DNA of 55,720 bases from an uncultured Flavobacteriaceae bacterium. GTDB lineage: Bacteria > Bacteroidota > Bacteroidia > Flavobacteriales > Flavobacteriaceae. Shown piece by piece: positions 1 to 55,720 of this stretch (within the stretch, counting starts at the first letter, position 1; each line of letters opens with the position of its first letter). Location: the NCBI GenBank assembly GCA_947486785.1, contig CANKUU010000022.1, positions 1-55,720 on the forward strand, in the 5' to 3' direction. Both the position numbers and the translations under genes were made by a program. The notes below the pieces were generated by a model. It was not told the origin of the DNA, ran no database searches, and saw only the letters and a program-made list of their open reading frames with translations.

Positions 1-58
1 CCTTCAATCAAATTTGAAACAACAAATACCACGCAGTTAACTCTTTTTTACTAAATTC

Positions 59-77
59 CTTATGTCGAACTCAGGTT
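59..77 (+). repeat. Inverted repeat, left copy
   Basis: The motif CTTATGTCGAACTCAGGTT occurs here. Its reverse complement, with one mismatch, occurs at 55621-55639. The two copies are about 55.5 kb apart and lie outside both polysaccharide loci. They could be ends of a small dispersed intergenic repeat or IS remnants. The identity is not recognised. Confidence 0.5.
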
Positions 78-290
78 TGAACTATCTTTTTCATAAATAT
101 AGAAAAGGTTACAATAATATATGTTAATATGACGTAAGAATATTTTAGATAAACATGAAATATTTAAAGAAATCATCCAGAAGGTCTGAATACTACTAAA
201 ATTTAAAACTTTCTACGTACCGCTGTGCACAACGAATTGCACGCCAAAGAGGCTGATTTAGGATGATATCATAAGAATACATGGAAAATG

Positions 291-324
291 AAAACCCTAC
301 TAATTAATAAATTAGTAGGGTTTT
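291..324. terminator. Bidirectional hairpin terminator
   Basis: A perfect 15-bp stem (291-305 against 310-324) encloses a 4-base AATA loop. The stem starts with AAAACCCTAC and ends with a run of T, so it has A- and T-tracts on both sides and could terminate transcription in either direction. It lies about 180 bases past the stop codon of the minus-strand GntR gene and would also serve any plus-strand gene ending before the window. Confidence 0.75.
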
Positions 325-503
325 ATACTACTAAAAAATGTTTCGTCGGGAAGACAGAACTAACCACCATTCCGTATGTTATTTAATTTCAAAATGTTAA
401 GTATACTCTTTCAAAAAAGGTGACCAAACTTCAATTTGCAATGTTTCAAAATTAAATGTAATACAATTAATACTAATTGCTATTTTTCTTCAAGTTCAGT
501 TGA

Positions 504-1520
504 TCATAATGAACCACGTAATATAAGTGTGGTCGGATTATATTTGTGAGTCCTTTTATCTTTCAAAATCATTTTGGCAGCCTCTGCCCCCATTCTCTTA
601 AAATCGGTACTTATTACCGTAATACCACCTTCTAGAATTTCCTTTGTAGTAGTTTCGTTGTAGCTAATCAGTCCAATATCATGACCCAATTCCAACTGTG
701 AGTTACGGGTCATTTTAACAACTTCTACCATATCCCTATCATAAGCATCTATGGTAATGTATAAATTACCCCGTTCAAAATGATCGGGTATAAAATCATC
801 GTAGACAGAATTTTTCCACATAAATTCGTTGCAAAATTTGTCAAAACCCTTCTTTACAAACTCCCCGTGAGGCGCACTCTTATGATTGATCATTATAAGT
901 TTCTTATACTTTTCAACAAGGGAAATATTATCCTTTAAGGCTTTATAAACATCATTTTCAAAGTCTTGAAACACCATACCGCTATCTTTAGAAATTTCTG
1001 ATTCATACTTATCGATGATAATAAGTTTTTCCGGAGGGATCTTTTTTAGTACTTCATTCAGATGGGAAGTCTCTTTTATGAAAGTAGTGATAACAAAATG
1101 AGTATAATACTTGAGATTCTGTAGAATCAGTGATTCAAAAAGCTCCACATTCTGATGGTGAAAATAGGTACTCACTTTTGCCCTATCGCCTAATTCAAAA
1201 ATCAAGGAATTAAACAAATCTTCCTTAAATGCAGTAAACTTATCGAGCATGAAAAAAACTCGGAAATCGGTATCCGGAGAAACATCATGTACGAAGTAAC
1301 CTATCTTATCTATAGCCTTAACAACGCCTCTTTCACTTAAATAGTTAAGGGCCTTAAAAACAGTTTCTCGGCTAAAATTAAATTTATCCGCCAACTTATT
1401 CACAGAAGGTAATTTCTGACCAAGAATTAACTCACCATTTTCTATTTGTGTGATTATTCCTTCTACTAATTGAAGGTATTTTGGCTTTTCAGAATTCATT
1501 TCCAAGTTCAATTTCAACAT
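504..1520 (-). CDS. GntR-family regulator with sugar-binding-like sensor domain
   Basis: A transcriptional regulator of 338 residues. Residues about 8-75 form a GntR winged helix-turn-helix, with the typical run PKYLQLVEGI, then GQKLPSVNKLADKF and SRETVFKALNYL. The rest looks like a periplasmic-binding-protein/LacI-type ligand sensor, ending with the family-like phrase on GLISYNETTTKEILEGGITVI. This architecture is common for regulators next to SusC/SusD pairs in Bacteroidota. The gene is divergent from susC of PUL 1, with 284 bases between the two starts, so it most likely controls that operon. The ligand is unknown. A second in-frame ATG lies 7 codons downstream and cannot be excluded as the start. 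Confidence 0.88.
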   Translation of the reverse strand: MLKLNLEMNSEKPKYLQLVEGIITQIENGELILGQKLPSVNKLADKFNFSRETVFKALNYLSERGVVKAIDKIGYFVHDVSPDTDFRVFFMLDKFTAFKEDLFNSLIFELGDRAKVSTYFHHQNVELFESLILQNLKYYTHFVITTFIKETSHLNEVLKKIPPEKLIIIDKYESEISKDSGMVFQDFENDVYKALKDNISLVEKYKKLIMINHKSAPHGEFVKKGFDKFCNEFMWKNSVYDDFIPDHFERGNLYITIDAYDRDMVEVVKMTRNSQLELGHDIGLISYNETTTKEILEGGITVISTDFKRMGAEAAKMILKDKRTHKYNPTTLILRGSL

Positions 1521-1710
1521 TCAATACAATTTGCAAACGACTATAAAGATACTAAAAAGCGTTTCATACATCAGAAATTGGTTTCAAGTGTAGCTAAATT
1601 CATAAGTATATAGTGTCCAACTTTAATTGATAGTAAATCAATAGTATTTCATCTTTCAATCAAGAATATAGCTAGTCAAAGGGTAAATTATAAAAAATTT
1701 ACAAAAAAGA

Positions 1711-1766
1711 TTTGCAGGTGAAGACAAAATAACATTTATTTGTATAACAACTAGACCAGACTAGAC
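1711..1766 (+). promoter_or_regulatory. Candidate promoter and operator of PUL 1
   Basis: A Bacteroidota-like promoter can be read upstream of susC. A -33 TTTG lies at 1711-1714 and a -7 element TTTATTTG at 1735-1742 (7 of 8 matches to TAnnTTTG), 20 bases apart. Directly after the -7 element is a direct repeat of ACTAGAC at 1750-1756 and 1760-1766, spaced exactly one helical turn (10 bases). Within it CTAG-ACCAGA-CTAG is also palindromic at its ends. A repressor bound there would cover the transcription start, so it is the best candidate GntR site. This is inference from pattern and position only. Confidence 0.45.
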
Positions 1767-1804
1767 TAATTCAACAAGCCTCTAAACTCTAAATAATAAA
1801 TACG

Positions 1805-4800
1805 ATGAAAAGAACACTTTCAACTTCGTTTGCCTTTTTTTTTGGGCTTGTTTGTAGTTACGCGCAGCTAATTATAACCGGAACTGTAACCGATGAGACA
1901 GGCCAACCTATCCCTGGAGTAAACATCGTGGAAAAAGGAACAACCAACGGAGTAATTGCAGATTTTGATGGGAATTATACCATCCAAGTGCGATCAAATG
2001 CAACAATTGCCTTTAGCTCTCTAGGTTTTAAACCAGAAGAAGTAGTTGTTGATAGTCAGGAAACCATAGATATCATTTTAGCTCAGCAAACTTCAGAACT
2101 TGACGAGGTGGTCGTAGTCGGATACGGAACGGTTAAAAAATCGGATCTTACTGGATCCATCGCATCTGTTTCCGGGAATGATTTGAACCAACGTACAATT
2201 AGTTCTCTAGACCAGGGACTAAAAGGAATTTCTTCTGGGGTTCAGGTAATTTCTTCATCCGGTGAACCAGGAGCTGCGGCCAATTTACGTATTCGCGGTG
2301 GATCTTCTATAAATGCGAGCAACGAGCCATTATACGTTCTTGACGGCTTTCCCATCGCCAATTCTGGGATTTCCACAAACCTGACGAATACGGACAATTC
2401 ATCACCCAGTTTAAATCCTTTGGCAACATTAAATCCGAACGATATAGCGTCCATCGAGGTTTTAAAAGACGCCTCTGCAACTGCGATTTATGGTTCTCGG
2501 GGCGCTAACGGTGTAGTTATCATCACAACAAAAAGAGGAAGGTCTGGTAAACCAGAGGTCACCTATTCCGGTTACTCTGGAATTCAAACGGTCATCAAAA
2601 AATTGGATGTGTTGAATGCATCTGAATTCGTAGCGTTGGCCAATCGTGGTAATGTATTTTCAAGTACATATAACAATACTGTCGATCCCACGTCCATAGA
2701 TCCAATATATCAGACTCGTAACGAAAACGGACAAACCATCTATATCGTTAAAAACGGAAACGAGGTAACTGGTACGGACTGGCAAAATGAAATATTTAGG
2801 TCTGCAATTATCCATGACCATCAAATCGGAATACGCGGTGGCACAGAAAACAGTACCTACCTAACCTCGGTCAATTATTTTGATCAAGATGGAGTTGTCA
2901 TTAACTCCGGGTTTAAACGCCTATCGCTCCGATTGAATGCTGACATACAGATTTCTCCAAAAATAAAAGTAGGTAACAGTCTAACCGTCACACGTTCTGA
3001 AAACAATGCTGTGTTCGCTACGACTAACAACGCATCATCGAGCGTGGTCGGAGCAGCTTTAAATATGCCGCCAATTGTACCGGTATTCGATAAAGATGGA
3101 GAGTTTGCTTTTATGGAAGACTACTCCGTTTTTGGAAGCACTACCAATAATCCGGTTGCATTGGCTACTGAACCAAGAAATGATTTATTCTCTAATCGTG
3201 CTCTTTGGTCAATATTCGGTGAATATGAAATGTTACCTGGTCTGGTCTACAAAGCAAATTTTGGTATGGATTATACAGATTCGCGTAGGGAATTGTATCA
3301 GCCACAGTCTTATTTTAGTGGCCGAAGGTTGCTTGGTGAAGGTGGAATTGGTAACCTATTTTCCCGATCTTGGTTGCATGAGAGCACCTTGAATTACACC
3401 AATACGTTCAACGAAAAACACAACCTGAATCTCTTAACAGGTTTTACGACCCAAAATTTCTTTTCCCGATCTTCTAGAATCGTAAAGACCAATTTTGATA
3501 GTGATGACCTTCAAAATTACGCAGTCCAAAACGGTCAGGATTTCAATCTGGACAGAACAGGTTCAGCTCAAGGAGAGTCTAGACTTGATTCTTACTTAGG
3601 CCGTATCAATTACGATTTCGACAAACGCTATTTTATTACGATTACTGGTAGGGTTGATGGCTCCACAAGATTTGGTGCGGACAATAAATATGGATTTTTT
3701 CCCTCTGCAGCATTAGCATGGCGGGTGTCAGAAGAAAGTTTCCTTCAAGATAATGAATCCCTGAGTAATCTCAAAATAAGAGGTAGCTTCGGGGTAACGG
3801 GAAATCAGGCAATAGGAGATTATAATTCTTTGGTACGTATCAGTACTATAAACACAACTTTAGGAACAGGTGGAGCGGTCGGATTTTTTCCCAGCACGCC
3901 CGGCAATCCTGATTTAAAATGGGAGACTACCACACAATGGAATGTGGGCACGGATATCGAACTCTTTAAAAAGCTTAATATGACTTTTGATTATTACGTC
4001 AAAACGACCGATGATTTGATATTTAACGCTACTTTACCGTCCAGTTCGGGCTTTACAAGTGTGGTTAAGAATGCCGGCTCAATTGAAAACCGAGGTTGGG
4101 AATTTAGTATTGACGCGCCGGTCGTACTAAAAGAAGACTTTTCTTGGCGTTTATCAGCCAATATTTCGGCGAACAGGAACGAAGTTTTAGATTTAGGAGA
4201 GAGCGATGAAATCTTGGTTAACAATGCCTTGATTAGTGAGGGACAACCATTAGGCTCATTTTATACTTATATTTTCGATGGTATATTTCAATCCCAAGAG
4301 CAGATAGACAATACTCCTTATGCCGCAAACTATAATGAGACGGCCGGTAATCGACCTTTGGTTCCAGGTCATGTTATATTAAGGGATTTGAACGGGGATG
4401 GCGAAATAACCCCAGAAGACAAAACCTTTGTCGGAGACCCGAACCCTGATTATATTTTCGGACTCACCAGCAAACTATTTTACAAAAATATAAATCTAGA
4501 TATCATAGTCACGGGCGTACAGGGTATCGACATCTTTAATGAAACATATAGGACCGATTTTAACGGAAACCTGAACGGCGGTTCCTACATTTTAAATTCG
4601 TGGACTCCCCAAAACAATAATAACACCTTTCCAGCGGCAACCTTCACATTCACAGGGGAGACCCGTGGCCCTTCAACCCTGAGGTCCTCTGATTTTCCGA
4701 CCAATCGAAGTGTCGAAGATGGGTCTTTCGTAAGACTTGATAATGTAAAGTTAGGGTACACCTTTAACAACTCATTAATCGAGGGAATTCAAAGCCTGAA

Positions 4801-4963
4801 CATTTACGTTAGTGGAAATAACTTATTGACGATTACTAATTATAGAGGTTTTGATCCAGATGTGAATTCTAGGGCTGGCCAAGGTAATGCAAATCTCGGA
4901 CGAGATGAAGCTACATACCCCCGGGCTAAAACCATTCTTCTTGGCCTTAACGTAACATTTTAA
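1805..4963 (+). CDS. SusC-like TonB-dependent outer-membrane receptor (PUL 1)
   Basis: A 1052-residue outer-membrane glycan importer of the SusC/RagA family. It has a signal peptide (MKRTLSTSFAFFFGLVCSYAQ), a carboxypeptidase-regulatory-like beta domain (about 24-100; GTVTDETGQPIPGVNIVEKG), the SusC signature LDEVVVVGYG, a plug domain (RIRGGSSINASNEPLYVLDG, then DASATAIYGSRGANGVVIITT), and a long beta-barrel ending in ILLGLNVTF. The length is normal for the family. Its SusD partner starts 10 bases after the stop. SusC/SusD pairs bind and import oligosaccharides at the cell surface using TonB-ExbBD energy. The substrate is not evident from the sequence. Confidence 0.95.
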   Translation: MKRTLSTSFAFFFGLVCSYAQLIITGTVTDETGQPIPGVNIVEKGTTNGVIADFDGNYTIQVRSNATIAFSSLGFKPEEVVVDSQETIDIILAQQTSELDEVVVVGYGTVKKSDLTGSIASVSGNDLNQRTISSLDQGLKGISSGVQVISSSGEPGAAANLRIRGGSSINASNEPLYVLDGFPIANSGISTNLTNTDNSSPSLNPLATLNPNDIASIEVLKDASATAIYGSRGANGVVIITTKRGRSGKPEVTYSGYSGIQTVIKKLDVLNASEFVALANRGNVFSSTYNNTVDPTSIDPIYQTRNENGQTIYIVKNGNEVTGTDWQNEIFRSAIIHDHQIGIRGGTENSTYLTSVNYFDQDGVVINSGFKRLSLRLNADIQISPKIKVGNSLTVTRSENNAVFATTNNASSSVVGAALNMPPIVPVFDKDGEFAFMEDYSVFGSTTNNPVALATEPRNDLFSNRALWSIFGEYEMLPGLVYKANFGMDYTDSRRELYQPQSYFSGRRLLGEGGIGNLFSRSWLHESTLNYTNTFNEKHNLNLLTGFTTQNFFSRSSRIVKTNFDSDDLQNYAVQNGQDFNLDRTGSAQGESRLDSYLGRINYDFDKRYFITITGRVDGSTRFGADNKYGFFPSAALAWRVSEESFLQDNESLSNLKIRGSFGVTGNQAIGDYNSLVRISTINTTLGTGGAVGFFPSTPGNPDLKWETTTQWNVGTDIELFKKLNMTFDYYVKTTDDLIFNATLPSSSGFTSVVKNAGSIENRGWEFSIDAPVVLKEDFSWRLSANISANRNEVLDLGESDEILVNNALISEGQPLGSFYTYIFDGIFQSQEQIDNTPYAANYNETAGNRPLVPGHVILRDLNGDGEITPEDKTFVGDPNPDYIFGLTSKLFYKNINLDIIVTGVQGIDIFNETYRTDFNGNLNGGSYILNSWTPQNNNNTFPAATFTFTGETRGPSTLRSSDFPTNRSVEDGSFVRLDNVKLGYTFNNSLIEGIQSLNIYVSGNNLLTITNYRGFDPDVNSRAGQGNANLGRDEATYPRAKTILLGLNVTF

Positions 4964-4973
4964 AATAAAAACT

Positions 4974-6383
4974 ATGAAAACCAAGTATTTCTTTACTTTG
5001 CTTTTATCTCTGGGAATGATTTTATCCTGTTCCGATTTGGAAGAAGATCCAAAAACTTTCTTTCAGGACGCCGAATTTATGCAAACCGAGGCTGATGCTA
5101 TCGGAGCCCTAACCGGAGCTTACTCCATACTCCGTTCCACAGGTTATTATGGCCTTGATCAATATTATGTCTCCGACATGCTTTCAGATCAAACCGTTAC
5201 CAATTTCGGTGATTCAAGCTTGGATGACTTCGTTTTTAACTCTGAGAACGGGCGGATAAAATCCGTTTGGGATGCTCTTTATATCGGTGTCAATAGGGCA
5301 AACTATATCATTGAACGTACCCCTGGTATTCAGGGAAAACAAGAGCTGATTGATATGGTCGTAGCTGAAGGTAAATTTCTTAGAGCCCTACACTACTTTA
5401 ATCTTGTTAAGATGTGGGGCGATGTACCTTTAAGAACGACAGTACTAACCTCAATAGCGGATGCCAATCAGGAAAAAGCCAGTAGAGAAGATATTTACGC
5501 ACAAATCATAAATGATTTGAACGATGCAAAAAGCACCTTACCTGATGAACCAACAGATTCTCAAGGTGCCAGGGCAACAAGTTGGGCCGCAAAATCATTG
5601 TTGGCAAAAGTATATCTATATGCCGAACAATACGAAATGGCTACCCAAGAGGCGCTAGATGTAATTGAAAATGGACCCTTCGAACTTTTTGGTTCTTATG
5701 AAGATATCTGGTTGGTGACCAATGAAAATATGACCGAACATATATATCAAGTACAGACCAACGAAGATAACGGTAGCGGCCTGAAAACATGGTTTGCGCC
5801 TAGAGGCACCGATTTTCCAGGAAATCCCCGTGGATGGTTTCATCTAGGAATGTCTTCAGAATTTTTTAACTCATTTGAAGAAGGGGATACCCGAAAAAGC
5901 CTTTTGGATACCACTTATATAAATACGAGTGGGGAGGTAGTCAATACCAATCAACCTTTTAGTTTGAAATATATTGCAGTAGGCGAACCTGCGGTTTCCG
6001 ACAGTCAACATAATGTCAATTATCCCGTCCTGAGGTTTGCTGATGTTTTACTTATCCACGCCGAGGCTAGTGCTAGAGCCAATGACGCGCCTAATGCCGC
6101 ATCCTATGAATCAATAAACAGAGTCAGAGAACGAGCTTTTGGAAACAGTAATAATAATCTAAGCGAAGGATTAGAACTGGAAGATTTCATTAATGCCGTA
6201 ATCGCAGAAAGGAATTTCGAATTTTTCGCGGAAGGTGATCGATACTGGGATTTGACACGTACCGGCAGATTTTTAAATGCCTTTCCAGGTTTTCCAGTTG
6301 AGCAAAAGCATAGATACCTGCCCATACCTGAATCGGAGATTATCAGTTCTGGAGGTGTAGTCTCCCAAAATGAAGGTTGGTAG
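4974..6383 (+). CDS. SusD/RagB-family glycan-binding lipoprotein (PUL 1)
   Basis: A 469-residue surface lipoprotein that caps the SusC barrel and binds glycan. The N-terminus has a lipobox (MILSCSD; lipidated Cys near residue 19) followed by the acidic LEEDPKTFF typical of exported Bacteroidota lipoproteins. SusD family landmarks follow: TPR-like helices (ADAIGALTGAYSILR, GKFLRALHYFNLVKMWGDVPL), YPVLRFADVLLIHAEA, and the C-terminal ERNFEFFAEGDRYWDLTRTG with the closing PIPESEI. It follows susC by 10 bases and is surely co-transcribed. The next gene is 139 bases away, which could allow an internal promoter. Confidence 0.95.
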   Translation: MKTKYFFTLLLSLGMILSCSDLEEDPKTFFQDAEFMQTEADAIGALTGAYSILRSTGYYGLDQYYVSDMLSDQTVTNFGDSSLDDFVFNSENGRIKSVWDALYIGVNRANYIIERTPGIQGKQELIDMVVAEGKFLRALHYFNLVKMWGDVPLRTTVLTSIADANQEKASREDIYAQIINDLNDAKSTLPDEPTDSQGARATSWAAKSLLAKVYLYAEQYEMATQEALDVIENGPFELFGSYEDIWLVTNENMTEHIYQVQTNEDNGSGLKTWFAPRGTDFPGNPRGWFHLGMSSEFFNSFEEGDTRKSLLDTTYINTSGEVVNTNQPFSLKYIAVGEPAVSDSQHNVNYPVLRFADVLLIHAEASARANDAPNAASYESINRVRERAFGNSNNNLSEGLELEDFINAVIAERNFEFFAEGDRYWDLTRTGRFLNAFPGFPVEQKHRYLPIPESEIISSGGVVSQNEGW

Positions 6384-6522
6384 AAAGGATATTAGGACTG
6401 TTCCATTAGAAAGTTGAGTTGAGTTAGTTTACGATAGGGGGCGGTTTAAGTATTGTCCTTTATTCTATATTTCGGATTGCGTAAATTTCAAACAGAAACA
6501 TAACCTTAAAATCAATGATATT

Positions 6523-8160
6523 ATGGATACTATAGATTATGCGGTTATACTTCTTTTTACGATTCTCATAGTCATTGCCGGGATGTCTTTCAGTAAACGA
6601 GGGTCTAACATGAAAAGCTACTTTGCTGCTGGTGGTGCCGTACCATGGCCTATTAATGGGCTATCGCTCTACATGAGCTTTTTTTCTGCAGGCACGTTCG
6701 TCGTTTGGGGTTCGATTGCCTACCAGTTGGGTTGGGTCGCAATTACAATACAGTTCTGCATGTGCGTAGCGGGTTTTATAGTTGCATATGTAATCGCACC
6801 GAAATGGCGAAAGGCCAATGTGCTGACCGCAGCCGAGTTCGTTAGGAGAAGGCTGGGTTCAAACACACAAAAACTGTATACCTACTTTATTTTGATACTA
6901 TCATTGGCCTACACAGGCGCATTTTTATATCCCGTAGCAAAAATAGTTGAAGTCTCTACGGGTTGGCCGATCAATGCTTGTATCATTGGTCTAGGCCTTC
7001 TGATATTATTGTATACCGTAACGGGAGGGCTCTGGGCCGTAATCGTCACCGATGTCTTACAGTTTGTTATATTGACTGCAGTAGTTACTATAGTAGTCAT
7101 TCTTTCTCTAAATACGGTCGGTGGGATCCAAGGTTTTATTTCAAGTACATCTGATTCGTTCTGGAATTGGACCGGGGGTGAATACAGCTGGTGGTTCATG
7201 ATTGCATTTTCAATTTACAATATCATTTTTATTGGAGGCAATTGGGCATACGTCCAACGTTACACTAGTGTAAAAACGACAAGTGATGCAAAAAAAGTGG
7301 GATTGACCTTTGGATGGCTTTATTTGATCAGTCCATTGATATGGATGCTACCACCGATGATTTACAGGATTATCAATCCGGATCTATCAGGTTTGGAAAT
7401 GGAAGAAGCTTACATGCTTATCTGCAAAAAAGTACTCCCGGTAGGAATGTTGGGCTTGATGCTGGGTGGGATGGTCTTTGCTACGGCTAGTTCCGTGAAT
7501 ACCACCTTGAATTTGGCTGCATCGATTATAACCAATGACCTATTCAAGGTATTTAAACCAAATGCCCCAGATAAGCAGACCATGTTGGTTGCTCGCTTAT
7601 CAACGTTGCTTTTTGGTTTGGGAACTATCGGCGTAGCCCTCTTGGTTCCTTCAATGGGTGGTATCGTAAACGTTGTTCTCAGTATCGGTGCCGTAACAGG
7701 ATGTTCCTTGTACGGGCCACCGATTTGGGCCTTGTTCTCTAAAAAAATAGGTGGTAAGGCTATATTGGTCATAACAGTTTTAAGTTTAGCACTAAATATC
7801 GCCGTTAAATTTCTGAATCCGCTTGGTAGAGCAGATGAAATGTTGTTAGGTACGCTGTTACCCCTTATCTTACTTGCTGCTTACGAAGTTTTCTTGAATT
7901 TCAAAAAAGTGAAGACAGGTCAAGAATATCGTAACTACCAAAAAGAGTTATCTACAGATACTGACGACGAGGATGATGAAACGGATCAGAATACCTTTGG
8001 TTTGAAGGTATTATCTAATACCCTTTTCGCTGTTGGCGTTTTAATAGTTATTCTTGGTTTTGTATCAATGAACCATGTATTGTTGATCGTCTCGGTTGGT
8101 ATAATCATTCTTCTGGTGGCCTTAGGAATCCACCCTACCTTAAAAATTAAAATATCATGA
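6523..8160 (+). CDS. Sodium:solute symporter (SSS family)
   Basis: An inner-membrane transporter of 545 residues with about 13-14 hydrophobic segments, from DYAVILLFTILIVIAGMSF at the N-terminus to a last pair around LFAVGVLIVILGFVSM. SSS-family features include the early FAAGGAVPWPINGLSLYMSFFSAGTF stretch and the TVTGGLWAVIVTDVLQFVIL segment. An acidic hydrophilic loop (TDTDDEDDETDQ, near residue 485) precedes the last helices. The next gene begins inside its stop codon (ATGA overlap, 8157-8160), which implies translational coupling. It probably imports the mono- or disaccharide or sugar acid that the following FAD enzyme uses. The actual solute is unknown. Confidence 0.9.
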   Translation: MDTIDYAVILLFTILIVIAGMSFSKRGSNMKSYFAAGGAVPWPINGLSLYMSFFSAGTFVVWGSIAYQLGWVAITIQFCMCVAGFIVAYVIAPKWRKANVLTAAEFVRRRLGSNTQKLYTYFILILSLAYTGAFLYPVAKIVEVSTGWPINACIIGLGLLILLYTVTGGLWAVIVTDVLQFVILTAVVTIVVILSLNTVGGIQGFISSTSDSFWNWTGGEYSWWFMIAFSIYNIIFIGGNWAYVQRYTSVKTTSDAKKVGLTFGWLYLISPLIWMLPPMIYRIINPDLSGLEMEEAYMLICKKVLPVGMLGLMLGGMVFATASSVNTTLNLAASIITNDLFKVFKPNAPDKQTMLVARLSTLLFGLGTIGVALLVPSMGGIVNVVLSIGAVTGCSLYGPPIWALFSKKIGGKAILVITVLSLALNIAVKFLNPLGRADEMLLGTLLPLILLAAYEVFLNFKKVKTGQEYRNYQKELSTDTDDEDDETDQNTFGLKVLSNTLFAVGVLIVILGFVSMNHVLLIVSVGIIILLVALGIHPTLKIKIS

Positions 8161-10442
8161 TAAAAAGAGAATTCGAGCCATCACGAAAGACAAAAACCGA
8201 TAAGCTTAAAGCCGATTTAGTGGTCGTTGGCGGCGGCCTCTCGGGAGTATGCGCATCGATTACGGCATCGCGTTCGGGACTATCCGTGGTATTAGTTCAA
8301 GATCGTCCAGTACTAGGTGGTAACTCGTCAAGTGAAATACGGCTTTGGGCACTTGGGGCAACTTCCCATATGGGAAACAATAATAGATGGAGCAGAGAGG
8401 GAGGATTAATCAATGAAATTCTATTGGAGAATCTTAAACGTAATCAAGAAGGCAACCCATTGATTTTCGATACCGTATTGCTCGAAAAAATATATGAGGA
8501 AACCAATATAACTCTGTTACTGAATACCGCCGTATATGAGGTTTCCAAGACCGATGAACGTAAGATAGATAGTGTTACGGCCTTTTGTAGTCAAAATTCC
8601 ACTAAATACGAAGTGTGCGCCCCATTATTCTGCGATGCCTCTGGTGACGGAATCTTGGCTTTTATGTCCGGTGCTTCGTTTAGAATGGGAGCCGAATCAA
8701 AAGAAGAATTCGACGAAGGTTTTGCCCCAAATATCGATGATTATGGTAATCTGCTTGGCCATTCTTTGTACTTCTATTCGAAAGATTTAGGTAAACCAGT
8801 ATCCTATACCGCACCCTCCTTTGCGTTGAAAAATGCGAAAGAACTACCTCGTATAAAAAATTATCAATTGGGCGAGCATGGTTGTAAGCTATGGTGGGTA
8901 GAATATGGTGGGCGCTTAGATACCGTGCATGAATCCGAGGATATCAAATTTGAACTTTGGAAGGTAGTTTACGGGATATGGGACTATGTAAAAAACAGCG
9001 GAAAATTTCCAGAATCTAAAAATTTGACCCTAGAATGGGTAGGCACCATACCCGGAAAACGGGAGAGCAGAAGGTTCGAGGGCGATTTTATGCTCTCTCA
9101 AAAAGATATTGTAGAGCAAAAAGACCAGTTCGACGCAGTGTCGTTTGGTGGATGGGCAATGGATTTGCACCCCGCTGATGGAATTTATAGTGAGCATAAT
9201 TCATGTACGCAATGGCATGGAAAAGGTGTTTATACAATTCCATACCGTTCCTATTACTCGAAGGACTTGGATAATCTTTTTCTGGCCGGTCGTATCATTA
9301 GTGCGACCCACGTAGCCTTTGGTTCTTCTCGGGTAATGTTGACCTGCGCGCACGGAGCTCAGGCAGTCGGGCAGGCAGCCGCTATCTGCTCAAAGGAAAA
9401 TCTGTTGCCTAGAAACCTCGCTACAAAAGAACAAATCAAAAAATTACAGCTAGCATTAAACAGAAACGGACAGGGCATACCCCGCATACATCTTCCTGAT
9501 GATCAAAATCTCGCCAAAGACGCCTGCATTACTGCTTCATCGACCCTACAGTTCGAGTCTTTCAAACCATGCGAAGAATGGGATACCCTTTATTTCAGTA
9601 CCGCTCAACTCTTACCGTTGAAGCCCGATAAAACCTATGATTTCACCATAGAGGTCAATGCACTAGAGGAAACCGTTTTGGAGATGGAGCTCAAGAGCAG
9701 TTCGTCAAGTAGTCATTTTACTCCAGATATTTCCATTGAAAAGCAAAGTGTTCAGCTTACAAAAGGAAAGCAACAAGTATGCTTTAAGACCACGCGATCA
9801 TTACCACAGCAACATTACGCTTATCTCTGTTTTTTGAAAAACGAGAAAATAAAGTTGCGGCTATCGGATGAACGGGTTTCTGGTATGATGTCCGTCAAAA
9901 ATAAAATAAACAAACAGGTGTCTAATTTTGGAAGGCAAGATCCACCCGATAACATTGCAATAGACAGTTTTGAATTCTGGACCCCGGAAAGACGGCCCAA
10001 AGGAAAGAATTTGGCCGTATCGATGTCCGAACCGTTGAACTGCTTTTCGACCGATAACATCACGAACGGAAAATCAAGACCTGAATCGGATGGAAATACA
10101 AACCTGTGGGTTGCTGATATGGATGATGAAAATCCAGAAATTCATTTTTCTTGGTCAACACCTCAAAAAATTAACAAAATAAAATTATTCTTCGATTGCG
10201 ACTATGATCATGCCCTAGAATCTGTATTGATGGGCCACACGGAAGACACCATTCCGTTTATTGTAAGGAACTACAGTATAAAAGACGGTTCGGGCAAGTT
10301 GATAAAGAACATTAGGGGAAACTATCAAGCCATCAATACCATCTCATTTAATACAGCCATTACCACGGATAAACTAGTCTTTCAGTTCTCGAAACAACAC
10401 AAAGAAATTCCTGTTTCTGTTTTTGATATTAGTGTTTTTTAG
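8157..10442 (+). CDS. FAD-dependent oxidoreductase (FAD_oxidored type), cytoplasmic
   Basis: A 761-residue flavoprotein. The N-terminal Rossmann fold has GGGLSGVCASITASRSGLSV near residues 22-42, followed by VLGGNSSSEIR, the hallmark of the FAD-dependent oxidoreductase family (PF12831-like). DASGDGILAFMSGASFRMG and the later LFLAGRIISATHVAFGSSRV segment fit the same fold. After about residue 470 come beta-rich sequences, and the last ~140 residues resemble a discoidin/F5-8C-type sandwich. There is no signal peptide, so it should act in the cytoplasm on an imported compound. The start overlaps the symporter stop by 4 bases. The substrate and reaction are unknown. A sugar, cyclitol or sugar acid is a guess from context. 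Confidence 0.82.
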   Translation: MIKREFEPSRKTKTDKLKADLVVVGGGLSGVCASITASRSGLSVVLVQDRPVLGGNSSSEIRLWALGATSHMGNNNRWSREGGLINEILLENLKRNQEGNPLIFDTVLLEKIYEETNITLLLNTAVYEVSKTDERKIDSVTAFCSQNSTKYEVCAPLFCDASGDGILAFMSGASFRMGAESKEEFDEGFAPNIDDYGNLLGHSLYFYSKDLGKPVSYTAPSFALKNAKELPRIKNYQLGEHGCKLWWVEYGGRLDTVHESEDIKFELWKVVYGIWDYVKNSGKFPESKNLTLEWVGTIPGKRESRRFEGDFMLSQKDIVEQKDQFDAVSFGGWAMDLHPADGIYSEHNSCTQWHGKGVYTIPYRSYYSKDLDNLFLAGRIISATHVAFGSSRVMLTCAHGAQAVGQAAAICSKENLLPRNLATKEQIKKLQLALNRNGQGIPRIHLPDDQNLAKDACITASSTLQFESFKPCEEWDTLYFSTAQLLPLKPDKTYDFTIEVNALEETVLEMELKSSSSSSHFTPDISIEKQSVQLTKGKQQVCFKTTRSLPQQHYAYLCFLKNEKIKLRLSDERVSGMMSVKNKINKQVSNFGRQDPPDNIAIDSFEFWTPERRPKGKNLAVSMSEPLNCFSTDNITNGKSRPESDGNTNLWVADMDDENPEIHFSWSTPQKINKIKLFFDCDYDHALESVLMGHTEDTIPFIVRNYSIKDGSGKLIKNIRGNYQAINTISFNTAITTDKLVFQFSKQHKEIPVSVFDISVF

Positions 10443-10466
10443 CTGAATCCTTCATTAATCTTTAAA

Positions 10467-12476
10467 ATGGTAGTTAAAAAAAATAAGGTGTACTCAAAGG
10501 AGACAATTAGAAGAAATCTAAATAAGACCTCGGTATCGATAATCGCTGCATTTATACTGACCCTTTTCTTATTGGCATGTTCCGAAAAGTTAAACAAGTC
10601 AATAAGCATCAAAAGCCCTAATAATATTATGAAGGCAGATTTTCACATAGATGATACCGGTGCGCTATCTTATACATTGAACCGTCCCAATTTTGAAGTT
10701 ATAGCTCCCTCAGTACTTGGGATTAAGCTTGGTAATCTGTCATACCTTGAATTCACCGGTTTCGGTAATCCTCAATTTAAGCAAGTAAACAATGCGTACA
10801 GCATAAAAGGTAAACACAAAAAGGCCTTCAATCATTACAACAGTTTTGAAGTTTTCATTTCAAACACTGTTTACAAACCCTTCATTCTTGAATGTCGGGC
10901 TTACAACGATGGACTTGCATACCGATACCGCATTCCCGGAACCGGAATGCAGACCGTGCTCGAAGAAAAATCAAGTTGGTCTATAGCTAATAACCCGGTG
11001 GTTTGGTTCATGGAACGTGACAATGCCTATAAACTAAAATCATATGCAGGTGAATGGATTAAAACAACCATCGATAGTCTTCATATCGTCTCTAAAGAAG
11101 GGCCGATTCAGGGAAACCCATTGATTGTTGAACTTGAAGATAACGAAGGGTACTTGGTCATCACCGAAGCCGCATTGTACAATTATAGCGGCATGCGGTT
11201 AAAAGCGCTTGAAGGCGGTAAAGTCAAAGTAGTTTTTACAGAAGGCGAAAATGGATTTCAGGTTCAGGACACTATCATTACCCCATGGAGAGTTTCTATG
11301 ATTGCTGAAAACTTGAACGATTTGGTAAATAGTGATCTCATCAGCAATCTAAACCCAGCGCCATCCTCAGATTTATTTAAAAACACAGATTATATCAAAC
11401 CAGGGAAATCGGTTTGGCGATGGTGGCATAAAAATACCGGGACTTCACAACAGGAACGAAAATACATCGACTATGCGCATCAGCTAAATTTCGAATATAT
11501 CACCATAGACGAGGGGTGGGAAGACTGGCCATATAAATGGGATACAGTTAAAAGTCTGACCAATTTTGGATCAGAAAAGTCCGTGGGCATTTTTCTTTGG
11601 AAACATTCGAACCAATTAAACCATTCGAACAACAATTTCGAAAAAATGAGGTTCTGGTTAGACTCCGTAAGCACCTCAGGAGCGGTGGGAGTAAAAGTAG
11701 ACTTCATGAATTCCGAGACAAAAGAGCTTATCGATTTTGAAATCGCACTTTTGAAGCTAGCGGCCGAACGCGAATTAATGGTCAATTTTCACGGAAGCCA
11801 CCCTCCTACCGGTGAATCGCGCACCTACCCTAACGAGATAACAAGAGAGGGTATACGAGGTCTTGAACTCAACCGTATGGCTGAAGGTCCTATACCGGCA
11901 AAACATAACGCCGTTTTACCCTTTACTCGATTTGCTATAGGCCATGGCGATTATACCCCTTTAGGTTTTACATCTCCTGGCGCAACGACTTGGGCGCATC
12001 AACTGGCCACGCTAGTAGCTTTTGACTCCCCTTTACAAATGATAGCCGAAGATCCGGTCTTCCTTTTAACATCCGATAAAATTGCATCAGTATTACCGAT
12101 ACTTCAAAATTTTCCTACAATATGGAGCGAGACGGTGGTTCTCCCACAAAGCAAGCTAGGAGAAATGGCTGTTTTAGCAAAAAAGTCAGGCAATTACTGG
12201 TATGTAGGTGTTTTGAACGGAAATTCGCAAAAAAGTATAGTTCTAGATTTGTCGTTTTTGAGTTCCATAAGCTATGAAGCAATCCTGTTTGAAGACGATA
12301 TCGAAGGTATTCCCGTTAATCTTGAGGGCTTAAATCCACTAGCAGATATAAAGTCAAATCTTACCGCCATTCCCTTTACATCGAGCAAAAGTTCAGTCAA
12401 CAAAGATTCCAAGTTAAAGATAACATTAGCAAAAAATGGAGGCTGTTTATTGGTCATCAAGCCTGTAAACGAATAA
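10467..12476 (+). CDS. GH97 glycosidase lipoprotein, retaining (alpha-galactosidase-like)
   Basis: A 669-residue glycoside hydrolase family 97 enzyme. An unusually long basic N-terminus (about 20 residues) precedes the hydrophobic helix and lipobox LLACSE (Cys about 38), so it is a lipoprotein, periplasmic or surface. The N-terminal beta-sandwich is followed by the barrel, with KSVWRWWHKNTG, YITIDEGWEDW and VGVKVDFMNSE. The Asp of VKVDF (residue 412) sits where retaining GH97 alpha-galactosidases carry their nucleophile. Glu in TREGIRGLEL (about 461) is a candidate acid/base. Retaining rather than inverting (SusB-like) chemistry is therefore favoured. It lies 24 bases after the oxidoreductase and 2 bases before the GH2-like gene. 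Confidence 0.85.
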   Translation: MVVKKNKVYSKETIRRNLNKTSVSIIAAFILTLFLLACSEKLNKSISIKSPNNIMKADFHIDDTGALSYTLNRPNFEVIAPSVLGIKLGNLSYLEFTGFGNPQFKQVNNAYSIKGKHKKAFNHYNSFEVFISNTVYKPFILECRAYNDGLAYRYRIPGTGMQTVLEEKSSWSIANNPVVWFMERDNAYKLKSYAGEWIKTTIDSLHIVSKEGPIQGNPLIVELEDNEGYLVITEAALYNYSGMRLKALEGGKVKVVFTEGENGFQVQDTIITPWRVSMIAENLNDLVNSDLISNLNPAPSSDLFKNTDYIKPGKSVWRWWHKNTGTSQQERKYIDYAHQLNFEYITIDEGWEDWPYKWDTVKSLTNFGSEKSVGIFLWKHSNQLNHSNNNFEKMRFWLDSVSTSGAVGVKVDFMNSETKELIDFEIALLKLAAERELMVNFHGSHPPTGESRTYPNEITREGIRGLELNRMAEGPIPAKHNAVLPFTRFAIGHGDYTPLGFTSPGATTWAHQLATLVAFDSPLQMIAEDPVFLLTSDKIASVLPILQNFPTIWSETVVLPQSKLGEMAVLAKKSGNYWYVGVLNGNSQKSIVLDLSFLSSISYEAILFEDDIEGIPVNLEGLNPLADIKSNLTAIPFTSSKSSVNKDSKLKITLAKNGGCLLVIKPVNE

Positions 12477-12478
12477 AT

Positions 12479-15112
12479 ATGATGCAAAAAATGGTGTACA
12501 GTGTTATATTTTGGATAATACTCGCTGCTATGTATTCGGGCACCGCTCAAGTACCTGAAAATTTCACTTCCTTGGGCGAGGAAAAAATTTCACTTAACAG
12601 ATTATGGCAATTTAAGCCCGACCCAAAACTTTTAGGCTTACCCAACGAGTGTTTTTTAACCGAAACGGATTTTCCACAATGGGACTCGATTGCAGTAACA
12701 AGCAGTTGGAAAACAGAAAATGAAAGTGCCTATTTTAACGGTCAAGTATTTTACAAAAGAAATTTTGAGGTATCGTCGTCATGGAAGAAATCGAAAGTAC
12801 ATTTAAAATTAGCAGCCGTTTACGAGCGTGCTTCAGTTTGCTTGAACAGAACGAAGATTGGCCAACATATCAGAGGCTGTACCCTATTCGAATGTGATGT
12901 CTCGGATTACCTCAATGTGAACGGAAACAACATTCTTGTCGACTTAGTTAACAATAGGTGTTTTCGCGGAGTCTGGTGGAACGGCGGAGTTATCAATAGG
13001 GATGTTTCTCTCGTTAAAAATAATAAGGTTAGAATGAATTGGCAGCATATTCAGGCGGTTCCAGACTTTAGAACGAAGAATACGAAAGTTACGGCCAAAA
13101 TCAGAATAAGTAATAGCTCTGATTTTCCACTAGAAGGAACACTAAAATACAAGCTCTTAAAATGGAAAAAGGAAAAAAATATAACAGACCTTGATTACTC
13201 CAATGAAACTTTTACCAAAGTACACTTAGACTCTTCAGTAACCGTCGATATTGAAATACTGGTTGCTGGTAACTATGTGAAAAGATGGCATTTTGATCAT
13301 CTCCAACTTTATCTATTAGAATTGTATTTTTTGGCCGATAAAAAAGTCCAACATCATCAACGGGATAGATTTGGTGTACTCAAAATAGAGGCTGACAGAA
13401 AAAACTTGCTATTAAACGCTGAGGCGATTCGCTTGAACTGTTTTAATCGCGTGCCCGACCTTCGGGTATGTGGCAATACCAAATTAGACCATTTGATATG
13501 GAAGAGTATTGACGACATTAAACGGCTTGGCACCAAATTTATCCGAATATTGCATGCCTCGCTTTCCGAAAATCTTTTAGTCTATCTGGATGAAGTAGAA
13601 TTCCTTGTAATAGAGGAAATTCCATTTTGGGGAAAGACCGATCTACTGGTATTTTCCGATAATAAGCTACCCAAAAGTTGGCTTACGGAAATGGTTTACC
13701 TAGACTTGAACCACCCCAATATTATTGGGTGTAGTGTCGCCAACGGGTTGAAAAACAACGACTATAGTTGGAAAAACTTGACGATGACTCTCGATCAGGT
13801 CAACTACATAAAAAATGCCATCGAGTACATTGGAAAAGAATTGGATACCTTATGGATTAAAACCTATGTCAGTTTCTCAGCACTTAAAAAAAGAGCAACC
13901 TCTACGGTAGAGCCTATTGAATCCGTTTATATTGTTTGTATCAATAGCTATGCCGATACTTTCAACGAGGTAAAAAGAGTTCATGAACGATGGACAAATA
14001 ACCCTATTTTTACTACAGAAATTAGCAAAGATCAAATAAACCTTGAACCAAATGAGGCGGTTCTTGATTCAAGAATGACTAACTTTATAAACAAACTAAG
14101 ATTACTGGATTATCTGTTCGGCACCTCGTTATGGACATATAGTGATTACCGCACTTTGTATAAGGCTTCGCTCCCTTTAGAGAACTGGGCTTACGGCTTA
14201 GTGAATGCATGGCGACAGAATAAAAGCGCCTATTGGGAAAAACAAGAACGATTTTTCCCAATTTCGAATTTGACTATCGTTATTGATAAAACCTTGAGTT
14301 TAAAAGGAGAAATCAAGGCAGATATCGAACTGCATCCCGGAATTAAAAAAGAGCTTCCCTCCTATACGTTGAACAATTATTTGTTCAGGATAATCGTCAA
14401 AAACAAAATGCAGAACAGTATTGATATCAGCGATTTGGAGCTGCCAAGTATCGAACCTGGTGATTCAATCATCAACAAATTCTTTTGCTTCCCTTCCAAA
14501 CAAGAGAATGTCCAATCGCTTATCGCGCAGTTAGTCTCATTTACGAGAATAAATATGCACGAATCTGTCCATTTTTTTGAGGTTCCCGATAGTCCTAAAA
14601 TCCAGCACTTAATTAATGGTAAAAAGCAAATCACGATTTTTCCCAACACTATCGGCGGAGCGCAAGAATACGAATGTTACTGCGGCCAAAAGGGTGTAAA
14701 TACCCTTAGCCATACTACAATTAATACACTCTTCGATATTCAAAATCTTGACCCCGACAAAGAATATGGCAATACAGTTATGGTCATAAACAGCAAGGAA
14801 GAAAGCGAACCCTTTGACCATGTTTTGGCCATACTTAGCACAAAGATAATCCCACCCATAGTGTCAGCAGAAACCTCTGTAAATATAGGTTTCCATGTCG
14901 ATTACTCCGTATCAGAAGCAGACTCTCGCTTTGACATTCAAAATGGTACGTGTTCTGGCCAGTACGATCAAGGAAAATCTGAAATAACCCTAAAAGGGAG
15001 TTTTACAGTCAAAAACCTTCCAAAAAAACAAACCTATTACTATAAAATTAGGAGTACTATAGCGGGTAGGAAAAGTCATTGGTCGGAAAAACGAACGGTG
15101 ACCACCTTATAA
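12479..15112 (+). CDS. GH2-like protein with a degenerate acid/base position
   Basis: An 877-residue secreted protein (signal peptide ending near SGTAQ). The order is that of GH2: a jelly-roll sugar-binding domain (WDSIAVTSSWK, FYKRNF, GVWWNGGVINRDVSLV), an immunoglobulin-like domain, then a barrel with DRFGVLKIEADRKNLLLN, RLGTKFIRILHASLS and EFLVIEEIPFWG. In active GH2 enzymes the strand after HPNIIG carries an Asn-Glu acid/base pair. Here it reads SVANG, with Gly at residue 423 (codon GGG at 13745-13747, one base from GAG). A possible nucleophile region, IFTTEIS, remains. Two fibronectin-III-like domains follow. It may be inactive, a binding protein, or use another acid. The ORF is otherwise intact. 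It is co-transcribed with GH97. Confidence 0.72.
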   Translation: MMQKMVYSVIFWIILAAMYSGTAQVPENFTSLGEEKISLNRLWQFKPDPKLLGLPNECFLTETDFPQWDSIAVTSSWKTENESAYFNGQVFYKRNFEVSSSWKKSKVHLKLAAVYERASVCLNRTKIGQHIRGCTLFECDVSDYLNVNGNNILVDLVNNRCFRGVWWNGGVINRDVSLVKNNKVRMNWQHIQAVPDFRTKNTKVTAKIRISNSSDFPLEGTLKYKLLKWKKEKNITDLDYSNETFTKVHLDSSVTVDIEILVAGNYVKRWHFDHLQLYLLELYFLADKKVQHHQRDRFGVLKIEADRKNLLLNAEAIRLNCFNRVPDLRVCGNTKLDHLIWKSIDDIKRLGTKFIRILHASLSENLLVYLDEVEFLVIEEIPFWGKTDLLVFSDNKLPKSWLTEMVYLDLNHPNIIGCSVANGLKNNDYSWKNLTMTLDQVNYIKNAIEYIGKELDTLWIKTYVSFSALKKRATSTVEPIESVYIVCINSYADTFNEVKRVHERWTNNPIFTTEISKDQINLEPNEAVLDSRMTNFINKLRLLDYLFGTSLWTYSDYRTLYKASLPLENWAYGLVNAWRQNKSAYWEKQERFFPISNLTIVIDKTLSLKGEIKADIELHPGIKKELPSYTLNNYLFRIIVKNKMQNSIDISDLELPSIEPGDSIINKFFCFPSKQENVQSLIAQLVSFTRINMHESVHFFEVPDSPKIQHLINGKKQITIFPNTIGGAQEYECYCGQKGVNTLSHTTINTLFDIQNLDPDKEYGNTVMVINSKEESEPFDHVLAILSTKIIPPIVSAETSVNIGFHVDYSVSEADSRFDIQNGTCSGQYDQGKSEITLKGSFTVKNLPKKQTYYYKIRSTIAGRKSHWSEKRTVTTL

Positions 15113-15133
15113 ATATCTCAGAAAAAAAAGCAT

Positions 15134-17977
15134 ATGAAAAATATCCATTTCCTCAAACCTGTACTTTTACTTTTGGTAAGCTGCGCTTGTTCAGATACAA
15201 AAGGCAATGCCGTTTTCCTGAAGGATAATAACCTAATTATCCGCTCAAATAATAGAACCTATGCTTTTGCCCCTAAGTTCACTATTTTATATCGCGTTAC
15301 GGATCCAAAATTAAGGATGCGTCCTGCAGGTATTGATAATGTAGCCTATAATGTAGCAACATGGTTAGTAGAAGACGGAAAACAGGCAGATTTACGGACC
15401 ATTAAAAGAAATGATAGCCAGACAGGAGATGGATTTGATGATTCTATTCTATCTGGTGAAACCGAACCTCGAACCCTGAACTATTACAATTCAGGACAAG
15501 TTATCGAGATTGAGGGCGATAGTCCTGAAGAAAGAAATGACACAATCTTCTGGAAATTCAAGCCGCATAAACATTTCGAATTAACGGCGTTCGTGGTAGA
15601 AACAGATTCCGCACCTAAGCTGCACTTTACGATAATGCCGCGTTCAAAAGGATACTTTTCAATAGGGTATACGGGAGCACCCGCTATAGAACCGGATAGT
15701 GCAACTGAGATATGGCAGCCATTTATTTGGCAAGAAAAACGTTTTCCCAAAAATTCTTACCTCACATTGGCCTACCGAACCCCCTTACCGACCACCTTTT
15801 TCAATGACGGCAATAATACATTAGGGTTACTCGCCGCCCCAGAAGAATTCCCATTCAATCCCCTGCCTACACTAAACAACAGTAGGTTTGGCGTAATTCT
15901 AAGAAATCAGGATGGTTTGGCCCAGCCCCAACTATTCGCTCCTGTTCTTGGCGGCATGGATTCAAAAATGGATAATGGGAAAACCTTTGATTTTTCATCA
16001 TATCTGATTGTAGACGAACAACCTTTAACCTATACCTACGAAAAATTGGCAAGGGATTTTTTTGGTTTTAAGGATTATCGAAAGAATACGATTTCCTCGT
16101 TGAACGATACCTTTGACAACATTGTCGATTACGGGAATTCATCCTACGGTCGTTACGTAGATTCCTTAAAGGGATATGAGTATTCAACTGATGTCCCGGG
16201 TGCCGTTAAAAATGTATCCAGTTTACATCCTCTAGAACTCGCTCTAGTTACTGACAATCCTAAAATTTTTAAACAAAAAGCGTATCCCATGATGGAATAT
16301 ATGCTTTCTAGAGAAAAGTTTCTTTTTAGTTTGAATCCAGAGCAGAAAATCCAATATCCTTCCAGAAAATTAAACGGGCCGACAGCCCCGATATCGGAAT
16401 TGACCTCTTTATACAATATCACCAACAAAGCGAATCCATTTCTTCTGGAGATGGCTGAAAAGGAATATCGGACCGAAAAAATCAGAAATTTGGATGTTGT
16501 AGAAAAAGGGGAGACTTGGATTAATGCGATGTTTCTTTTCAAGGCCTCCGGAGACACCACGTATTTGAATGCTGCGAAACAAGGAGCCGATCAATATCTT
16601 AAAAATAGAGTGGAGCAGAAGCAAACAGACTTCAAAGACCCTTTCGGACGGGGCTTCTTCTTTTGGGTAGCTTTTACAAACCGCTGGATAGAACTGTTAG
16701 AGCTCTACGAACTCACCTCCGAGCAAAAATATCTTGATGCCGCTCATGAAGGTGCTAGACACTATACCCTCTTTACTTGGATGGCCCCCAAAATTCCCGA
16801 TGACCATATTTTGGTTAACAAAGATGATAAGGCACCGATGTACTGGTATTTAAAATCTAAAGGACATACGCAAATGTTCTATCCCGAGGAAAAAGTTCCA
16901 GCATGGCGCTTATCAGAAGTGGGACTGACCCCGGAATCCTCGGGAACCAGCACCGGACATCGTGGTATTTTTATGGCTAACTATGCCCCTTGGATGTTGC
17001 GCATAGGAGAATATACAAATGATGATTTTTTGAAAGAAGTGGCCAAAGCGTCCATTATCGGTAGGTATCGGAATTTTCCAGGATACCATATCAACACCGA
17101 AAGAACAACGGCCTATGAAAAACTGGATTTTCCCCTACACGAGCATAAAGAACTTAGCGTTAATTCGTTTCATTACAATCACATCCTCCCGATGGCTAGT
17201 ATGCTACTGGATTACTTGGTTACCGACGTATGGACAAAATCAGACCGACAGATTCATTTCCCCTCCGAATATATCGAAGGGTATGCTTATCTGATCAATA
17301 AGTTTTACGGAAATAGAAAGGGCCGATTTTATGATATTGAAAAAGTCCAGCTCTGGATGCCAAAAAACCTATTGACGATAGAAAATACGGAACTGAATTA
17401 CATTACTGCAAAGACAGAAAACCAGCTGCTAATAGCACTCTCGAATCAATCGGATAAAAAACAGAAAACGAAGGTTACCATCAATAATAACATGGTCGAA
17501 CTAAACAAAAGTGCCTTCAACGCGCGTGTTTGGAAGAACAATACTGAAATTGACAAACCGCTGGCTGTTCAGGAATCATTTGAAATAGAAGTCCCTCCCA
17601 GCGGGATTACCGCCATGGCCATTAACTATGAATCAGCAGTTTCCAATTTTCAAACAGACTTTTTAACGCCTACAATACCCGTTTCGGAGAATTACCAAGA
17701 ATTTGATTTTGGAAACGGAAGAGCAATGACTCTAAGTTTTGGCAAATACACTAAAAATGTGTTCTTATATCTTCAGGATGACGATTCGGTTTACCGGACA
17801 GTTACACTACGCTACTCGGATAAAGAAGGAAACAAGAAAGTTATAGAGGATACCGAGTATCCCTATGAGTTTACAATACCTGTAGATTCCCAACAACATA
17901 CTTTAGAATTCGAATTGTCAGGGATTAATATTAAAGGAAAAATTGAAAAAAGTAAAAAAATTAAGTTAGGTGTCTAA
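15134..17977 (+). CDS. Unrecognised 947-residue lipoprotein, toroid-like, probable carbohydrate-active protein
   Basis: Not assigned to a family. The N-terminus is a lipoprotein signal (LLLLVSCACSDTKG), so the protein is exported. Residues about 30-330 look beta-rich. The middle (about 340-760) is helical and repeats the pattern YLNAAKQGADQYL ... YLDAAHEGARHYT, like the hairpins of (alpha/alpha)6-toroid glycosidases and lyases. Conserved-looking aromatic and His-rich stretches (HINTERTTAYEKLDFPLHE, VNSFHYNHILPM) could line an active site. The last ~190 residues are again beta-sandwich-like. It is the final gene of PUL 1, 21 bases after the GH2-like gene. Its position and fold signs suggest a polysaccharide lyase or hydrolase, but no catalytic residues can be named. 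Confidence 0.7.
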   Translation: MKNIHFLKPVLLLLVSCACSDTKGNAVFLKDNNLIIRSNNRTYAFAPKFTILYRVTDPKLRMRPAGIDNVAYNVATWLVEDGKQADLRTIKRNDSQTGDGFDDSILSGETEPRTLNYYNSGQVIEIEGDSPEERNDTIFWKFKPHKHFELTAFVVETDSAPKLHFTIMPRSKGYFSIGYTGAPAIEPDSATEIWQPFIWQEKRFPKNSYLTLAYRTPLPTTFFNDGNNTLGLLAAPEEFPFNPLPTLNNSRFGVILRNQDGLAQPQLFAPVLGGMDSKMDNGKTFDFSSYLIVDEQPLTYTYEKLARDFFGFKDYRKNTISSLNDTFDNIVDYGNSSYGRYVDSLKGYEYSTDVPGAVKNVSSLHPLELALVTDNPKIFKQKAYPMMEYMLSREKFLFSLNPEQKIQYPSRKLNGPTAPISELTSLYNITNKANPFLLEMAEKEYRTEKIRNLDVVEKGETWINAMFLFKASGDTTYLNAAKQGADQYLKNRVEQKQTDFKDPFGRGFFFWVAFTNRWIELLELYELTSEQKYLDAAHEGARHYTLFTWMAPKIPDDHILVNKDDKAPMYWYLKSKGHTQMFYPEEKVPAWRLSEVGLTPESSGTSTGHRGIFMANYAPWMLRIGEYTNDDFLKEVAKASIIGRYRNFPGYHINTERTTAYEKLDFPLHEHKELSVNSFHYNHILPMASMLLDYLVTDVWTKSDRQIHFPSEYIEGYAYLINKFYGNRKGRFYDIEKVQLWMPKNLLTIENTELNYITAKTENQLLIALSNQSDKKQKTKVTINNNMVELNKSAFNARVWKNNTEIDKPLAVQESFEIEVPPSGITAMAINYESAVSNFQTDFLTPTIPVSENYQEFDFGNGRAMTLSFGKYTKNVFLYLQDDDSVYRTVTLRYSDKEGNKKVIEDTEYPYEFTIPVDSQQHTLEFELSGINIKGKIEKSKKIKLGV

Positions 17978-18001
17978 TTATTCCTGTTACCAGAATAAAC
18001 G

Positions 18002-18358
18002 GTGCATAAACTGAAAATCGTTTTAGTAAGACCGTATGAAAAGAATAATAAAACCGATGGAACGATAGACGGTTTTAATGAGGCAAAAGAAAATGATCTA
18101 TTAAAAAAATCTAGTGCTATTGAATATATTTTGGCATCTGCATGCGTCTCTTTTACCTACTAACTAAATGAGATTCTAGTAAAAGAAAGCCGCTTGATTA
18201 CAAAAAATGATCGAAAACTTCTTGTAAAATCCATTAAAGCTATTGACCGGAAAAAATCAACAATACTTGCTTCGCAACCACCTTTTGAAGCATGGCATGA
18301 TATCATAGAACAGACTATTACAGATGCTATTCTAGGTCACCTGGCACACATAAAATAG
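18002..18358 (+). pseudogene. Remnant of an unrecognised small gene
   Basis: Reading from GTG at 18002, one frame runs 119 codons to TAG at 18358 with a single internal stop (TAA after ACVSFTY, codon 54). The conceptual product contains LKIVLVRPYEKNNKTDGTID and, after the stop, LNEILVKESRLITKNDRKLL and a C-terminal TITDAILGHLAHIK. The persistence of a coding-like frame on both sides of the stop suggests a recently broken gene or a fragment of a larger one. The family is not recognised. Confidence 0.45.
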
Positions 18359-18759
18359 ACATAAAAGGAGAATCAATACAAAAAAACAAAAAAATAAACA
18401 GTAAAATTAACCACAAATGAATCGACTCTTAGCACTTAGTTTGCTACACTAATTCTAATCTGTTGCACGAGGTTCACTTTGCCCGGCTCATGCAATTAAA
18501 GCCTGTCGGAATGCCAGAAGATGATTTTTCTAAACAGGCAAACTCTAAATAGACACTTTTAACTCGGGAGCATTAACTTTCAAAACAATCTAAATTATTG
18601 CTAACCTCTATTTGAGTACTAGCTTTATTCCATTTAGCCAATTTTTTTTTAATCATTCCTTTAAGCCCATAAAAAAGGCTCATTCCTAAAAGTTGTGTAT
18701 AAATTATAATAGAATTCAGGTTTTTTTTTAAAAGTGCAACTTGGACAATTATTTGTTTA

Positions 18760-19351
18760 GACTTTTCTAAAACTATACAAGTTACGGATCGTTTTCATGT
18801 ACAAAAGCTAACAATGGCTGCGCTACAAGATATTAGAATCAAGCATAGATGGGATGCAATAGACATAGTAAACCTGCAAATTAAACAAGCTAAACCTACA
18901 GATAAAATACACAAACCAGAAGTATTTGATAATGGAGATACAAGAAAATAACTTATCGTTAGAAGTAGCTATTTGTTATATAAAGTACCATCGAACTGAA
19001 CTGAAAATCAAAAATCAAGAAGCCTAATCCAATTTTCAGAATACCCAGACAATAAACACTCTTATAAATTGACTTAAGGCCTAAGCACTATTCTTAACTC
19101 AGCTAAATCAATTCAAGTGGCTTACACTAAACTAGCGCATTGGTATAAAAAGGTTGAGTAATCTAGATCTAAAGCATTCAATACGATTGCTAATATCATA
19201 CAAATTAACTACCGAACTATTTTAAACTACTTTAGCAATAGCAGCAAAAATACATCAGACGAATCCTAAAATAAACACTTTTAGAGTTCAATTTAGAGGG
19301 GTGAAAAACATGGAATTCTTCCTTTTCAGATTTACCACAATTTATGCCTAA
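18760..19351 (+). pseudogene. ISAon1-like (ISL3 family) transposase remnant
   Basis: A conceptual translation in one frame reads VTDRFHVQKLTMAALQDIRI, KHRWDAID, then AKSIQVAYTKLAHWYKKVE, KAFNTIANIIQINYRTILNY, and after a frameshift FRVQFRGVKNMEFFLFRFTT ending at the stop 19349-19351. These are C-terminal landmarks of ISAon1-type DDE transposases common in Flavobacteriia. At least four in-frame stops and one frameshift inactivate it, and the N-terminal half and clear terminal repeats are missing. Confidence 0.8.
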
Positions 19352-19403
19352 ACACAACTATTGTGCTTCATCCGGTTTCATAAGACACCCCTAAAAAAAT
19401 AAA

Positions 19404-19431
19404 ACGTTGCAAATCAGGTGATTTGCAACGT
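19404..19431 (-). terminator. Rho-independent terminator of tRNA-Pro
   Basis: A 12-bp perfect stem ACGTTGCAAATC / GATTTGCAACGT with a 4-base loop lies 27 bases past the 3' end of the tRNA. On the minus strand it is followed by TTTTATTTTTTT, a classical intrinsic terminator. Confidence 0.85.
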
Positions 19432-19454
19432 CGTGTAACTATATAAAAATAGTT

Positions 19455-19531
<77 letters not shown>

Positions 19532-20485
19532 AAAATAGATGATAAAGTTATCGTTTTACTTAAATTTAAAATTTAAGCTTCTATTTAAATAGGCTGCAAA
19601 AATATAAAAGAGGAATAGATTAGCGTCTATGTTTTTTAAAAAAGTTAAGTTTAAATACTGATTCCTAAGTCGATCTAGCTCTAGAGATGTCTAGTAAGGT
19701 GAGGGCTATTAATATTTGATGGTTTTTCGATAGTAAAAAAGGTAGATTATTTTTATAATTTAAAGTGTTATAGCACAATACTTTAACGAAAAATTGTAAT
19801 GTTTTATAATTAATAAATAGCTGAATTTTTCTGTCGTGTAAACTAGCTCCAACAAGAATATGACCATATTATCGAGAGAAACTACTTGGGCACCCCTTAA
19901 AAACCTCCTTATTAGGCCCAAACTAGAGGTGACCAAATTACAGTTATGTTGCAAGAAAAGGATAAAAAGGGGCGCATACAGACCCTCTTCGCAGATGTTA
20001 CATACCTTGTCTCCCAAATAAGGAACAACATGAAGATTCAATTGATGACCACCATGGTCTACAAGATACTACTGCGAAAGTGTTCGCTATTAGAAAAGGT
20101 CAACGACAAACCTAGGAACGTGTACCAAGCGGAGCATTAAGGGCCCCGGAGCATCATCAAGGTTATGGCCAAGCTTGTTTTAGAACATCTGATCTATTAT
20201 TTCCCTCTAAAAAAAGCAATAAGGGATATCGAAACTACAGACCAATAATACCTGTTTTAATAGAACTCAGGTTTTCAATAAAAAAATCAACATTTCTTAT
20301 TTGAAAAATAAACCATAACAAGCGAACAGACTTCAATTATGAGTACTTCATTGCCCCAATATTGTTTTTATTTCTTTTTTATTGTTAATAGTTAAATAGG
20401 ACTTATTTTACAAGCACCAGACCAACATGCTCTTTTGTATTTTTATGAATAGAATTACCCCCGTACAGATCTAACTCTAAAAAAA
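19532..20485. other. Gene-poor stretch between tRNA-Pro and the dipeptidase
   Basis: About 950 bases with no intact gene. It contains one degraded ORF (19946-20248) with upstream coding-like scraps in another frame from about 19870. The rest is AT-rich and featureless. Confidence 0.6.
19946..20248 (+). pseudogene. Degraded helical ORF of unknown family
   Basis: From ATG 19946 a frame runs to TAA at 20246-20248, interrupted by one stop (TAA after VYQAEH, at 20138-20140). The first part reads LFADVTYLVSQIRNNMKIQL and the part after the stop reads IIKVMAKLVLEHLIYYFPLK. Both are amphipathic-helix-like, and the codon usage resembles real coding sequence and is less AT-rich than its flanks. It appears to be a decayed gene fragment. 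The family is not recognised, and an upstream continuation in another frame is possible. Confidence 0.4.
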
Positions 20486-21262
20486 TTATTCACATGGCCA
20501 GTTGAAGTTTGCAACAGGATCTTTTGAAGCCCCTTGTAAATTATAATGCCACCATTCGGTTCGTGTTGACCAAAATCCATGCTTTTTCATGGTCTGCTTT
20601 AATAGTTTTCGGTTGTCTAAAATTTTCTGAGGCAAGTTCATATTATCATGATATGCTCTTTTTCCAAAATAATCAAAATCAGTACCCATATCGAGCTCTT
20701 TGCCTGTTAAATCGACTAAAGTAATATCAACTGCACCTCCTTTATTATGGATAGAACCTTTTACTGGATTAGCGACATATTGTGGGTTTGGTACAATTTT
20801 CCACATCTTATATTGTACTGAATTAGGTCGATAGCAATCATAAAACTTAATTTTAACTCCCTTACTTAGAAATTCTTTATTTGCAGCTAATAGAGCTTTA
20901 ACCGTTTTTACCCTTGTATAACACTCAGGACAATCGTATACTTTTTCTTTTAAAAAGTTATTTTTCGTTGCATATCGCAAATCATAAGCAAAGTCATGAC
21001 TAAAATCAGCTAATCGAACAAAGGTAGAATCTGCTAAGCCTTTTAATGTCTTTAAGGTTTTTACTGGGGTAGCGGTACTTACTTTTTTACCAACTTCCTG
21101 ATTTATAGGTACTATGGGTATAGCTGAGCTATCTCGCTTTATGCTATTTTCTATTTTGTCCGTTTTACCTACACAACTAACCATGACAAACGCTATTAAA
21201 ATAAATAAAAAAATATCCCTTTTCGCAAACAATATATATATTATCATTTTGAATTTCAACAT
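20486..21262 (-). CDS. D-alanyl-D-alanine dipeptidase, VanX-like (M15 family) lipoprotein
   Basis: A 258-residue zinc peptidase that hydrolyses D-Ala-D-Ala dipeptides, probably in cell-wall turnover. The catalytic region carries the M15D motifs: SIHNKGGAVDITLVD (zinc ligands His and Asp) and TEWWHYNL (catalytic Glu and zinc His), preceded by KFYDCYRPNSVQYKMW. The N-terminus has a hydrophobic helix ending in a lipobox-like MVSCVG (Cys about 30), so the enzyme is probably exported and lipidated, unlike cytoplasmic VanX. A start at the second Met (codon 6) would also leave a signal. No vanH or vanA genes are nearby, so this is not evidence of vancomycin resistance. Confidence 0.88.
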   Translation of the reverse strand: MLKFKMIIYILFAKRDIFLFILIAFVMVSCVGKTDKIENSIKRDSSAIPIVPINQEVGKKVSTATPVKTLKTLKGLADSTFVRLADFSHDFAYDLRYATKNNFLKEKVYDCPECYTRVKTVKALLAANKEFLSKGVKIKFYDCYRPNSVQYKMWKIVPNPQYVANPVKGSIHNKGGAVDITLVDLTGKELDMGTDFDYFGKRAYHDNMNLPQKILDNRKLLKQTMKKHGFWSTRTEWWHYNLQGASKDPVANFNWPCE

Positions 21263-21345
21263 GTTACACTTTTAATGAATTAAAATTATCGCAAACCCAT
21301 TTAAGGTTAATTAACCCGCAATAATTGTTGGTATTATTTAAAAAG

Positions 21346-21375
21346 TTAGGGCTTGAAATTGCTTTCAAACCCTAA
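21346..21375 (-). terminator. Terminator after the GMC/G2DH operon
   Basis: The hairpin TTAGGGcTTGAAA / TTTCAAaCCCTAA (13 bases per arm, one internal mismatch, 4-base loop) starts 24 bases beyond the stop of the subunit-3 gene. On the minus strand it is followed by CTTTTT, so it fits an intrinsic terminator. Confidence 0.75.
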
Positions 21376-21398
21376 TTTAATATGAAGTAAATATCTGT

Positions 21399-22124
21399 TT
21401 AAGTAAGAAGGTTACCCTTTTCATCCCATTCAGCCTTAATATTACGCTTGCTTTGGTCTACACATTTTGCAATCCACGCAGGGTCATATGCAACACCATG
21501 CTGATCTAAAACATCTTGCGGAACACCATCCCATACATTTGGGGCATTTCCTTTATATCCTAAGTCTGCAATACCTACTTTAGATGTATAATATCCGGTT
21601 ACTGTAAGACCACGCATCATATAGAAAAACTGAATTTCAAGAGGCTGTTTTGATAAAGGTATCTCTATATCATGCCAGCAAATTTGATCACAGATTTCTT
21701 TCTTCTGCTCAAGGGTTGCAGATTTAAACTCTACCCCGTACTCCGTATTGCTTTTATGGTCTAACCACATTAATCCACCCAATAAAGTAGGACCCATAGA
21801 AGGAATATCTTTCGCCATAAACTCAACGAGATCGGGAACTCCAGCCTCAATAGGACCACCATGGGGCTCTTTTGGAGGTAAAATAACCACACTTAATGCA
21901 GCAATAGTTTCCATCTCGTGCTCGTTAAACAATTGTTCGGCATTTAACTTTTCAATTCGTTCTAATTCCGCGGGAGTACGTCCAAAAAAATGCTCACTAC
22001 TGTTTGCGATATTTTCATCAATAGCTTCAGCATTCTCTTCGGTTTTACAGGAGTTAAAGACTACGCCAGTTCCTGCAGCAGCTCCACCAAAAATTAAGGT
22101 TTGTATACTTTTTCTTCTATCCAT
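21399..22124 (-). CDS. Gluconate 2-dehydrogenase subunit 3 family protein
   Basis: A 241-residue partner of a GMC-type flavoprotein. The N-terminus MDRRKSIQTLIFGGAAAGTG resembles a twin-arginine or lipoprotein signal (Cys in FNSCKTEEN about residue 26), as is usual for the small subunit (PF13618-like). The remaining sequence has the family-like features LNAEQLFNEHEMETIAALSVVILPP, near 60-85, and GVPDLVEFMAKDIPS. The start lies 3 bases after the stop of the GMC gene, so the two are translated as a pair. The subunit probably takes the flavoprotein across or to the membrane. The substrate is unknown, and gluconate is only the family name. Confidence 0.88.
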   Translation of the reverse strand: MDRRKSIQTLIFGGAAAGTGVVFNSCKTEENAEAIDENIANSSEHFFGRTPAELERIEKLNAEQLFNEHEMETIAALSVVILPPKEPHGGPIEAGVPDLVEFMAKDIPSMGPTLLGGLMWLDHKSNTEYGVEFKSATLEQKKEICDQICWHDIEIPLSKQPLEIQFFYMMRGLTVTGYYTSKVGIADLGYKGNAPNVWDGVPQDVLDQHGVAYDPAWIAKCVDQSKRNIKAEWDEKGNLLT

Positions 22125-22127
22125 CTT

Positions 22128-23849
22128 CTAAATATTTTGTGCCTTAAGCTGTTCTATAATATAGTCAGAGGCCCTCATTGAAAGTGCCATAATAGTCCAT
22201 GTACAATTCTTATCTGCTTGCGAAACAAAAGGACCTGCATCTACAATGAATACATTATCTACGTCGTGCAACTGATTAAATTTATTAGTCACAGATGTTG
22301 CCGGGTCGTTACCCATACGAGTTGTACCCACCTCGTGAATAATTTCACCAGGTTTATGTAATCCATAATTTTGTTCTTTGGTTGGTTTATCGCCTAACAT
22401 TTGCCCTCCCATATTATGAACAATCTCCTCGAAAGTATCTTGCATATGCTTTGCTTGCTTTACTTCTAAGTCAGACCATTTATAGTTAAATTTCAACACA
22501 GGAATGCCAAATTGATCTACCGTTGTAGGATCTATTTCACAATAATTCTCTTTTAGAGCTATACCTTCTCCTCTGCCCCCAAAACCAATAACAGAGCCAT
22601 AATATTTTTTAACATCGTCTCGAAGGGTATCACCGTAACCACCAACTTTGGTTCCAAAAAATTTATTAAAAGCGTTCGGATCCCAACCAAAACCATAATT
22701 TGGTTGCCCCATACCTCCCCAAACTTCAATATGATATCCACGAGGAAAATCTAGTTTAGAATTATCACCCCACCAAGGCGAATATACATGCATACCCCCT
22801 ACTCCGTCTTCGTTATAAGAGGTTTTCCTATTCATTAGACCTGGTATAAAGCCTGAAGCACTTGCTCCAGTTGAATCATGCAGATATTTACCTACATGAT
22901 CACTACTATTACCTAAGCCATTTGGATGCTGCTTACTTTTAGAATTGAGTAATATTCTTGCAGAGCTACAGGCTGAAGCTGCTAAAATTACAACTCTAGC
23001 TTTAAGTTTATATTCTTTTCTATCTTCTTTATTTATATAGGAAACGCCAGTTGCTTTTCCTTCTTCATTTGTAGTAACTTCACGTACCATGGAGTTTACA
23101 TATAACCTAACTTTGCCACCACTTTTCTGTGCTGGAAAAATTAAACAACTGCCTGCTGAAAAATCAGCATAAACAGAACAAGATCGGTTACATTGACCAC
23201 AATAAAAACAAACACCACGATCATCATTCAACTTTTTAGTAAGCATTGAAAGCCTACCAGGTATTACGGGAATTCCAGATTTTTTTGCTCCATTGATGTA
23301 AAAGAGCTCATGTAACCTTGGCTTCGGAGGAGGAAGAAAAAAACCATCAGGGTCATTCTCACGTCCTTCATTGGTACCAAAAACCCCGATAAGTTTATCA
23401 AGTTTATCATAATAAGGCTTTACATCTTCATAGCCAATAGGCCAATCCTCACCATACCCATCTCTAGTCTTACCTTTAAAATCTTTAGGTCCAAAACGTA
23501 ATGAAATTCGTCCCCAATGATTTGTGCGACCACCTAACATTCTAGAACGCCACCATTTAAATTCGGTTCCTTCGCCTTGGGTGTAAGGCTCTCCGTCAAC
23601 TTCCCAGTCACCATAAGACATATCCCACTCGCCAAAAGCACGGTCAGTACCAGCCCCTCTTCTTGGAGAATCATAAGGCTGCTTAAATTGAGTCATTGTT
23701 TTTGGGTCTTTAGGATCAAAAAATGGTCCTGCTTCGACTACAGCGATGTTAAACCCTGCATCTGCGAGTTGTTTTGTTGCCATTCCACCACCTGCTCCAG
23801 AGCCCACAATAATAACGTCATATACTTCTGACGATTCTTTTATCTGCAT
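22128..23849 (-). CDS. GMC-family flavin oxidoreductase
   Basis: A 573-residue FAD enzyme of the glucose-methanol-choline superfamily. It begins with YDVIIVGSGAGGGMATKQLA (FAD-binding, residues 9-29) and has GGRTNHWGRISLRFGPKDF and the C-terminal catalytic region IHEVGTTRMGNDPATSV ... VDAGPFVSQADKNCTWTIMA with the expected His and Asn. A cysteine-rich insert, GVCFYCGQCNRSCSVY, is typical of the sugar-dehydrogenase branch that pairs with subunit 3. It likely oxidises a sugar, polyol or related alcohol in the periplasm and passes electrons to the respiratory chain. It heads a two-gene operon divergent from the MarR gene. Confidence 0.92.
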   Translation of the reverse strand: MQIKESSEVYDVIIVGSGAGGGMATKQLADAGFNIAVVEAGPFFDPKDPKTMTQFKQPYDSPRRGAGTDRAFGEWDMSYGDWEVDGEPYTQGEGTEFKWWRSRMLGGRTNHWGRISLRFGPKDFKGKTRDGYGEDWPIGYEDVKPYYDKLDKLIGVFGTNEGRENDPDGFFLPPPKPRLHELFYINGAKKSGIPVIPGRLSMLTKKLNDDRGVCFYCGQCNRSCSVYADFSAGSCLIFPAQKSGGKVRLYVNSMVREVTTNEEGKATGVSYINKEDRKEYKLKARVVILAASACSSARILLNSKSKQHPNGLGNSSDHVGKYLHDSTGASASGFIPGLMNRKTSYNEDGVGGMHVYSPWWGDNSKLDFPRGYHIEVWGGMGQPNYGFGWDPNAFNKFFGTKVGGYGDTLRDDVKKYYGSVIGFGGRGEGIALKENYCEIDPTTVDQFGIPVLKFNYKWSDLEVKQAKHMQDTFEEIVHNMGGQMLGDKPTKEQNYGLHKPGEIIHEVGTTRMGNDPATSVTNKFNQLHDVDNVFIVDAGPFVSQADKNCTWTIMALSMRASDYIIEQLKAQNI

Positions 23850-24373
23850 AATATTTTTTTTTATCCGTTACAATTTAAGATTTTTTTAAAAAAACAAGCA
23901 TGATTTTTAAATCAGGATCACTAGTTTTTTAAAAAAAACTTAAAAACATTTTGCAAGTCACAAAAAAATTAAAACGTTAAAAATATTTATTTTGATGCCT
24001 ACCCCTCGTAAAGAAAAAGTCAATTACTAATAGTGTTAGTAAAACAAAACCTTAATCGAATTAAGTTAAAAAAGTACACTTAATTTTCTATGACAGATTT
24101 AAAGAACATGTTTTTTGATTTATGAGATGAAAAAGCGAAACGTAATCACAAGACTATTCATTTAAATATTTAACAGCCATATTACTAAAAAAAGACACTA
24201 TATAGCTCAAGTTATATTTTTCAAACACTTTGGATCGGGTTAATAACCCACCAATCTTAGACGGTTCTAAACAATTTATCGTTAAGCCTTCTATTTAAAA
24301 AATTAACAGTTTATTAAGATATTTTTAACAATAGTTGCAGATGCAACAATACCTATTCAACTAGTTTTGCACC
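23850..24373. other. Divergent intergenic region, GMC operon / MarR operon
   Basis: A 524-base region without coding potential. It holds two inverted repeats that may be regulator sites: TGATTT-TT-AAATCA at 23901-23914, near the GMC start, and GTTGCA-GA-TGCAAC at 24334-24347, near the MarR start. It is otherwise very AT-rich. Confidence 0.55.
24334..24369 (+). promoter_or_regulatory. Candidate MarR operator and promoter
   Basis: The inverted repeat GTTGCA-GA-TGCAAC (24334-24347) continues one base out with AT/AT ends after a mismatch, giving about 20 bases of dyad symmetry, the size expected for a MarR dimer. A perfect Bacteroidota -7 element TAGTTTTG lies at 24362-24369, only 4 bases before the ATG. 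A matching -33 TTTG is not evident, so the promoter call is tentative. If it is right, the mRNA would be nearly leaderless and the operator would lie inside the promoter. Confidence 0.4.
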
Positions 24374-24844
24374 ATGATTAAAAAAGAGAGCCCAATCGAT
24401 TTTGAAACATCTTTTGGTCCTTGGATTGGCAAAACGGTCAAGTTGGTAGACTGCTATTTATTTGAATCATTTGCTAAAAACAACTTGGATTTATCAAAAG
24501 AGCAGATGATTGTGTTAAAAAAACTACATGATCAAAATGGCTTAAACCAAAATGAGCTTGCCTATCTAACGTATCGCGATAAATCTTCATTAGCAAGATT
24601 ACTATCGAAGATGGAGTTGAAGGGTTATGTGATCAAAAAACAAAACCAAAATGACAAACGAATTAACGAGGTGTTTTTAACAGTAAACGGCCGAGCAATA
24701 TACTCGAAAGCATTGCCAATAATTAAAGACACCATCTCGATAATGGAATCGTGCGTATCAATAGAAGAAAAAGATCAATTAATAAAAATTTTGAAAAAGG
24801 TTCAGCAAAATTTCGAAACTAAATTAAACCAAAGGTCTAATTGA
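24374..24844 (+). CDS. MarR-family transcriptional regulator
   Basis: A 156-residue winged-helix regulator. The DNA-binding domain spans about residues 50-110: LNQNELAYLTYRDKSSLARL as the helix-turn-helix and KKQNQNDKRINEVFLT as the wing, with the conserved D-x-R of MarR proteins. It heads an operon with three efflux-pump genes, starting 62 bases before the adaptor gene. It most likely represses this operon and responds to a small phenolic or toxic compound that the pump exports. The effector is unknown. No Shine-Dalgarno is seen before the start, and another start is not obvious. Confidence 0.9.
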   Translation: MIKKESPIDFETSFGPWIGKTVKLVDCYLFESFAKNNLDLSKEQMIVLKKLHDQNGLNQNELAYLTYRDKSSLARLLSKMELKGYVIKKQNQNDKRINEVFLTVNGRAIYSKALPIIKDTISIMESCVSIEEKDQLIKILKKVQQNFETKLNQRSN

Positions 24845-24906
24845 AAGTCTTACCCAAAAAAACAAATTTTCACCAACCATAAAACCAGCATATTTATAAC
24901 CATACC

Positions 24907-26037
24907 ATGAGAAAAATCATTTTATCTATTTTAGGAATTTTACTCATCATCGGAGGCTTTTTTGTCGCCAAAATGATAATTGATAGTAAAACACATCGTA
25001 AACCAAAAGTTGAAAAAGTTATAAAGACTGTTTTTGCGAAAAAAGCTGAGAATGGCGATGTTTCTATTCGTGTGCCTGCCAATGGAAATCTTATCGCAAA
25101 AAGACGTGTAGAACTATATGCCGAAGTTCAGGGGGTTTTTAAAGGTGGCAGCAAACTCTTTAAACCCGGTACAAGTTACAATGCTGGCGAAACAATCATT
25201 AGAATAAATGCTTCAGAATATGCGGCTAGTGTACAATCGGCAAAAAGTGGCTTCTACAATCAATTAACCTCTATAATGCCAGATTTACGCCTAGATTATC
25301 CAGAAATTTTTCCGAAATGGCAAACGTATTTAAGTAATTTTAATATGTCTAAAAGTGTTGCTCCACTTCCTAATATGACCTCTGAGAAAGAAAAATTCTT
25401 TATTTCTGGGCGCGGTATTTTAACAAGCTTTTACAACGTAAAAAATTTAGAGCAACGCTTAACTAAATATAAAATTTCGGCTCCATTTAGCGGAGTGCTA
25501 ACCGAAACTTTGGTAACAGAAGGCACACTTGTTCGTGTAGGTCAAAAACTTGGTGAATTTATTAACACCGATATTTATGAACTTGAAGTTGCCGTGAGTA
25601 AAACCTATAGCGATTTATTAAAGCTAGGAGAAAAGGTTACTTTAACTAATCTTGATAAAACCAAAAATTACCTAGGCAAAGTAACACGCATAAACAGTAG
25701 TGTGGATCAAGCAACACAAACTATAAAGGCTTATATTGAGGTAAAAGACAAAGATCTTCGCGAAGGAATGTATCTTGAAGCTAGCCTTGATGCAAAAAAA
25801 GAAACAAATGCTATCGAAGTTGATAGAACCTTACTCTTAGAAAACAATCAAATTTTTGTTGTTAGAGATTCTATATTAGACCTTATTGATGTTAATCCTG
25901 TTTACTTTTCAGAGAAAAAAGTAGTACTTAAGGAAGTACCAAATGGTACTACCATAATTACAAAACCAGTAGTTGGGGCCTATGCTGGTATGCAGGTAAA
26001 AATTTATGAAAACAAATTAGCTAAAACCGCAGAGTAA
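24907..26037 (+). CDS. RND efflux periplasmic adaptor (membrane fusion protein)
   Basis: A 376-residue HlyD/AcrA-type adaptor that links the RND pump to the outer-membrane channel. It has one N-terminal membrane anchor (IILSILGILLIIGGFFVAKM). A split lipoyl half-motif around VPANGNLIAKRRVELYAEVQ and KISAPFSGVLTETLVTEGTL flanks a short helical hairpin. A beta-barrel domain (VGQKLGEFINTDIYELEV, DLLKLGEKVTLTNLD) and a membrane-proximal domain follow. The stop codon shares one base with the ATG of the permease (TAATG), so the two are coupled. Confidence 0.93.
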   Translation: MRKIILSILGILLIIGGFFVAKMIIDSKTHRKPKVEKVIKTVFAKKAENGDVSIRVPANGNLIAKRRVELYAEVQGVFKGGSKLFKPGTSYNAGETIIRINASEYAASVQSAKSGFYNQLTSIMPDLRLDYPEIFPKWQTYLSNFNMSKSVAPLPNMTSEKEKFFISGRGILTSFYNVKNLEQRLTKYKISAPFSGVLTETLVTEGTLVRVGQKLGEFINTDIYELEVAVSKTYSDLLKLGEKVTLTNLDKTKNYLGKVTRINSSVDQATQTIKAYIEVKDKDLREGMYLEASLDAKKETNAIEVDRTLLLENNQIFVVRDSILDLIDVNPVYFSEKKVVLKEVPNGTTIITKPVVGAYAGMQVKIYENKLAKTAE

Positions 26038-29000
26038 TGAGAAATATTATAGGATATTTCATTCGATATCATGTTGCTGTCAATGTCATTATAATTGCTT
26101 TTTTTGTTTTCGGAATTGTAGGTGCAGTTTCATTAAAATCTTCTTTTTTTCCTTTAACAGATTCTAAAAATATTACAATTACGATCACCTACCCAGGTGC
26201 ATCACCACAAGAGGTTGAGGAAGGTATTGTTCTAAAAATAGAAGATAATTTAAAAGGCTTAGAAGGTGTAGATCGGGTTACCTCTACCTCTCGAGAAAAT
26301 AGTGGTACTATTAATGTAGAAATTGAAAAAGGTAGAGATATTGATTTTATGTTACTGCAGGTTAAAAATGCAGTAGATCGTGTACCTACTTTTCCTTCAG
26401 GAATGGAACCTCTTATTGTTGCAAAACGAGAGGTTGTTCGCCAAACCATTAGCTTTGCCATAAGCGGTGATCAAATACCTTTAGCAACCTTAAAACAAAT
26501 TGGAAGGCAAGTTGAAAATGATATTAGGGCTATCGATGGTATCTCTCAAATCGAGGTATCTGGTTATCCGCAAGAAGAAATAGAAATTGCTATTAATGAA
26601 AATAATCTTTTAGCTTTTAACCTATCTTTTACTGAAGTAGCTCAAGCGGTTAATAATGCGAATATTTTAGTTACTGGTGGAAGCATTAAAACAAATGCAG
26701 AAGAATATTTAATTCGAGCTAACAATAGATCCTACTATGGGGATGAATTTTCTAACATAATTGTTAAAGCAGATCCATCTGGTCTTACCGTTAGATTAAA
26801 AGATGTAGCCACCATTAGAGATCGATTTTCCGAAAACCCAAACGCAGCCTATTTTAATGGCAATTTATCTGTAAATACTACCATTACAAGTACTAATACA
26901 GAAGATTTAATTACTTCTGCTGATAGAGTAAAAGAATATATTGAAGTTTTTAATAGAAAATATGATAATGTTCAGCTGAGTATTGTAAGTGATTTATCAA
27001 AAACTTTGAATGGTAGAACTGAATTACTTATTACCAATGCTTGGCAGGGTATGTTACTAGTTTTACTATTTCTTTCTTTGTTTTTAAACACCAGACTAGC
27101 ATTTTGGGTGGCATTTGGTTTACCAGTCGCCTTTTTAGGAATGTTTATTTTCGCAGGTTTTTTTGAGGTTACCATCAATGTACTTTCACTCTTCGGAATG
27201 ATCATTGTTATTGGTATTTTGGTCGATGACGGTATTGTCATTGCCGAAAACATTTATCAACATCACGAAAAAGGAAAATCTCCAATTCAGGCAGCAATTG
27301 ATGGAACTTTAGAGGTATTACCCCCTATTATTTCTGCAATTATTACTACCATTTTAGCATTTTCAATTTTTTTATTTCTTGATAGCAGAATTGGTGAATT
27401 CTTTGGAGAAGTATCTGTAATTGTTATTTTAACTTTAGTTGTTTCATTAGTCGAAGCTTTAATTATTTTACCCGCTCACCTAGCACATTCAAAGGCTTTA
27501 AAACCCATTAGCAAAGAACCAAAAACGGGCTTTGCAGCAGCTTTTGCTAAATTAAGAGTGATTAATGATATCGGAGATCAATTTATGGCTTGGATGCGAG
27601 ATAAGGCATATAGCCCTTTTCTTAGGTTTGCCCTAAGATACAAATTATTAACTTTCGGATTTTTTGCAATGGCGTTAATTTTAGCCTTCGGTTTTATAGG
27701 GGGTGGCTATGTTAGAACAGCATTTTTTCCAAGAATAGCAAGTGATAGAGCCTCTATTGAATTACTAATGCCAAACGGAACCAATGAGAAGGTGACCGAC
27801 TCGATAATTTCACTAATCGAAGAAAAAGCCGAAATTGTTAATCAAGAATTAACCGAAAAATACCTTAAAGGATCCGATAAAGTTCTATTTGAGAACGTAA
27901 TAAAAAAAATAGGTCCTGGTTCTTCTAAGGCTACTTTGACGATTAATATGCTGCCTGGAGAAGAAAGACCGAACGCGATTAGAGCTGACATTGTAACCAG
28001 TAGATTAAGTGAACTAGTAGGGCCTGTTATTGGTGTTGAAAGTCTTATTTACGGATCTGGGGGTAATTTTGGCGGGTCTCCTGTTTCTGTATCCTTATTA
28101 GGTAACAATATAAAAGAACTTAAAGCAGCTAAAAAGGAGCTAAAAAATGCGCTCTTGAATAATGCTACGCTCAAAGATGTTTCTGATAATGACCCTGTTG
28201 GAATAAAAGAAATTAGACTTAAATTAAAAGAAAATGCATATTTACTAGGTCTAGATTTAAGAACGATTATGAGTCAGGTTAGAGCTGGTTTTTTTGGCGC
28301 TCAAGCGCAACGCTTTCAACGTGGTCAAGATGAAATTAGAGTATGGGTTCGCTATGATCGTGATAACAGATCTTCAATAACTGACCTAGATGAAATGCGC
28401 ATCGTTACTCCAACCGGAGCAAGAGTGCCGCTTAAAGAAATTGCAAATTACACCATAGAAAGAGGCGATGTTGCAATTAATAGATTAGAGGGACAGCGTG
28501 AAATTCAAATTTCTGCAGACATGAAAAATCCAAAAGATAGTCCCACAGAAATTATGAATGAAATTAAGACTGTAATAATGCCAGAAATTCATTCAAAATA
28601 CCCTACTGTAACGGCTTCCTATGAAGGACAAAACAGAGAATTAGGTAAACTTACGGGTTCTTTAAAAATTGTTGGCCTATCCGTTTTGGCTCTAATTTAT
28701 ATTACTATTGCCTTTACCTTTAGAAGTTTTAGCCAGCCGCTAATGCTCATTCTTTTAATTCCATTTAGCCTTACGGCGGTAACCCTTGGACATTGGGTTC
28801 ACGATTTTCCGCTGAACATCTTATCATTACTTGGTATTATAGCTTTAATAGGGATAATGGTTAATGATGGTTTGGTGTTGATTGGCAAATTCAACAATAA
28901 TTTAAGAAACGGAATGCGCTTTGATGATGCAATTTTTGAAGCTGGCCGTTCTAGATTTAGAGCTATTTTCTTAACCTCAATAACAACCATTGCAGGGTTA

Positions 29001-29267
29001 ACCCCACTTATATTTGAAACCAGTAGACAAGCTCAATTTTTAATTCCTATGGCTATTTCAATTGCGTATGGTATTGGTTTTGCCACCGTTCTTACCTTAG
29101 TCATGTTACCTATATTTTTATCTTTTAGCAATAAGCTTAAGGTTAGTGCCTTATGGCTAGCAACTGGAAATAACATTACTAAAGAAGAAGTTGAAAGAGC
29201 CATTAAAGAACAAAAAGATGATGCTTTACTTTCAGGAGAAATAAACCCTTCAAAAGAGCTAAAATAA
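26037..29267 (+). CDS. RND-family efflux permease (AcrB/MexB-like)
   Basis: A 1076-residue proton-driven exporter with the canonical layout: TM1 (VAVNVIIIAFFVFGIVGAVS), a periplasmic porter domain (ITYPGASPQEVEEGIVLKIE), TM2-6, a second periplasmic loop and TM7-12. The proton-relay pair is present as VDDG (Asp397 and Asp398, equivalent to AcrB D407/D408) in GMIIVIGILVDDGIVIAENI. The second half repeats the pattern with GIIALIGIMVNDGLVLIGKF. It forms a trimer with the adjacent adaptor and TolC homologue. The C-terminal ~40 residues are charged and cytoplasmic. The substrate range cannot be predicted. Confidence 0.95.
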   Translation: MRNIIGYFIRYHVAVNVIIIAFFVFGIVGAVSLKSSFFPLTDSKNITITITYPGASPQEVEEGIVLKIEDNLKGLEGVDRVTSTSRENSGTINVEIEKGRDIDFMLLQVKNAVDRVPTFPSGMEPLIVAKREVVRQTISFAISGDQIPLATLKQIGRQVENDIRAIDGISQIEVSGYPQEEIEIAINENNLLAFNLSFTEVAQAVNNANILVTGGSIKTNAEEYLIRANNRSYYGDEFSNIIVKADPSGLTVRLKDVATIRDRFSENPNAAYFNGNLSVNTTITSTNTEDLITSADRVKEYIEVFNRKYDNVQLSIVSDLSKTLNGRTELLITNAWQGMLLVLLFLSLFLNTRLAFWVAFGLPVAFLGMFIFAGFFEVTINVLSLFGMIIVIGILVDDGIVIAENIYQHHEKGKSPIQAAIDGTLEVLPPIISAIITTILAFSIFLFLDSRIGEFFGEVSVIVILTLVVSLVEALIILPAHLAHSKALKPISKEPKTGFAAAFAKLRVINDIGDQFMAWMRDKAYSPFLRFALRYKLLTFGFFAMALILAFGFIGGGYVRTAFFPRIASDRASIELLMPNGTNEKVTDSIISLIEEKAEIVNQELTEKYLKGSDKVLFENVIKKIGPGSSKATLTINMLPGEERPNAIRADIVTSRLSELVGPVIGVESLIYGSGGNFGGSPVSVSLLGNNIKELKAAKKELKNALLNNATLKDVSDNDPVGIKEIRLKLKENAYLLGLDLRTIMSQVRAGFFGAQAQRFQRGQDEIRVWVRYDRDNRSSITDLDEMRIVTPTGARVPLKEIANYTIERGDVAINRLEGQREIQISADMKNPKDSPTEIMNEIKTVIMPEIHSKYPTVTASYEGQNRELGKLTGSLKIVGLSVLALIYITIAFTFRSFSQPLMLILLIPFSLTAVTLGHWVHDFPLNILSLLGIIALIGIMVNDGLVLIGKFNNNLRNGMRFDDAIFEAGRSRFRAIFLTSITTIAGLTPLIFETSRQAQFLIPMAISIAYGIGFATVLTLVMLPIFLSFSNKLKVSALWLATGNNITKEEVERAIKEQKDDALLSGEINPSKELK

Positions 29268-29323
29268 AAAACAATAAAAAATAAACTTACATCAAAAAAT
29301 ACTAAAATAGTAGATATCATAGC

Positions 29324-30679
29324 ATGAAAAGCAACATTTTTAAAATCTCTTTAATTTTTATATTCATCTGCAGTACAATTACCGCTCAAGATAAGTTACT
29401 CTCTAAGCAAGAGGCAATTAAGTTAGCACTTGAAAATAACTTTGGCATTAAAGTAGCTAAAAATCAGGTGAAAATTGCTGAAAATAATAAAGGAATTTTA
29501 AATTCTGGCTTTCTACCTACGCTATCTGCAAATGCAGGAGCTAGTTATCAAAGAGATGATAACAACTTAGAATTTCCTGGTCGACTTACTAATGATGGCA
29601 GAGCTTTTCCTGATCAAAATATCTACAAAGCAGAGGCACAACGATATAATGGATCTTTAAACGTTAATTATACTTTATTTGATGGTTTAGGTCGATTTTA
29701 TAATTACAAAAGACTGAAAGAACAATACCAACTTACCGAACTACAAGCCCGCGAAACTATCGAGAATACTATGCTTCAATTATTTAGTATTTATTTTGAA
29801 GTCGCTAGGTTAACCGAAAATGAAAAGGTACTTGAAAAAGCGCTAGAAATCTCAACTCAACGAATAAAAAGAGCTGAATACGCTTTTGAATATGGCCAAA
29901 ATACCAAGCTTGATATTTTAAACGCACAGGTAGATGTAACTAATGATAGTATTAGCTTATTAAATACACGACAACAACTAGCAAATACTAGACGTGATTT
30001 AAATGTGGTTCTTAATCAAGATTTAAAAGAAGAATTTGTGGTAGATACTTTAATTCGTTTTATTCCGAAAATACAATTAGACGCGTATGTTTCTGATTCT
30101 AATTTAAATAATATTACCTTATTACAAAATGAAAAGAACCTTGCTATTAATGCTTTTGACATAAAAGTAAGTAAATCAGAATATCTTCCAACGCTATCAT
30201 TAAATGGCGCTTATGGATGGGGCCTTAATCAATCGGCAGCGTCTGCATTTTTTCCAGGTAGCAATAACGAAAACACCAGAAATTTTGTCTTGGGCGCAAA
30301 CCTGAGCTGGAATTTATTTGATGGAGGAGCTACTTCCGTACGCCTTCGGAATGCTAAAATCGCCTATAAAAATCAAGCTATTTTAAAAGAACAGATTACC
30401 CTCGATGTAAAAAGAAACATACAAAATGCCTTAGCTATTTATGAGAATCTGTTAACTATTTTTTATATTCAGGAGCAAAATGTATTTACCAACCAAAACA
30501 ATTTTGAACGTTCTAAAGAGCAGTTTCAATTAGGAAGAATTACATCGATTGAATTTAGGCAAGCTCAAATCAACCTTTTAAATGCGCAAACCAATAAAAA
30601 TCTTGCTAAATACAATGCAAAACTAGCAGAACTGCAATTGCTGCAGCTAACCGGTCAATTGCTAAATGTAGACTTTTAA
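29324..30679 (+). CDS. TolC-family outer-membrane efflux protein
   Basis: A 451-residue outer-membrane channel. The signal peptide ends near STITAQDK. Two homologous halves follow, each with a long coiled-coil hairpin. The first includes LSKQEAIKLALENNFGIKVA and YEFGQNTKLDILNAQVDVTN-like text (FEYGQNTKLDILNAQVD). The second has SWNLFDGGATSVRLRNAKIA and the matching QFQLGRITSIEFRQAQINLL. It is the last gene of the MarR-MFP-RND-TolC operon, 56 bases after the permease, and completes a tripartite pump. A convergent neighbour (dapA) follows after about 1 kb. Confidence 0.94.
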   Translation: MKSNIFKISLIFIFICSTITAQDKLLSKQEAIKLALENNFGIKVAKNQVKIAENNKGILNSGFLPTLSANAGASYQRDDNNLEFPGRLTNDGRAFPDQNIYKAEAQRYNGSLNVNYTLFDGLGRFYNYKRLKEQYQLTELQARETIENTMLQLFSIYFEVARLTENEKVLEKALEISTQRIKRAEYAFEYGQNTKLDILNAQVDVTNDSISLLNTRQQLANTRRDLNVVLNQDLKEEFVVDTLIRFIPKIQLDAYVSDSNLNNITLLQNEKNLAINAFDIKVSKSEYLPTLSLNGAYGWGLNQSAASAFFPGSNNENTRNFVLGANLSWNLFDGGATSVRLRNAKIAYKNQAILKEQITLDVKRNIQNALAIYENLLTIFYIQEQNVFTNQNNFERSKEQFQLGRITSIEFRQAQINLLNAQTNKNLAKYNAKLAELQLLQLTGQLLNVDF

Positions 30680-31676
30680 ATCAGCAGTATTAGGCTTATC
30701 TAAAAAATAAGTTAGCCGTTTGATTTATGTAAAAAGATATAAATTTTTTACTTAATTCATTAAATTCTACGCTAAATTATCTTGCTGGCAATAATAAAAA
30801 TTGATTTTTTTTGTGTCTAGTAACTTTACTTAGTCCCTCTTTTCAATTTATTTTTGGAACAATTTTTATGTTTTCGCAAGACCTTTTTTAAATACTATGG
30901 TAAAGTTTGGAGCCAGTTATCCCTTATCACTTTCTTTAAATTTTGTTTAGGCTTCCTGTTATAGCTCCCTTTCCAATCGAGAAGCATTTGCAAGATGTAT
31001 ACCGAAGAATATCTATGATGTTCCCTGTTATCCTGATACTTTATTTGGAGGAGCGCCTAATGCGCTTATGGGTGCGCATATAGCACCTGTGCCTGCAGAT
31101 CTGAATTTTGTCTTGCCGCCCATTTTGCTATAGAATACCAAATCATTCCATGGTATGTCAGACTATAATTAACCTAATCAACTTATAAAAAACGATTGAA
31201 ATCTTCTGTTTGCGATGTGAAAGAAAGTCTGTGCTATAAATTGTATCTCTTTATATCTAAGATCTACATATATTAGCTAATACTCCGTTTTTAGCACTAC
31301 AGACTTATATTTGTTTTTTTTAATAAGAATTACACGTCTGCAAATCAATAGATTGAATTATATAAAAATTGCACATGAATCACCCAGAAAATAAATTTAA
31401 GCGGTTTGGATCCGCGATTGCATTTATTTCTATAAACTATCTGTTTTTTTTGACATAGTTTATGTTATAGCCTTAAATACCAAAAAATACATTTAACCTA
31501 ATTGCTCTACATGCTACAAAAAACAATATGGTTTTAATGATTTAACCAACAAAAACCAGCTACAAAGAATATCCACCTAATTACTTATGATTTTATTCTA
31601 TTTAAATAATCTATTTATTCAGAAAAGAATTAAAAAAGTTCGCAACTATAGCTTTATAAACTTCGGCAAAAAAGCT
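30680..31676. other. Convergent intergenic region, tolC / dapA
   Basis: About 1 kb with no supported gene. One 61-codon frame (30951-31133) without a start codon reads IYDVPCYPDTLFGGAPNALM followed by GAHIAPVPADLNFVLPPILL. It looks somewhat coding-like but is not recognised and may be a fragment. No strong terminator hairpin was found by eye. The rest is AT-rich. Confidence 0.5.
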
Positions 31677-32561
31677 TTACATAATTTGTTTTAAACACTT
31701 TTCAAGTCTAATATAATTCTCTTTAGACATTCGGTTAAGGGGTAGCCTTACTTCGTTACTGCAGAGTCCAAGTATTTCCATTACCGTTTTAATACCTACG
31801 GGATTACCCTCAATATATAACCATTTATGCAAGTCATAGATTTGATTATTTAACACTCTTGCTTTTGAATAATCTCCATCCAATGCACTTTTCACAAGAC
31901 TTGAAAATTGACTTGGCATGGCATTTCCAATTACCGAAATTCCACCATGCCCACCAACCGAAATCATTGGTAATACCACTTCATCATCGCCAGATGTTAC
32001 AAAAAAATCTTCTGGCTTATTTTTTAAAATTCTGGTTGTTTGTATTAAGTCTCCTGATGCCTCTTTAATACCAATAAATTTCTCGCTTTGTTGTGCTAAT
32101 CTTACGGTTGTACTCCATTCCATATTCGAATTAGTTCTACCAGGAACATTATAAAGAATAATCGGAATTGGGCTAGCTTTAGCCATTGCCATATAATGAT
32201 TATAAATACCTTCTTGAGATGGCTTTACATAAGAAGGACTTGAAGAAAGTAATGCATCAATTCCAGTAAAATCAAAATCTTGAATCTGCTCTACTAAATC
32301 TTTAGTATTGTTACCTGTGAAATTTCCAGCAACAATTGGCACTCGACCGTTAACAATTTCGATTGCAAAAGTCAATATTTCTCTCGCTTCTGATTGGTTA
32401 AGCATAGCTGTTTCTCCGGTAGAACCCAAGATTACTAAATAATCTACGCCTCCGTTCAGAATATAATTAAGTACCTTTTCTAATCCTATAAAGTCTACTT
32501 CACCGTTTTTAAAAGGAGTGATACAAGCTACTCCTGTTCCTATGAATTTTTTATGTTTCAT
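31677..32561 (-). CDS. dapA: 4-hydroxy-tetrahydrodipicolinate synthase
   Basis: A class I aldolase barrel of about 294 residues for the first step of lysine and diaminopimelate synthesis (pyruvate + aspartate semialdehyde). It has the DapA residues GSTGET (pyruvate-binding), LYNVPGRTN (catalytic Tyr and substrate-binding Arg) and FIGIKEASGD (Schiff-base Lys). The Arg after VPG favours DapA over N-acetylneuraminate lyase or KDG aldolase. The start at MKHKKFIGTGVACITPF is chosen because the family begins there. An upstream in-frame ATG at 32588 would add nine residues with no family match. It is probably housekeeping and not part of PUL 2. Confidence 0.88.
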   Translation of the reverse strand: MKHKKFIGTGVACITPFKNGEVDFIGLEKVLNYILNGGVDYLVILGSTGETAMLNQSEAREILTFAIEIVNGRVPIVAGNFTGNNTKDLVEQIQDFDFTGIDALLSSSPSYVKPSQEGIYNHYMAMAKASPIPIILYNVPGRTNSNMEWSTTVRLAQQSEKFIGIKEASGDLIQTTRILKNKPEDFFVTSGDDEVVLPMISVGGHGGISVIGNAMPSQFSSLVKSALDGDYSKARVLNNQIYDLHKWLYIEGNPVGIKTVMEILGLCSNEVRLPLNRMSKENYIRLEKCLKQIM

Positions 32562-33310
32562 TAACTTACTGTTATTTATAAGTCGCATCTGTTAAAAGTT
32601 AAAACGCGCCTTTATTATAATTTCATTATCTGCTTTAACTATCTTCTGTCAAACATTTTTCAATTGACCACGTGAATAAGTTAAGAATATCAGTAAAGAT
32701 AAAAATCCCTTAATAAAACGCTATAAGATACCTATCAAAAATTATAGTGCCATATTTAATAAAGCTTAGAAAACTATTTTAAGTCTGGTTTTGTAGAAAA
32801 TTAACCCAAATTTTAGTCAATGGCATAGAGACGGATCAAGCAAAATGGTTGAGCTTGATCCAGATTTACTCTCGAATGGAAATAAAAAACCAGTAAAAAT
32901 TTATTTTACCAGTATTCATTTGTTTATGTATCAAAAATTTACTTTTGATACACTTTTTGTCGGGGTGGCAGGATTAACCTCAACCTCTCTCACTCTCTAT
33001 ATTTACTGTTATTAGACAACTTTCATCTATTTATGCGCACCTAATTGCACACCAAAACTATAAAAAGAACTTCGAAGATATAATTTGATCTTCTTTGGTG
33101 TTATTAAGGTACAAATTTCATAAAAATAGAATTATTCAAAACTTTGACTTTTCTTTGAATTATTTATTTAGTAATTGATTATTTTCTAAACTCTAAACAA
33201 TACTCATCATGCTTTTACCGTAATACATTTACATCAATATCGAGAAACAATAAAATGTTTTAGATTGCCTATAATTTCTTAAACCAATTGCTTTTACTAA
33301 AATTTTAAAA
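32562..33310. other. Intergenic region with tRNA scrap
   Basis: About 750 bases without a gene. It holds a hairpin GGATCAAGC...GCTTGATCC (32833-32861, no T-run, function unclear) and a 3'-terminal tRNA fragment (32961-32986). The remainder is AT-rich. Confidence 0.55.
32960..32986 (-). other. 3'-end tRNA fragment (possible attachment-site scar)
   Basis: The minus strand reads GAGGTTAATCCTGCCACCCCGAC, which matches the T arm plus acceptor strand of a bacterial tRNA (usual form GGTTCGAATCCTGCCACCCCGA) with the CG of the T loop lost. No anticodon or D arm is found next to it, so it is not a functional tRNA. Such 3' ends are commonly left by integration of mobile elements at tRNA genes. Confidence 0.45.
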
Positions 33311-34504
33311 TTATTTCTCTAAGAATATGGTATTAAAATCATACTCTCCGAGATTGGGTACATACTGTTTGGCTACCACATAATCGCTCTCTTCCAAAAC
33401 ATGTTAGTTCTGAAGGCATAAATGAGTAAATTCCGAATCTATATCGACCAGTCGAGGTTGGATCTTACCGGTTTTATCCTGTAAATCGGTTAAATATATT
33501 GGTAAGATCACCCCTTTTCAATTAGCAGAGACTAAGCAACCGATCTTTCCTTCATCGAACAGCTTTTAACCCCAATGCCCAACAGCGTACACAAAGTAAG
33601 GTCAAAGCCTATAGGCCTGCAGCACCGTAGTTCATAACCCAGTTCAACGGGGAGGGCTTTTATCGCCATGCCCAATTCCTCTACTTTTTTTGAACCAGTA
33701 CATTAAGTATGTGGGACTTACCTACGTTTCCCAATTCCGGATTACCATGGGAATCGTATGTAAAATTAATACCACTTTTCTTCAGTACTTGTTTTAGCAG
33801 ATTATGGAACACTCCTTCACTTACCAAGGCCACACCATAATGTATTCCCTATACTTTTCTTTTTATGATTGAGGACAAAATCAAACGAACCACTTTATCT
33901 AAGGCAACTTCCTTTTTATTGAACATTTCTGGGATGACCATCACTGGAAAATGACAACTCGCGACAATACCAAATGTCCTGCAGACCCCCCAAAGCCCAC
34001 ATAACAAACCAATTTTGGCTGGTACGTGCGTCTTCATAGCCCGTGTTCCCTATACTAAGTCCTTGGCCGAATGAAACCCGAATGTGGGAAATGGCAAATC
34101 GTTATCGATTGTCTTAGGCATATGTATGTTGGAAATGCAAATATCTTCCTTTTGCAAATATTGAGTAATCCTATTGGCCGTCGATGCCGTGTCGTTCCCT
34201 CCAATGGTTACCAATAACTTCACATTATAATCCTTAAATAATTTGGTGTTCAGTTTTTCTTCCTTTGGGTTAAAACGGCTCATAACCAAGGTAGACCCAC
34301 CACGGCTAAATATCCTATCGGCATGGAAAAAATCAAATTCCTTTAATTCTGGAGTTTTCTGGAGTTTCACTGAACAGGCCTTTAAACCTCTGGTTCAAAC
34401 CTATAACCCTATAACCGTCTTTTAAAAATACTTTCGCAACCTTACTAATCCCCGGCGCAGGACCTCCCCACATAGTATTAGAATAGTCTTATCTTTGAAT
34501 GTCA
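33311..34504 (-). pseudogene. Decayed phosphofructokinase (pyrophosphate-type) gene
   Basis: Several frames on the minus strand carry phosphofructokinase landmarks in the right order. They are GGPAPGISKVAKVFLKDGYR near the start, LLVTIGGNDTASTANRITQY and MPKTIDNDLPFPTFGFHSAK (34050-34370), HFPVMVIPEMFNKKEVALDK (33849-34037), VELGYELRCCRPIGFDLTLC, and LTDLQDKTGKIQPRLVDIDS, ending near LGEYDFNTIFLEK. At least three frameshifts and internal stops separate them. The start at 34504 lies 97 bases after kdgA, so it was probably once the next gene of the kdgK-kdgA operon. Confidence 0.85.
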
Positions 34505-34601
34505 TTTTAAATTCGTAATCTTTGAATTTACATTTCCAACTTATATGCTTCCTTTAGCATTCACACTTCATATACCGTTAAAGAGTCTAACTATTCTAAG
34601 C

Positions 34602-35270
34602 TTATTTCCTTAAATCTCTAATGATTGCCAAAGCCGCTTTGACTTTTTGTTCCAAAGCAGCATAATCTTTATTGGCTACTATGTCCTTTGAGATGAGTTG
34701 TGAACCCATACCCACACAGGTTACTCCTGCACTAAACCATCCCTTTAGGTTTTCCTCTGTTGGCGACACCCCGCCTGTTGGCATGATACTGGTCCATGGT
34801 TGGGGCCCTTTAACGCCCTTGACAAACTGTGGCCCATAGATATCACCTGGGAACAACTTTACGATCTCGCAGCCCAACTCTTCCGCTCTCGCTATTTCCG
34901 TTAGGCTACCACAGCCTGGAGACCATAGTACCTTTCTTCGATTACAGGCGATGGCGATATCTTCCCTTAATACAGGAGTCACAATGAAGTTTGCTCCCAA
35001 AGCCATATATAAACTAGCCTGTGCCGCATCTGTAACAGACCCTACTCCCATGATCATACCTGGCAGTTCCTTTACGGCATACTTAGTCAATTCCCCAAAT
35101 ACCTCATGGGCAAAATCGCCTCGTGCCGTAAATTCCAACAGCCTTGCGCCGCCATCATAACAGGCTTTTAATATGTTCTTACTAAGTTCTAAATCGTTGT
35201 GAAAAAACAAGGGAATCATTCCCGTGTCCTTCATGGCCTGTGCCACTTCCAATCTTGTAAATTGTGCCAT
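34602..35270 (-). CDS. kdgA: KDPG aldolase (2-dehydro-3-deoxy-phosphogluconate aldolase)
   Basis: A 222-residue class I aldolase that splits 2-keto-3-deoxy-6-phosphogluconate into pyruvate and glyceraldehyde 3-phosphate. Family residues are visible: LLEFTARGDF (catalytic Glu region), IMGVGSVTDAAQASLYMALG, and CEIVKLFPGDIYGPQFVKGV with the Schiff-base Lys. IMPTGGVSPTEENLKGWFSA closes the phosphate site. It lies 144 bases after kdgK and is the last step of the predicted oxidative route. Its base composition is noticeably richer in GC than dapA and the efflux genes. Confidence 0.92.
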   Translation of the reverse strand: MAQFTRLEVAQAMKDTGMIPLFFHNDLELSKNILKACYDGGARLLEFTARGDFAHEVFGELTKYAVKELPGMIMGVGSVTDAAQASLYMALGANFIVTPVLREDIAIACNRRKVLWSPGCGSLTEIARAEELGCEIVKLFPGDIYGPQFVKGVKGPQPWTSIMPTGGVSPTEENLKGWFSAGVTCVGMGSQLISKDIVANKDYAALEQKVKAALAIIRDLRK

Positions 35271-35306
35271 TGTCTTTTTAAATTAACTTTATTTTATTTT
35301 AAACCT

Positions 35307-35349
35307 GTTCTCGATACATCTCGCCAAAGGCATGACACTCGAACTGACA
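35307..35349. repeat. Short dispersed repeat-like element
   Basis: Between kdgA and kdgK the minus strand reads TGTCAGTTCGAGTGT, a short spacer, then GCGAGATGTATCGAGAAC. This layout (TCAGTTCGAG ... TGTATCGAGAAC) resembles short intergenic repeats seen in many Flavobacteriia. Recognition is from memory of the pattern, and no second copy was found in the window. Confidence 0.3.
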
Positions 35350-35414
35350 TGCTGTTAGGTAAAACAAACCAAGCCATATCACAGGTTAATTTATGATTGC
35401 TCTAAGATTATAAG

Positions 35415-36461
35415 CTATCGTGCCACTCGTCCAGAAGCATCCCCACCCATTAACTTTTCTACTTCTGCTACGGTCACCAAGTTGGCATCGCCCTTTATGG
35501 TATGCTTCAAACAAGAGGCTGCTACGGCAAAATCCAATGCGTTCTGATCATCATTTGGATAGGTCAACAAGCCATATATAAGACCGCCCATAAAACTGTC
35601 GCCACCGCCAACACGGTCTACGATATCGGTAATCTGGTACTGACGCGTCTCGTACATCTTGTTGCCGTCGTAAAGTACTCCTGCCCATGTGTTATGAGAC
35701 GCCGATATGGAGCCCCGCAAGGTCGTGATGACCTTTTTGGCCTTTGGGAACTTCTTCATCATTTGCTGGCAAACAGATAGGAAGGCTTCGGCCTTGACGT
35801 TATGCCCTTCGGTCTGTACGCTGATGCCCTCCGGCTTGATGCCAAAGTGCATCTCTGCATCTTCTTCGTTACCCAGTACGATATCGCAATACGAGGTCAG
35901 TTCTGCCATTATGCTTTCGCGATCCTCACTGCTACAGTACTTCCATAACTTAGCCCTGTAGTTCAGGTCCGTTGAAATTGTAATGCCCTTATCGCTGGCC
36001 GCATTTAACGCTTCCAAGCAGGCATCGGCCGCTCCCTGGGAAATAGCTGGGGTAATGCCCGTCCAATGGAACCACTCTACACCTTCCAAAGCAGCGTCCC
36101 AGTCCACCATACCAGGTTCGATCTCCGACATGGCCGAATGGGCCCTGTCATAAACTACCTTGCTCCCTCTGCTTACGGCTCCCGTTTCCAAAAAGTATAT
36201 ACCCAAGCGGTCTCCGCCCCAGACAATTTTATCTACGCCAACGCCACGCTTACGAAGTTCCATCATGGCACACTCACCTATATCGTTTTTTGGCAAGCGG
36301 GTTACAAAATCTACGTCTACTCCATAGTTCGCCAGCGATACCGCTACGTTAGACTCTCCTCCTCCATAGACCACATCAAAACTGTTGGCCTGTGAAAACC
36401 TTAAAAATCCCTGTGGGGCCAATCTTAGCATGATCTCCCCAAATGTTGCTACTTTACTCAT
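35415..36461 (-). CDS. kdgK: 2-dehydro-3-deoxygluconate kinase (PfkB/ribokinase family)
   Basis: A 348-residue sugar kinase that phosphorylates 2-keto-3-deoxygluconate (KDG) to KDPG. It starts with VATFGEIMLRLAPQGFLRFS, typical of KdgK. VVYGGGESNVAVSLANYGVD follows, and the PfkB signature DIVDRVGGGDSFMGGLIYGL near residue 290 contains the catalytic Asp. It pairs with kdgA and supplies the step between mannonate dehydratase and the aldolase. A remnant of an ABC solute-binding gene lies between it and the lactonase. It could be transcribed from its own promoter rather than from the PUL. Confidence 0.92.
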   Translation of the reverse strand: MSKVATFGEIMLRLAPQGFLRFSQANSFDVVYGGGESNVAVSLANYGVDVDFVTRLPKNDIGECAMMELRKRGVGVDKIVWGGDRLGIYFLETGAVSRGSKVVYDRAHSAMSEIEPGMVDWDAALEGVEWFHWTGITPAISQGAADACLEALNAASDKGITISTDLNYRAKLWKYCSSEDRESIMAELTSYCDIVLGNEEDAEMHFGIKPEGISVQTEGHNVKAEAFLSVCQQMMKKFPKAKKVITTLRGSISASHNTWAGVLYDGNKMYETRQYQITDIVDRVGGGDSFMGGLIYGLLTYPNDDQNALDFAVAASCLKHTIKGDANLVTVAEVEKLMGGDASGRVAR

Positions 36462-36495
36462 TTTTTATCTTTTAATTTATTCATTAACTCTAAAA

Positions 36496-36735
36496 CTATT
36501 TTTCTTTAAAAAAAACATCTATCTTATCGTCTTTATAGTCACAATATTCCTTAAGAATTTCAGTCGTATGTTCGCTACGCAGATGCTCTTAAGACATATC
36601 GCCAAATTCTTTAAGCGAGCGCACATCCCATTTCATTATGACATTAAGATGACTCTTTTTAAATTCCTCCGATGCAGCCGTTAAAGGTTCATATCCTCTT
36701 GGATGATCCCAGCCTATTCCCCTAAGTTCAATCAT
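36496..36735 (-). pseudogene. Stub of an ABC-type sugar-binding protein gene
   Basis: From ATG at 36735 one frame runs 80 codons to TAG, with a single internal stop at codon 49. The product begins MIELRGIGWDHPRGYEPLTA and continues KKSHLNVIMKWDVRSLKEFG, the conserved N-terminus of a family of cytoplasmic-looking extracellular-solute-binding proteins found in Bacteroidota and Actinobacteria. The remaining ~300 residues of the usual protein are gone, so this is a truncated pseudogene. It fills most of the 307-base gap between kdgK and the lactonase. Confidence 0.6.
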
Positions 36736-36768
36736 TTTAGAATGTTTAATATCTTTGCGTATTTTTTC

Positions 36769-37830
36769 CTATAACCAGCAAATATTTACCGGCGTTTCTA
36801 CATTTACCGTTGAATTAACGTTGAGCGTTCCATCATTCAAATTAATTTTAAATACCACCAGCGTATTTGAATCCTGATTAGCCGCTATGAGCCAATTACC
36901 TGTCGGATCAATATTAAAATCGCGGGGTGTTTTCCCTTCTGTTGATTGATGAGCAACCAATGACAGTATCTTCTCCCTTTCATCCACTCTAAAGATGACA
37001 AGAACATCTAACTCCCGGATGGATATGTAGAGAAACCTTCCTCTAGGATGGAGCCTAATAGCAGCCCCACCCATATCTCCTGTGTGATTTTCGGGTACCG
37101 CGTTAATTTTTTGTATTAATTTAAACCCGGAAACTCCTTTTTTAAAAACGAAGACCTCTCCTGTTAGTTCGCCAAGAACATATGCGTAATTATGCGCACT
37201 ATCTAATACCATATGCCTGGCACCTGAACCAGGATTAACAGAAATATCCAATTTAGAAACATGCTTCCATTTCTTGATTTTGGTGCAACACTTATAGGCC
37301 TTGGCTTTGTCAAGACCTAGATCGACTAAATACATATGATGGTTCTTAAAAGGATGAATCATATGGGTATGAGCAGCTTCTTGTCGTGCTTTATTTGGGC
37401 CACTCCCTTCATGCTTAATTAACTGATTGCATGGTGCCAACCTTCCATCTTCCAATATAGGATAGGACATTGCGTTCCCGGAGACATAACAGGCTACCAC
37501 CAATCGATCCTGTATAATTGCCAAATGACAGGCATAATCACCTGCAATTTTTTGCGAATTTAATAGGGTTAAAGTGCCCTCTTTATCAATTTTATAGGCA
37601 TAAACTTTAGGATTAAGAGCTTCATACATTTCTTCAACAGCATACAAAAACCTTTTGTCTTCAGAAATCACAAGGTAGCTCGGGCTCCTCTGTTTGGTAT
37701 AGTGTAATAACTTAACTGCGCCGGTTACCGAATTTATATGAAAACATCCAATACCTTCTCCAGTTGGGTTAACCGCAGGTGCTCCCTGCTGTGTATAGCT
37801 ACCTGTATAAAAAATTGCCATTGTATTCAA
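36769..37830 (-). CDS. Lactonase, seven-bladed beta-propeller family
   Basis: A 353-residue protein of the 6-phosphogluconolactonase-like (Lactonase, PF10282-type) family. It opens with AIFYTGSYTQQG and shows the propeller repeats: SPSYLVISEDKRFLYAVEE, a central HPFKNHHMYLVDLGLDKAKA, GARHMVLDSAHNYAYVLGEL, RLHPRGRFLYISIRELDVLV and DFNIDPTGNWLIAANQDSNT. There is no signal peptide, so it is cytoplasmic. In this locus it is well placed to open the aldonolactone made by the neighbouring SDR, giving mannonate. It starts 34 bases after the SDR stop. Confidence 0.88.
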   Translation of the reverse strand: MNTMAIFYTGSYTQQGAPAVNPTGEGIGCFHINSVTGAVKLLHYTKQRSPSYLVISEDKRFLYAVEEMYEALNPKVYAYKIDKEGTLTLLNSQKIAGDYACHLAIIQDRLVVACYVSGNAMSYPILEDGRLAPCNQLIKHEGSGPNKARQEAAHTHMIHPFKNHHMYLVDLGLDKAKAYKCCTKIKKWKHVSKLDISVNPGSGARHMVLDSAHNYAYVLGELTGEVFVFKKGVSGFKLIQKINAVPENHTGDMGGAAIRLHPRGRFLYISIRELDVLVIFRVDEREKILSLVAHQSTEGKTPRDFNIDPTGNWLIAANQDSNTLVVFKINLNDGTLNVNSTVNVETPVNICWL

Positions 37831-37864
37831 TAATTGAGGTGGTCATATTAAGCTACATAGTCTC

Positions 37865-38668
37865 TTATTTATTATTTTTCCTTGGCGGTCGTGGATCGTA
37901 TTGTATGGTATGATTCATATACGCTCCATCTATGTAAATATCAGTTCCATTAATATAATCTGCCAAGTCACTAGCTAAAAAGGCCACTGTACCAGCTACA
38001 TCGGAGACATTACCTATACGCCCCTGAGGTATCCATTTTTCGAACTTATTGCGCCCAAAATTGCTTATTTCTTCCTTATTCATATTGGTTTCAATAGCGC
38101 CCGGAGCAACAGAAACCACCCTGATATTACTTTCTGCCAATTCTAAGGACAAACATTTAGAAAACATTTTAAGACCTGCCTTTGCCGAACAATAATGAAT
38201 TAGTCCTTTCCTAGGAACCACATCATGAATTGAAGAAATATTAATAATAACTCCTCCGCCTGTTTTTTCCATTCTTAAACCTGCTTCACGCGCGCACAGC
38301 CATGGCCCCTTTAGGTTTATATTTATAATTCTATCCCACACCGCTTCTTCAAGTTCGAGTGCATGAATAATAGTTTCTGCACCCGCATTATTAACTAGAA
38401 TATCTATTCCTCCCAACTCCCGATCCATAAGAGCAAACATCTCTTTAACTTCTTGGGAATCGGCCACATCAGCTCTTCCGACGCAAACCTTGACATTATA
38501 GGTTTCCTGAATTTCCTTTGCCAGTAATTCTGCCTTTTTTTTATTACTAAAATAATTAATAAAAACATCTGCTCCATTAGCCGCTAGCTTTCTGCAAATT
38601 TCTGCACCTATACCCTGACTACCTCCCGTAACCAAAGCCTTTTTTCCGCTTAAATCTATGCTCTTCAT
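37865..38668 (-). CDS. Short-chain dehydrogenase, glucose 1-dehydrogenase-like
   Basis: A 267-residue classical SDR. It has the NAD(P) motif TGGSQGIG, NNAG, catalytic Ser in ISSIHDVVP and YxxxK as YCSAK, and APGAIETNMNKEE. The stretches SSIHDVVP and PGAIETNMN resemble bacterial glucose 1-dehydrogenases (SSVHEMIP and PGAIDTPIN), so oxidation of an aldose at C1 is a reasonable guess. Given the two alpha-mannosidases and mannonate dehydratase nearby, mannose to mannonolactone is the proposed reaction. An SDR-type fructuronate reductase remains an alternative. It is preceded by the MFS gene, 19 bases away. Confidence 0.85.
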   Translation of the reverse strand: MKSIDLSGKKALVTGGSQGIGAEICRKLAANGADVFINYFSNKKKAELLAKEIQETYNVKVCVGRADVADSQEVKEMFALMDRELGGIDILVNNAGAETIIHALELEEAVWDRIININLKGPWLCAREAGLRMEKTGGGVIINISSIHDVVPRKGLIHYCSAKAGLKMFSKCLSLELAESNIRVVSVAPGAIETNMNKEEISNFGRNKFEKWIPQGRIGNVSDVAGTVAFLASDLADYINGTDIYIDGAYMNHTIQYDPRPPRKNNK

Positions 38669-38687
38669 TTATAAATTCATTTTGATG

Positions 38688-40136
38688 TTATTTTCCAGTT
38701 CTTTCTCTCCAGAATCTTTCTATTTCTTCTAATGATTTACCCTTAGTTTCAGGAACGAATTTCCATATGAACCAAATGGCCGGAAGTGTTAGCAAAGCGT
38801 AAATAAAGAAAGTCCCAGAAGGCATTACTGTTTTTATTAAAACTGGATTGGTAAGGGTTATTACAAAACCTGTTACCATTAGTGAAAAACTACCTAATGA
38901 TACTGCCAGTCCTCTTATTCGAGTTGGGAATATCTCACTAATAATAACCCATACAATTGGTCCGAAGGAAAAGGCAAAACTTGCCACATACATTAATAAT
39001 GGAATGATAACAAATTTAGATCCTATCGCAAATAATATCCCTACTCCGGTTAAAGAGACAAAAGCTCCCATAACGCCAATTAAAAGGAGTTTTTTTCTTC
39101 CAAACTTTTCAATATTCATAATGGCAACAAAAGTAAATGCACAATTTACTATGCCTACCAATACGGCTCCTAAAAAAGAACTTTCAACACTATTAATAGA
39201 TTCATTGATGATATTGGGTGCAAAATACATGATAGCAGCAATACCACTTAAGTGGGCAAACATGGGCAGCAGTATCCCAATCCAAAGTGGAATTCTTAAA
39301 AATGGCTGAAACAATTCTTTTATACCTCCTTTTTCAGAACCCACCATTTTTTTTATCTCAGCCATTTGTAATTCGGCATGCTCTTTTCCGTTGATTTTTA
39401 TCATAATTTGCATGGCCTCATTATACCGCTCTTTAGAAACCAACCACCTTGGTGTTTCGGGAACCACAAAAAGAAGGGTTAAAAATAGTAGCGCAATTGG
39501 TATTTCGGTACCAAACATACCACGCCACAATTCATCTACGAACAACCAATTAAAGAAACCTGAAGGTACATTAGAAATAACACCCGCAGCACTTCCTGCA
39601 TGATTTAAAACGATCCAATCCACCAAAAACGCCAACAGAATTCCAAGTGTGATAGAAAACTGATATAACGAAACCATTTTTCCACGATTTTCTGGAAGTG
39701 ACAATTCTGAAATATAAATGGGTGCTACCACAGATGTAATTCCAACTCCTACACCTCCAATGATACGAACAACAATTAAGAAATTAAACGCGAATTCAGC
39801 ATCTGAAGTAACCCACATAGGGTTTTGTAAATCGCCCAAAAATTGAGGCGGCAACATAGAACCCATCGCCGAAATTGTCAAACAAAGGGCTGCAATGATC
39901 AAGGTTTTTTTTCTACCAAGACGATCCGTAATCATTCCAGACACAATACACCCAAAAATGGTTCCCAAAAGTGCAGATGAGACTACCCATCCAAGCATAG
40001 TTGGCGTTAATTGAAATTGTTGTTCCAAAAATGTATTACAACCTGAAATGATTGCTGTATCGTAACCAAAAAGAAAACCTCCAATGGTTGACACAAAACT
40101 TATTCCTAAGAGGTATTTAGACGTTTTGCTTTTCAT
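38688..40136 (-). CDS. Sugar-porter MFS transporter
   Basis: A 482-residue inner-membrane sugar:H+ symporter of the sugar-porter family (XylE-like), with 12 hydrophobic segments. Family motifs: GGFLFGYDTAIISG in TM1, DRLGRKKTLI after TM2, PETPRWLV after TM6, GRKKLL in the second half and PETKGKSLEEIERFWRE at the end. It most likely imports the free sugar released by the GH38 enzymes. It sits between the esterase (2 bases away) and the SDR. Confidence 0.93.
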   Translation of the reverse strand: MKSKTSKYLLGISFVSTIGGFLFGYDTAIISGCNTFLEQQFQLTPTMLGWVVSSALLGTIFGCIVSGMITDRLGRKKTLIIAALCLTISAMGSMLPPQFLGDLQNPMWVTSDAEFAFNFLIVVRIIGGVGVGITSVVAPIYISELSLPENRGKMVSLYQFSITLGILLAFLVDWIVLNHAGSAAGVISNVPSGFFNWLFVDELWRGMFGTEIPIALLFLTLLFVVPETPRWLVSKERYNEAMQIMIKINGKEHAELQMAEIKKMVGSEKGGIKELFQPFLRIPLWIGILLPMFAHLSGIAAIMYFAPNIINESINSVESSFLGAVLVGIVNCAFTFVAIMNIEKFGRKKLLLIGVMGAFVSLTGVGILFAIGSKFVIIPLLMYVASFAFSFGPIVWVIISEIFPTRIRGLAVSLGSFSLMVTGFVITLTNPVLIKTVMPSGTFFIYALLTLPAIWFIWKFVPETKGKSLEEIERFWRERTGK

Positions 40137-40138
40137 GT

Positions 40139-41062
40139 TTATTCATTATTTAATACATAAAGAAGACTAGCAAATGATTCTCCTAAGCTTATATACCCAG
40201 CACTATTGTAATGTGCGCTGTCTGAATATCCGTAATCTTTAGTTTCTCTTACAATTGCTGCATTTTTATCTATTCTTGCATATTTTTCTTGAGCATATTG
40301 AACTAACTCACCATATTTCCACATTTTCCCTTCTTTATTCATCCCTGAATCCGATATTTTTCCAATAACAACAGGTAAATCATCCTTATGCAATGCGGCA
40401 CGAATAAGGTTCATCAACCTCTTAAGATTTGTATAATATCGCAATGCTACTTCTTCAGTATGAAGTGCATCGCTTTCTCCTTCCATCCAAACAATTCCTG
40501 AGGGTATTAATCGATCAGAGTGGCCATCACCGTCTATATCTGATATTGCATACGCCTCATGCATAGTTCTGAGAAAAAAATCATATTGATTGATTCCCAT
40601 TTTGTCTTTATCACCATTATAATCAGGATCCCAAGATGCAACTTTCTGAATGCTGTCAATTGAAGTCCCCCCATGAGAATATTTAATAATTGCAATTTTC
40701 TGATCGGGGTAAATTTCCTGCATCCTTTTTGCAAAGGAAAGTTCGACTCCGAACAAATTAGATATTATATTTTTATGTCCATCGAATGAAAACATTTCAC
40801 CATGACCTGGTTTCAATTTTTCCCATTTACCAAGTCCTGCCAATGAATCATTAACCGCGCTAGGGTTACCATGAAAAATAAAAACATTTGCAAACTCTTG
40901 ATTTAAGGACTTTGGCAAATCTTTATTGATACCATATCCAACCATATTTGACTGACCTCCCAAAAAGAAAACTCTAATCCCGTCCGTTTCTTTATGCTGA
41001 CTGAACATAATGAATGGAAGAACCATAAAAATTAATACTACTCTTAGTCTAATATCTCTCAT
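40139..41062 (-). CDS. SASA-family carbohydrate acetylesterase
   Basis: A 307-residue secreted esterase (signal peptide ending near PFIMFSQHK). It has the SGNH/SASA layout: GQSNMVGYG with the nucleophile Ser, IKYSHGGTS, GIVWMEGESDA, and the closing DSAHYNSAGY with catalytic Asp and His. The family (PF03629-like, as in sialate and xylan acetylesterases) removes O-acetyl groups from sugars. The internal loop DIDGDGHSDRL has the spacing of an EF-hand or dockerin calcium site. It probably deacetylates the glycan before or during mannosidase attack. It lies 13 bases after the RraA-like gene. Confidence 0.85.
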   Translation of the reverse strand: MRDIRLRVVLIFMVLPFIMFSQHKETDGIRVFFLGGQSNMVGYGINKDLPKSLNQEFANVFIFHGNPSAVNDSLAGLGKWEKLKPGHGEMFSFDGHKNIISNLFGVELSFAKRMQEIYPDQKIAIIKYSHGGTSIDSIQKVASWDPDYNGDKDKMGINQYDFFLRTMHEAYAISDIDGDGHSDRLIPSGIVWMEGESDALHTEEVALRYYTNLKRLMNLIRAALHKDDLPVVIGKISDSGMNKEGKMWKYGELVQYAQEKYARIDKNAAIVRETKDYGYSDSAHYNSAGYISLGESFASLLYVLNNE

Positions 41063-41075
41063 AAAATAAAATTAT

Positions 41076-41768
41076 TTACATGATTCCAAACTTATTAAAA
41101 GCATCGACTGTGCTCATACCGCTTTCAAGAGCTTTCTTCACCAATTGCTCTCCTCTAGCTTTTTCAATCGCGCCAGTAAAAGCTTCGGTGACTACTGATT
41201 TGGGTACCACCAGCACACCATCGCGATCTCCGTATATAATATCGCCTGGATGGATTCTAACACCCTCAATTTCTATAGGAACTCGATAATCTATAACTTT
41301 GCCCCTAGGCCCCTGGTCCTGAGCATAACCTCCATAGGAAAATGTAGGAAAATCAAGATTCAAAATTTCATTTGTATCCCTAGACCAGCCGTGTAAAACA
41401 GCACCCGAAGCTTTCAATTTTATAGCTCTAGTACTCATTAAACCACCCCAAAGAGCATATCTTGGGGAAGATCCCGAACAGATATATACCTCGTTTTCTT
41501 GAAGACTATCTAAGGCTTCAAACATAATTCCAAAGGGTTTTTTCATCATTGGATTGTTAGTTACCTCTGCAGTTTCTTCAAAAACATCAGCTTCCAAAAC
41601 TGGCATAGCTCTACCTATAACCACAAAATCATCACGCAAGGGTTTTATGGTTGGTGGTAAAAATTGATATTGAAGGCCTAGTTTATCCAAAATATCGCCG
41701 ACAAGAGCCACAAAAAGTTCCTTTTTTGCAATATCAAAAAGCTCTTTATCATCTTTCCATAAATTCAT
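41076..41768 (-). CDS. RraA-family protein, probable class II pyruvate aldolase
   Basis: A 230-residue protein of the RraA / 4-hydroxy-4-methyl-2-oxoglutarate aldolase family. It carries the family core ALWGGLMSTRAIKLKASGAV, the metal- and substrate-binding Arg-Asp in LHGWSRD, and PGDIIYGDRDGVLVVPKSV. Members with this Arg-Asp pair use a divalent metal to cleave or decarboxylate pyruvate-containing acids, while others inhibit RNase E. The conserved Arg-Asp and the sugar-catabolic setting favour an enzyme. The substrate is unknown. It lies between the cupin (12 bases away) and the esterase. Confidence 0.85.
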   Translation of the reverse strand: MNLWKDDKELFDIAKKELFVALVGDILDKLGLQYQFLPPTIKPLRDDFVVIGRAMPVLEADVFEETAEVTNNPMMKKPFGIMFEALDSLQENEVYICSGSSPRYALWGGLMSTRAIKLKASGAVLHGWSRDTNEILNLDFPTFSYGGYAQDQGPRGKVIDYRVPIEIEGVRIHPGDIIYGDRDGVLVVPKSVVTEAFTGAIEKARGEQLVKKALESGMSTVDAFNKFGIM

Positions 41769-41780
41769 AATTCTATATTT

Positions 41781-42224
41781 TTATAATCTATTATTAGTTA
41801 GTACTTTATTAACTTCAACACGCATAGCAGACAGCTGCTCTAAATCCAGTTTATAATACTCAAAATCAGACAGATGCGTATTAGCTTTTTCCACAATCAA
41901 CACCTTACTTTCCTTTTCCATCGCAATATTATGCCAAGTACCCTTAGGTATATTATAGGTGACCAAAGGTTTCATATACTCAGCAGTAAAACTCAAACGC
42001 TTATTTTCAAATACCCCAGCTATCAATACCGCCTCGCCTTCCAGTAATACAAAAGCTTCATCTGTTTCATAATGGACATCTATCTTTTCTATATTTTTGA
42101 TGTCCTGATCCTCAATATAATTTAATTGTGCTACCTGCCAATCGCCCTTAATTAAGAAAGGATGAAACCCTCTTTTTTTAATGATAAACTGCTGAATTGT
42201 TCCTTCCTTATTTATTTTCTGCAT
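41781..42224 (-). CDS. Small cupin-domain protein
   Basis: A 147-residue single cupin with no signal peptide. Metal-site-like residues appear in the order HYETDEAFVLLEGEAVL (first cupin motif, with His and Glu) and IPKGTWHNIAME (second motif). It may be an isomerase, a lyase or a small-molecule sensor. It is co-directional, 24 bases after the GH38 gene and 12 bases before the RraA-like gene. The tight spacing supports a role in the same pathway, but the reaction cannot be told from the sequence. Confidence 0.75.
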   Translation of the reverse strand: MQKINKEGTIQQFIIKKRGFHPFLIKGDWQVAQLNYIEDQDIKNIEKIDVHYETDEAFVLLEGEAVLIAGVFENKRLSFTAEYMKPLVTYNIPKGTWHNIAMEKESKVLIVEKANTHLSDFEYYKLDLEQLSAMRVEVNKVLTNNRL

Positions 42225-42248
42225 ATATTTTTAATATTTAATCCCATT

Positions 42249-45161
42249 TTACTTTTTCAATATGAGCATATAGGTATCAATGGCATTCTTGCCTATATTA
42301 ATGCTAATTTCCGTACCTGATTGGGCTTCAATAGTTTTTTCCTCCTTTTCGATCAAATTTACCTTAATCAACTCCTTACATTCTTCGGGTAGTTTTATTG
42401 TTACCTGTTTATCCTTTCCTTCCATTTCTACCAAACGCACTATAATACCCTTACCATCTTCACTCCTTTTAACAGTGCTAATGCGCACCATGGGATCGGA
42501 CATTTCAAAAAAACCAGTGTTTTCTCCTAATACTCCTTTAGTGTTAAGGTTTTGTTTTAAAACAGTCCATAATTTATGATTGGAAGCGGTGCCAAACTGG
42601 TAAGGTATACTTTCACTTGGATTATGCGATGTCATTGAAAACTTAAAATGGTGATCTCCTGTTTGATGGTACCAATTTCCTTCCCCATGACAACTTTTAT
42701 GCGATGACAAAAGAATCCCCTGTAATACAGAATAATCTACAGCTTCGCGAGTGGGATCAATCCAGTCTGCCAAAGCAACATCTGTAGCAAGCGTCACGCC
42801 AAATGTTTCATTCTCCGAACTAATAAAATTCATTACCTCCCTCGGGTGAATGGCATCAGGTTTTTGATCGTATGTGCCGCCCCAAGCCCAACCCATAGGA
42901 GCTTCTTTCATCTCGGTCTTCCCCACTTCAGCTATAGCCAAGGGTACTTCATATTTAATCTTTGCATCTTTCATATTTACAGGAAGTGCAAAACGGAATT
43001 CACGGTTATGGGTACCATCCCAATTCAATAAATCGATAAAAAAATCGATCTTTTTTTCTTGATGAAAAACTCGTATCTTTTGAATCACTTCAGTATGTTG
43101 AAATTTGGTTTTTGTTTCATATTCTGTGAAAACGTTACCGTCTTCAACAATACTCCAATTTGAAGGATTGGCGCTCGTTGTTTCATAAGTCGCATTATAT
43201 GACTGCCCTCCATGAACATAAACGCCATTCATTTTAGGCTCGGTCATTTGCGTAAATTCGCCAGCACCATTGCCATCATATTCCATCATCATTACATCTC
43301 CACCAGAAAACTTTGTTGTATTCAAAACTTCTTTGCTTAAAACGTGGTCATATAAATAAGTAATTCCTCCATTACCTAAATGCATGGTATAATACTTATT
43401 GGACAACATATTTGATGCTATGTTTTTGTTAACGCCCGAACTATTGACTGTTCCACGTTTTAAATAGAATGTTTTATATCCAATAGAAGGAATGTCTGAA
43501 GCATAAAAGTGTAATTTGTTTTTATCCAATGTACTAGCCTGAGACGATACCACTTTTCCATTAGTATCTACAACATGGTATTTGTTTGCATTCTCTATAG
43601 TAACAGATGCCAATCCACTTCGTTTCCATGAAAGATCATTATATACCACTATGGCATTTTTCTTATTGGTTTTGATATTTTCAGAAATACCTTTCAGGAA
43701 TTTTCCAACCAACCTGTCCGCTTCATTTGCTGCAAACTCCAACTTCGTCCTAAAAATACTATCAGTTATATGTCCATTCTTACCTCCCCAACCATGATCT
43801 GGGTAAATGGATTCTTCAAAAGCCTTAGATAAATCATCTTTTGGATAATTAGCAAAACTATTGTCTAATATAGACTTTACTGTTCCAAAAATTTCTGCAG
43901 ACGGAAGCAGTCTACCAGATTTTCTTGATGCTGTAATAGCTTTATGATGACCAGGTCCATGAATATATGCCCATATATTGGGGCGATCACCTTCAAGACT
44001 ATCAAAGTTAGCGTTTGGATTTCTTACCTCAGACAGAAAGTCCGCCACTGTCGAATGCCTTAAAGTCGGAATTTTAGCTCCTGTCTTGGAAATGATGGTA
44101 TTCCATTCTTTAACAAGCTTACCATAATCAGTTGGACCAGAAGCATCGTTACTAATTACAATGGCAAAATGTGGTGAGAGCTTGCGCTCCCTGTAATAGT
44201 CACTCCACATTTTAACCCTGTTCTGAATTTTATGCATGGCTTCAATAGCATCCTCTTCAAAAAGTCGGTAAAAAATAACCGCCCAACCATAATTACCTGG
44301 CGAATATGTAAGTACCGAAGAACCATCTGGTGAATGCCAATCGAAAAAGCCTTCTTTCATTCTAGAAACAAAAAGGTTTTTAACCCCTGATTTTGCTAAT
44401 ATCTGTGGAAATTGCAATGTTCTACCAGGAACATCGGTATTAAAAGCTGTTTCCTCATTGATACCATCAAAGTTGTTTTCAATCCATAACTTCCCAAAAT
44501 ACATTTCCCTAATCAATTGTTCTCCTGTTTGCATTCCTTCATAGGGCTGGTTGTAAGTGGCTCCCCAAGTAAACCTTCCCTCGCGATAGCGTTCTATTAC
44601 TTCTTCCTTTCGTTCCGGTTGATCCTCAATAAACTCTTTGAGGTTTAAGGCTTGTTCCATCCCGAAATAATAATGCTCATCTGTCTTCATAATATCAAGA
44701 GCTGGTGCGATGATATCATTTATTCGTTCATGACGGCAATATTCTGGGGTATCCATCCATGCTATATCCTGATGTGAAGACGCAATAATATGAAAGGTTC
44801 CTTCTTTAAAATAATCCCAATCTGAAGTAACCAAAGGCGTAAATAATTGCTCCTTGTTAGCGCCTTTTTTTTTGCCAACAAACTTTATAATCCCTGCTTC
44901 ACCTATAACTGGTAACCAAACCTTAGCCTTTCCGCCTTCAACTTCTATTTGAAACGTTCGACCATCCTGAAAAACTACTTTTTCATAACTGTCTTTAGAA
45001 TCTATATCTAAAGTTCCTTTAACTAAAATATTAGTTCCCCTGTATTCGTACCTATAAGGTTTCTCATATTCAATTGAAATGGTAGCCTTATTTGATGAAT
45101 TTTGAGAAAACCCAAATCCCATTATCGTTACAAAAAAAATAGTACAAATGTTATATTTCAT
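42249..45161 (-). CDS. GH38 alpha-mannosidase-like enzyme (secreted)
   Basis: A 970-residue glycoside hydrolase family 38 enzyme with a type I signal peptide (ending GFGFSQNSS). Zinc and active-site landmarks: SSHQDIAWMDTPEYC (His and Asp ligands), FTWGATYNQPYEGMQTGEQL, and AFNTDVPGRTLQFPQILAKS with the likely nucleophile Asp. A C-terminal beta-sandwich domain with GAGEFTQMTEP and RFALPVNMKDAKIK follows, as in GH38. It probably removes non-reducing alpha-mannose in the periplasm. It lies 70 bases after the second GH38 gene, to which it is only distantly similar. Linkage specificity cannot be predicted. Confidence 0.88.
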   Translation of the reverse strand: MKYNICTIFFVTIMGFGFSQNSSNKATISIEYEKPYRYEYRGTNILVKGTLDIDSKDSYEKVVFQDGRTFQIEVEGGKAKVWLPVIGEAGIIKFVGKKKGANKEQLFTPLVTSDWDYFKEGTFHIIASSHQDIAWMDTPEYCRHERINDIIAPALDIMKTDEHYYFGMEQALNLKEFIEDQPERKEEVIERYREGRFTWGATYNQPYEGMQTGEQLIREMYFGKLWIENNFDGINEETAFNTDVPGRTLQFPQILAKSGVKNLFVSRMKEGFFDWHSPDGSSVLTYSPGNYGWAVIFYRLFEEDAIEAMHKIQNRVKMWSDYYRERKLSPHFAIVISNDASGPTDYGKLVKEWNTIISKTGAKIPTLRHSTVADFLSEVRNPNANFDSLEGDRPNIWAYIHGPGHHKAITASRKSGRLLPSAEIFGTVKSILDNSFANYPKDDLSKAFEESIYPDHGWGGKNGHITDSIFRTKLEFAANEADRLVGKFLKGISENIKTNKKNAIVVYNDLSWKRSGLASVTIENANKYHVVDTNGKVVSSQASTLDKNKLHFYASDIPSIGYKTFYLKRGTVNSSGVNKNIASNMLSNKYYTMHLGNGGITYLYDHVLSKEVLNTTKFSGGDVMMMEYDGNGAGEFTQMTEPKMNGVYVHGGQSYNATYETTSANPSNWSIVEDGNVFTEYETKTKFQHTEVIQKIRVFHQEKKIDFFIDLLNWDGTHNREFRFALPVNMKDAKIKYEVPLAIAEVGKTEMKEAPMGWAWGGTYDQKPDAIHPREVMNFISSENETFGVTLATDVALADWIDPTREAVDYSVLQGILLSSHKSCHGEGNWYHQTGDHHFKFSMTSHNPSESIPYQFGTASNHKLWTVLKQNLNTKGVLGENTGFFEMSDPMVRISTVKRSEDGKGIIVRLVEMEGKDKQVTIKLPEECKELIKVNLIEKEEKTIEAQSGTEISINIGKNAIDTYMLILKK

Positions 45162-45231
45162 GATTAAATTATTTTTACTTTATGAACTCATCTTGACCTT
45201 TTAAAAAACTATTATTTGTTTCTTTATTAAT

Positions 45232-48200
45232 TTACCAAACTATTTTAAGCGTTATAAAATCAGTAGGTGGCACTGCTATAGCATCTTTAACCACTTCCCC
45301 TAAACTATCATCTTTCATATTGTATTTATAAACCCCTGATGGTAGTTTACTTTTCCAGTTTAAACGAACATTTTCTATATGGTTTGATAAAGAGCGTAGT
45401 CTTATTAGGGCCGATTTGCCATCTTTAGTGGTTTTAAAAACTGTAGCAAACACTAAAGGATTACCCTCAATTTCTAAAATTTGTGCTAAATCAAAATCTT
45501 CTGTAATCGTTGTTGCTATTAAAGGCTGAAACTGCTCATTTCCAAAATGATTTGCCTTGGCAATATCACTTTTTGTATTATATGGAAGTATTGCATATTT
45601 AAAACTATGTATTCCTTCCTGACTTAACTGGAAATTAGTATGCCAATGATTATTCATCGCCCATGAATATATAGTCCCATTAGGATTTAGTTTATCTACC
45701 CATTGCTTAGATTCAAAAGCAGAGCCTATTATATTTGCTCTAATATCACCTACCTCAAATACTGGCACGTCTAAAGACGTCCACGCGATACTCTTATCCC
45801 CTTCTGAAACATTTACCCAGCGTCTGGCTGTTATCCAATTTCTATTAGCGCCTAATAACTGTTCCTTTTCAATTTCCATTTTACCCCATGGTATGTCTAC
45901 AATTATTTCCGGATCTTCCATATTAAAGGCAAAACCAAAGTGTACCCCTTCCTTATCTGTAGTCCCTATTTTATTTAGTACATTGTTAATTTCTATATGT
46001 GCCTCATTCTTATATAGCGTAACCTCTCTTACGAGTTTATGTACGCCTTCTGCTGAAGATTCTATAACAATTGTAGCTATCAAAGGCCCATTTTCTTTTA
46101 TAAAATACTTGTTGTTCCTTGTTCCAAATGCCTTATCCGTATTATCATCTTTTTTTAAATAATGGTAACTGTTAACCGAAAAATTTTCATCTTGTTTTAC
46201 AAACTCTTCGCCTTCTCTTATTATACTAGATATGTCGCCTGTGTTTTTGTTGATAGTAACCTTTACAATACCATTATCTAAAACATTATCGTTACCTAGG
46301 GTAGCTTTTATATTTTCTTTCTTGTTTGTTAAACGATATTTTTTGCTGCCATATGCCTTAATCTCATCAACATAAAACAACAGTTCGCCTGTTGATAATT
46401 TTTGTGATAACACCTGCCCCCCATTCTCATCAATAACAGCGTTATAATCTTCACTTTGTGCTTTCGATAATTTTACTATCCCAGACCGATTCCATGACAG
46501 CGTATTGAACACTCCTAAAATTTCGCTATTTTCTTTCTCAACGGCATTTAAAGCCTGAGATATAAGTTCATGGCTCATTGCCTTTGATTTCTCAAAATGA
46601 TCAAACTTTACTTGTAAAATCTTATCCGACAAAGGTTGTTGGTCTGGAACCATGTAGCACCAAGTATGTTCAGTTCCTAAAATAACATTTCTCCATGCTT
46701 CGTCGAATTTATCCCTATCAACGGGTTTATTGGAGTTTAGCATAGTCCATAATGTTTCTGCTTGCAATAAACGTTCTTTTGTTTGTCTATTTGTAGCCGT
46801 TTGCTTTGCAGCAGTACCTAGACCATCTGTCCAATATTCAGTGAAATCTCCCTTAAACGTAGGCAATTGGTCTCCATACTTTTCCTCAAATGCCTTTAAA
46901 ATATCTGTGGCTCCGGCAATAACTAATTTAGGATAAGCATACTCTTCGTTCCAACTTTTAACCGCTTCCGGCAAATCAGCATCAATGGGCGTATTATCTG
47001 CCATCGCCCAGGACATCACAAAAATGTCATAAGGATAATAATCAGACACCTCTAATTGAGGCAGTATTTTATTGATATATGGCTCTATAAAGTTCTCTCT
47101 TGGATTATCGGTCTTAACAATCTCCAAGAGCTTCGATGGATCTGTTTGACCAGCCATTGATGGCCAATAATCCTTCCCTTTTATTAATGCTCCAGGATTA
47201 TAGCTCCCTGCTTGTAGGAAAAGAATCTTGTTTTTTCCATTGGCATCTGCCCACCAAAATGGTTTAAAACTATGCTTAGTAGAACGTCCAACTCTATCAT
47301 ATCCATTATTAAATGAAAGGCAATATTTTATTCCTAATTTTGAGGCCACGGGAACTATACCCCAGGTCATTCCAGGAACGTCCACCTGAACGAATGTCTC
47401 TATTGGCTTTCCAGTAAGTTTTTCATATTTTTTACTAAACTTAAAAAACTCAATGAGCTCTTCTCCGTTGGTGTCTGTTGTTAACAGATTTGCATAACCT
47501 GCATCCAACCTTAGATAGCCTTTTTGGATACCTTCTACTATCTTATTCTTTTCTTCTGCCGAGGCCTTATTGAAGTACCTTTCAATCGGCCAAAGTCCTT
47601 CTGGATTCCATAAATACTTAGCCCCTTCTGGATAATGAGCTGTTTTTTCACCTAACTTAATGCCGTTTACCAAATTACGTGTATGGATTATTTCACAATT
47701 CTCTTGTGTATTAGTATATCCAATATCAATGTGTGAATGTGGATACAAATAAACCGTCCATAACCTTTTTTTAGGAACGACTATCCTTTTTGTAATCGTT
47801 TGAAACTTGGTTTTAATATGAATATCAATACTCACATCCTTATCAATAGAAACCCCTTCTGGTAGCAACAAGGTATATGTATCTTCTTCAGGCACTACAT
47901 TTAAAACGGTTATTGATTTCCTTCTTTCAGAGGTGAAAGTTACTTTTATGTCTCCGTTATACGTATTATTATTAAAAACTAATTTCACTTCCCTACCGAT
48001 ACTTCCCTTTTTATGGTATTTAAAATAGGGGTGCACTATAAAGGTAATACTGTCGTTTATAGCTGTTGTTAATCTTTTGTCTTCGGGCATATTGAAAAAA
48101 TCTGTATATACCTTACCAGTAAGATTGTTCTCGACATCATCTTCAGGGTTTGCCGTATTATTTTTTTTCTCTACCTCTTTGTTATGCACACAGGAAATAC

Positions 48201-48252
48201 TTAGTAATATTCCATTTAAAGCTAACACGACCAAACTTCTCTTAAACTTCAT
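45232..48252 (-). CDS. GH38 alpha-mannosidase-like lipoprotein
   Basis: A 1006-residue member of GH38 with a lipobox (LLSISCVHN, Cys near 21). After an N-terminal beta-rich region of about 150 residues come YPHSHIDIGYTNTQENCE (zinc site), LRLDAGYANLLTTDTNGEEL, and FVQVDVPGMTWGIVPVASKL (likely nucleophile Asp). KPFWWADANGKNKILFLQAG resembles the part of GH38 that shapes the sugar pocket. It is likely lipid-anchored, possibly at the cell surface. Two divergent GH38 enzymes in tandem suggest different linkages or locations. The upstream gap to the mannonate dehydratase gene is 284 bases, so an internal promoter is possible. Confidence 0.86.
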   Translation of the reverse strand: MKFKRSLVVLALNGILLSISCVHNKEVEKKNNTANPEDDVENNLTGKVYTDFFNMPEDKRLTTAINDSITFIVHPYFKYHKKGSIGREVKLVFNNNTYNGDIKVTFTSERRKSITVLNVVPEEDTYTLLLPEGVSIDKDVSIDIHIKTKFQTITKRIVVPKKRLWTVYLYPHSHIDIGYTNTQENCEIIHTRNLVNGIKLGEKTAHYPEGAKYLWNPEGLWPIERYFNKASAEEKNKIVEGIQKGYLRLDAGYANLLTTDTNGEELIEFFKFSKKYEKLTGKPIETFVQVDVPGMTWGIVPVASKLGIKYCLSFNNGYDRVGRSTKHSFKPFWWADANGKNKILFLQAGSYNPGALIKGKDYWPSMAGQTDPSKLLEIVKTDNPRENFIEPYINKILPQLEVSDYYPYDIFVMSWAMADNTPIDADLPEAVKSWNEEYAYPKLVIAGATDILKAFEEKYGDQLPTFKGDFTEYWTDGLGTAAKQTATNRQTKERLLQAETLWTMLNSNKPVDRDKFDEAWRNVILGTEHTWCYMVPDQQPLSDKILQVKFDHFEKSKAMSHELISQALNAVEKENSEILGVFNTLSWNRSGIVKLSKAQSEDYNAVIDENGGQVLSQKLSTGELLFYVDEIKAYGSKKYRLTNKKENIKATLGNDNVLDNGIVKVTINKNTGDISSIIREGEEFVKQDENFSVNSYHYLKKDDNTDKAFGTRNNKYFIKENGPLIATIVIESSAEGVHKLVREVTLYKNEAHIEINNVLNKIGTTDKEGVHFGFAFNMEDPEIIVDIPWGKMEIEKEQLLGANRNWITARRWVNVSEGDKSIAWTSLDVPVFEVGDIRANIIGSAFESKQWVDKLNPNGTIYSWAMNNHWHTNFQLSQEGIHSFKYAILPYNTKSDIAKANHFGNEQFQPLIATTITEDFDLAQILEIEGNPLVFATVFKTTKDGKSALIRLRSLSNHIENVRLNWKSKLPSGVYKYNMKDDSLGEVVKDAIAVPPTDFITLKIVW

Positions 48253-48536
48253 TACTTTTTAATTTTTTCTTTTTAAGAATCTCTATCTTATTCTGACTTA
48301 AAACACCTTGCCAATTACTCTATCCAACGTATTAGCCATAAACAGTTTATTAGGCTATATACATCCAAACCATAGTATGAATATTCATTTTTTTAATCGC
48401 GTATAAGTTGATCTCTTTTAGACAACCTAACTCTTGTATTAGTTGAATAGAGGGATTTCCCATGTATAAAACAGGTATCAGAAATCCCCTTATCAACTAA
48501 AAAAACTAACTCAAAAACTTATTTTTATCAATACTA

Positions 48537-49601
48537 TTAATCATTCAATAATTTTATGGCCGCTTTCATATATCCCATGGCATAAGCCATTCCCGCATAC
48601 CAGGATGCATCACAGGTCATTTGAGGAGTATGATCTGGAATCAGTACTCCTTCAAAATTGTTCTTCTTTAAAATTCTCAATATCCTGAACATGTCAATAT
48701 CCCCTTCATCAACAAAAACTTCTTTGTAGTGAGGTACTTTACCTACTATATTCCTAAAATGGATATAGCTAATCTTATCTTTTTTACTATAGGTTTCTGT
48801 TGCTTCATAGACATCACCTTCTGTCATTTCGGCAATAGAACCTAAGCAAAACTCAAGATTATTAGATGGGCTGGGTTTCAAATCAATCAACCGTTGATAC
48901 ATCTTTGGTTGATAAACCAATCTAGGAGTATTGCGGACATAAGGCATTGGTGGATCATCGGGATGGGCCGCTAATTTCACACCTGCCTCCTCGGCTACTG
49001 GTAATAATTCATCTAAAAAATATTGAAGCCTTCCCCAAAGCTCGTCATGACTTATCCTTGGTATAGTCCCCTCAGGCGCATTATCATCGTACACCATATT
49101 CCAAACCATCCCGTTAGGTATTGGCGTTTTATCCACAGTTCCATTCATGCCTACAGAAACAGCATTGCCTCTTGCATAAGGGCCAATATCCCTTGAAGAC
49201 ACACCGGCTAGTGAAAAGTTATATCCGAAAACAGGAATTCCTGCTTCTCCTACATTTCTAATCAACTGCTTGAGGTTTTCAATCTGTTCTTTCTTTTTCG
49301 GCCCGTCCAAAAGTATATCATGCCAATGTGCAGGATCGAAGTTCTCAATAGCCTCCAATTCAAGACCATTTTCATTGATCTCTTTTTTAATGGAACGTAA
49401 CAAATCCAAGCTCCAAATTTCATTTGGATCACCAGCCTTGCCCCAACCATCGATTCCGCCTATGGGTTGATCTGCCTCATCTTTATTATGTCCAAAATAA
49501 TCTACCAGATGAATTACCAAATGCGTTGCACCACATTGCTTAGCAAACTTATAGTGATCTTCATTTAGCATATGCCTGTATAATCCAAATCCTAATTTCA
49601 T
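48537..49601 (-). CDS. uxuA: D-mannonate dehydratase (UxuA family)
   Basis: A 354-residue TIM-barrel metalloenzyme that dehydrates D-mannonate to 2-keto-3-deoxygluconate. Likely metal ligands are in place: His213 in AAHPDDPP (211-218), Cys252 in FCLGSIAEM, His281 in HFRNI and Asp in DEGDID (298-303). It begins with LGFGLYRHMLNEDHYKFAKQ and is somewhat shorter than the E. coli enzyme (about 394). It lies inside the PUL between susD and the GH38 genes. That is unusual for this enzyme, which is normally found with uronate isomerase and mannonate oxidoreductase, neither of which is seen here. Confidence 0.92.
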   Translation of the reverse strand: MKLGFGLYRHMLNEDHYKFAKQCGATHLVIHLVDYFGHNKDEADQPIGGIDGWGKAGDPNEIWSLDLLRSIKKEINENGLELEAIENFDPAHWHDILLDGPKKKEQIENLKQLIRNVGEAGIPVFGYNFSLAGVSSRDIGPYARGNAVSVGMNGTVDKTPIPNGMVWNMVYDDNAPEGTIPRISHDELWGRLQYFLDELLPVAEEAGVKLAAHPDDPPMPYVRNTPRLVYQPKMYQRLIDLKPSPSNNLEFCLGSIAEMTEGDVYEATETYSKKDKISYIHFRNIVGKVPHYKEVFVDEGDIDMFRILRILKKNNFEGVLIPDHTPQMTCDASWYAGMAYAMGYMKAAIKLLND

Positions 49602-49655
49602 ATGTATTTCTAAATTATTGTTGATTAAACCAAAATAACTCTACCTTAAATAATA

Positions 49656-51122
49656 TTACAAATTAGGATTAAGTACTTTTTCATTTTGCGGAATAGGGAA
49701 ATATCGATTGCTTTCGTCCAAAGTTTTCCCATTGGGCATGGTATATCCAATAAAATTCTCGAATCCCGTCCCATTGTATACTTTTTGGGTTCGTCGTTGG
49801 TCAAACCAAATGAGTCCTGCTTCCGCTGGAAACTCAAGGAAACGTTGTTTCCAAACTTCTTCTCTAAATTGATCCTGAGAAAGTCCAGAAACCTCTGGTA
49901 ATCCAGCTCTTAACCTAACCATATTCAAGGCCAAATAGGCCAAAGCATCAGGCGAACCTGTCTCGTTTTGAGCTTCTGCATAAGTCAAGAGTACATCGGC
50001 ATAACGTATTAAGGGTACATCCTTACTAGAAATTCCATTTTCTGTCCTAAATGCATCGTAAAAATATTTGTAAACAGAGTTATTAAAAGTAAAACCATCT
50101 AATTCATCAAAAAAGAACCCTTGATTTTGCCCTCTTAAATCTGATGCATCGTAAAGGTTGATATAATCAGGTTCAGGTTCCATACCCCCAAAGTGCAAGC
50201 TTTGATTGGTTATTGCTTCACCTCCTAGTGGAGTGAAATATGTTGAGATGGAGGACACAATTGACGCCCCATCGTATTGAACCATAAAAATATGCTCTTC
50301 GGTATTGTCAAAAGCAGGATTATTTAACTTATCAAACCAAGTTGAAGAACTATCTGTTAGAAATAAATTGTACCAATCGGCATCAATTACCTCTTTGGCT
50401 TTATCTCTTGCTAAAACGTACTTATCCGTTTGTAAAAGTGGGTCTCCTGCCATAGTTAAATACACTTTGGCTAATAATGATTTAACAGCCCCTTTACTTA
50501 CTCGACCACTTGTACTTGTATTAGGTAATCCTGCGTTTTCTGCTATTAACAGATCGGGAACGATTACTGTTTCATACACCTCCTGTACACTAGACTTTGG
50601 TAGTAGTCCATCCTCAAGAGAGGTTGAAGGAACTAAATTAAGAGGGACTTCTCCGAATATTTGTACCAGTTGAAAGTAATAATATGCTCTTAAAAAGTGT
50701 GCTTCACCCAACAACGCATTAGCAATAGTAGCTGTTAATTCTGGGTCATTAATGTTTGGAATAGAGGCAATCGCTATATTAGCTGCTTCTATACCACCAT
50801 AATATGAAGTCCACAAATTCTCAGCACTCGCACTGCTAGAACTATAACTTAATACATAAGCATCCTCTAAATCAGTATCTTGAGTTCCTACAGCAGGTTT
50901 TAATGTTCCTGTACTAACTTCCAAAATTGAAAAAGCCATTTTTGCAAAACCTGTCTTATTATATGGTAACCTTAAAAAAGCATAAATTCCATTAACAGAC
51001 TGTTGAGCATCAAATAATGTGGTTCCCTCAGTTGTTTTTTCTGATCTTGGAGTCTCATCTAAGAAATCCTCACAAGAAAAAACGAAACAACAAACAACAA
51101 TTAATATTATATATTTTTTCAT
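49656..51122 (-). CDS. SusD/RagB-family glycan-binding lipoprotein (PUL 2)
   Basis: A 488-residue surface lipoprotein with a lipobox (VFSCEDFLDE, Cys near 17). SusD landmarks: LFDAQQSVNGIYAFLRLPYN, LLGEAHFLRAYYYFQLVQIF, VKSLLAKVYLTMAGDP, VPLIRYADVLLTYAEAQNE, and the C-terminal FREEVWKQRFLEFPAEAGLI followed by RYFPIPQNEKVLNPNL. It follows susC by 7 bases. It would capture the mannose-containing glycan at the outer surface for the SusC partner. Confidence 0.94.
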   Translation of the reverse strand: MKKYIILIVVCCFVFSCEDFLDETPRSEKTTEGTTLFDAQQSVNGIYAFLRLPYNKTGFAKMAFSILEVSTGTLKPAVGTQDTDLEDAYVLSYSSSSASAENLWTSYYGGIEAANIAIASIPNINDPELTATIANALLGEAHFLRAYYYFQLVQIFGEVPLNLVPSTSLEDGLLPKSSVQEVYETVIVPDLLIAENAGLPNTSTSGRVSKGAVKSLLAKVYLTMAGDPLLQTDKYVLARDKAKEVIDADWYNLFLTDSSSTWFDKLNNPAFDNTEEHIFMVQYDGASIVSSISTYFTPLGGEAITNQSLHFGGMEPEPDYINLYDASDLRGQNQGFFFDELDGFTFNNSVYKYFYDAFRTENGISSKDVPLIRYADVLLTYAEAQNETGSPDALAYLALNMVRLRAGLPEVSGLSQDQFREEVWKQRFLEFPAEAGLIWFDQRRTQKVYNGTGFENFIGYTMPNGKTLDESNRYFPIPQNEKVLNPNL

Positions 51123-51129
51123 AATCTTA

Positions 51130-54100
51130 TTATATTTTTAAATTTATTCCCATATTTATATTCATCGCCTTTGGATATCCATTAAGTTCTATTCCTTCAG
51201 AAAATTGTCCTCCAAAAGAGCTAACCTCAGGATCGTACCCATGATAATCTGTAAGGATAAAGAAGTTTTGAAGATTTAAGTAAATTTTTAACCCTTGAAG
51301 ATTAACCTTTTCGAGGAAATTTCGGTCAAAATTATAGGAAAGGCTTAGGTTTTGACCTCTTATAAAGCTTCCATCAAATACTTGTCCTGAATCGGCTCCA
51401 TCAAACTTCTTAATATTTTTACGAACCCTTGGGTACATGGTATTTTGATTCTCAGGAGTCCATGCCTGATTATAGAATTTTTTATACGTATTACCATATC
51501 CCATACGGTCAACAAAAAGAATTATCGAATGATCTAGAATATCGTTTCCTTTACTAAGTCGTATGTCCACACTTAAATTCCAATTCTTATACGAAAATGT
51601 GTTGCCAATATTCATTGTATAATCTGGCAAACCGCTGCCTATAATTTGTTGATCATCAAAGTTCAAGACACCGTCATTATTCTTATCTTCTAACTTAATA
51701 TCTCCAGGTATTCTACCATAAACAGCAGCTTCGTCTACCTCATCTGTTCCCCAAGTTCCTAATCGATTGTAGCCCCAAAAAGCACCTGCTGATTCACCTA
51801 CCCTAAAAATCTGTTGGTTCCACCATATTGGTGCGGTAAAAATATCGGCATCATCAGTTCCAAGGGATAGAATTTTATTAACGTTCTTTGTGAAATTAAT
51901 AGAGCTGCTCCAGCTAAAGTTATCGGTCATCACATTGGTACTACTAATTAACAGTTCTATTCCGTTGTTTCTAATCGACCCTGCGTTTGAAAGTATGGAT
52001 GAATAGCCAGTAAATGATGCTAGAGGGACGTTGAACAATAGGTCTTTTGTGGTCCTGCTGTAATAATCTCCTGTAATATCTACTCTATTGAAAAGCCCAA
52101 GGTTAAATCCAATATTATACTCTTCTGTTTTTTCCCATCTTAAATTATCGTTACCTATGGTACCCTGAGAAGACCCGGTAAATCTTGTATTATTAAAGCT
52201 GACCTCTTGCTCTCCTAGACTAGAAATTCTGGCATAATTACCAATTGCATCATTTCCGCTCTCTCCATAGGTAACCCTTAATCTTAAGTCACTTAAAGTT
52301 TCTGAATCCTCTAAAAATGGTTCATTGGATACCTTCCAAGCTATTCCCGCAGACGGGAAAAATGAATACTTATTGTTTTTCCCAAATCTTGAAGACCCGT
52401 CGTAACGACCTGTGAATTCAAGTAAATATTTGTTCTTATAGCCATAATTTATCCGTCCAAAATAAGAATCGGTAGTATTTCTGCTAAAATCACTAAAAAC
52501 AGAAGGCTCGGCTGTCCCTTGTCCAACATTATTAAAACTATAAAAATCGTCAAAATCCTGAGCAGTCAAACCAAACTGAAACACTTCATTTTCTTGTCTT
52601 GAAGCTCCAAGTATAGCACCAAACGAATGGTTTTCATTTATATTAGGATTATAACTCAATACATTTTCAATTAGATTTTGATTCAAATTTGTATTGGTTA
52701 AAGAAGCAGAGGTTCTGTTAACAAATGTATCAACTCGTCTTCCTATATGTGATCTTCCTTCTGTATTATAATTTAAGATTGAATATGACGTTCTTAATTT
52801 TAAATCTTTGGTGAAATTGATTTCAGTGAAGATGTTACGGGTAACTTGTCTTTTGTAAAAGTCTCTATTCAAAGCATTTAATCTATCCTTTGGTGTTGCT
52901 CCATACCATACATCCCAAGTTCCATTAGCGTTCAGTAAATCATCAGCATTTACAGCTGTACCATCTTCATATCTAGTAGGATAAATAGGTAAATAGAAAA
53001 GAGCTCTCATTGTAATATTATCAGCACCTATTCTATAATCATCTACAATGTTAGTCTTGGTATCAGAGTATGACATACTTCCTCCTACTTTCAACCAATC
53101 TTTCACCATGAACTCACCATTAAAGCGCATGGTGTTCTTCTTTAAAAAGGTATTTAGTAATATCCCTTCATCGTCTTGTGTTCCTGCAGAAAACGAAAAA
53201 TTAGAATTTTCTCCTCCTCCTCTAACATTTACAAAGTATTGCTGGGAAACAGCAGTGCGTGTTGATTCATCCAACCAATCGGTATCGTACTTTGGTAAAT
53301 CTGATCGGGTTCCATCTTCTGTGAACAATGCGGGATAATCTGTTGCATAATCATCAACAAAGAAACCACTTGGTGTACCCAAAGCCATTTGATCCTCATC
53401 TAACCTCACTTTCAGGTCTTTCCAATACTCCATAGCACTTAATACTTCAGGCTTATTGGTCAACCTTGCAACTTGTGAATTCGTATTTACATCTACAGAA
53501 ATCTTTCCTGATTTACCTTTTTTTGTTGTAACCAATATTACACCATTTGCCCCTCTTGCCCCATATATAGCTGTAGCAGACGCATCTTTAAGGACAGTCA
53601 TAGTTTCTATATCGTTGGTGTTTATTAACTCGATATCTACTCCTATAACACCATCAACAACATATAATGGTTGATTGTTTGCATTTAAAGAACCCTTTCC
53701 TCTAATGGTAACCTGCATACCACCTCCTGGTCGCCCTGAGCTATTAAAAACATTTAAACCAGCTACCTTACCTTGTAAATTGTCCAATGGATTTACAGAT
53801 ACCCTTTCTTCCATTTTACTTGAATTAACTGTTGCAATAGAGCCTGCTATATCTGATCTCTTGTCTGTTCCATAACCAACAACAACAACCTCATCTAATT
53901 TAGACGTACTTTCTTCTAAAGTTATGTTTACTTCTTTTTTTCCTCTCACACTAATCTCTTGAGTAGAAAAACCTATATAAGAAATAAGCAATATTGCATT
54001 TTCATCAGATACTGAAATAGAAAAGTTTCCATCAAAATCTGTCTGCACACCATTGGAAGTCCCTTTCTCGATAACATTTGCTCCAGGTAACGGAGTGCCA

Positions 54101-54303
54101 AAATTATCCTTGACCGTACCAGAAATCAGAATTTGACTTTCTGATTCTTTTACTCCATTAGGTGAAATGCTACTTAGCTTGGTTTCATTAACCACGCTAT
54201 CTGCATGCCCCTTAGGTATTGCCATACTAGACCACGAGCCAAAAAAGACCAGTACGAAAAGCACACGACCACCTGCTTTTATTAATGATGATGATTTTCT
54301 CAT
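51130..54303 (-). CDS. SusC-like TonB-dependent outer-membrane receptor (PUL 2)
   Basis: A 1057-residue SusC/RagA family importer. An N-terminal signal region (LIKAGGRVLFVLVFFGSWSS) is followed by a ~35-residue linker, the carboxypeptidase-like domain (ISGTVKDNFGTPLPGANVIE), the signature LDEVVVVGYGTDKRSDIAGS, the plug (IRGKGSLNANNQPLYVVDGV, then DASATAIYGARGANGVILVT) and a beta-barrel ending in AMNINMGINLKI. The length is normal. A LacI-type palindrome lies 64-81 bases upstream of its start, so it is probably the first structural gene of the PUL 2 operon and repressed by the adjacent LacI protein. Confidence 0.95.
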   Translation of the reverse strand: MRKSSSLIKAGGRVLFVLVFFGSWSSMAIPKGHADSVVNETKLSSISPNGVKESESQILISGTVKDNFGTPLPGANVIEKGTSNGVQTDFDGNFSISVSDENAILLISYIGFSTQEISVRGKKEVNITLEESTSKLDEVVVVGYGTDKRSDIAGSIATVNSSKMEERVSVNPLDNLQGKVAGLNVFNSSGRPGGGMQVTIRGKGSLNANNQPLYVVDGVIGVDIELINTNDIETMTVLKDASATAIYGARGANGVILVTTKKGKSGKISVDVNTNSQVARLTNKPEVLSAMEYWKDLKVRLDEDQMALGTPSGFFVDDYATDYPALFTEDGTRSDLPKYDTDWLDESTRTAVSQQYFVNVRGGGENSNFSFSAGTQDDEGILLNTFLKKNTMRFNGEFMVKDWLKVGGSMSYSDTKTNIVDDYRIGADNITMRALFYLPIYPTRYEDGTAVNADDLLNANGTWDVWYGATPKDRLNALNRDFYKRQVTRNIFTEINFTKDLKLRTSYSILNYNTEGRSHIGRRVDTFVNRTSASLTNTNLNQNLIENVLSYNPNINENHSFGAILGASRQENEVFQFGLTAQDFDDFYSFNNVGQGTAEPSVFSDFSRNTTDSYFGRINYGYKNKYLLEFTGRYDGSSRFGKNNKYSFFPSAGIAWKVSNEPFLEDSETLSDLRLRVTYGESGNDAIGNYARISSLGEQEVSFNNTRFTGSSQGTIGNDNLRWEKTEEYNIGFNLGLFNRVDITGDYYSRTTKDLLFNVPLASFTGYSSILSNAGSIRNNGIELLISSTNVMTDNFSWSSSINFTKNVNKILSLGTDDADIFTAPIWWNQQIFRVGESAGAFWGYNRLGTWGTDEVDEAAVYGRIPGDIKLEDKNNDGVLNFDDQQIIGSGLPDYTMNIGNTFSYKNWNLSVDIRLSKGNDILDHSIILFVDRMGYGNTYKKFYNQAWTPENQNTMYPRVRKNIKKFDGADSGQVFDGSFIRGQNLSLSYNFDRNFLEKVNLQGLKIYLNLQNFFILTDYHGYDPEVSSFGGQFSEGIELNGYPKAMNINMGINLKI

Positions 54304-54366
54304 AATTTATGAATTTAATTTAGTTAGTAATTTCATTTAATTAATCTATCTAAAGCATTTGAGCCT

Positions 54367-54384
54367 AACTAAAGCGCTTTAGTT
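54367..54384. promoter_or_regulatory. LacI-type operator upstream of susC
   Basis: AACTAAAGCGCTTTAGTT is a perfect 18-bp palindrome with the central CG typical of LacI-family sites. It is 63 bases from the susC start. An almost identical site (17 of 18 bases) lies upstream of the lacI gene, so the pair is best read as the binding sites of the LacI protein encoded between them. Confidence 0.85.
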
Positions 54385-54404
54385 TTGTTGCATAAGATAA
54401 AATC

Positions 54405-55430
54405 CTATGCTCCACATGATTTTTTTATCTCAAATTTAACATCCAAAACCCTTCTTCTGTAGTTGTCAAAAAGAGTATTCTTTTTCTCAATCTCATCAAT
54501 CAATATATCTACACTAGCTTTTGCAATTTCTTGAATGGGCTGAAAAACCGCAGTTATAGGAGGATCAGCAAGGTCAAATCCAGAAATAGTAGAAAAACTC
54601 GATATTGCTACCTCTTGGGGAATTTTAATCCCTAATTCCTTAAGTGCTATTATTCCTTCCTTTGCCAAATAATGTGTTGAAAAGACCAAGGCATCCACTT
54701 TTTTCTTACCTCGAACCAATCTAGTTACAGCATTTTTGATTTCTCTGGTATAATTATCATATTTTAATGATTCTACTATAAGCTCCTGCTGTTTTCCTTG
54801 AGAACCTTCAACAGCCAATTTATATCCCAAAAATCGTTGCTCCATAGCATCTAGTTCAGATAAAATGGTTACAAAACCAATACGCTTCCTTCCTAATTCC
54901 AATAAATGCTTTGTCATTTTACTTACCCCTCCAAAATTATCAACAATTACATAGTTCGTGTTGATTTCCGGGTAATGCCGATCAAACAATACAAAAGGAA
55001 ACTTTCCTTTTTGTAACCACTTAATATCCTTTGAATTTTGTTGGGTCGACGCTATGATAAGTCCATCCACCTGCCTATTAAGCATTGATTTAATAAGCCT
55101 AGACTCCTTATCAGGATTCTCATTTGAACTACTAAAGACTACAGTGTAACCTCTCTCCATAGCCCTATCCTCAATGCTACCTGCAATCTTTGCATAAAAC
55201 ATATCTGAAATATTAGGGATAATAAGACCTATCGTTTCAGTCTTCCCCCTACTCAACCCACGAGCAAGTTGATTTGGAACATAATTATTGGCTTTAGCAT
55301 AGTCTAATATCCTTTGCTGCGTTTCCTGACTAATTTTATTCTCGTCTCCTTTATTATTGAGCACAAGAGAGACAGCCGTCATGGATACATCCAAATTTTT
55401 AGCAATATCTTTTAAATATAGTTTTTTCAA
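54405..55430 (-). CDS. LacI-family transcriptional regulator of PUL 2
   Basis: A 341-residue repressor. The N-terminal helix-turn-helix and hinge read LYLKDIAKNLDVSMTAVSLV ... NNYVPNQLARGLSRGKTETI. The sensor domain follows, with LIIPNISDMFYAKIAGSIED, the sugar-binding DGLIIASTQQN, and VAISSFSTISGFDLADPPIT. It precedes susC in the same direction, leaving a 101-base gap that holds the operator. A second copy of the operator lies upstream of the lacI gene itself, so autoregulation is likely. The inducer is probably the sugar or oligosaccharide of this pathway, but it cannot be read from the sequence. Confidence 0.92.
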   Translation of the reverse strand: MKKLYLKDIAKNLDVSMTAVSLVLNNKGDENKISQETQQRILDYAKANNYVPNQLARGLSRGKTETIGLIIPNISDMFYAKIAGSIEDRAMERGYTVVFSSSNENPDKESRLIKSMLNRQVDGLIIASTQQNSKDIKWLQKGKFPFVLFDRHYPEINTNYVIVDNFGGVSKMTKHLLELGRKRIGFVTILSELDAMEQRFLGYKLAVEGSQGKQQELIVESLKYDNYTREIKNAVTRLVRGKKKVDALVFSTHYLAKEGIIALKELGIKIPQEVAISSFSTISGFDLADPPITAVFQPIQEIAKASVDILIDEIEKKNTLFDNYRRRVLDVKFEIKKSCGA

Positions 55431-55470
55431 AAATGCCTATTTTATTATTCTAATTTCATGCTAAACAAAC

Positions 55471-55488
55471 AACTAAAGCGCTTTAGCT
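55471..55488. promoter_or_regulatory. LacI-type operator upstream of lacI
   Basis: AACTAAAGCGCTTTAGCT contains the perfect 14-bp palindrome CTAAAGCGCTTTAG (55473-55486) and matches the susC operator at 17 of 18 positions. It is 40 bases upstream of the lacI start codon, suggesting autorepression. Confidence 0.82.
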
Positions 55489-55620
55489 GATGACGAATAT
55501 AAATATTTCATCTAATTAAACAAAATATATCTTCAAAATTTCATTGTTCATCAAAATTTATTATTTCTGATTCAATTTGATAGAATACCTTATTTGAATA
55601 CAACCGTAGTTGTACCTACT

Positions 55621-55639
55621 AACCTGAGTTCGACTTAAG
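55621..55639 (-). repeat. Inverted repeat, right copy
   Basis: AACCTGAGTTCGACTTAAG is the reverse complement of the motif at 59-77 with a single mismatch, in opposite orientation. See the left copy. No transposase gene is next to it. Confidence 0.5.
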
Positions 55640-55720
55640 AAAGTTGTTTTTTTAACATAGAAAAAGTAGAATATTTAGTATATTAAAGTAATGACTTTCA
55701 ATATATTATAAAAATATTCT

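What the first reader, a model, noticed from the sequence alone, without database searches (positions are those of the whole stretch)
34602..54303. A PUL that encodes a complete predicted oxidative (non-phosphorylating entry) mannose pathway
In one minus-strand block I see two GH38 alpha-mannosidases, a sugar-porter MFS transporter, a glucose-dehydrogenase-like SDR, a lactonase, mannonate dehydratase (UxuA), KDG kinase and KDPG aldolase. In order they would take alpha-mannosides to mannose, mannonolactone, mannonate, KDG, KDPG and then pyruvate plus glyceraldehyde 3-phosphate. Mannose kinase, mannose-6-phosphate isomerase, uronate isomerase and an obvious mannonate oxidoreductase are absent. 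UxuA is usually part of uronate catabolism, so its placement inside a GH38/SusCD locus is unusual. The families are solid. The mannose assignment is inference.
Basis: partly seen in the sequence, partly recalled or inferred. Interest (0 to 1): 0.82.

Follow-up and report, generated by a model that had tools for sequence, protein, structure and literature searches.

The report
Oxidative mannose pathway in alpha-mannan operon
This bacterium carries, in one operon, enzymes that should cut mannose off mannose-rich glycans and then burn it by direct oxidation instead of first phosphorylating it, a route so far described mainly for archaea; related gene sets occur in many Bacteroidota.

Summary
The block is real: 14 same-strand genes, 34602-55430. 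The UxuA belongs to a clade well apart from ordinary UxuA but keeps its metal ligands and is closest in fold to solved mannonate dehydratases. Of 58 long related loci, 45 carry an alpha-mannosidase family; of these, 40 have the SDR, 34 the lactonase, 44 a sugar porter. Aldose-dehydrogenase residues are in 46 of 46 related SDRs and in 0 of 7 SDRs from loci with UxaC. Six loci pair this UxuA with UxaC, which points to mannonate. Mannose-6-phosphate isomerase is absent here but present in the genome. The genome's only UxuA, KDPG aldolase and GH38 matches lie here. The route is known from Thermoplasma in vitro and predicted in haloarchaea; ten paper searches found no Bacteroidota report. No activity is shown. 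Verdict: supported; new variant of a known kind.

The parts
54405..55430 (-). LacI-family regulator, first gene of the block
   Evidence: Pfam LacI and Peripla_BP_3; 101 bp upstream of SusC
51130..54303 (-). SusC-like TonB-dependent transporter
   Evidence: Pfam Plug, TonB_dep_Rec_b-barrel, CarbopepD_reg_2
49656..51122 (-). SusD-like glycan-binding protein
   Evidence: Pfam SusD-like_3 and SusD_RagB
48537..49601 (-). Variant-clade mannonate dehydratase (UxuA/ManD-like)
   Evidence: PF03786 184 bits; NCBIfam uxuA cut-off not met; H213, C252, H281, D323 align with 3ban; closest PDB folds are mannonate dehydratases; separate clade
45232..48252 (-). GH38 alpha-mannosidase family protein, lipoprotein-like N-terminus (by eye)
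   Evidence: PF01074 39.7 bits, PF07748 35.8 bits; N-terminus printed
42249..45161 (-). GH38 alpha-mannosidase family protein, signal-peptide-like N-terminus (by eye)
   Evidence: PF01074 99.5 bits; PDB alpha-mannosidases
41781..42224 (-). Small cupin-like protein of unknown role, conserved in the cassette
   Evidence: No Pfam match; WbuC cupin model below cut-off; PDB 3d0j E 1.9e-14; cupin relatives in 40 of 45 mannosidase loci
41076..41768 (-). RraA-like protein; candidate enzyme acting on mannonate or KDG
   Evidence: PF03737 105.9 bits; 44 of 45 mannosidase loci; R130-D131 conserved
40139..41062 (-). SASA-type carbohydrate esterase, signal-peptide-like N-terminus (by eye)
   Evidence: PF03629 93.6 bits; in 4 of 80 loci
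38688..40136 (-). Sugar-porter MFS transporter (XylE/GlcP-like)
   Evidence: PF00083 345 bits; TIGR00879 cut-off met, 330 vs 238; an MFS of at least 180 bits in 44 of 45 mannosidase loci
37865..38668 (-). SDR, predicted mannose 1-dehydrogenase
   Evidence: Best PDB match glucose 1-dehydrogenase 3ay6; E98, S146, H148, Y159, N197 align with it; E98, H148, N197 in 46 of 46 related SDRs, 0 of 7 SDRs of UxaC loci
36769..37830 (-). 7-bladed beta-propeller lactonase, predicted mannono-lactonase
   Evidence: PF10282 290 bits; PDB matches; 34 of 45 mannosidase loci
36580..36735 (-). Remnant: start of an SBP-fold gene that is longer in many relatives; a stop falls after codon 48
   Evidence: tblastn 63-75% over 52 aa in the rows starting at residue 1; reading
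36499..36582 (-). Remnant: last 28 codons of a family III CoA transferase
   Evidence: tblastn 71% over 28 aa to the L121 copy
35415..36461 (-). PfkB-family kinase, predicted KDG kinase
   Evidence: PF00294 108 bits; best NCBIfam model NF041633 480 bits, below its cut-off of 700
34602..35270 (-). KDPG/KHG aldolase, the only PF01081 match in the genome
   Evidence: NF005499 equivalog cut-off met; single match in G000

Best explanation
The block is a polysaccharide-utilisation operon for alpha-mannosides with a built-in oxidative mannose pathway. SusC/SusD take up mannosides; exported GH38 enzymes (perhaps with the SASA esterase) release mannose in the periplasm; the sugar-porter MFS imports it without phosphorylation; the SDR oxidises it to mannono-lactone; the beta-propeller lactonase opens the lactone; the variant-clade UxuA dehydrates mannonate to 2-keto-3-deoxygluconate (KDG); the PfkB kinase and KDPG aldolase turn KDG into pyruvate and glyceraldehyde 3-phosphate. 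RraA, found with this UxuA in two pathway contexts, most likely acts at or below mannonate, possibly as a second KDG-processing exit. Shown here: gene order, families, conserved residues, fold, co-occurrence. Inferred: every substrate and direction, and co-transcription.
For: Gene content and order; gaps of 2-34 bp from GH38a to the lactonase. Of 58 related loci of at least 15 kb, 45 have an alpha-mannosidase family gene; of these SDR 40, lactonase 34, MFS 44, RraA 44; of the 13 without: SDR 1, lactonase 1, MFS 1, RraA 5. UxaC with another SDR and this UxuA clade in L056, L068, L072, L074, L077, L089, lying among mannosidase loci in the tree, implies mannonate as substrate. SDR residues E98, H148, N197 of glucose 1-dehydrogenase in 46 of 46 related SDRs and 0 of 7 SDRs of UxaC loci. 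UxuA ligands and fold. Own genome: sole UxuA, sole KDPG aldolase, both GH38 here; the one ILVD_EDD match is IlvD, so no Edd; no intact UxaC. KDPG aldolase in 44 of 44 cluster genomes searched and in 8 of 8 of the 98 relatives (own genome included) with this UxuA, against 50 of 98 overall.
Against: No enzyme was assayed. UxuA, lactonase and kinase fall below curated cut-offs. The one NCBIfam subfamily model that the SDR reaches (NF005559) is reached even better by SDRs of UxaC loci (252 and 250 vs 220 bits), so it says nothing on substrate. KDG kinase and KDPG aldolase lie in only 6 of 45 mannosidase loci. The genome has class I mannose-6-phosphate isomerase and one ROK protein nearest to polyphosphate-glucose phosphotransferase, below its cut-off, so a phosphorylating route is not excluded. 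5 of 45 loci lack a labelled SDR (L033 because its flank was cut; L036, L053, L087, L103) and 11 of 45 a labelled lactonase. Other sources of KDG in the genome, such as lyase products, were not searched. Loci are related to one another, so counts are not independent.
Confidence: 0.76

Rival explanations
1. Phosphate-free lower half: RraA cleaves KDG (or otherwise processes it), and the kinase/aldolase pair is a lineage-specific addition to the locus. This shares the upper half with the best explanation and does not exclude it.
For: RraA in 44 of 45 mannosidase loci against 6 of 45 for KDG kinase and KDPG aldolase; RraA also in 4 of the 6 loci that pair this UxuA with UxaC (L056, L072, L077, L089), so it is shared by two routes that meet at mannonate; among 98 relatives (own genome included) 8 carry this UxuA and 7 a strong RraA, 6 both, P 1.8e-7; a Flavobacterium RraA-family enzyme, FlDet, acts on 2-keto-3-deoxy-D-glucarate (PMC8563752, passages).
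Against: KDPG aldolase is in all 44 cluster genomes searched; FlDet is a dehydratase/decarboxylase, not a KDG aldolase; at the first metal-motif position stands G109, not Asp (motif recalled); L068 and L074 lack RraA in the stretch read; G009 and G037 have this UxuA without a strong RraA and G014 the reverse.
Confidence: 0.35
2. Uronate catabolism: the SDR is a fructuronate reductase and UxuA handles mannonate from glucuronate, for example from a glucuronomannan.
For: UxuA is classically a uronate enzyme; six relatives pair this clade with UxaC.
Against: No intact UxaC in the own genome; UxaC in 1 of 45 mannosidase loci, there in one gene run with a canonical UxuA (L079); SDRs of UxaC loci lack E98, H148 and N197 (0 of 7) while this SDR group has them (46 of 46); a lactonase has no place in that route.
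Confidence: 0.07
3. Same enzymes, other sugar: the SDR oxidises another aldose released with mannose and the aldonate is not mannonate.
For: The SDR also scores with rhamnose dehydrogenase and other models; UxuA is divergent.
Against: GH38, GH76 and GH92 beside the cassette all point to alpha-mannosides; the UxaC context points to mannonate.
Confidence: 0.1
4. Classical phosphorylation of mannose with ManA, the oxidative genes serving a minor or different substrate.
For: ManA meets its equivalog cut-off elsewhere in the genome.
Against: ManA is also needed for GDP-mannose synthesis (recalled); no recognised mannose kinase in the operon; the one ROK match is not a clear mannokinase, though other hexokinase families were not searched.
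Confidence: 0.12

Closest known systems
Oxidative mannose metabolism of Thermoplasma acidophilum (AldT, ManD, KDG aldolase); PMC6901390, passages read
   Same: Mannose to mannono-lactone to mannonate to KDG without prior phosphorylation; an aldohexose dehydrogenase at the entry.
   Different: Archaeal enzymes in a cell-free cascade; the lactone is said to open spontaneously; KDG is cleaved unphosphorylated. Here an SDR-lactonase pair, a separate UxuA clade and a kinase/aldolase pair lie in a SusCD operon.
Predicted mannose route of Natronoglomus mannanivorans (haloarchaea); PMC10963439, passages and section 13 read
   Same: Mannonate dehydratase genes in a mannanase cluster, semi-phosphorylative lower half, and an RraA gene named in the cluster figure legend.
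   Different: Beta-mannan and archaeal; the authors leave the mannose dehydrogenase open; the legend does not tell in which panel RraA lies.
Hexuronate pathway UxaC-UxuB-UxuA-KdgK-KdgA (gene set as named in PMC4891872, passages)
   Same: UxuA, KDG kinase and KDPG aldolase.
   Different: No UxaC or recognised fructuronate reductase in the locus; UxuA of another clade; entry by aldose oxidation and lactonase.
FlRed-FlDet-FlDeg oxidative DEHU route in Flavobacterium UMI-01; PMC8563752, passages read
   Same: An RraA-family enzyme acting on a 2-keto-3-deoxy sugar acid in a flavobacterium.
   Different: Substrate is a hexarate from alginate and the reaction is dehydration/decarboxylation.
Alpha-mannan gene cluster of Salegentibacter sp. 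Hel_I_6; PMC9213526, passages read
   Same: Marine flavobacterial alpha-mannan locus with mannosidases.
   Different: Described through GH76, GH92 and GH125; the words dehydratase, dehydrogenase and isomerase do not occur in its main text (0 each).

Membership tests
UxuA/ManD mannonate dehydratase | Pfam UxuA domain over gathering cut-off | tested here: met
   184.3 vs 23.7 bits
UxuA/ManD mannonate dehydratase | NCBIfam uxuA equivalog cut-off | tested here: not met
   120.3 vs 199.55 bits; same for the relative L050, 127.2
UxuA/ManD mannonate dehydratase | Metal ligands His, Cys, His, Asp of the S. suis enzyme (ligand roles recalled) | tested here: met
   H213, C252, H281, D323 align and are kept in at least 97% of 79 variant sequences, window included
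UxuA/ManD mannonate dehydratase | ManD fold | tested here: met
   Model pLDDT 79.8; the first five PDB rows are mannonate dehydratases, TM by query 0.65-0.71, rmsd 5.6-7.6
UxuA/ManD mannonate dehydratase | Activity on D-mannonate | not testable with these tools
   needs enzyme assay
Oxidative semi-phosphorylative mannose pathway | Aldose 1-dehydrogenase | tested here: inconclusive
   Active-site residues of glucose 1-dehydrogenase align and separate this SDR from those of UxaC loci; substrate unknown; the NCBIfam subfamily model does not discriminate
Oxidative semi-phosphorylative mannose pathway | Sugar lactonase | tested here: inconclusive
   PF10282 290 bits, 6-phosphogluconolactonase cut-offs not met; substrate unknown
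Oxidative semi-phosphorylative mannose pathway | KDG kinase and KDPG aldolase | tested here: inconclusive
   Aldolase equivalog cut-off met; kinase in PfkB family, no equivalog cut-off met
Oxidative semi-phosphorylative mannose pathway | No dependence on mannose phosphorylation | not testable with these tools
   ManA exists elsewhere in the genome
Alpha-mannan PUL | SusC/SusD pair with alpha-mannosidase genes | tested here: met
Alpha-mannan PUL | GH76 endo-mannanase or GH92 exo-mannosidase | tested here: not met
   None among the 14 genes of the window block; GH76 in 15 and GH92 in 14 of 58 long related loci
RraA-type class II pyruvate aldolase | Catalytic Arg followed by metal-binding Asp | tested here: met
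   R130-D131 in all 10 aligned sequences and in at least 97% of 56; roles per PMC5065237, passages
RraA-type class II pyruvate aldolase | Asp 21 residues before that Arg (motif recalled) | tested here: not met
   G109 in all 10; a second motif with Gly there and a later acidic residue (E134 here) is recalled, not checked
Hexuronate UxaC/UxuA pathway | Uronate isomerase UxaC in the genome | tested here: not met
   Only a fragment with 9 stops

The most novel reading that the evidence does not exclude
A widespread, fully phosphate-free catabolism of mannose and glucuronate in Bacteroidota (and perhaps Verrucomicrobiota) in which a separate UxuA clade makes KDG and a dedicated RraA-like enzyme, not KDG kinase plus KDPG aldolase, processes it; kinase and aldolase in this window are a lineage-specific addition.
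Probability: 0.3. Interest if true: 0.76.

Novelty: new variant of a known kind. Interest (0 to 1): 0.6.

Why it matters
Alpha-mannosides are common in marine glycans, and mannose use by flavobacteria is normally drawn through mannose 6-phosphate (general knowledge). A conserved operon that oxidises mannose instead would change the energy and redox bookkeeping of alpha-mannan use, give a likely function to a UxuA clade outside the curated models, and offer a marker gene set for mannose oxidisers in metagenomes (one scan gave 286 stretches encoding relatives). It also makes the role of RraA-like proteins in sugar-acid breakdown directly testable.

Tried and rejected
Uronate reading: set aside as main explanation for lack of intact UxaC and a different SDR. 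The SDRs of two UxaC loci gave no model named mannonate oxidoreductase among the 25 families shown of 132 and 128, so their fructuronate role rests on context only. Structure of RraA: model too poor to use (mean pLDDT 38.2); no fold search made with it. Cupin: no informative match. UxuA tree: the careful search did not finish, the quick tree was used, and it warns of long branches that meet. Anti-correlation of the CoA module with KDG kinase: not seen; 5 of the 6 kinase loci also have the module.

Limits of the 80-locus table: two of the 8 loci with UxaC (L055, L079) were set aside from the UxaC argument because a canonical UxuA stands in the same gene run; L055 is still among the 6 UxaC loci counted in the 13 without mannosidase. 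Labels come from my own score thresholds; GH76, GH92, SBP, ECH, CoA transferase, UxaC, Nramp and second-SDR labels rest on one annotated representative per cluster. The tool kept the best 80 of 286 relatives, and percentages use the 58 of 80 of at least 15 kb. My ORF filter showed no UxuA frame in L097 and L107. The KDPG-aldolase check covered 44 genomes: those of 39 of the 45 mannosidase loci, of L063 and of 4 UxaC loci; L033, L087, L088, L094, L097 and L103 were not given. The DapA-like gene at 31677-32588 (dapA cut-off met) and the left-hand PUL were not needed.

Full report
What is there. The window is a whole contig (G000:C22) of a 3.57-Mb, 136-contig genome. From 34602 to 55430 fourteen genes run on the minus strand: LacI regulator, SusC, SusD, UxuA, two GH38, a cupin-like protein, RraA-like, SASA esterase, sugar-porter MFS, SDR, lactonase, PfkB kinase, KDPG aldolase. 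From GH38a to the lactonase the gaps are 2 to 34 bp, so co-transcription is likely there. By eye, the starts of the GH38, SusD and esterase proteins look like export signals while those of UxuA, RraA, SDR, lactonase and kinase do not (sequences): cutting outside, oxidation inside.

The UxuA is a separate clade. It meets the Pfam family but not the curated uxuA models. In a quick tree of 105 sequences, 80 variant rows form one side of a long branch (length 4.17, SH-aLRT 100) against 25 rows labelled canonical by score. Five of the eight carriers among 98 relatives also have a canonical-type UxuA (G011, G019, G024, G045, G057). Its four metal ligands match the Streptococcus suis enzyme (ligand roles recalled) and are kept in at least 97% of 79 variant sequences. 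The first five PDB rows for its model are mannonate dehydratases, at modest TM-scores of 0.65-0.71.

What it travels with. A genome scan gave 286 relatives, of which the best 80 were kept and read. They come mainly from Bacteroidota (Flavobacteriaceae, Prolixibacteraceae, Chitinophagaceae and others) and Verrucomicrobiota. Of the 58 loci of at least 15 kb, 45 carry GH38, GH76 or GH92. In these 45: RraA 44, MFS 44, SDR 40, cupin 40, lactonase 34, SBP-fold protein 26, enoyl-CoA hydratase 24, CoA transferase 24, kinase 6, KDPG aldolase 6, UxaC 1. In the other 13: RraA 5, MFS 1, SDR 1, lactonase 1, UxaC 6 (L055 included), Nramp 5. In the mannosidase loci all labelled RraA (44), MFS (50), SDR (40), lactonase (34) and GH38 (66) frames lie on the strand to which the UxuA match is oriented. 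Fisher tests are strong, but the loci are related, so they only rank the associations.

Why mannonate, and why mannose. In L056, L068, L072, L074, L077 and L089 the same UxuA clade stands with UxaC, another SDR and an Nramp-type transporter. Glucuronate isomerised and reduced gives mannonate, so UxuA would again receive mannonate. These loci lie among the mannosidase loci in the tree. In the mannosidase loci a different SDR and a lactonase take the place of UxaC and its SDR. That SDR aligns best with glucose 1-dehydrogenase. The positions E98, H148 and N197, which match that enzyme's active site (roles recalled), are the same in 46 of 46 related SDRs, and none of the three is found in the 7 SDRs taken from the six UxaC loci (one of these 7 lies away from the UxaC run, in L074). 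The general NCBIfam glucose-dehydrogenase subfamily model does not make this distinction: the UxaC-locus SDRs score higher on it. The window SDR is therefore unlikely to be a fructuronate reductase, and oxidation of mannose is what the rest needs.

The lower half. The own genome has one KDPG aldolase match, this one; one UxuA, this one; two GH38, these; no phosphogluconate dehydratase, its one ILVD_EDD match being IlvD; and no intact UxaC. So KDG kinase and KDPG aldolase here most plausibly serve this locus, though lyase-derived KDG from other glycans was not searched. All 44 cluster genomes searched have a KDPG aldolase, against 50 of 98 relatives overall and 8 of 8 with this UxuA. But the pair is rarely in the locus. 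RraA, on the other hand, is nearly always there. It is 76-83% identical between the window and eight relatives from both contexts and 98% in the ninth, L121. Of 98 relatives, 7 have it strongly, six of them with this UxuA; G014 has it without, and G009 and G037 have this UxuA without it. Its shared presence places it at or below mannonate. An RraA-family enzyme of Flavobacterium works on a 2-keto-3-deoxy sugar acid (PMC8563752, passages). Whether RraA cleaves KDG is open.

Scars in the window. Between lactonase and kinase, 36462-36768 holds the start of the SBP-fold gene (52 aligned codons, a stop after codon 48) and the last 28 codons of the CoA transferase. So a module that 23 of the 45 mannosidase loci keep with all three genes was lost here. 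The nearest relative (L121) has its own damage there: an SBP piece of 95 aa, a CoA transferase of 280 aa, another MFS between them, and no hydratase match. Its SDR and lactonase are only 76.5% and 65.2% identical to the window's, while the neighbours are 94.6-99.4% identical: the two seem to have been exchanged together, which fits a functional pair.

What is known. Thermoplasma acidophilum enzymes convert mannose via mannonate and KDG in a cell-free cascade (PMC6901390, passages). A haloarchaeal paper predicts the same route with mannonate dehydratase genes in a mannanase cluster, and its figure legend lists RraA (PMC10963439, passages and section 13). Other papers seen in passages: PMC9213526, PMC9122927, PMC5507952, PMC4891872, PMC5065237. 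The rest were seen as search listings only. I found no report of oxidative mannose use in Bacteroidota; the searches were made, in an open-licence library that lacks most subscription papers.

Limits. All substrates are inferred. ManA exists in the genome, so phosphorylation of mannose is not excluded. Gene labels in the 80-locus table depend on my thresholds and, for several families, on one representative per cluster.

Noticed in passing
window 36462-36768; L035, L036, L039: Remnants of an SBP-fold gene and a CoA transferase. In relatives the SBP-fold protein starts without an export signal (by eye) and stands with an enoyl-CoA hydratase and a family III CoA transferase inside mannan loci; the role of this CoA module is unexplained.
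   Followed up: partly
window 36769-38668 against L121: SDR and lactonase look exchanged as a block relative to the nearest relative (76.5% and 65.2% identity against 94.6-99.4% for neighbours).
   Followed up: partly
L053:12542-14605: MtaB-like methanol-corrinoid methyltransferase and a B12-binding protein near the cassette, perhaps for O-methylated sugars.
   Followed up: no
window 32589-34601: No ORF of 100 aa or more except a phosphofructokinase-like fragment at 34050-34370; the other frames carry many stops, so it looks like a decayed gene.
   Followed up: partly
G000:C10:116281-116637 (L114): UxaC-like fragment with 9 stops elsewhere in the genome, perhaps a lost uronate isomerase.
   Followed up: no
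G024:C20:932990-933976: A second, 34% identical homologue of the variant UxuA about 12 kb from the first; the same genome has a third, partial copy (83%, 184-aa frame) on C18.
   Followed up: no
L056, L068, L071, L072, L074, L077, L089: Nramp-type transporter next to the variant UxuA, in six of these seven with UxaC; a metal supply for the metal-dependent dehydratase is a possible reason.
   Followed up: no
L081:4620-5924: GlcNAc_2-epim family protein (nearest cellobiose 2-epimerase model, below cut-off) inside a mannan cassette; cluster mates in L058, L084 and L085.
   Followed up: no
window 1805-17977: A second PUL on the plus strand: SusC/SusD, SSF symporter, FAD_oxidored protein, GH97, GH2 and a 947-aa protein without Pfam match.
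   Followed up: no
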